A stretch of DNA of 24,207 bases from a virus: positions 1 through 24,207 of IMG/VR virus record IMGVR_UViG_3300025648_000568; one strand, 5' to 3'. This document shows positions 1 to 24,207 of the stretch, piece after piece. The position numbers and the translations under genes are program-made. The notes beneath the pieces were generated by a model. It had not been told where the DNA came from. It did no database searches and was given only the letters and a program-made list of their open reading frames with translations. How positions within the stretch are numbered: the first letter of the stretch is position 1; every line of letters starts with the position of its first letter.

Positions 1-1646
1 TTCCTGTACATACCATTGACACCAATATTCGTAGGGAACAACCTTCATACATCCAATACATCGCTGAGTCTCCTCGCGCTGTCATTCTAGAGGATGTAGA
101 TGATGATACTGTTGAGTTAGCTCCTCTTGAGAAAGACTTAACAAAGAAGCTAAGGTATGATGGATGGCAGAAGCCTCTGTTTGCTACTATTGATGGCTTC
201 CAAGCGAATGGATATGCCATTGTTGAAGTAGTTCAAGACCTCACTACTCCGGGTGAAATTGCCTGCGAACAGGTACAATCTAGTGACTTCTCATTCGTGT
301 CTGATACACGCGACTTACAGGCTTGTGAGATGGTAGGAAGAACTTATCATTACACCAAGACTAAATTAATTTCTCTCTGTGGCAATCCAGAGAATCCTAA
401 GGATGGTGATTGGGACAGAGACCAAGTGGATAAGGTAGTTAGCAAAAATTCTCCAGCTAGTAGTGCTGAGCCTCTTGAATCATCTGATGATAAAGATAAG
501 TCTCTCTTTCGTATCCAGAAGATTATGTTCCGTGTGCAAGGAGTAGTACACGTTGGTTGGGCTTGTATTGGTGTTGGTGATGACTGGCTTAGGAAGCCGC
601 GTCCTTTGTATATTGGTCGTAGGAAGCAAGCTGCTTCAGAACAGGCTCCTATGATGGGTCAACAGCAACAACCTCAGTGGGTTGAAGCTTATGAGACTGC
701 TTATCCTTATATCTTATTCCAGTATCTTATCTCTGAGAATGACACTATCAGTCATTTAAAGGGGAGGATATTCCTAGACCAAGATGTTCAGGAAGGTATT
801 AGTTCTCTACTATCTTCTACTGTCACACAAGCTCGTCGTGCTGCTGGTATGTATGGTAGTAAAGATACTGATGACCCTAATGATGACGTATTGATGCAGA
901 AGAATGTGTTCTTTAAACCTAATTGTCTCATCAATAAGAAGGTTACATTCACTCATCTTGATGCTCCAGAAGCTGGTATCTTTAGTGCTATACAGATGCT
1001 CCAGTCCGGAAATCAAGCTGAAACGTCACAGGTTAACTTTGCAGAGAACAACAACCAGAGAGATAGTAGGAAGACAGCACAAGCTATTAAAGAGTCTCGT
1101 GCACAGCGTCAAGAGTTGACATCTACTCAGGTCGTCTTGTTCTCCCTAGCTCTCACCGAACTATATCAAAAGATGGTTGGTGTTATTAAGTCACGTGTAC
1201 TTGCTGGACTTATTAAAGTGCGCCCTGACCTTATGCCTCTCTACCAGCGCCGGTTGATAGTTAAACCTTCTGGTGATACAGATGTTATTGAGAAGCAGCA
1301 GTTAGTTCAACAGATGACTCAAGCGTGGCCTGTTGTACAGAATACCGCTGCCGCACCTATCTTCATGATTGACTTGATTGAGATGATGTTTCCGGCACGG
1401 GCAAGTAAATACGTCCAAGCTATCCAACAAGCACAACAACAGCAGCAAAGTCAGCAAGCTCAGCAGATGCAACAGATGAAGCAGTTTGCTATTGGGTTAG
1501 GTCAACAGGTGATTGAGTTGTCTAAGCACGTTGACTGGTTCTCTGATGCTGGTAAGCTACATGCTGTACCTGTCATTGAACAGAAGGCTCAACAGATTGA
1601 ACAGATGTTACAACAGTTACAACCCAAGAAAGGCCAAGCACAATGA
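1..1646 (+). CDS. Portal protein, 3' part (5' end outside window)
   Basis: The frame starting at base 3 is open from the window edge, so the true start lies upstream; 547 residues are visible. Portals form the dodecameric ring at the capsid vertex through which DNA is packaged and ejected. Evidence is the segment around bases 270-360 (SSDFSFVSDTRDLQ, then a helix with KTKLISL), which has the form of the podoviral portal stem region (an aspartate-rich 'D.R' turn followed by a 'T..eL' helix), plus position directly before scaffold and capsid genes as in T7 gene 8. The C-terminus (bases about 1410-1640) is very glutamine-rich and probably a coiled coil. The stop overlaps the next start in an ATGA. 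The family call is inferred from order and weak motif likeness, not from alignment. Confidence 0.7.
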   Translation, partial: PVHTIDTNIRREQPSYIQYIAESPRAVILEDVDDDTVELAPLEKDLTKKLRYDGWQKPLFATIDGFQANGYAIVEVVQDLTTPGEIACEQVQSSDFSFVSDTRDLQACEMVGRTYHYTKTKLISLCGNPENPKDGDWDRDQVDKVVSKNSPASSAEPLESSDDKDKSLFRIQKIMFRVQGVVHVGWACIGVGDDWLRKPRPLYIGRRKQAASEQAPMMGQQQQPQWVEAYETAYPYILFQYLISENDTISHLKGRIFLDQDVQEGISSLLSSTVTQARRAAGMYGSKDTDDPNDDVLMQKNVFFKPNCLINKKVTFTHLDAPEAGIFSAIQMLQSGNQAETSQVNFAENNNQRDSRKTAQAIKESRAQRQELTSTQVVLFSLALTELYQKMVGVIKSRVLAGLIKVRPDLMPLYQRRLIVKPSGDTDVIEKQQLVQQMTQAWPVVQNTAAAPIFMIDLIEMMFPARASKYVQAIQQAQQQQQSQQAQQMQQMKQFAIGLGQQVIELSKHVDWFSDAGKLHAVPVIEQKAQQIEQMLQQLQPKKGQAQ

Positions 1647-1948
1647 ACCAATATGGATTCGGAGGCTCTATGTCTCCTAAGACGCCTGAACAGAAGGCTC
1701 AGGAAGAGTTAGATAAGCAGATGGAGAAGCTACATGAAGAGTGGCTTAAACATCCAGTAACTCAAGATGCTCTTAAGATACTGTCTGCTAGAGCTACTGA
1801 GTTCCAGAAACAATTACAAGATGGGATATTGATTGAGAGTGACGAGACCAAAGAGCACAAACTCAGAGTCGCTATGAACACTCTCAAAGCAAGTCACATC
1901 TTGTTGTCAGACACCAAACAGTTCGTTCAACACTTAAACAAACAATAA
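1643..1948 (+). CDS. Small helical protein between portal and scaffold
   Basis: Encodes 101 residues, almost all predicted helix and highly charged (many K, E, Q), with no signal peptide or membrane segment. I do not recognise a family. Its start overlaps the portal stop by ATGA, preceded by AAAGG nine bases upstream. A second in-frame ATG at 1670 lies four bases after a GGAGG (1661-1665), one of the few strong Shine-Dalgarno sequences in the window, and would give 92 residues starting MSPKTPEQ; either start is possible. Position between portal and scaffold suggests a morphogenesis or head-assembly accessory role, translationally coupled to the portal, but this is context only. Confidence 0.75.
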   Translation: MNQYGFGGSMSPKTPEQKAQEELDKQMEKLHEEWLKHPVTQDALKILSARATEFQKQLQDGILIESDETKEHKLRVAMNTLKASHILLSDTKQFVQHLNKQ

Positions 1949-1952
1949 ACAT

Positions 1953-3167
1953 ATGGCCGAAATCGCAACAGCACCAGAACTAAAGACAGTAGTCGCTCCA
2001 ACTATCAAACCAGTCGCTTCAACTACTCTTCCTAAAGAGGTAGAGGATAAAAGCTTCTCTGCAGATGACTTTGAAGTAGAGCAGCTACCTGAACAAGTTG
2101 ATGATAAAGCTGCCAAACCTACTACGGCAGCGGAAGATAAGTCAACCAAGCCTAAGGTTGAAGAGAAGCCTAAAGTTGATGAAGAGAAGAAAGAGGATGA
2201 GGAAGAAGTAGTGGAGGATGAAGAAGAGAAGCCTAAAGAAGAGGAGAAGAAGTTACCCTCTTTCCTTAAGCCACCGAAGGGTAAAGAAGATGGTGTTAAG
2301 CCAGAGGATAAGGGTGGGGTGAAGCCTATTGTTCCAAAGGCTGGAGCTAGAGATTTCACTGGCTTTACAAAAGAAGAGGCTGATGCTGGTAGGCAAATGT
2401 CTAATGAGGCTTTTGCTATATATCAGAAAGCTCTTAAGACTAACAAAGAATTATCTACTCTTAAGAATCAATCCTACATTCAACACCCTGATGCATACGT
2501 CCTTGACCCCGAGTATCAACAGACTAGGACTGACTTAACATTTGCTCAGAAAGAGGCTAGCTATTGGGAACAACAGCTTATTAATATGTCTGAGAATGGG
2601 ACTGAAGTTATCCCTCTGACAGGCTTTGATAGTAAGACTGGTGCACCTATCTGTGGTATACCTATCAAACCTAGCAAGGCACTTGAGCTTAAGTTGCAGC
2701 AGATGATTGGTAACTGTAATCAAGTGTCACAACAACTTCAAGGTAAACTACAACAGTATCCTACTAAGTATAAAGATACTGTTAGTACTGACTTGAAGGC
2801 TGTTGAAGACTATCGTGCACAACAGTTTGGTTGGGTTAAAGACCCCACATTGCTTGACTATACTATCCCAATTGAAGGTATCGGTGAACGCTCATTGAAG
2901 CAAGTGAGAGAAGATGTTCAAAGTATGTTACCTAAGTGGATGCACTCTCACCCTCTAGTTCCGGTACTTGGAGACTTAGTAATTGCACTCCGTATCAAGC
3001 AAGCTGAACTGGCAGAGAAATTATCTAATGCTGGTGTTGAGCAGATTAAGAAAGAGGAGCAAGAGTTAGTGGAACCATCCTCCAAGGCTAAGGCTACTGC
3101 TAAAGGTAAAGGAGCTAAAGTACACGGAGTGGATGAGTTTATTATTGACCCTAATCTAGGAGTCTAA
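1953..3167 (+). CDS. Scaffolding protein, capsid assembly
   Basis: Encodes 404 residues. The N-terminal third (about residues 30-115) is an extremely acidic, lysine/glutamate/proline-rich low-complexity stretch; the remainder is helical with Q-rich coiled-coil segments (about 200-270), and the end is basic and lysine/alanine-rich (about 375-390) before a short hydrophobic tail. Disordered acidic N-terminus, helical middle and basic C-terminus immediately before the major capsid gene is the usual make-up of podoviral scaffolds (T7 gp9 position), which template procapsid assembly and then leave. The start is five bases after the upstream stop, with no Shine-Dalgarno sequence (context ACATATG). 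An antisense open frame here is only the mirror of the GAA/AAG-rich codons. Confidence 0.65.
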   Translation: MAEIATAPELKTVVAPTIKPVASTTLPKEVEDKSFSADDFEVEQLPEQVDDKAAKPTTAAEDKSTKPKVEEKPKVDEEKKEDEEEVVEDEEEKPKEEEKKLPSFLKPPKGKEDGVKPEDKGGVKPIVPKAGARDFTGFTKEEADAGRQMSNEAFAIYQKALKTNKELSTLKNQSYIQHPDAYVLDPEYQQTRTDLTFAQKEASYWEQQLINMSENGTEVIPLTGFDSKTGAPICGIPIKPSKALELKLQQMIGNCNQVSQQLQGKLQQYPTKYKDTVSTDLKAVEDYRAQQFGWVKDPTLLDYTIPIEGIGERSLKQVREDVQSMLPKWMHSHPLVPVLGDLVIALRIKQAELAEKLSNAGVEQIKKEEQELVEPSSKAKATAKGKGAKVHGVDEFIIDPNLGV

Positions 3168-3172
3168 AGGAC

Positions 3173-3189
3173 TTGGCACGGAAATTGCT
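3173..3189 (+). promoter_or_regulatory. Sigma-54-type -24/-12 promoter motif
   Basis: TTGGCACG (3173-3180), four bases, then TTGCT (3185-3189). This equals the RpoN consensus YTGGCACG-N4-TTGCW at every defined position, with GG and GC 12 bases apart. It would place the transcription start near 3200, just after the scaffold stop and before the capsid gene. A related element occurs at 13370-13386 and on the minus strand at 22505-22521. What is seen is the motif; that it works as a sigma-54 promoter, rather than as a phage polymerase promoter or another protein-binding site, is inference. No activator-binding repeats are evident upstream, where the scaffold gene lies. Confidence 0.6.
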
Positions 3190-3246
3190 AGTAAGTATCT
3201 TGCTTCAACAGACGAAGGGCATCGTCACCGTGCTACTACTTTCTAA

Positions 3247-3295
3247 AGGGCATTAGAGCAACAGTTAAACCCTGTCTCTAATGCTCTATTGTTTT
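3247..3295 (+). terminator. Terminator-like hairpin before the capsid gene
   Basis: Arms 3247-3258 and 3276-3287 pair over 12 positions (one G-T), with an inner four-pair extension 3261-3264/3272-3275 after a two-base bulge and a seven-base loop. It is followed by ATTGTTTT (3288-3295). This has the form of an intrinsic terminator for transcripts of the portal-scaffold block. Because the sigma-54-type motif lies upstream of it, it could also end a short transcript of about 96 nt, or act as attenuator or 5' stabiliser of capsid mRNA. Confidence 0.6.
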
Positions 3296-3321
3296 AGGGA
3301 CTACAAAAGAAAGTAAATAAT

Positions 3322-4647
3322 ATGCCAGTGTTCTATAACCAGCCTGCTTCCTTCGGTAATGCTACCGTTGAAGATACAGCGCGGTTCAACCAACTCCCGT
3401 TCTACCTTGTTCGTAATGAGGTAAAACAGTTCCCCACGTGGTCAGTCTTTGACCAGTTATACGGCGACATTGATTGGCAAGCGAATGAAGGTAACACTAT
3501 GAAAGGTGTTACTCCTCAGCGTTCTCCAGTCTCTCGCTCGTTCTTCCATCCGAACGCTATCACTACTGTCCCTAATAAGGATGTGTATCAAGTGACTGAA
3601 TCGGTTGAACAGGCCGTGCTTTATATGCACGACTATGAATCCTTCCAGTTCAACTTCCTTCCTTCGTTCACTGTGTTCTGGAAGAACTACTTGCAGTTTG
3701 CTAACACTGATATCGTTCGTCAGATTGCTATCAGTAATAACCAGTTCATCGAGACTATGATGTGGGAAGGTTCTCCTTACTACTACATCGCTGGTGTTGG
3801 TCTCCAGTATGGTGCTCCTACTGCTCTTGGTAACGATGCCGGAACTGCTGCTAACAGTAAGACGTCTGCTTGGCTTGTTGCTGTTACTCAAGGTACTGGT
3901 GGTGTTGCCGGTATCTCTACTACTGGTCTCCGTCTCCGTGACGTGTTCAATGCGTTCATGGCTCTTCAAGAAGACTTGGCTGCTCCTGCCTTTGATGGCA
4001 GTAAGAACATGCCTAAGGATAATGAAGGCTTGAAAGGTAAGTATGTTCTCTTAGTTCCGTCTGAGGACTTCCTTAACTTCTCCTTCGACCCCGACGTGTT
4101 GAACAAACTTCAAGGTCTCGCTCCTTGTGACTTGAACCTGTTGTTCAATGACTTCAAAGGTCTCCTGTTCGGGTTTATGACCTGCAAGATTAACAAGTAC
4201 CCTGTCCGTTACAATACGGCTGATGTGCTTGATAACGCTGGTAACGTCTTGTACGCGAAGGGTACTCCGGTTGCTCCTGAAATCTTCGATGCTACGGACA
4301 ACAAGTGGAAACCTAATCCGTACTACACTTCACGTATCACTGCTCCGAATACCATTACTTGGATTCTGGGTGCTGACCGCGCGAAGACTATCAAGGTTGG
4401 CCCTCCGCCGAAGGAGTTTGCTACCACCAACATGAGTGCTAAGAAGTTCTATTCTATGCGCTGGAATGGTGAAGTTCAGTTGACTGACCAAGTTCTCATC
4501 TTTGATGCGAACGGTACTCCGTCTCTCAACAACTATGGCAAACAACTTAAGTTCATCAGCGAGTTGACTCATGGTTATCTCGAAGGTGAACGGCGTCATG
4601 CCTTCCCGATTCTGTCGAAACGCACCCGTCCACAGAATGTTGTCTAA
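3322..4647 (+). CDS. Major capsid protein
   Basis: Encodes 441 residues with no signal peptide. Identification rests on position directly after the scaffold, size within the range of phage coat proteins, aromatic-rich globular composition, and a codon use clearly biased to C-ending codons (TTC, AAC, TAC) compared with neighbours, as expected for the most abundant product. I cannot assign it to a specific coat family from sequence alone; an HK97-type fold is the default inference. The leader contains AAAGAAAG about 9-16 bases before ATG and no classical Shine-Dalgarno sequence; the same AAAGAAAG recurs before the gene at 4682. The gene has its own upstream regulatory gap (promoter motif 3173-3189, hairpin 3247-3295), and the capsid plus 4682 unit is closed by the hairpin at 5201-5237. 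Confidence 0.7.
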   Translation: MPVFYNQPASFGNATVEDTARFNQLPFYLVRNEVKQFPTWSVFDQLYGDIDWQANEGNTMKGVTPQRSPVSRSFFHPNAITTVPNKDVYQVTESVEQAVLYMHDYESFQFNFLPSFTVFWKNYLQFANTDIVRQIAISNNQFIETMMWEGSPYYYIAGVGLQYGAPTALGNDAGTAANSKTSAWLVAVTQGTGGVAGISTTGLRLRDVFNAFMALQEDLAAPAFDGSKNMPKDNEGLKGKYVLLVPSEDFLNFSFDPDVLNKLQGLAPCDLNLLFNDFKGLLFGFMTCKINKYPVRYNTADVLDNAGNVLYAKGTPVAPEIFDATDNKWKPNPYYTSRITAPNTITWILGADRAKTIKVGPPPKEFATTNMSAKKFYSMRWNGEVQLTDQVLIFDANGTPSLNNYGKQLKFISELTHGYLEGERRHAFPILSKRTRPQNVV

Positions 4648-4681
4648 TCCCTAACAATTAACTAAAGAAAGACTCAATACA

Positions 4682-5188
4682 ATGAAAAAGTTAATCATCT
4701 CCCTCGCTGTTGCAATTGGACTCGGTAGTGTTGCACAAGCTCAGAACCTTACGTTCTCTGCGACTGTTGCTACTAACACCATGTCCTCTCTTGTGACTGG
4801 CCCGTTCAAAGTCATTCAGTTGGTTGTAACGTCTACTGGCAATGCCTCTGGCTATCTGGTTGATAGTTACACTAACTCGACTGTCTATACTAATGCTGCA
4901 TATACTAACATTGTTAGTTATGTCACTAACATGCCGGCTATCTACACCAATTACTTTGGTGTTCTTAGCACGAATGCTGACTACCTCGGCAATCGTAACG
5001 TGTTAGTTGATGTGACGAATAGTGTTGCTGCATCTACGAATAACTTGCCGTATGTTGCTGTGTCATGCACGACTACTCCTACTGTTGTGAATAACATGAA
5101 CACGGTATACAGTCGTGGTGTTTGGTTTACGAACACCTCTGCTACTGGCAATTCAGTCACAGTAACGGTGACTGGTATCCGTCAATAA
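4682..5188 (+). CDS. Secreted Thr/Asn-rich protein after the capsid
   Basis: Encodes 168 residues. It starts with a clear Sec signal peptide: basic MKK, hydrophobic core LIISLAVAIGLG, and an AQA cleavage site near residue 20. The mature part is beta-rich and full of repeated Y-T-N / V-T-N / S-T-N segments. No known domain is recognised. It follows the capsid gene after 34 bases, with the same AAAGAAAG leader, and the pair is closed by a strong hairpin at 5201-5237, so it is probably transcribed at capsid level. The slot usually holds a decoration or head protein, but a Sec signal is unexpected for a protein assembled in the cytoplasm. A periplasmic or outer-surface role late in infection (for example exclusion of other phages) is possible. 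Function unknown. Confidence 0.75.
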   Translation: MKKLIISLAVAIGLGSVAQAQNLTFSATVATNTMSSLVTGPFKVIQLVVTSTGNASGYLVDSYTNSTVYTNAAYTNIVSYVTNMPAIYTNYFGVLSTNADYLGNRNVLVDVTNSVAASTNNLPYVAVSCTTTPTVVNNMNTVYSRGVWFTNTSATGNSVTVTVTGIRQ

Positions 5189-5200
5189 TCGTGGTCAATC

Positions 5201-5250
5201 GTGGTGCTATCTGGAGCATGTCTCTAGGTAGCACCACTCTTCCCTTTCTT
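5201..5250 (+). terminator. Strong hairpin terminator after the capsid pair
   Basis: Arms 5201-5216 and 5222-5237 pair over all 16 positions (14 Watson-Crick, two G-T) around a five-base loop CATGT. A pyrimidine/T-rich tail TCTTCCCTTTCTT follows at 5238-5250. It begins 12 bases after the stop of the 4682 gene. It is the strongest hairpin I see in the window and looks like an intrinsic terminator ending the capsid transcript. The ATG at 5218 is within its loop, which argues against that codon as start of the following gene. Confidence 0.7.
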
Positions 5251-5253
5251 ATT

Positions 5254-5577
5254 ATGATTAGAACAATTGGAACTTGTGAAAAGAATATAACTCCAGTACC
5301 TGCTAATGCCATTGTAGTACCTGCTGGCGTCTCTAAAGAAGTCATACCTGATGGTTCCGGAAAACCTACTGAACGTGCTTATGCTACGATTCAGAATGTT
5401 GGAGCTAACATTGCTTATTATGCTTTTGGACAGACCTGTGATAATGTTAGTAACTTCCATGGTGTTCTTCCACAGTACTCTGCTGTTCCAATCCCCTCTG
5501 CTGACCAAGTGACTGTATTCAGTCCTGCTGGAACTACTATTGCTGTTACTATCTTCACTCGGGATGAAGGCATTTAA
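5254..5577 (+). CDS. Small beta-rich protein, possible virion accessory
   Basis: Encodes 107 residues from ATG 5254. This start is chosen over ATG 5218 because 5218 lies in the loop of the terminator-like hairpin, and because TTATTATG fits the start context used through the window. The sequence (RAYATIQNVGANIAYYAFG in the middle, then alternating polar and hydrophobic strands ending in TIFTRDEG) has the pattern of small all-beta virion proteins often found near phage head genes, in which an 'iqN.g...iyyafG' strand pair recurs. That likeness is from memory of such proteins, not an alignment. No signal peptide. No promoter is seen between the hairpin and the start, so expression may depend on read-through. 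Confidence 0.6.
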   Translation: MIRTIGTCEKNITPVPANAIVVPAGVSKEVIPDGSGKPTERAYATIQNVGANIAYYAFGQTCDNVSNFHGVLPQYSAVPIPSADQVTVFSPAGTTIAVTIFTRDEGI

Positions 5578-5580
5578 TCT

Positions 5581-7206
5581 ATGAAATTAACTCTTTTAGC
5601 TTTACTTGCTAGCAGTGGGCTAGTATTAGCTGGCCCTGTTCCTGTTGTATCTGGTGGTGGAGGTTCTAGCACGTTGCCGAGTTATGTGGTGACGAACGCG
5701 CCCCTTAACATTAACAACGGTGGCACGTTAACCAACTTAATGGCGACAAACCTTGTTGGCTCACTTCCAGTTGCATCGCTGCCGACTGGATTATCAACCA
5801 ATGCCTTATCCTACAACGCTTCATTTATACCATCGTTAATCGCTACCAACCCGCTAAAGCAATCAAACCTCTACATTGGGTATAATGGAACATATGTTAA
5901 CATGTATGGTGACTCAGTTATGATGGGAGCCCTGTCAGACCTACCATCACCAACTGGATTTGACCATTACTCATTCGGTGATTATGTCCGTGTCCTTTCA
6001 TCCTCTAACTACATGGCGGCTGGCTCTGGTTCCGCAATAGCGACAAACATCAACTGGGGCTGGCCCATTAGTGGTGGAAATGGATACACGCTTGACTACA
6101 TGTTTGGTGGCCAAAGCCTGACCAACGTGTCCCTTGCATATCAGGTTCTTATTGAGGCTGGGGTTGCCGACATTTTGATAGGCAACTGCAACTCTAAATT
6201 TCCCACTCCCGACCTTTATTATTACAGCCTAATCACAAATCTTGTCGCGCAGCAGCTAGTCAAATTTGGAAGGTCGACTAGAACAGTAATTTGCACACCC
6301 GTTGGTAGCCAGACAGCCAGCGCGTGGACCAATAATCATCCGTGGCTGTTCACTAACTTATTCACATTCATAAGGTCAGGTGTTCCACAGTTCAACCTAA
6401 CAAACCTTAATAATTACGCCGGAACCAATGCGGCTGGATTCGTAATCACCACCAATCTTGATACCTACGATAAATATGTCACTTATATCTACAATGTTCA
6501 AGTTGCGTTGTTAAAGTTTGCCGCAACCTACGGCGGGTCAAACTATGTTGACATAGCTCGTTTTGACAATATGCAGACTGCATATGGAGCATCTTCTCCC
6601 GATGGCTGGCATCCGAACACAGGGATGCAAGTCGAGTTCGGTAAGCGGGTTTATGATGCGTGGTGGAACTCCAAAAAGGATTACACGGAGGTTCCGATAC
6701 CACAAGGTTTCTTCTTGGTGAGCAATGGGTTTGGCCCCAATACTCTGTCACGAACCTTGCCAATCTCACAGATTCCTACCAATGTCGTGCCGTCCATCGC
6801 CTTCCAGCTACATGACCAGACCAACAGCTACACGGCGACCACGACCTATTCTGCCCTGACCAACTACACGACCTTGCAGAATATGAGGTCTGACATTTTT
6901 GGCGGTAATCTATCTGCTGGATACATCACGAATCTGGTGAATGGCACATACTTGATTTCATTCAACTGCTCTGTCCGGTTCGGAGCAAATAACACCGAAG
7001 CCATATTCACCGTCCTGACGAATGGTGTTGATGCTGGTATCGAAAGCTGGTGGGGTGGCTCTAATCCGGCCTCGGCTACCTCCGGCTCTGCCATCGGTGT
7101 CCTCTACCTTCCAGCCAACAGCACGATTTCGGTTGGTGTGAAAGTCCAGTCCGGCACCTTGAATATAACCAATGTCGCTGGCGGATTGATTGTGACGAAG
7201 CAATAA
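5581..7206 (+). CDS. Secreted SGNH/GDSL hydrolase with C1q-like C-terminus
   Basis: Encodes 541 residues. There is an N-terminal Sec signal (MKLTLLALLASSGLVLA, cut before GPV), a Gly/Ser and Thr-Asn-rich linker (about 25-95), then an SGNH hydrolase domain: block I GDS with nucleophile Ser112, block III GNCN (201-204), and block V DGWH with Asp341 and His344. Residues about 405-541 form a separate beta domain of C1q/TNF-like type (GTYLISFNCSVRF, then a Leu-Pro-Ala-Asn-Ser strand near the end), typical of phage and bacterial surface-binding tips. SGNH enzymes deacetylate or de-esterify glycans and lipids, so a surface-polysaccharide esterase is the likely role. After the first ~80 bases, base use becomes more GC-rich than the neighbours: 58% in the 60 bases from 6781 against 42% in the 60 from 5281. 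Confidence 0.8.
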   Translation: MKLTLLALLASSGLVLAGPVPVVSGGGGSSTLPSYVVTNAPLNINNGGTLTNLMATNLVGSLPVASLPTGLSTNALSYNASFIPSLIATNPLKQSNLYIGYNGTYVNMYGDSVMMGALSDLPSPTGFDHYSFGDYVRVLSSSNYMAAGSGSAIATNINWGWPISGGNGYTLDYMFGGQSLTNVSLAYQVLIEAGVADILIGNCNSKFPTPDLYYYSLITNLVAQQLVKFGRSTRTVICTPVGSQTASAWTNNHPWLFTNLFTFIRSGVPQFNLTNLNNYAGTNAAGFVITTNLDTYDKYVTYIYNVQVALLKFAATYGGSNYVDIARFDNMQTAYGASSPDGWHPNTGMQVEFGKRVYDAWWNSKKDYTEVPIPQGFFLVSNGFGPNTLSRTLPISQIPTNVVPSIAFQLHDQTNSYTATTTYSALTNYTTLQNMRSDIFGGNLSAGYITNLVNGTYLISFNCSVRFGANNTEAIFTVLTNGVDAGIESWWGGSNPASATSGSAIGVLYLPANSTISVGVKVQSGTLNITNVAGGLIVTKQ

Positions 7207-7243
7207 ACCTTGTTGTTATGCTAGAACTCTTCGCTAACTTGTT

Positions 7244-7253
7244 AAAGGCTACA
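7244..7253 (+). promoter_or_regulatory. Ribosome binding site deciding the start at 7254
   Basis: AAAGG (7244-7248) with a five-base spacer before ATG 7254. It favours this start over the in-frame ATG at 7218, which has no such sequence. It is one of few Shine-Dalgarno-like sites in the window. Confidence 0.5.
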
Positions 7254-7514
7254 ATGGAAAAGACAAACAAACATGGAAAGGAAAGCATAAACACACTCCT
7301 CTTGTTAGCTGTTCTTTACCTAGGTTATCAAGACCACTTGGCGATTGTGAGGAATACAGAGCAAACAACCGCACTTGCTCATGCGCTTAAGTGGAAGTTG
7401 AACATTAATGTCAACGAACAAAATGGTCGCCCTGTCAATGAAAGTAAACGGTATGATGCCTCTGACATATCGTTTGCAGAAAACAACACAGAGACAACAA
7501 AGAGAAAGAACTGA
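7254..7514 (+). CDS. Single-span membrane protein, possible i-spanin
   Basis: Encodes 86 residues from ATG 7254 (or 98 from 7218). A short basic N-terminus (MEKTNKHGKES) is followed by one hydrophobic segment (INTLLLLAVLYLGY, about residues 12-25) and a hydrophilic, Asn/Glu/Lys-rich tail of about 55 residues. This N-in/C-out layout fits inner-membrane spanins, and a lipoprotein gene lies two genes downstream (7739), as in two-component spanin pairs. A signal-anchor membrane protein of other function is equally possible; no family was recognised. The next gene starts four bases after this stop. Confidence 0.6.
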   Translation: MEKTNKHGKESINTLLLLAVLYLGYQDHLAIVRNTEQTTALAHALKWKLNINVNEQNGRPVNESKRYDASDISFAENNTETTKRKN

Positions 7515-7518
7515 TAGT

Positions 7519-7734
7519 ATGTTAATGAGTCTGTTAAAAAGCCAAACTGTTCGCAACTGGCTATTGCGTCGTCTAGCTACCGCTGCTGGTGCTACACTAG
7601 TGACTAGTGGCTTGTTGAACCAATCACAAGTAGCTGATGCTTCTGGTGCGTTGTTAGTGTTAGCATCTGTCGCCCACTCACTGTGGGAGAAACGTGACCA
7701 GATTAAACAAGAGATTGCTGACCTAACCAAATAA
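7519..7734 (+). CDS. Small two-span membrane protein, holin candidate
   Basis: Encodes 71 residues from ATG 7519 (a second ATG at 7525 would give 69). It has a basic N-terminus (KSQTVRNWLLRR), a first moderately hydrophobic helix (LATAAGATLVTSGLL), a short polar turn, a second helix (ASGALLVLASVAHSLW), and a charged C-terminus (EKRDQIKQEI). Small size, two Ala/Gly-rich helices and charged tail fit class II holins, which form the inner-membrane lesions that end infection. The open frame continues upstream to 7408, but that part overlaps the previous gene and reads as shadow. No endolysin gene is recognised in the window. Confidence 0.55.
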   Translation: MLMSLLKSQTVRNWLLRRLATAAGATLVTSGLLNQSQVADASGALLVLASVAHSLWEKRDQIKQEIADLTK

Positions 7735-7738
7735 CAAT

Positions 7739-8116
7739 ATGAAGAAACTCTTTATCATTCCGTTGCTAGTGTTGTGTGGTTGTGCCAACACTCAGATTAT
7801 CCAGAACTCTCATGTCTCTGGTGTTAAGACAAGTGCCGGAATTCCTATCCCGTTCTCTGGTGGCCAATCATTCTTGACTGTTAGCTTGGCCGCTGGTGAT
7901 ATCAAAGACAATGTAATTGTACAACCGACTAGCACTAACACGTTGAATGTCGGTGCTGTTACTATCGCACAGAACACTTATTCAACTGCTGGTGTCAATG
8001 GTAATGCTGGTACTAATAACTCTGCCGGTATTGCTACATTGCAACATGACCAGAACATCATTAGTACGACCGGTAGTGTCAATTCTACTAATGGTTCAGT
8101 GAACATCACTCACTAA
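7739..8116 (+). CDS. Lipoprotein, possible o-spanin or surface lipoprotein
   Basis: Encodes 125 residues. The start MKKLFIIPLLVLCGCAN is a lipoprotein signal with a lipobox at L-C-G-C (Cys15 expected to be lipidated). The mature part is small, Gly/Asn/Ser/Thr-rich and without charged coiled coils. Coming right after two small membrane proteins it completes a plausible holin/spanin cassette, with the lipid anchor in the outer membrane. Against that, it lacks the proline-rich or helical stretch of many o-spanins, so it might instead be a superinfection-exclusion or other surface lipoprotein. The start is five bases after the previous stop, in the context AACAATATG. Confidence 0.7.
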   Translation: MKKLFIIPLLVLCGCANTQIIQNSHVSGVKTSAGIPIPFSGGQSFLTVSLAAGDIKDNVIVQPTSTNTLNVGAVTIAQNTYSTAGVNGNAGTNNSAGIATLQHDQNIISTTGSVNSTNGSVNITH

Positions 8117-8125
8117 CACAATACT

Positions 8126-9349
8126 ATGTCAGAGCAAACCCATCCACCGTATGCTGCAGGGAGTAAGACTATCCCTCGTACGCTTATCCGTTGGCTAGAT
8201 GTTAATGCACAGAACGGACAGCTGACTCGTACTCAGACGTTCATTACTTTGCCTAACTTTAATCAAGGGATTTCAACGTGGAATGGGTACTCTGACATAG
8301 TGGCTTCTTTCAATATTGAGTCACCTAATGCTTTCTCTCTACTAGGTCTTAGTAAGAATGTTCCTGTCAATCCTAACTACACTCTCACAATATCATACCG
8401 CATTGGCGGTAAAGTGACTCGCTACTTACTGTGGGATGCTGTTGGCAGTAACCTCAACCAGAACATAGCTGCATATACTGGTCAACCTATAATGAAGAAT
8501 TGTAGGTTTGAAGTATGGAATACTTCACAAGGTGTAGCTAGTCAGACAAATGCTGCTACATTATATACATCAGTTGCTGGTGGACAAGATTATAGGTATG
8601 GTACTGATATTGTATTAGTCAATCCTGATACTGAGAATAACTCATTTGCTAACACACAAACGGTGCAAGTTGTTAATCCTTTTGACCAGTTCGCTATACC
8701 TTACTTAGGCAACGGTGCATACTTTGATAATAGCGGTAATCTTGAGGTTCCGGCTAATGACCCTAACAATAACATCCTTAACCCTACTGCTGGAGTAATA
8801 GACTTGCCTCTGTTAACATTTAACTCTAATGCTGCTTTCTCAGAGGAGGTTATTCAAGGAGACTATTACCGTCAAATGGTAGTAGCTGGCTCTTATGGAG
8901 GTTTTGAACTTGGCCATTGGAATGGTACTACTCTTACAAATGCTCAGTTTACACTTACTATAAGTGGCAACTCTGTTACAGCTTCTTATTTACCTACCAG
9001 CAAAAGCATAACAATAAACTATCCTACAGCATCAGGTGAGATAACTATAGCTGTACTATCATTCTTGTCTGGGACTACACTAACACTAAGTGTATACAAC
9101 GGGTCTGGAATACTACAAGCTACAAGCAGCGTTAATACACTGGTGGTAAGCGATTTCAGAGATGCTGTATCCAATGCACTAGCCATCAAGCTAGCTCCAT
9201 CTTGTGTTAGAATCTTGGGCATGGTACTCTGTGGTGGTCTCAGTAGTGCATTACCCGCTCCTCAAGATATTGCTGGTTACTTTGCAGCATTACAGGGTTT
9301 TCAGCTACCTCTAACATTTCCGGCAACCTCAGTCAGTACAACAAACTAA
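8126..9349 (+). CDS. Putative virion or fibre protein
   Basis: Encodes 407 residues with no signal peptide or membrane helix. Composition is Ser/Thr/Asn/Gly-rich with long predicted beta stretches: TLTISYRIGGKVTRYLLW near the start and alternating strands at about 260-330. The C-terminal 60 residues are more hydrophobic, with two cysteines (CVRILGMVLCGGL). I recognise no family. The position just before a fibre-like gene and the tail-tube genes, and the beta-rich make-up, suggest a structural part of the head-tail or fibre complex. It starts ten bases after the lipoprotein stop, in the context AATACTATG. Confidence 0.55.
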   Translation: MSEQTHPPYAAGSKTIPRTLIRWLDVNAQNGQLTRTQTFITLPNFNQGISTWNGYSDIVASFNIESPNAFSLLGLSKNVPVNPNYTLTISYRIGGKVTRYLLWDAVGSNLNQNIAAYTGQPIMKNCRFEVWNTSQGVASQTNAATLYTSVAGGQDYRYGTDIVLVNPDTENNSFANTQTVQVVNPFDQFAIPYLGNGAYFDNSGNLEVPANDPNNNILNPTAGVIDLPLLTFNSNAAFSEEVIQGDYYRQMVVAGSYGGFELGHWNGTTLTNAQFTLTISGNSVTASYLPTSKSITINYPTASGEITIAVLSFLSGTTLTLSVYNGSGILQATSSVNTLVVSDFRDAVSNALAIKLAPSCVRILGMVLCGGLSSALPAPQDIAGYFAALQGFQLPLTFPATSVSTTN

Positions 9350-9357
9350 CATAATAT

Positions 9358-10485
9358 ATGAATTCAAATGACATTAATGTAGGCTTAGACCCTACTGCTT
9401 TTACTTCAATCACTGGTGCTCAGTTGGCGCAGATGGTTAATGGTGCTACACCTTCGTCTGACCGTGGTTTTGTCCTGCTTACTGTTGACCAAGGTGGTGT
9501 ACCAGTTATCCCTGATGCTGCTGGAACTCTAGCTTTCCAACGATATCTGTGGACTCGTATCTCACCAGCTACCAATTCTACCTCTGTCTATGTCTGGAAT
9601 CCTAACCAGTCATACGTGTTAGCATACCCTGACAGCTTTGGCAATCCAGTATTGGTGAATACTAACTGGAATCCTATTACATTAGCTAACATTCCTGCTG
9701 GCTCAATTCAAGGGTATCAAATAGCTAACGCTACAATTCCGGCAACTGCACTCGCTGGCGGAATTAGCTTAGCACAGATATCGGGGTCTGGTGCTTTATT
9801 GACAACTGCTACCACACCTACTGATGCTGATATCACTAACACCAGTTCGTTTGCAGCTGGCCTTACTATCTCTCCTAGTGCTGTAACGTCTAACAAGATT
9901 GCAGCTGGTGGTGTACAGACTGTTAATATCGGCGCTAACCAAGTGACTCCTGCTAAGATAAGTGTATCTGGCGCTGTCAATACGTACATGACAGACCTCA
10001 CTGGTGCACTACCGGCTTGGACTGCGATTCCTAACATCTTAACTGGATTGGCTAATCCTAGCAATACCGGAACTGATGATGGTAAAGTAGTTGTCGTTGA
10101 CAGTGGTGCTGACGGTAAGTTTAAATATGTTGCTGGCAGTATACCTACTAAGGCTACAATTGATAATCAAGCCATACCTGCTGCTGGTGGTACTAAAGCT
10201 ATTGCTCATGGTTTCACTGGTATACCTCACTCTGTTCGTGTAGTCTTGCATTGTACTGCTAACGATGCTTCTAGTGCCTATGTTGCTGGTGATGAAATTG
10301 ATATTGTTTCTCTCGGTAATACTAACTATAGTTGGGCTATTTGGGTTGATGCTAACTACATCAATGTTGTTAGGAATAACCTTGCAACCAGTATCTATGT
10401 TCTCAAAAAATCTGATGGTACTCTTGTTACTGTATCTTCAGCAGCTAACTTCACGTTGAAAGCCTACGCAGTCTACTTCGCATAA
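9358..10485 (+). CDS. Tail-fibre-like protein with C-terminal tip domain
   Basis: Encodes 375 residues. The N-terminal ~115 residues look like a virion-attachment part. Residues about 120-210 contain imperfect A-N/A-G-[IG]-[IV]-x-[PTS] repeats (for example IPAGSIQGYQIANATIPATA, then SPSAVTSNKIAAGGV) typical of phage fibre shafts. The last ~100 residues (AHGFTGIPHSVRVVLHC, AGDEIDIVS, then alternating strands) have the pattern of a compact beta tip found at the end of many phage fibres, likely the receptor- or glycan-contacting end. Fibre assignment is inferred from repeats and composition. Confidence 0.6.
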   Translation: MNSNDINVGLDPTAFTSITGAQLAQMVNGATPSSDRGFVLLTVDQGGVPVIPDAAGTLAFQRYLWTRISPATNSTSVYVWNPNQSYVLAYPDSFGNPVLVNTNWNPITLANIPAGSIQGYQIANATIPATALAGGISLAQISGSGALLTTATTPTDADITNTSSFAAGLTISPSAVTSNKIAAGGVQTVNIGANQVTPAKISVSGAVNTYMTDLTGALPAWTAIPNILTGLANPSNTGTDDGKVVVVDSGADGKFKYVAGSIPTKATIDNQAIPAAGGTKAIAHGFTGIPHSVRVVLHCTANDASSAYVAGDEIDIVSLGNTNYSWAIWVDANYINVVRNNLATSIYVLKKSDGTLVTVSSAANFTLKAYAVYFA

Positions 10486-10489
10486 TCAT

Positions 10490-11476
10490 ATGCCTGTCTC
10501 ATACATACTCTCTCAAGCTGGTAGTAAGATGGGGCTTAACCCTAATGCTACTGCCAGCAGAGCCACACTCTTACGCTTCCTAAACGAAGCTGCAACAGAA
10601 CTATATGACCAGAGCGACCCTCCTGGGTCTCTTATGGAACAGGTGTTCAAAGTTAATGGTGACCAGACCATAACTTGTCCATACTATGTGGGCGGTATTA
10701 GAGGAGTTAGAGAGGTTGATAGTCAAATAGCTTGGTCTATCAATCAGATGCGTCCTCGCTACAATCAGTTCAACTGGCCTGATAGTTGGCGTAATCTACG
10801 GTTGAAGAATGTGCAAGCGTTAATGTCAACAGTCACTAATACATCTGTTGGTGTATTGACTGTTGCTAAAGTTGAGACTCCTGTGGTTCAAGTAACAGTT
10901 ACCGGACCCACTGCAACAGGTTCATCTGTCAGTGAGACAGTCAGTATGACTGCTACTACTATGCAGACTGTTAATCAGTTCTTAGACTATACGTCGGTCA
11001 AGAAGAACACAGTTAACAACTATGATATCACACTGTCTGATATAGATGGTAAAGTATTAACCATTATTCCTAACAATTGCTTAGCTGCTCAATATCAGAT
11101 TCTAGATGTTAGTATCTGTCCTTGGCTTTCAGTATCTACTAACAAGCTGGAGCACTACGTTGAAATTCTCTTTAAGCAAGCTCTTACATCATTGAAGAAT
11201 GATAATGATGAATTCATCTTCGGACAGAAGTATGATAACATCTTAGTCAACAAGATGATTCAGTTATGGTATGAGGAACAAGGTAAACCAGAGTTAGCTA
11301 GTGCCTTTGACCAGAAAGCTACTCGTTCTCTCGCACGTAAGACTGAAGACCAGAACAGAGCAACAGAAGATATGATTGCAGTTGTAGCTCATCCTCACGA
11401 CGTTTTGCTTCCACGTGTCCGCGCCGGAAGAAAGAAGTATTACCGTGGCTATGGTTCACGTGGTTATGGCTTCTAA
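10490..11476 (+). CDS. Head-tail adaptor / tail tube protein A-like
   Basis: Encodes 328 residues. A helical N-terminus (SRATLLRFLNEAATELYDQSDPP) is followed by a beta-rich middle with an inserted Thr/Val-rich stretch (about 115-165), then a helical end (LEHYVEILFKQALTSLKND, EEQGKPELASAFDQKATRSL) and a basic Arg/Tyr/Gly tail. Helix, beta barrel, helix is the layout of podoviral adaptor proteins (T7 gp11 position), which ring the portal and carry the nozzle. The next gene, the nozzle candidate, supports it. The start is four bases after the preceding stop (AATCATATG). Confidence 0.6.
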   Translation: MPVSYILSQAGSKMGLNPNATASRATLLRFLNEAATELYDQSDPPGSLMEQVFKVNGDQTITCPYYVGGIRGVREVDSQIAWSINQMRPRYNQFNWPDSWRNLRLKNVQALMSTVTNTSVGVLTVAKVETPVVQVTVTGPTATGSSVSETVSMTATTMQTVNQFLDYTSVKKNTVNNYDITLSDIDGKVLTIIPNNCLAAQYQILDVSICPWLSVSTNKLEHYVEILFKQALTSLKNDNDEFIFGQKYDNILVNKMIQLWYEEQGKPELASAFDQKATRSLARKTEDQNRATEDMIAVVAHPHDVLLPRVRAGRKKYYRGYGSRGYGF

Positions 11477-11482
11477 AAGACT

Positions 11483-13345
11483 ATGAGTGAAATCGTAACT
11501 CAGAAAGGTTCAGAGTATAATCAGTCCTCCTTCATTGGAGGAATGAATCTCTTGCTAGATGATACTCGACTACAACCTAACCAATACAGGATTGGGTTTG
11601 ACTTGACCAATAGATATGATGTTCTAGACCCTGTCTTAGCGTCTGAACTAGACCACCAGATGCCTAATGGTATTGTACAGGAGCTTGTCACATTCGGTAA
11701 TTACATCATAGTCTTCGTCTCAGGCTCTGCTTACTACCGCTACTACACTGAGATAGCTTGGACACAGATTGTTGGATTCAAAATGTCTCCCACAGCATCT
11801 AGGTATTGGACTGTAGCTGTTCCTGTATCTACCACGAACTATGTAAGGTTTGCCGCTGACGCAGTGACTCTTACTACTGGCAATGTAGCTAACCCTGCTG
11901 GTGGTATCAATGTACTCAATGTTGCTGGCTCATTCACTGGTAATTTGCCCGGACTTCTTGTACAAGATAACATCAATCAACCTGTATTCATCTTCCTCGA
12001 TGCTCTTGGTGTACCTGCCTCTCGCATTACACAAGACTATAATAAGTGGATGATTACTTATACAGATGAACACAATACTGTTCTAGCTAATAAAGGGGAT
12101 GCTAGAGAGTATGTTCCTATTGGTAATTGCATGGCTTGGACTAATGGGATTCTGTTTATAGTGTCGCAAGACTTCAACAGTATCTACCGCTCTGTGTCTG
12201 GGCGTCCTCTAGACTTCGTGGTTAATGTTACTAATCTCCTAGCTACCAATACAGAAAGCATCACGGTATACAACACGCACGGTCAGGCTATTAACATACT
12301 TCCGTTTACCCAAATCCCCGGCGGTGATGCTGCCTCAACCAACTATAGTGTTGGCGTTGGTGGAATATCTTGCATACGTCCCCTGTCTACTGGTGGTATC
12401 TTCGTAGCAGCTAGTAACGCTAACTTCGCTGTCACACTCAACCAGACTCCCAACGCACCAACACTATTTGGGGAGTACACGTTCAACCGTACATTCTTAT
12501 TCAACTCTACCTGCTTGTCAGACAGAGTTATCTTCGACACACTCGGTGACACTCGATTCATTGAACTCACTGGTATCCGCTCTTTCAACGCCGTACAACA
12601 GGTTCAGAACGAGGGTAAGAATTCTCCATTCAACTCTGCAATACATGGAGTCTTCGGGCCGGATGAGAATCCCGTGATTCAAAACGCTTCCGCTGCCGCC
12701 GCGATATTGTACAATAACTACGAGCTATACGCTGTCAACACTATCTTTGGTTATTGTATCGCTAAGTACGATACTATCAACAACTGTTGGACTTCGTTTG
12801 ACATACAGCAAACTGGTGGTAAAGCTATTAAGATGTTTGCTAAGATTGAGTTGTCTATTGCTCGTCTCTATGCAGTAACGACTGATAACCGTCTATATAC
12901 TCTTTACATTGGCCCGAATGTAACATCACCTTCTTTCCGTACGCTTGGCATCTGTTCATCTATCCTGTGGGCTGGTAATACAGTTCGTATGGCTCACCCT
13001 AAGCTAGAACTACGGATGGAGAAGGTAAGAGCTATCATTAACAAGATTACCGCTGACAGTACTTGTTCACTGACACTCTACTGTAATAACAGACAGAGTA
13101 AGACTGGTGAAGTGGTCAAGAATATTACATATGACGAATCACCAAACCCTACTACAGGTGTTACAGTATTACCAGATGTAGACACCATGCTCTTGAACAT
13201 CTGCTGGCCTACTATGGAAGCAGAGCAAGGATGGAAATACTTTGGTATCTTTACATGGAGTAATGGTTCTTTCACACAGTTCTCAACAGAGATGCAAGAG
13301 CTTACTCCAATGAATCCTGAGTACACACAAGGAAGAGTCGAATGA
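11483..13345 (+). CDS. Tail nozzle / tail tube protein B-like
   Basis: Encodes 620 residues. The opening (SSFIGGMNLLLDDTRLQPNQY) has the 'G.n....d...l.pne' form common at the start of podoviral tail-nozzle proteins. The rest is beta-rich with repeated short strands and Asn/Thr/Tyr, compatible with the propeller-like platform of T7 gp12. It follows the adaptor gene and precedes internal-virion genes, as in T7. It starts six bases after the previous stop and ends with an ATGA overlap into the next gene. Function: forms the tail tip through which DNA passes. Assignment rests on order, size and N-terminal pattern. Confidence 0.6.
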   Translation: MSEIVTQKGSEYNQSSFIGGMNLLLDDTRLQPNQYRIGFDLTNRYDVLDPVLASELDHQMPNGIVQELVTFGNYIIVFVSGSAYYRYYTEIAWTQIVGFKMSPTASRYWTVAVPVSTTNYVRFAADAVTLTTGNVANPAGGINVLNVAGSFTGNLPGLLVQDNINQPVFIFLDALGVPASRITQDYNKWMITYTDEHNTVLANKGDAREYVPIGNCMAWTNGILFIVSQDFNSIYRSVSGRPLDFVVNVTNLLATNTESITVYNTHGQAINILPFTQIPGGDAASTNYSVGVGGISCIRPLSTGGIFVAASNANFAVTLNQTPNAPTLFGEYTFNRTFLFNSTCLSDRVIFDTLGDTRFIELTGIRSFNAVQQVQNEGKNSPFNSAIHGVFGPDENPVIQNASAAAAILYNNYELYAVNTIFGYCIAKYDTINNCWTSFDIQQTGGKAIKMFAKIELSIARLYAVTTDNRLYTLYIGPNVTSPSFRTLGICSSILWAGNTVRMAHPKLELRMEKVRAIINKITADSTCSLTLYCNNRQSKTGEVVKNITYDESPNPTTGVTVLPDVDTMLLNICWPTMEAEQGWKYFGIFTWSNGSFTQFSTEMQELTPMNPEYTQGRVE

Positions 13346-13752
13346 GTGCACGACAATACAAGATAGCAATTGGCACGATTCATGCTGATATTATTGGTAT
13401 GCAACCTACTGTCAAGGACTTGCTAGACTTTGTGATGGCTAATAAGGGTGACAAATGTTTTCAAGGACAAGACAGTAGTACTATTCTTAGATACCTGATT
13501 GAATGTCTCGATAACAATGCTCTCTATTATGAGACTGACCTTGAGGGTAGGATAAATGGAATGATACTAGCTAGGTTTGACCACACAAGGAAAGTAGCAT
13601 TTGTCATGGAGAATCTAGCAATGTCTCTTGAACGTCTTGGTCGGTTTGCAACCAAGTTGCATAAAGAACATCCAGACTATAACATCGAAGCTTATCGTCA
13701 CGGGCATCCAGTTAAAATCAATACTAACAAACTAATTTCTAAACTCCTATGA
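13342..13752 (+). CDS. gp13-position protein, GNAT-like fold suspected
   Basis: Encodes 136 residues. It sits where T7 has gene 13 (138 residues), whose homologues are often annotated as acyltransferase-like. The middle (LYYETDLEGRINGMILARFD) reads as the GNAT beta-turn-beta ('...gg.i.G...') followed by a helix (SLERLGRFATKLHKEHPDYN), but no clear acetyl-CoA loop Q/RxxGxG/A is present, so it is probably not an active enzyme. The start overlaps the upstream stop (ATGA) and has AAGGAAGAG six bases upstream. A second in-frame ATG at 13399 falls two bases after the transcription start predicted from the sigma-54-type motif at 13370-13386 and would give 117 residues. Confidence 0.5.
   Translation: MSARQYKIAIGTIHADIIGMQPTVKDLLDFVMANKGDKCFQGQDSSTILRYLIECLDNNALYYETDLEGRINGMILARFDHTRKVAFVMENLAMSLERLGRFATKLHKEHPDYNIEAYRHGHPVKINTNKLISKLL
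13370..13386 (+). promoter_or_regulatory. Second sigma-54-type motif, inside a gene
   Basis: TTGGCACG (13370-13377), four bases, ATGCT (13382-13386). GG and GC are 12 bases apart, and there is one mismatch (A for T) to the TTGCW box. The predicted start is near 13397, next to an in-frame ATG at 13399. It lies at the head of the ejection-protein genes (13342-22024), a sensible place for a late promoter, but it is within coding sequence, so chance cannot be excluded. Confidence 0.4.
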
Positions 13753-14669
13753 TATTCAATAATAAAGTCGAACTCAAGTTAGGTCTCCGGTACTTCAATG
13801 GTGGGTATAGTTCAGGGCAAAGTGCTGGTGTTAGCACGTCTTCGAGTACAGGTTCCGGTTCGAGTACTTCTTCAGCTGCGCCTCAGTATACTCCTACACA
13901 ATTGCTTGAGATGTACTCTAGAGCGTTACCTGCCCTAGCTTCAACTGCTAACACAGTAACAGCTAACTCTCCCGCTGGCCCAGCTCTTGCAGCTGCTAAT
14001 AAAGGTGCAGTGGAAGGGGTAAATGCTATTGATATGACTGGCCTAAGTCCGGGGGAACACAACGCTACTGAGAGGTCTCTTAATCAGTCAAATCAAGCTA
14101 CTGGTAACACTGGTGTTAACAATGGAACTAACACTGTCCGCAATGCAATGGACTTCGGTGGTGCTTTCAATAACAAGGTCAGTCTGTTGAATAACGCGAC
14201 TAACACAGCTACTAACGCTGCTAATGCTGGTTCCAGCGCACTCAACACAACGAACAGTATGTTCGCTCCATTTGCCGCTAACGCATCTGCTCCTATCTCC
14301 AAGTCTAGCTCGATGTATACTAGTGCATCTAACTCGAATGGGTTGAACTCCAGTGCGAATGATAATACGTCTGGTGGCATTTCTTCCTGTTATCTTACCA
14401 CTGCTTGCTGTGAATTTAAAGGCCTACCAGACGATTGCAAAGAGTTGACTACTCTCCGGCACTTCCGAGATAGGTATGTGCCTAAGCAATTGGTTAAAGA
14501 TTACTACAGACTGTCTGAGACGATTGTTCCTAAGATTAAAAATAACTCTGTTATACTGAACACTATCTTCGAGACGGTCTGTCAATGTGTCAGAGACATA
14601 GCTGTTGGCCGTGATAGCTTGGCTCTGAAGCGGTATGTCGGGATGGTTGAAGAACTTAAAGCTCTATAA
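13749..14669 (+). CDS. Internal-virion-position protein with CFI-box C-terminus
   Basis: Encodes 306 residues. Residues 1-~212 are low-complexity Ser/Thr/Ala/Asn/Gly (SSGQSAGVSTSSSTGSG and so on). The last ~93 residues are a distinct domain that opens with CYLTTACCEF (Cys214, Cys220, Cys221) and continues with ELTTLRHFRDRYV and KDYYRLSETIV. This matches the CFI-box-type C-terminal domain seen in bacterial proteins (C-[FY]-[IL]-x-T-A, then LRxFRD, then YYxxSxxI). That domain is thought to be a recognition or processing tag; its function in a phage is unknown. The gene occupies the gp14 position, so the product may be packaged and ejected. Its start overlaps the previous stop. Confidence 0.7.
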   Translation: MIFNNKVELKLGLRYFNGGYSSGQSAGVSTSSSTGSGSSTSSAAPQYTPTQLLEMYSRALPALASTANTVTANSPAGPALAAANKGAVEGVNAIDMTGLSPGEHNATERSLNQSNQATGNTGVNNGTNTVRNAMDFGGAFNNKVSLLNNATNTATNAANAGSSALNTTNSMFAPFAANASAPISKSSSMYTSASNSNGLNSSANDNTSGGISSCYLTTACCEFKGLPDDCKELTTLRHFRDRYVPKQLVKDYYRLSETIVPKIKNNSVILNTIFETVCQCVRDIAVGRDSLALKRYVGMVEELKAL

Positions 14670-14673
14670 TACT

Positions 14674-15012
14674 ATGGATGATACACCTGTTTGGCAGATA
14701 TATGGGTTACCAAACCCCGGACAAGCACAAGGCGGTGGTGCTATTATACCACCGATAAATGATATGTCTAATCCTCAAGCAATAACAAAATATGCTTGGA
14801 CAGATAAAGGCGACCATCCAATCATGAATCATCCTATTCTTAATAAGATTATGGACTTCTTTGGAAAGAAAGATGATGACTCTTCTGTCAAAGAAAACTC
14901 AGAAGCTAACAGTAATAATGGTGGGAGTGCTGCAGCTAATAGAGACGTTGCAGCGAACAAGAAAGCTGTAGATGATGCTTACAGCTCTAGTGGTGATAGT
15001 GGTGGAGACTAA
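14674..15012 (+). CDS. Small acidic Ser/Gly/Asn-rich protein
   Basis: Encodes 112 residues from ATG 14674, four bases after the preceding stop in the context AATACTATG; the frame is open upstream to 14635 but that overlaps the CFI-box gene. The N-terminal half contains a short tryptophan/proline motif region (MDDTPVWQIYGLPNPGQAQG) and a helix (NHPILNKIMDFFGKK). The C-terminal half is disordered Asp/Ser/Asn/Ala, ending SSSGDSGGD. No family recognised. Its place among ejection-protein genes suggests a minor internal virion or assembly protein; that is context only. Confidence 0.65.
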   Translation: MDDTPVWQIYGLPNPGQAQGGGAIIPPINDMSNPQAITKYAWTDKGDHPIMNHPILNKIMDFFGKKDDDSSVKENSEANSNNGGSAAANRDVAANKKAVDDAYSSSGDSGGD

Positions 15013-15024
15013 CTAAATACTATT

Positions 15025-16344
15025 ATGGGACAAATACGAGAATTACTTGGTGAAGGTCTGTATGGGAGTGCCCCACAGCTAGACCAAAACTATAGACCCC
15101 TTACTGTAACAGAAGGCGGTGACTACGTTGACCAGCATGGTAATGTTGTACCTGATGAACAGGCTGCGGCAGCATCAGCTAATCGTTACCGAGTGCCCGG
15201 ATTCTTCGAGAGAATCTTAGCTCCTCAAGTTGCTAGAGAAGAGACCCTTGGCAACAATGCAGCTAAAATAGCTGACTATAATCAACAGATTCTCCATGAG
15301 ACTGCTATTGAAGAGGCACGTAGAAATCAGCCTTACTTACCGACAGGTTTGACTAATAGTGCAGAAGAGCAGTATGCTAAGTTTGGGAATAACCATGTCA
15401 GCGACTCACAAGCTGTTCCAGAGATTAAAGCTAAAGCTGCTATTGCTACAGGGTATTTGCCTAGCATAGGTGCAACTGATACATCTACACAAAAGACTCT
15501 ATCAGACATAGGCAATACTACAGCTACTTTTAATCAAGGCAGACTCCCCACTTTACAGGCAACTACGACACAATTAGATAAAAATGCTTTAGAAGAAGCT
15601 AACATGACTCCTGCTGAGCTTGCTCTTAAGCGTAGACAGACAGAAGGAGAAGCCAGTACACTAGACCAGAAGATTGCCAATACAGTTGCTGAATTAAAGC
15701 GACTTGGCTATGATACAGATACAGCGTTACATATAGCGCGAGTACGCAATAGTATGTTACCTCAGCAAGAGGAGACTGCTAGAAACATAATTGGTAAAGA
15801 CTTGTTCAGTTCTAGGAGAATGGAAGCACCATCCAGTCTATATGACATAGGACTTCATGGAGACTCTGCTTCACTACAAAGAGAGCCAATGGCTGTAACA
15901 CCTGCTATGATGAAACTAGCAGGGATTGATAGCATGACAGGCAAGCCAGGTCAAACTACTACACTCAGTTCTGGCAGAACTGTAAATGTTATGCCCTCAG
16001 AGTCATTGCAAGAGTCCTCTGCACCTACAGACAGGCCTCCAATTAATGATACCTTTAGGGGTGCCGGCGCTTCTGGAGATTGGAGTGATGGCTCGAAAGC
16101 TACTGTCAATGACAAAGGTGCAATTGTTGGTGATAAAGAAGTTGACAATCTAGTGGAAGCAATGAACAGAGAACACGCTCAACATGGCAATTCTCAAGTG
16201 TATCTTAGGATGCATCAACAGTTAGAGCAACTACACAATGATAAGATTGTTAAGTTGCAAGAGTTGAAACAAGCATTAAGTAGAACTAATCCTAATTCTA
16301 GACAGGGTGCTAACATTCGTCAAGCAATTGCTCAATTACAATAA
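15025..16344 (+). CDS. Internal virion (ejection) protein candidate
   Basis: Encodes 439 residues, mostly helical and rich in Ala, Gln, Thr and charged residues, with heptad-like stretches at about 175-235 (TPAELALKRRQTEGEASTLD, IANTVAELKRL) and at the C-terminus (MHQQLEQLHNDKIVKLQELK). No signal, no membrane segment and no enzymatic motif seen. It occupies the T7 gp15 position directly before the giant gp16-position gene, so an ejection-tube or core component is the best inference. The start ATTATGGG is 13 bases after the previous stop, without a Shine-Dalgarno sequence. The next gene starts one base after its stop. Confidence 0.6.
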   Translation: MGQIRELLGEGLYGSAPQLDQNYRPLTVTEGGDYVDQHGNVVPDEQAAAASANRYRVPGFFERILAPQVAREETLGNNAAKIADYNQQILHETAIEEARRNQPYLPTGLTNSAEEQYAKFGNNHVSDSQAVPEIKAKAAIATGYLPSIGATDTSTQKTLSDIGNTTATFNQGRLPTLQATTTQLDKNALEEANMTPAELALKRRQTEGEASTLDQKIANTVAELKRLGYDTDTALHIARVRNSMLPQQEETARNIIGKDLFSSRRMEAPSSLYDIGLHGDSASLQREPMAVTPAMMKLAGIDSMTGKPGQTTTLSSGRTVNVMPSESLQESSAPTDRPPINDTFRGAGASGDWSDGSKATVNDKGAIVGDKEVDNLVEAMNREHAQHGNSQVYLRMHQQLEQLHNDKIVKLQELKQALSRTNPNSRQGANIRQAIAQLQ

Positions 16345-16345
16345 T

Positions 16346-19300
16346 ATGGCTTTATCAGACTTTACTCCAGAAGAGATTGCAGAGATGCAGTCTAAAGGCA
16401 TAGACCCTAGAACAGCATCTTTAGTTGAAACACCTAAGCATGAGGATGAGAAACAGTCTATCCCTCGTGCTATCCTTAACCGCCTCAAAGCTGGTGCTGG
16501 TGGTATAGTTGGTGGTGGTGCTGGTGCTTTAGGTGGTGCTGAGTTAGGTGCTATAGCTGGTGCTCCTCTTGCTATCCCTACTGCCGGTATCTCTGAAATT
16601 GTTGGCCCACTAATAGGTGGTATCGCTGGTGGTATGGCTGGCGGTGCAGCTGGTGAAGCTGGACAGCGTGCTCTCCTCAATCCGGAACTTCAAGCCTCAC
16701 TAGAGGCACAAGCCCAACAGGCACAAGAGCAACACCCGTATGTCTCTGCTGCAACTGACATTACTGCTGGTGCTCTAGCATCTGGTGGTAGATTCTCTCC
16801 AACGACACCGTTGAAAGCTCTCATGGGTGACAAACGTGCATTAGCGAATGTGGCTATGCAAGCTGGTGTGTTACCTGCTATTAATACAGGCATTGACCTA
16901 GCGCAGGGTAAAGATATCAGTGGCGGGGATATACTCAAACAAGCTGTTGGTGGTGCTCTATTTGCTGAACCTTCTGCTCTTGGTAGAAAGTTTGGAGGTC
17001 TACGAGAACCAGCTGCTGAGCCTAATAACAAAGGAGAACAGGATAACTATGAAGGCACTACTATTCCTCCTGATATTTCTCCTTATACTCAAAAAGGGGA
17101 ACAAGGATACGCGATAGATGATGCTATCGTTAAGAAGCACTTCATCGCTGCTAATCCTAAACCTGAACCTACCGGTAACTATACTGACGACGCTATTGCG
17201 ATGACAGCATGGAAGCGGAAAGTTGGTATACCTATTGATGAGATGCGTGGTGCTCTACATGAGAAGTTCATAGCGTCTAAAGCTATGGGTGTTGAACAGT
17301 CTCAAGAGCCTTTGAAGATGGCCAAGGAAGGGGATGAAGGAGTTGTTACTAAGAATGAAGCTGACCAAGTATCAACTACTGGAGACTCATTCCAGTCATT
17401 TAAGACTATGGCTCAAGAGCATCAAGAAGCTCAAGAAGCTCTAGCTAAGAAAGAGACTGAAGAAGCACAACCATTGAAAGATGGTGAACTTCCTAAGCCA
17501 GTCTCCGAGAATACTCTACGAATTACTAAGGACTCGTTCTTACCTAATGATGTTAACAGACCGGAAGTTAGACCTGAGGTTAACACCGTTCCGCTGACGC
17601 CAGACCAAGCTAATGAGGCTCGTAAGTTGATGACTCAGAACAGGGGTCAAGGTGATAAGAGAACTGAAGCTGAGCGTATTCAGGACGAGATGGAGGGCAA
17701 TGGTGCTAGATACTCTGAATCCCGCATTGACCCCAAAGACCTAGCTCGCTACAACGAACTCCAACAGCAACAGCAAGCTATGGAGAAAGCTGGTACTCAT
17801 ATCAATGACACCGGACTACATCCTGACTTCGTCAAAAACTGGCATGAGATTGAAGCGTTGAAGAATAAATACGGTGGCACTAAGGTTAAGAGTGAAGGTT
17901 CCGGAATGAACAGAGCAGTACCATTCAATGAGCATCAAGAATACTGGATGACACCTGAGGGTACACTAATGCCAATTAAAGCTGGTATGTCTGGAGGCCA
18001 TGCTGAATTTGCAAAAGAATACTTGAAGAACTATAAAGATGTTCCTGAAAGAGGTAGACTTGAGGCTCCATATAGTTACATGTTTGCAAAGAAGTATGCT
18101 AGAGTAGCTAGAAGTGGTAATGATTTATTAGTTGAGAATCCAAGAGGTCTTACCAATGCTCAAAAAAGAGAGCTTAAGAATGTTGGTATTGAGCGTAATC
18201 TTAATGTTACACAATATGATAACTCTGTTAAAGACTTCAAACCAAGAGTTATTCATGATATCTCGTCTTATTCCGAAGGTAGGGTACCTACCAAATTAGC
18301 CTATCAAACGGAGTCAACTCCTGTCGCTGTTCGTGACCATATTAACACCGGTAGAGCTACTACTGGTTCTGTGATGAAGATGCTTGCAGAGTCACATGGT
18401 CACCCTATGCAGCCTCTCGCTAAGTGGTTGTGGCAGAATATGGATTCTTCCTCTAGGAAAGTCAAGTGGAACTCTTCACCTCTGTTAGACCGTTCTCACT
18501 ATGACCCAACTGGAGATGAAGTCAACATCCACACTCTCGATGTGAACCATGCTCCTACACTCATGGAAGAAGCTATTCATTCCATGACGTCAGCGAAGTT
18601 GCCTAAGGAGTGGAACGGACTAAGGGGTGCTGAGTTGAAGTCCGCGATGGATAAGTTCTCTAAGGAGAATCCTAATCACCCATTGAGAAGACTGGTTGAT
18701 GCTTATTCCGCTACCGCTGAACATCTAGGAATGACTAATAGACTTTTTGGTAATGAAGGGACTGCTGGTAATCCAGATGAAGTTAAATCTTCTGAGCATC
18801 CGGGCCGAAGTTATGCCTACGCCATGGGTGACTTACATGAGTTCATTGCTCACGCTTTTAAGAACAAAGAGTTTCAAGAGATGCTCAACAAGATACCTGC
18901 TAATGATGGAACTCCTAGGACTATGTGGCAGAGAATTGTTGATGCTATATCTCATCTGCTTGGTATGCCTGTCAAGGCTACTTTTATGCTTGACCATGTC
19001 TTGAGGCATAGTAGTGAGTTGATTTATCGGGAGCGAGGCGGTGAAGGTGGTAACAGTATCTCCAATGCTAGTCACTACGGTCTAGTCCCCCAAGAAGGTA
19101 AGCTAGGTCGTCAAGGATGGTACACATCCAAAGACCCTGCTTTGTCTGCTCTGTCAGTACATATCTCTGACGACGCTATCCACTTGGTCAATGTAGAAGC
19201 TGCTGAGAAAGGTAAGGGCGCTGGTACTGCTCTACTTGAGAAGTTAAAAGCTATGTCTGACCAGACTGGTAAACCTATTAAGTTGACAGCTGAGTCCTTG

Positions 19301-22024
19301 GATAAGAGTGTCAATCCACGCTTAGAGAAGTTCTATGAGAAGAATGGTTTTACTAGAGATGTGGATGGGCAGAATGACTTTACTTATAAGCCTAAGGAGA
19401 GTGTTAAGACAGAAGAAACTCCAGAAGAACGTCGTCTAAGAGAGCTTAAGGAAGATAGAGAAGAAGCAGCTAGTCTCCACAATGGTGGTGCTGCAGAAGA
19501 GTATCGTCGTGTCAAAGATAAGACTGAGAAATTTGACAAGATGCGTCAAGCTGTACACGGTGCTGAGATGACTCCAGAGGAGAGGATGAAGCAGAACCGT
19601 TCCCGCCCTGTCAATCAAGAAGTTCCGTCAACGACTGGCAATGACTTCGGCAAGTTCAAGAAGATGTTCGGTAGCGTGCTGGACAACCTGCGCGCTGTGC
19701 CTCATGAAGGTGCTAAGGTGTTGGCTGACGCATACCAGAGAGCCTTAGACTACAGACAACACCTGACTGGCAAGTACACTAACCCTATCGTAGAAGCTGG
19801 CAAAGGTCTGACGCATAAGGATATGCAAGACCTTAACAGGGCTATTGAGCAGCACATGACCAAGAAGATTGCTATGCCTGAGGGACTGAGTCCTAAGGCT
19901 AAGGAGTTCTTCAAACTAGCTATAAGCAAATATAAAGAGTTCGGTGATGAACATATCGCTAACAATATACCTATCAAAGACAGCAATGGTAACATGCGTT
20001 TGATGGTTAAGAAGGACTTCAAGTTGCCTACTATGGCTAACCAGAACATTGAGAATATGTTTAGGAAGGGTGAAGATGTAGAAGGGATGCAGAAGGCTAA
20101 GAAGGAATACATTGACTACAATAAGAATGTCTTAGGCAAGACTCAAGAAGAAGCTGAGTCTATGTTCCATGACTGGAAGAAGTCTGTTACTAATAGCTTT
20201 GGAGGTTCCGGCATTTCACACCAAGACTTCTTTAATGCTATCCGTAAGTCTATGGGTGACCCACTCCCGCCTACTTGGAGAGAGCAGAATCCAGTTAGGA
20301 ATATGCAACGGTACTTCGACCGTGCTGGACTGGCTATGGCTCACTATGCTAAAGTAGAGTCTAACCACAAAGCTATGGCTGCTCTTGGTGCTACTAAGGA
20401 TGCTTGGGGTAACGCTATACCACAGTATCCTGAAGGTGCAGTCGCTAGTAAGTATGCTCAGAGTGCTGTTGGACAGTTCCACAGTACACCTAAAGATACT
20501 ACTATGCAGACTGAGGAAGGTGCAAGTGGATTGGCAACTGCCCTATTCATTGCATCGCCGGGATTGGAAGTACATAAAGTGGGGTCTAACTTCATCAAAG
20601 CTGCACTATACGCTCCTAACCCTTATGTCGCTGTCAGAGCTATTGGCAACGGTATCATGCATATGCGCGAAGGTTGGACTCATGCTAAGGAGGGTGGACT
20701 CATTAAGTTGACAGCTGCTTCTGCTGCTGACATGTTTGACAACTCTCTGAATACTCACCAGAGGATGGCTGGTATCGCTCGACTAGTTAGGAACATCTCA
20801 ACACTAGGTGAACTGACTACTAAAGCGAACGCAGCTTATCAACAAGCCTACTTCGAACACTTACTCCCAACACTCGTCAACCGTGCTAATGCTGGTGATG
20901 CTAATGCTACAAGGATGATGAAGCATTGGGATACAGATTACACGCGAGGGAAACAATATTCCGCTGACGCAATGAAGCAACTAGCTTCTACTGCTGCATC
21001 ATATGTCCACGGTACTGGTGATATTCGCCAGATGCCAGCGTGGATGATGAATGAGGGTGAGATATCTGGGTTCATGCAGCTGGCTCACTGGTCAGTTGCA
21101 CAGACTAATAACTTCATGCACGACGTGTGGTTGCCTGCTAAGAAGGGCAATCTGACACCACTAGTGACTGGTCTATTTGGCTCTGCTGTTGGTGGTTATA
21201 TTATCAAAGAACTTCGTGAAGAGATACAAGGGAAGAAAGGACAGATACCATCTCTGAATGAGATAGCTTCGTCCGAAGGAGGGTTGAAAGGTAACATACC
21301 ATTGCTAGCATACAATGCTATTGCTGGTATGCAATATGCTGGATTTGGTGGCTTGTTCTCACAAGTAGCTAAGTACCCGTTCGATGCTGCTTACAAGAAC
21401 TCATTACAGTCTGCTACGTTCCCGCTCGATGAAGTTGCGTCAGATATAGCTGAGACTGCACATCAAGTTGCTACTGCAATGGCTAACGACCCTAACGTAA
21501 ATTATGTAGACCTAGCTGCTCAAGTAGCACAACACGTATTTGGTTCTAACATCAAGCTGGCGTCTATTGCCTTGAATCAGGGAATCAATAATGGATATGT
21601 GACTGGTATGCCAGCTGAAAAGAAGAAGCTAGCTGACAAGCTTGGAGAACTAAGAAGGTTCGATATGGTTACTGGACTACCTTATAATGAAGTGGACGCT
21701 GGTAGTAACCCGTTCATGAACATCGAACAGAGGAAGTTTAAGATGGAACAAGACCCTGCGAAAGCAGTTGCTATGGTTGTTCCTATGATACATAACATCA
21801 TGCTCAAGTACGGGAACAACCCTGATGTTATGATGGAGAAGATAAAGGCATTGAAGCAGAACTCATATGCTACTATGCCATCACTGGAGAATACTCCTTT
21901 GTCATTCTTTAAGTATATCAACTACTTGAACAAAGAAGAAGGTGAAGGTAAAGCGCAGGAAGCACTACGTGACTACCTCCACCACAAGGTCATTAACGAA
22001 GCTAAGGCCAGTACTATACCGTAA
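16346..22024 (+). CDS. Giant polyvalent ejection protein, degenerate zincin plus GNAT
   Basis: Encodes 1,892 residues from ATG 16346 (AATAATATG, one base after the upstream stop; the frame is open to 16307 but overlaps the previous gene). Order: Gly/Ala-rich hydrophobic region about 48-110, likely membrane-active; a disordered charged part to about 520; a region about 530-635 with a W..P.G...GH..FA pattern seen in phage polyvalent proteins; a zincin-like domain about 720-860 where the expected HExxH is EEAIH (741-745), with HEFIAH at 831-836; a GNAT domain about 918-1015 with acetyl-CoA loop KGKGAG (955-960) and FYEKNGF; then a long helical part to the end with further hydrophobic segments. 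T7 gp16-position proteins form the inner ejection channel, so this product probably enters the host with the DNA. Enzymatic roles are inferred. Confidence 0.75.
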   Translation: MALSDFTPEEIAEMQSKGIDPRTASLVETPKHEDEKQSIPRAILNRLKAGAGGIVGGGAGALGGAELGAIAGAPLAIPTAGISEIVGPLIGGIAGGMAGGAAGEAGQRALLNPELQASLEAQAQQAQEQHPYVSAATDITAGALASGGRFSPTTPLKALMGDKRALANVAMQAGVLPAINTGIDLAQGKDISGGDILKQAVGGALFAEPSALGRKFGGLREPAAEPNNKGEQDNYEGTTIPPDISPYTQKGEQGYAIDDAIVKKHFIAANPKPEPTGNYTDDAIAMTAWKRKVGIPIDEMRGALHEKFIASKAMGVEQSQEPLKMAKEGDEGVVTKNEADQVSTTGDSFQSFKTMAQEHQEAQEALAKKETEEAQPLKDGELPKPVSENTLRITKDSFLPNDVNRPEVRPEVNTVPLTPDQANEARKLMTQNRGQGDKRTEAERIQDEMEGNGARYSESRIDPKDLARYNELQQQQQAMEKAGTHINDTGLHPDFVKNWHEIEALKNKYGGTKVKSEGSGMNRAVPFNEHQEYWMTPEGTLMPIKAGMSGGHAEFAKEYLKNYKDVPERGRLEAPYSYMFAKKYARVARSGNDLLVENPRGLTNAQKRELKNVGIERNLNVTQYDNSVKDFKPRVIHDISSYSEGRVPTKLAYQTESTPVAVRDHINTGRATTGSVMKMLAESHGHPMQPLAKWLWQNMDSSSRKVKWNSSPLLDRSHYDPTGDEVNIHTLDVNHAPTLMEEAIHSMTSAKLPKEWNGLRGAELKSAMDKFSKENPNHPLRRLVDAYSATAEHLGMTNRLFGNEGTAGNPDEVKSSEHPGRSYAYAMGDLHEFIAHAFKNKEFQEMLNKIPANDGTPRTMWQRIVDAISHLLGMPVKATFMLDHVLRHSSELIYRERGGEGGNSISNASHYGLVPQEGKLGRQGWYTSKDPALSALSVHISDDAIHLVNVEAAEKGKGAGTALLEKLKAMSDQTGKPIKLTAESLDKSVNPRLEKFYEKNGFTRDVDGQNDFTYKPKESVKTEETPEERRLRELKEDREEAASLHNGGAAEEYRRVKDKTEKFDKMRQAVHGAEMTPEERMKQNRSRPVNQEVPSTTGNDFGKFKKMFGSVLDNLRAVPHEGAKVLADAYQRALDYRQHLTGKYTNPIVEAGKGLTHKDMQDLNRAIEQHMTKKIAMPEGLSPKAKEFFKLAISKYKEFGDEHIANNIPIKDSNGNMRLMVKKDFKLPTMANQNIENMFRKGEDVEGMQKAKKEYIDYNKNVLGKTQEEAESMFHDWKKSVTNSFGGSGISHQDFFNAIRKSMGDPLPPTWREQNPVRNMQRYFDRAGLAMAHYAKVESNHKAMAALGATKDAWGNAIPQYPEGAVASKYAQSAVGQFHSTPKDTTMQTEEGASGLATALFIASPGLEVHKVGSNFIKAALYAPNPYVAVRAIGNGIMHMREGWTHAKEGGLIKLTAASAADMFDNSLNTHQRMAGIARLVRNISTLGELTTKANAAYQQAYFEHLLPTLVNRANAGDANATRMMKHWDTDYTRGKQYSADAMKQLASTAASYVHGTGDIRQMPAWMMNEGEISGFMQLAHWSVAQTNNFMHDVWLPAKKGNLTPLVTGLFGSAVGGYIIKELREEIQGKKGQIPSLNEIASSEGGLKGNIPLLAYNAIAGMQYAGFGGLFSQVAKYPFDAAYKNSLQSATFPLDEVASDIAETAHQVATAMANDPNVNYVDLAAQVAQHVFGSNIKLASIALNQGINNGYVTGMPAEKKKLADKLGELRRFDMVTGLPYNEVDAGSNPFMNIEQRKFKMEQDPAKAVAMVVPMIHNIMLKYGNNPDVMMEKIKALKQNSYATMPSLENTPLSFFKYINYLNKEEGEGKAQEALRDYLHHKVINEAKASTIP

Positions 22025-22493
22025 GTCTGGCTAAGTTATTTACCAAATCTCCGACGTATGGTTGAGATATTTTAAACATCTTTGCTAAATCACTCTGTGA
22101 GTACTGTCCAGTAGCATACAGTTTTCGCATCTCCTGAATCTTGTCAAAAGTTAAAAATGCATTTGCATTGTCTATACCCAGTTTAACCCTATTTCTATCA
22201 TACATATCCCTTACATTATCTTTTTGAGTTCCAATATAAAGATGTTCTGGGTTTACACATCTTGGATTGTCACATTTGTGTAATAAATTATCAGAATCTT
22301 TTAAAGAATTTCCGTATATTATCCATGATACTCTGTGAGCCAATGCCTTACAATACTTTACACCATTTTGAGTTCCCACATATATTCTACCATAGCCATT
22401 AGGATTCAAGTCTGTTTGCCATTCCCAACATCCATTTTCTAGCTTAATGAATTTATTGAAGAAGTTCAGTTTTGTTTTAGCTGGTATAATCAT
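22014..22493 (-). CDS. HNH homing-type endonuclease with C-terminal helix-turn-helix
   Basis: Encodes 159 residues. The N-terminal part (GCWEWQ, NGYGRI) leads to AHR (52-54) and then LLHKCDNPRCVNPEHL with His72, Asn81 and His84, followed by GTQKDNVRDM: the classic free-standing HNH_3 arrangement. Residues about 113-155 form a helix-turn-helix (SQSDLAKMFKISQPYVGDLV) for DNA recognition. Such genes are selfish mobile elements that cut intron-less or gene-less alleles. Base use is much more AT-rich than neighbours: 25%, 30% and 37% GC in three 60-base lines (from 22261, 22141, 22381), which supports recent arrival. The 3' end overlaps the giant gene by 11 bases tail to tail. A sigma-54-type motif lies directly upstream. 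Confidence 0.85.
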   Translation of the reverse strand: MIIPAKTKLNFFNKFIKLENGCWEWQTDLNPNGYGRIYVGTQNGVKYCKALAHRVSWIIYGNSLKDSDNLLHKCDNPRCVNPEHLYIGTQKDNVRDMYDRNRVKLGIDNANAFLTFDKIQEMRKLYATGQYSQSDLAKMFKISQPYVGDLVNNLARLTV

Positions 22494-22504
22494 AATATAA
22501 TTAT

Positions 22505-22521
22505 AGCAGGTTTCGTGCCAA
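22505..22521 (-). promoter_or_regulatory. Third sigma-54-type motif, upstream of the HNH gene
   Basis: On the minus strand: TTGGCACG (22521 to 22514), AAAC, CTGCT (22509 to 22505). GG-GC spacing is 12, and there is one mismatch (C for T) in the -12 box. It predicts transcription starting near 22494, one base before the HNH ATG at 22493, hence a leaderless message. TATAAT overlaps at 22505-22500 but has no fitting -35 box. Confidence 0.5.
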
Positions 22522-22533
22522 CTATTCGAATAG
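22522..22533. promoter_or_regulatory. 12-bp perfect palindrome abutting the motif
   Basis: CTATTCGAATAG reads the same on both strands and ends exactly where the minus-strand TTGGCACG begins. In a 66-base intergenic gap this could be a small operator for a dimeric regulator. No matching palindrome was seen at the other two motif copies, so a general role is unsupported. Confidence 0.3.
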
Positions 22534-22559
22534 AAGTTATTAGGGTATGTAAGGATACC

Positions 22560-23936
22560 TTAGAGCTTCTTATAGTGTAGGATGTTCTTGTCAGGTAGAT
22601 TAGGGTCTGGTTTGAAATCTTCGTCAATCATATTGCACAGCTTGAGGAACTCTAAGGCTTCTTCAAGCTGTTCTCTATTTACACCTAGCTTGTGACACGC
22701 TATGAATATCTCTACATAGCTGCACTCTTTACCTTGTAACATCTCAAGTATCTTCTGACTAGCTTTGCTCTCTGGTGACTTGCCTTCAAGCACTAGAGCT
22801 AGATGCATATTAGGACGTTCCTTAGCAATGATAGCAATAGCTCTCTGGAATGTCTCTATCTTAATCTCATTTAGTGGACGGCCAAACTCATCAGCCTCAG
22901 CGTCCTCACCAAAGTGAAGAGCCATAGCTAACTTCATCACATGGATGTTCATACGAGCATCGTATGGCACCATCTCAGGATGTTTGTTCTTGGGCATCTC
23001 TACCTTGCAATAGTTGTCCCACCACGCTTGCATCCATAAAGCCGTCTCATTAGACATCTTAACAGGACCATAGACTGTAGTCAATTTCTTGACATGGTCT
23101 AGGATATCTTTCTTGTGTTGCTCCTGTTCCTTTGTAAGTGCCGGAAGCCACATCGCGTTCTTTCTGTTCTTCTGTGCATAGATGTAATGTGTCCTCGAGG
23201 AGAAGCCTTCACCAATCAACTCTTCATTGAAGGTCGATTGCATGAAGGACGGTGTAGTACCAGCTATCAAGTTGAGGCAACCACGACGTATACGGTCTTT
23301 ACCTCTGGTGATAGATATGTACTCATGGTCGATAGGGCAGTCATAGATTGACAACAGGAAGTTGTTAGTGTTCTGTGTGTTCTTCTTCATCAATGATGAC
23401 AGTTCCGGCAACACGAAGCAAAGGCTACTATGACCGTATGCTTGTATCTTGGGCTTGTCACCTGCATTATCTACATAGTTGATGTATCTATACGCTTCTG
23501 AGATTGCTTTGATTAGTGCTTCACACGTAATACTATCAGCACACACTGGTATCAACAAAGGTTTGATTAAGTCTTTGGGGCCTTTAGTATTACCTTGAAA
23601 CTCTGTGTTAGATGCATGCTTAGTATTCTCTGCAACAGACTCATCAACTATAGCTTGCTGCTCTGGAGTCTTAGCTAGCTTCCTGTTACCCTCTGACATA
23701 TCTAGAGTCCAATGCTTCAAGATATTGCTTACCTCTTTGAGCACTAGTCCCTTGCCAACACCCGGACTACCACATAGGATAGTATACATATTTGGGTAGC
23801 ATGGTTGATGAGGAGGGCCGAGCCAGACTCTTCTTTGAAGGCTAGCTGCGATTGTGTAATACCACGACCATCTGATAAAGTTATCAGGGGACGGAAGACC
23901 ATCTGTATATGAAAGCCATTTCTCCTCGTTTGTCAT
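22560..23936 (-). CDS. Phage replicative helicase / P-loop ATPase
   Basis: Encodes 458 residues. Walker A is GSPGVGKG (56-63, Lys62); the residue after GK is Gly instead of Ser/Thr, a variant I associate with DUF3987-like phage helicases. A Walker-B-like strand SLCFVLPE (171-178, Glu178) follows. The N-terminal FIRWSWYYTIAASLQRRVWL (20-39) is the typical helical cap before the P-loop in this group. The C-terminal third is helical (winged-helix-like, about 395-440). The likely role is unwinding at the phage fork together with the family A polymerase encoded just upstream in the same operon: only one base separates that stop from this ATG (TAATATG). The exact subfamily is not provable by eye. 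Confidence 0.7.
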   Translation of the reverse strand: MTNEEKWLSYTDGLPSPDNFIRWSWYYTIAASLQRRVWLGPPHQPCYPNMYTILCGSPGVGKGLVLKEVSNILKHWTLDMSEGNRKLAKTPEQQAIVDESVAENTKHASNTEFQGNTKGPKDLIKPLLIPVCADSITCEALIKAISEAYRYINYVDNAGDKPKIQAYGHSSLCFVLPELSSLMKKNTQNTNNFLLSIYDCPIDHEYISITRGKDRIRRGCLNLIAGTTPSFMQSTFNEELIGEGFSSRTHYIYAQKNRKNAMWLPALTKEQEQHKKDILDHVKKLTTVYGPVKMSNETALWMQAWWDNYCKVEMPKNKHPEMVPYDARMNIHVMKLAMALHFGEDAEADEFGRPLNEIKIETFQRAIAIIAKERPNMHLALVLEGKSPESKASQKILEMLQGKECSYVEIFIACHKLGVNREQLEEALEFLKLCNMIDEDFKPDPNLPDKNILHYKKL

Positions 23937-23937
23937 A

Positions 23938-24207
23938 TTAGTTAAGCCATACCAGTTCTTGTAATCCTAAGGGGTTCACTTCATCTGACTTCTTTGAGTT
24001 CCAGTTGAAGCCGATATTCTGCTCTGATTTCATCCTAAACCTAGTACCATCATTTGGTGATACCATCTCAATATTCATGTACTGCTTCATCCTATCTCTT
24101 GCATCCTTAACATGGAGTAAAGGACATTGAAGCATATAGCTATCGTGCGTGTCAGCTAGCAAGTCGTACGGCAGTTTCTCTTCCTCTATATGTACTTGCA
24201 TCTCTGT
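23938..24207 (-). CDS. Family A DNA polymerase, C-terminal end (5' part outside window)
   Basis: 89 residues are visible; the frame is open to the window edge, so the gene continues beyond it and the apparent ATG at 24201 is internal. The segment LLADTHDSYMLQCP corresponds to motif C of family A polymerases (hydrophobic-x-HD-E), with the metal-binding Asp kept and the following Glu replaced by Ser. After a helix (KDARDRMKQYM), the end (RFRMKSEQNIGFNW) matches the family's closing 'G.NW' strand. This is the phage replicative polymerase, palm domain end. It is followed one base later by the helicase gene, so the two are a replication operon. Confidence 0.75.
   Translation of the reverse strand, partial: TEMQVHIEEEKLPYDLLADTHDSYMLQCPLLHVKDARDRMKQYMNIEMVSPNDGTRFRMKSEQNIGFNWNSKKSDEVNPLGLQELVWLN

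Follow-up and report, generated by a model that had tools for sequence, protein, structure and literature searches.

What does a word do that recurs three times, with no change in its fixed letters, in a piece of a phage genome? The stretch analysed here (the window, 24,207 nucleotides) is a 24.2-kb IMG/VR record and a fragment from a group of phages of ~50 kb. A reading of the sequence alone had noticed TTGGCACG-N5-TGCT in it, had judged the copies to be far above chance by an estimate made after the fact, and had proposed sigma-54 promoters, or else a promoter class of a phage RNA polymerase. Exact and mismatch scans bore out the three copies (Table 1) and added none: allowing up to two mismatches, no copy with one or two was found in the window, and TTGGCACG itself has no further occurrence on either strand. 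Only 0.002 exact matches are expected from base composition, and 0.01 from first-order Markov copies of the window. The count of the two-mismatch scan alone is not significant (19 of 100 shuffled sequences also reach three), and the argument for the element therefore depends on its exactness and, above all, on relatives.

In form, the element is that of a sigma-54 site. All three copies have the GG-N10-GC register that marks -24/-12 promoters and the letters TGGCAY and TGC[AT], in agreement with the published consensus TGGCAC-N5-7-TTGCT (PMC12316311). A matrix trained only on relatives, whose sites had been found with the same core pattern, gives elements 1, 2 and 3 scores of 23.9, 22.7 and 21.6 bits. 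A sigma-70 reading of the copies was rejected, as the promoter scan did no better than shuffles.

Table 1. Positions of the elements, genes and RNA features discussed (window coordinates unless a locus is named)
Feature	Position	Strand	Basis or remark
Element 1, sigma-54-type -24/-12 promoter (TTGGCACG GAAAT TGCT)	3173..3189	+	exact match
Leader hairpin A, GACGA[AGGGCA]TCGTC	3211..3226	+	stem test, covariation
Leader hairpin B, TTCTAA[AGGGCA]TTAGAG	3241..3258	+	stem test, covariation
Alternative long hairpin, GGGCATTAGAG...CTCTAATGCTC, then T-rich stretch	3248..3287	+	fold z-score; sequence
Putative major capsid gene, first gene after element 1	3322..4647	+	ORF; relatives 60-100% identical, same upstream element
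Small conserved gene before ejection-type genes	13342..13752	+	tblastn homologues
Element 2 (TTGGCACG ATTCA TGCT)	13370..13386	+	exact match; least secure copy
HNH endonuclease gene	22014..22493	-	phrog_1872/6254, Pfam HNH_3
Element 3 (TTGGCACG AAACC TGCT)	22505..22521	-	exact match; intergenic
Noncoding stretch in relatives	L047 ~3180-3330, L053 ~3040-3170, L058 ~3800-3930, L062 ~3460-3590, L063 ~3210-3340, others		candidate noncoding RNA

Relatives were collected through the capsid protein and comprise 11 contigs at 60-100% identity, ten of them 47-53 kb long and several with end repeats of 123-127 bases, as in circular assemblies. The element is enriched in them, with 4-11 TGGCAY-N6-TGCT sites per ~50-kb genome against 0-1 for the reversed control. 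When the spacer was varied from k=2 to 11, 76 TGGCAY-Nk-TGCT sites were found at k=6, 0-7 at any other k and two in the reversed control, and it is the N6 spacing that yields the GG-N10-GC register of sigma-54 promoters. The sites are mostly intergenic, often face the next gene and occur on both arms; the element, its spacing and its placement are established in these genomes. In a search for upstream enhancer sites, none of the genomes had a 9-mer in common to its sites more often than expected at random. One relative, L126 (JACTVG010000014.1), was binned in a Methanoregulaceae archaeon MAG from SPRUCE peat and is the sole match of host assignment by genome match; it is probably misbinned, because none of four control archaea match for sigma-54.

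Element 1, which had been described as lying before the capsid gene, is correctly placed, and we regard this copy as secure. It precedes the ORF by 133 bp, and the product of that ORF is taken, from its place and conservation, to be the major capsid protein; the portal-, capsid- and tail-type genes of the window gave no PHROG or Pfam family match, and the capsid protein had no match among 50,697 deposited phage records (INPHARED). The element is found 124-176 bp upstream of the capsid ATG in 12 of 12 genomes, and a later capsid-alignment scan yielded 11 new, held-out loci, every one of which carries it (11/11). Since independent relatives have the element before the capsid gene, the after-the-fact caveat on the chance estimate no longer applies. 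At the capsid, the element is upstream of, oriented to and conserved at a transcription unit, a pattern that is weaker at copy 2. With a transcript start predicted at ~3200, element 1 probably drives the capsid gene and probably also the late operon.

Element 3 was likewise correctly placed before the HNH gene. Only 12 bp separate it from the HNH ATG, and its predicted transcript start, 22494, falls one base before that codon. In G003 the convergent genes that flank the site almost touch, standing only a few bases apart, which makes it probable that the HNH gene and element 3 were inserted between them as one unit. The segment at 22025-22559, in which the HNH gene has a sigma-54-type promoter to itself, may be a homing cassette tuned to the switch of the phage. 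Transcription is predicted to begin within ~5 bases of a start codon at copies 2 and 3, and likewise at about nine of the sites in relatives, which suggests leaderless messages. In the same part of the window, the 1905-aa ejection-type protein (16307-22024) contains a GNAT acetyltransferase-like stretch, scored above cut-off by Pfam Acetyltransf_10 at residues ~933-1006 of the translated stretch.

The remaining placement, copy 2 before the ejection-type genes, has held up less well. The small gene there begins either at 13342, where ATGA overlaps the upstream stop, or at ATG 13399, the start that most relatives match. Copies 1 and 3 might be real and copy 2 alone a chance or coding-derived match, an account that we consider quite possible if not the expected one. 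It draws on the position of copy 2 inside the ORF, and in its frame, when the start at 13342 is used; on the absence of a counterpart from five of six homologous genes (G003, G004, G005, G009 and G010); and on look-alikes elsewhere in the small gene of G003, G005 and G010, which reflect a conserved Gly-Met-Val/Ile-Leu-Ala coding motif. Against this, far fewer than one site with the score of copy 2 is expected per window, and the sixth homologue, in G002, has TTGGCATATTTTATGCT at the same place, keeping TTGGCA and TGCT. Moreover, copy 2 ends 12 bp upstream of ATG 13399 and would place a transcript start at ~13397, two bases before that codon. On balance, we lean modestly towards copy 2 being a real promoter.

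The main weakness of the sigma-54 reading, the want of an activator, has disappeared because the ten ~50-kb relatives all encode one. A search with PF00158 found one gene in each (E 1e-53 to 1e-59); in one relative the contig ends interrupt the gene, which is whole once the contig is closed into a circle. In this search the controls match in all 14 genomes, because AAA+ proteins are related to one another; no archaeal control is left at a cut-off of 1e-10, and the phage E-values are far beyond it. The proteins, of 263-314 aa, combine the PF00158 domain with the features by which bacterial enhancer-binding proteins (bEBPs) are recognised: a loop that reads GAFTGA or GSFTGA in most of them and GSYTGS and GAYTGS in two, Walker A of the GxTGTGKE type, Walker B as F[LF]DE[VI]G, and the arginine finger FRxDLYxR. 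These are the parts that contact sigma-54 or hydrolyse ATP (PMC7175178), and gene and motifs alike are established in the relatives. The C-terminal helix-turn-helix (HTH) that marks bEBP groups 1-4 is missing because the proteins stop ~20-30 residues after the NVR sensor-2 motif, and no HTH family matched them; the lack of this domain, usual in the family, counts against our explanation. Receiver, GAF and PAS domains gave no Pfam match at the N-terminus, where a conserved part of ~65-110 residues has no Pfam name.

Structure prediction agrees with the assignment. An AlphaFold2 model of the activator (pLDDT 94.6) has the sigma-54 activators FleQ, NtrC4 and NtrC1 as its best PDB folds (~1e-23), and a viral structure library returned only remote AAA+ proteins of 11-20% identity. 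The matching PHROGs family, phrog_7998, is listed as of unknown function, and the INPHARED matches mostly look like bacterial contigs filed as phage, except for one gut phage. Activator-like proteins with a GAFTGA loop and no HTH were also observed in the viral contigs L087-L120 and in L137 (MT121960, gut phage DP SC_2_H4_2017); their genomes mostly lack the strict element and perhaps use other promoter variants. No phage-encoded RpoN was found in the relatives.

Element and activator gene are also linked by position. The first element usually lies 5-65 bases past the activator stop codon, or 200-600 bases past it in other loci, and none occurs within 400 bp upstream of the gene in the activator loci examined. 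Among 38 further activator-encoding viral contigs, 30 carry TGGCAY-N6-TGCT (169 sites versus two for the reversed control), which supports the sigma-54 reading beyond the ten relatives. The association is not strict outside the group, because the other eight contigs lack the strict element and, among the matches listed, only two of 23 contigs >20 kb with one exact element sequence have a PF00158 gene, most of the 23 carrying one to three elements; a strict two-way link across all viruses was rejected on this last count. IMG/VR contains at least 120 stretches with that exact sequence and four with its reversal. The natural reading of such cases would be that these phages depend on activators of the host for their isolated sigma-54 promoters. 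As regards the window species, the activator gene of G003 lies at 33.4-34.3 kb, past the homologue of the last gene of the window at 25.8-26.0 kb, so its counterpart should be located beyond the window end.

The same could be supposed for the whole group: its elements would be sigma-54 promoters fired mainly by host activators, according to nitrogen, flagellar or stress state, and the phage AAA+ protein would do something else. The many viral contigs with one to three elements and no activator gene are in keeping with this, as is the viral contig G052 (IMGVR_UViG_3300002275_000002; loci L156 and L195), which is 42.8 kb long and has 11 TGGCAY-N6-TGCT sites, and in which no PF00158 or PF00940 gene was found. 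It is nevertheless improbable, given that every ~50-kb genome of the group has an activator with a conserved sigma-54 contact loop, that an element closely follows the activator gene in most loci of the group, and that host activators usually need upstream sites, of which no shared word was seen.

We therefore favour, at a probability of roughly 0.87, a phage-encoded minimal AAA+ activator that would switch host sigma-54 RNA polymerase to phage promoters, chiefly that of the capsid operon. The three elements would be phage promoters for host RNA polymerase with sigma-54 (RpoN), and the activator a small AAA+ protein, free of receiver and DNA-binding domains, encoded outside the window fragment. 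It would be made early and from an ordinary promoter, because no sigma-54 element precedes its gene. Closed complexes of sigma-54 polymerase would wait at the elements until the activator assembles and remodels them with ATP through its GAFTGA loop, and the capsid and other genes would thereby be turned on together. The activator probably works free in solution and not bound to an enhancer, because it has no HTH and the promoters share no upstream site. For the phage of the window, we infer its own activator from what its relatives encode, and likewise infer transcription from the elements, the timing and a host RpoN.

Two readings that dispense with sigma-54 fare worse. The conserved word might be a signal for RNA processing, replication or packaging and not a promoter, but nothing specific favours such a signal beyond conservation of the word, and the mostly intergenic sites, often pointing to the next gene, in many copies on both arms, in the exact -24/-12 register and with one just after the activator gene, make it very improbable. 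The other option of the sequence-only reading is that the elements belong to a single-subunit RNA polymerase of the phage and are like sigma-54 sites in appearance only. It would suit a small number of strongly conserved copies scattered along the genome, as in T7-type promoters, but was rejected as barely credible, since the relatives contain no PF00940 (T7-type) protein in a search of this family, whereas phage T7, the control for this type of search, scored 1e-109, since the element has the conserved letters and the spacing of a sigma-54 site, and since a sigma-54 activator is present in place of the polymerase.

Between element 1 and the capsid gene, the capsid leaders contain a single hairpin or two in tandem, and the loop is always AGGGCA. 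Stems of at least four pairs enclose AGGGCA in 32 of 32 leader copies versus two of 154 elsewhere, and in the held-out loci alone in 13 of 13 versus one of 26. In 20 aligned hairpin units, 96% of the pair cells contain standard pairs and four of five pairs vary on both sides; the covariation score is 1.01, compared with 0.18 in shuffles, and not one of 500 shuffles attains it. In a separate comparison, 21 hairpins have the AGGGCA loop versus a mean of 1.2 for permuted loops. Words like GCYTCTAAT or GCTACTTTA stand before each hairpin in the capsid leaders of the window, L126-L136 and G001-G011, and the hairpins are almost confined to the leader. In the window and its nearest relatives, G002 and G003, a long attenuator-like and terminator-like hairpin would exclude hairpin B; the fold z-scores of the leader are -3.3 (window), -4.2 (G002) and -2.6 (G003). 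In an antitermination site of the lambda nut type, a hairpin with a conserved loop would follow a boxA-like word near the transcript start; the words before the AGGGCA hairpins (such as GCCTCTAAT or GCTACTTTA) show resemblance to boxA only. Our guess is that the AGGGCA hairpins may be a nut-like, attenuator or protein-binding signal.

A noncoding stretch of 400-600 bases follows the activator gene and element in many relatives. It has no Rfam match and contains a conserved, covarying hairpin (its loop, which follows GACTT, is similar to GTTGAACAGTAACATA) as well as another paired stretch, and it is a candidate for a new phage noncoding RNA under sigma-54 control. The Rfam search of leader and noncoding stretches gave nothing relevant. 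Separately, Rfam tRNA matches of 109-113 bases, tRNA-like with insertions and not called by ARAGORN, were observed in L055 (3353-3461) and L049 (3487-3599).

A broader proposal can be put forward only tentatively: that a tailed-phage group might base its late programme on sigma-54, through an enhancer-free activator acting at several promoters, with AGGGCA hairpins as new nut-like or attenuator RNA signals for read-through of the late operon and activator-linked sigma-54 promoters driving a structured noncoding RNA. Because sigma-54 promoters are silent until the ATPase acts, the virus would possess a tight, low-leak switch for its late genes, and its success would be tied to the sigma-54 status of the host. 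The group offers dozens of natural minimal activators with no DNA-binding domain, in which it can be asked how promoters are chosen without an enhancer. Since phrog_7998 is listed as of unknown function, its role could be annotated in many viromes.

The late-gene activators of other phages, such as T4 gp33/gp55/gp45, Mu C, P2 Ogr and lambda Q, work with sigma-70-type holoenzyme, via a phage sigma or antitermination. They share with the proposed system an earlier-made phage protein that redirects host RNA polymerase to late genes, but unlike the proposed activator they involve no ATP-driven remodelling of sigma-54.

Closer precedents are few. The genome of phage phi1422 has an annotated sigma-54-type regulator gene, suggested to be co-opted (PMC3391216), so that a regulator gene in a phage genome is common to both; no promoters or targets were described there, and no phi1422-type phage was among the tblastn matches listed for the activators of the relatives. 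Engineered M13 carrying pspF drives a PspF-dependent reporter (PMC11720261); here too a phage-delivered activator turns on sigma-54 promoters, the difference being that the construct is man-made. Beyond the phi1422 remark, no natural phage using sigma-54 promoters with its own activator was found in the literature searched, which was incomplete. The components are known; a phage that employs them, with a minimal activator, as a late switch of its own appears not to have been described. The bacterial sigma-54 promoters and their bEBPs (NtrC, FleQ, PspF) provide the -24/-12 element and the AAA+ protein with GAFTGA loop, Walker A/B and arginine finger, and bacterial bEBPs are the best sequence and fold matches of the phage activator; here, however, the protein is phage-encoded, its sites stand before phage structural genes, and HTH, receiver and evident upstream sites are lacking. 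Group 5 activators and FleT also lack the HTH, and FleT is described as the only known activator that has neither regulatory nor DNA-binding domain (PMC7175178). The phage activators resemble FleT and the FlgR/CtcC group in having no HTH, and differ from them in being phage genes, in their conserved N-terminal part, and in forming a large family where FleT is a single case.

Follow-up and report, generated by a model that had tools for sequence, protein, structure and literature searches.

The window analysed here is the whole 24,207-nucleotide stretch covering positions 1 to 24,207 of the IMG/VR virus record IMGVR_UViG_3300025648_000568. Its plus strand carries an open reading frame at 5581-7206, with an ATG start, that encodes a protein of 541 aa opening with MKLTLLALLASSGLVLAGPVP (Table 1). 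Upstream lie the genes for an unannotated protein of 547 aa and for the major capsid protein (MCP, 3322-4647), which was recognised from its place in the gene order and from its conservation in related phages; downstream come a holin gene (PF23987) and genes for a predicted lipoprotein and for tail proteins.

Table 1. Coordinates of the genes and protein regions discussed (L numbers denote related contigs)
Feature	Position	Strand	Remarks
MCP-adjacent protein, 168 aa, predicted signal peptide MKKLIISLAVAIGLGSVAQA ahead of QN and single jelly roll, turret-base-like by its model	4682..5188	+	
Small conserved protein, 107 aa, without signal peptide	5254..5577	+	Has homologues in 23 contigs, immediately ahead of the spike gene; frame opens at 5122, ATG chosen by match to relatives
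541-aa protein: predicted signal peptide, linker, predicted SGNH domain, C1q-like C-terminal domain	5581..7206	+	
Predicted Sec signal peptide, aa 1-17, cut after LVLA	5581..5631	+	Heuristic score 6.6; homologue's signal differs in sequence
Predicted start of the mature protein, motif PVPVVSGGGG, then linker LTNLMATNLVGSLPVASLPTG rich in TN	5632..5862	+	DNA similarity to L002 at 5662-5699 and 5716-5805; by eye, relatives have a P-x-ISGGG-like motif after their signals
Predicted SGNH hydrolase domain	5863..6690	+	GDS, G-x-T-x-D, GN and PDGWH kept at 36% identity; GDSL enzymes align at block V
C1q/TNF-like beta domain, probable trimerising tip	6691..7203	+	86% identical in L016; fold by eye only
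Small protein, one membrane segment predicted	7218..7514	+	Inside the 89% DNA block, moves with tip and holin
Holin, Pam3 gp28 family	7519..7734	+	PF23987 E=3.3e-9, 37.1 bits, cut-off 27; frame open from 7408, start probably at 7519
Predicted lipoprotein (MKKLFIIPLLVLCGC)	7739..8116	+	Lipobox-bearing homologues in 6 contigs
Fibre-anchor family protein, signal-less here	9358..10485	+	In L044-L047, homologues have a signal prefixed precisely

The independent IMG/VR contig L001 is 99.88% identical to the window across 12.2 kb and encodes an identical 541-aa protein. A single clear homologue, with 57% identity, is encoded on L002/L016, and only these two family members are known. The homologue retains a signal peptide (of other sequence), GDS, G-x-T-x-D, GN and PDGWH; compared module by module, conservation is seen in the linker and the C-terminal domain, and the middle domain has diverged to 36% identity. 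The 541-aa protein gave nothing significant against Pfam, NCBIfam, PHROG and PDB sequences, relatives were found neither in isolated phages nor in GTDB genomes, and an AF2 model of the whole protein, built on an alignment of one homologue, reached a pLDDT of 27.

The lineage appears to be uncultured and podovirus-like, and its MCP and portal-position protein have no relatives in isolated phages. The sole MCP match on a genome contig was L024 (JACTVG010000014.1), 14.9 kb of this phage lineage lying in a Methanoregulaceae archaeon bin; since the MCP is absent from 294 other genomes of that archaeal phylum, we find mis-binning more probable than an archaeal host. A search of plasmids for a host link gave no match, and Verrucomicrobiota are our guess at the host, from sequence style. 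An isolated verrucomicrobial siphophage, P8625, was reported to have no signal peptides by SignalP (PMC4642752).

A first-pass annotation, made from the letters of the window, had described the 541-aa protein as an exported SGNH esterase with a C1q-like tip. The residues that it named, Ser112 in GDS (codon 5914-5916), GNCN at 201-204, and Asp341 and His344 in PDGWH (codons 6601-6603 and 6610-6612), are present at exactly those positions. Block I (GDS 110-112, with the nucleophile Ser), block II (G168, T170 and D172, of the G-x-x-G-x-T type) and the DxxH motif of block V, as PDGWH, are kept in the homologue. For block III the description holds in part: G201-N202 is conserved, but the homologue has Thr in place of N204. 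The canonical block III, GxND, may instead be GVAD 194-197, with Asn replaced by Ala, which lies in an EAGVADI stretch identical in both proteins. When the protein was compared by hhalign with 10 GDSL-type sequences, only block V aligned, in register with archaeal GDSL enzymes, at a probability of 2% and a single-comparison P=0.024 versus 0.6-0.85 for reversed and unrelated controls. The sole match of an SGNH-domain profile to PDB sequences was to 1zmb, an acetylxylan-esterase-related SGNH enzyme, at the DGxH block and with a non-significant E=0.98, and neither PF13472 nor PF03629 had a match in the window record or in 30 records of related phages.

These motifs make it very probable that the middle domain has an SGNH fold, and we consider it likely that the protein is an active esterase; an SGNH esterase carrying a trimer-type tip is a plausible description. 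The domain might alternatively be an inactive glycan binder, a proposal compatible with any location of the protein and one that draws on the lack of a significant profile match and on the possible loss of the block III Asn in GVAD. We regard it as unlikely, given that GDS, G-x-T-x-D and PDGWH are all retained at 36% identity and that block V is in the correct register with GDSL enzymes.

The C1q-like assignment of the C-terminal domain was made by eye, has no profile match, and finds its strands only in the low-confidence AF2 model (pLDDT 27). At the DNA level, positions 6700-7747 of the window share 89% identity with L002/L016 and L003, a block that covers the C-terminal domain of the predicted spike, the small membrane protein and the holin gene. 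Since the MCPs of the window phage and of the L002/L016 phage are only 36% identical, tip and lysis genes have been exchanged recently between diverged phages.

The N-terminus of the 541-aa protein, MKLTLLALLASSGLVLA followed by GPVP, displays n-, h- and c-regions and small residues at -3 and -1. We compared it with 38 related contigs, mostly of about 50 kb and gathered with the MCP as anchor, using our own simple n/h/c-region predictor, which is a heuristic, and limiting counts to genes of at least 150 aa. In the slot that runs from the MCP to the tail-tube gene, this predictor assigned signal peptides to 120 of 218 genes, as against none of 250 elsewhere on the same contigs (upstream genes 0/152, MCP 0/38, downstream genes 0/60; Fisher P=3.5e-51 with no correction for relatedness). 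Shuffled N-termini of signal-bearing proteins exceeded the threshold in 8% of cases; single calls thus carry some error, but the contrast between the slot and elsewhere does not. The first gene after the MCP bears a textbook signal in 34 of the 38 contigs. An export signal is the rule for appendage-type genes at this position across the lineage, not an oddity of one gene.

Among the signal-bearing slot proteins of at least about 195 aa are collagen repeats, LamG, right-handed beta helices, pectate-lyase-like domains, melibiase and GH43, and signal-bearing slot proteins match PHROG tail-fibre families. Two motifs, P-x-ISGGG-like and FxFNDxxFMxQG-like, recur by eye just past the predicted cleavage site; the FNDxxFMxQG motif, sought after signals across viral contigs, was found in only two contigs, both already in our set. 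The slot thus resembles a design in which a common N-terminal address precedes swappable glycan-active passengers, the SGNH domain being the predicted passenger in the window. Since the small protein at 5254-5577 has no signal, the cassette is not exported uniformly. Twin-arginine-type signals (RRKFL, NRRSFM) occur on slot proteins of L020 (9968-10705) and L019 (16948-17439), hinting that Tat may be used besides Sec. The appendage/lysis slot also holds receiver-like response-regulator proteins of the LVDDD / LVIDDS type (L020 11379-11855, L029 10800-11201, L045 14663-15142).

Three features independent of the predictor also favour export. Gln occupies the +1 position of 38 of the 129 predicted cleavage sites and accounts for 3.0% of mature residues, and the predictor ignored +1 except to exclude Pro. 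The fibre-anchor family is signal-less in most contigs and signal-bearing in L044-L047, where the start after cleavage aligns with the Met of the signal-less relatives, i.e., the signal is exactly prefixed. Finally, mature signal-bearing proteins contain 1103 TN dipeptides versus 413 expected from composition (NT, 337), TN exceeding NT in 108 of 125 such proteins and the reverse holding in 4, while signal-less proteins of the same slot have no such bias (228 versus 212). Within the fibre-anchor family the counts are 33 versus 15 for the four signal-bearing proteins and 60 versus 65 for the signal-less ones. The SGNH protein itself has 19 TN versus 5.1 expected, 13 of them aligned with those of its homologue. 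The bias possibly reflects an export-linked modification or a host-secretome style; classical N-glycosylation was ruled out as its cause, N-x-S/T sequons not being enriched. The signal peptide called by the first-pass annotation is therefore backed by the slot-wide counts, Gln at +1, the prefixing in the fibre family and the TN bias, and we are confident that the predicted spike is exported by Sec and cleaved. By eye, a possible second fibre N-terminal module occurs with a signal in L047 (12896-13612) and without one in L043 (11975-13081).

The AF2 model of the MCP-adjacent protein, built on an alignment of 30 sequences, has a pLDDT of 89 and comprises the signal helix and one jelly roll. Its best PDB match was 8qpg_TD, from the HFTV1 turret, with Z 9.6 across 99 residues, a small margin over the unrelated jelly rolls PirA (8.8) and nucleophosmin (8.4); with Foldseek alone, no PDB entry reached E<=0.001. 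Chain TD of 8QPG must be the turret base, as it has 114 residues whereas the head has more than 400 aa. We take the likeness as a modest lead, by fold only. In HFTV1, the turret-base hexamer (gp30) carries a trimeric head (gp31) with a polysaccharide-deacetylase-like domain, and the N-termini of the head touch the base (PDB 8QPG, PMC12494034). An exported base-like jelly roll encoded near a predicted trimeric glycan deacylase would be a striking functional parallel to this arrangement, not a proof of membership. HFTV1 differs in that its head has a zinc deacetylase fold rather than SGNH, in that the base chain as deposited opens with residue 2 and gives no sign of signal cleavage, and in that it infects an archaeon; no sequence similarity was found.

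Our preferred, still tentative, reading is that 5581-7206 encodes a Sec-exported SGNH-esterase spike, part of a variable appendage cassette between the capsid and tail genes, and that this spike is added to the virion during lysis or afterwards; for virion association taken by itself, the prospects seem to us somewhat better than even. The spike would be made late in infection and pass through SecYEG, whereupon signal peptidase would cut after LVLA and expose the conserved N-terminus PVPVVSGGGG. It would then trimerise in the periplasm via its C1q-like tip and de-acylate an ester-substituted surface glycan. Lysis would be triggered by the holin cassette directly downstream, and the exposed N-terminus could dock to the virion, most simply onto the exported turret-base-like protein encoded beside the capsid gene. 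Comparison shows the signal peptides, their restriction to the slot, the cleavage-site features, the conserved domain layout and, as a model, the jelly roll of the neighbour; we infer esterase activity, trimerisation, a place in the virion and attachment to it when the cell lyses or later. Because the signals mark the whole slot, including the turret-base-like jelly roll and fibre-type proteins, the protein may be exported and a virion appendage at once. More broadly, we tentatively suggest, with some reserve, that the lineage exports capsid and tail appendages via Sec, to be processed and possibly modified at Thr-Asn sites outside the cytoplasm, and finishes its virions with them only at or after lysis. 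We know of no tailed phage that adds Sec-exported appendages to its virions after their export, which counts against the spike reading. Also against it stand the HFTV1 base chain that opens with residue 2, the narrow Z margin of the turret match, the possible loss of the block III Asn, the low pLDDT of the SGNH protein's model, a family of two known members and the signal-less second protein of the slot.

A possible but more doubtful explanation, close to an idea of the first-pass annotation, is that the protein is a non-virion enzyme or adhesin acting periplasmically or at the surface of the infected cell and of cells nearby, where it might modify surface glycans, mask receptors against superinfection or keep progeny off debris. 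In that annotation the exported enzyme could remove O-acetyl groups from the cell's own envelope polysaccharide, which would prevent progeny from adhering to debris or block superinfection. The signals are textbook ones, the gene clusters with holin and lipoprotein genes, many passengers of the slot are glycan-binding or glycan-cutting domains, and the TN bias follows export, all of which would suit such a role. Harder to reconcile with it are the matches of signal-bearing proteins to tail-fibre families, the occurrence of one fibre family both with and without signal, and the fact that the slot begins with a turret-base-like protein beside the capsid gene.

The protein might also be a lysis accessory, an exported esterase that dismantles the outer envelope or capsule at lysis and is functionally like mycobacteriophage LysB. 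Sec signals have been described on phage endolysins (PMC6116005), and the tip end, the membrane protein and the holin gene travel as one block of 89% DNA identity. At the same place, however, the passengers of relatives are collagen, lectin-like or beta-helix ones and include no esterase, and the fibre-type linker and C1q-like tip fit poorly with this function, which we judge improbable. The likeness to the Sec-signal endolysins, such as fOg44 Lys44, and to LysB lies in an exported phage enzyme and in an esterase beside a lysis cassette, and the difference in the fibre-like architecture and in slot passengers of the relatives that are not lytic enzymes. Least probable of all is that the protein is an ordinary spike of the virion, into which its hydrophobic N-terminus would insert as an anchor that stays uncleaved: the fibre-like architecture would allow it and export is a prediction, but the small -3/-1 residues, the unselected Gln at +1, the lipobox lipoproteins of the same slot, the precise prefixing in the fibre-anchor family and the export-linked TN bias argue against it, and the same family-wide evidence disfavours the fallback of the first-pass annotation, a hydrophobic N-terminus that is not a working signal.

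The Sec-exported spike that we prefer would share with the O-deacetylases and depolymerases of phage tailspikes and tail fibres a glycan-active middle between a conserved N-terminal module and a receptor-tip-like module, as well as domain swaps between phages. It departs from them in the cleavable Sec signal in front and in a gene placed beside the capsid gene rather than the tail fibres. Virion proteins do pass through Sec in inoviruses, whose coat proteins carry signal sequences; there assembly takes place in the membrane, whereas the phage considered here is a tailed one with capsid and holin. Tailed phages are taken to assemble wholly in the cytoplasm, and a partial search of the literature turned up no account of tailed phages whose appendages carry signals systematically. 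Systematic export signals on appendage genes would mean either a two-compartment assembly of the virion, which to our knowledge has no precedent in tailed phages, or the export of a large arsenal of fibre-like proteins active on glycans. For uncultured phages, either outcome would alter the interpretation of receptor-binding repertoires, of superinfection control and of virion maturation, and the fibre family that occurs with and without signal constitutes a natural experiment that renders the question testable.

Further along the window, 16307-22024 encodes a protein of 1905 aa, probably of the internal virion/ejection type, in which a GNAT acetyltransferase-like domain (PF13673, E=4e-5) is embedded.
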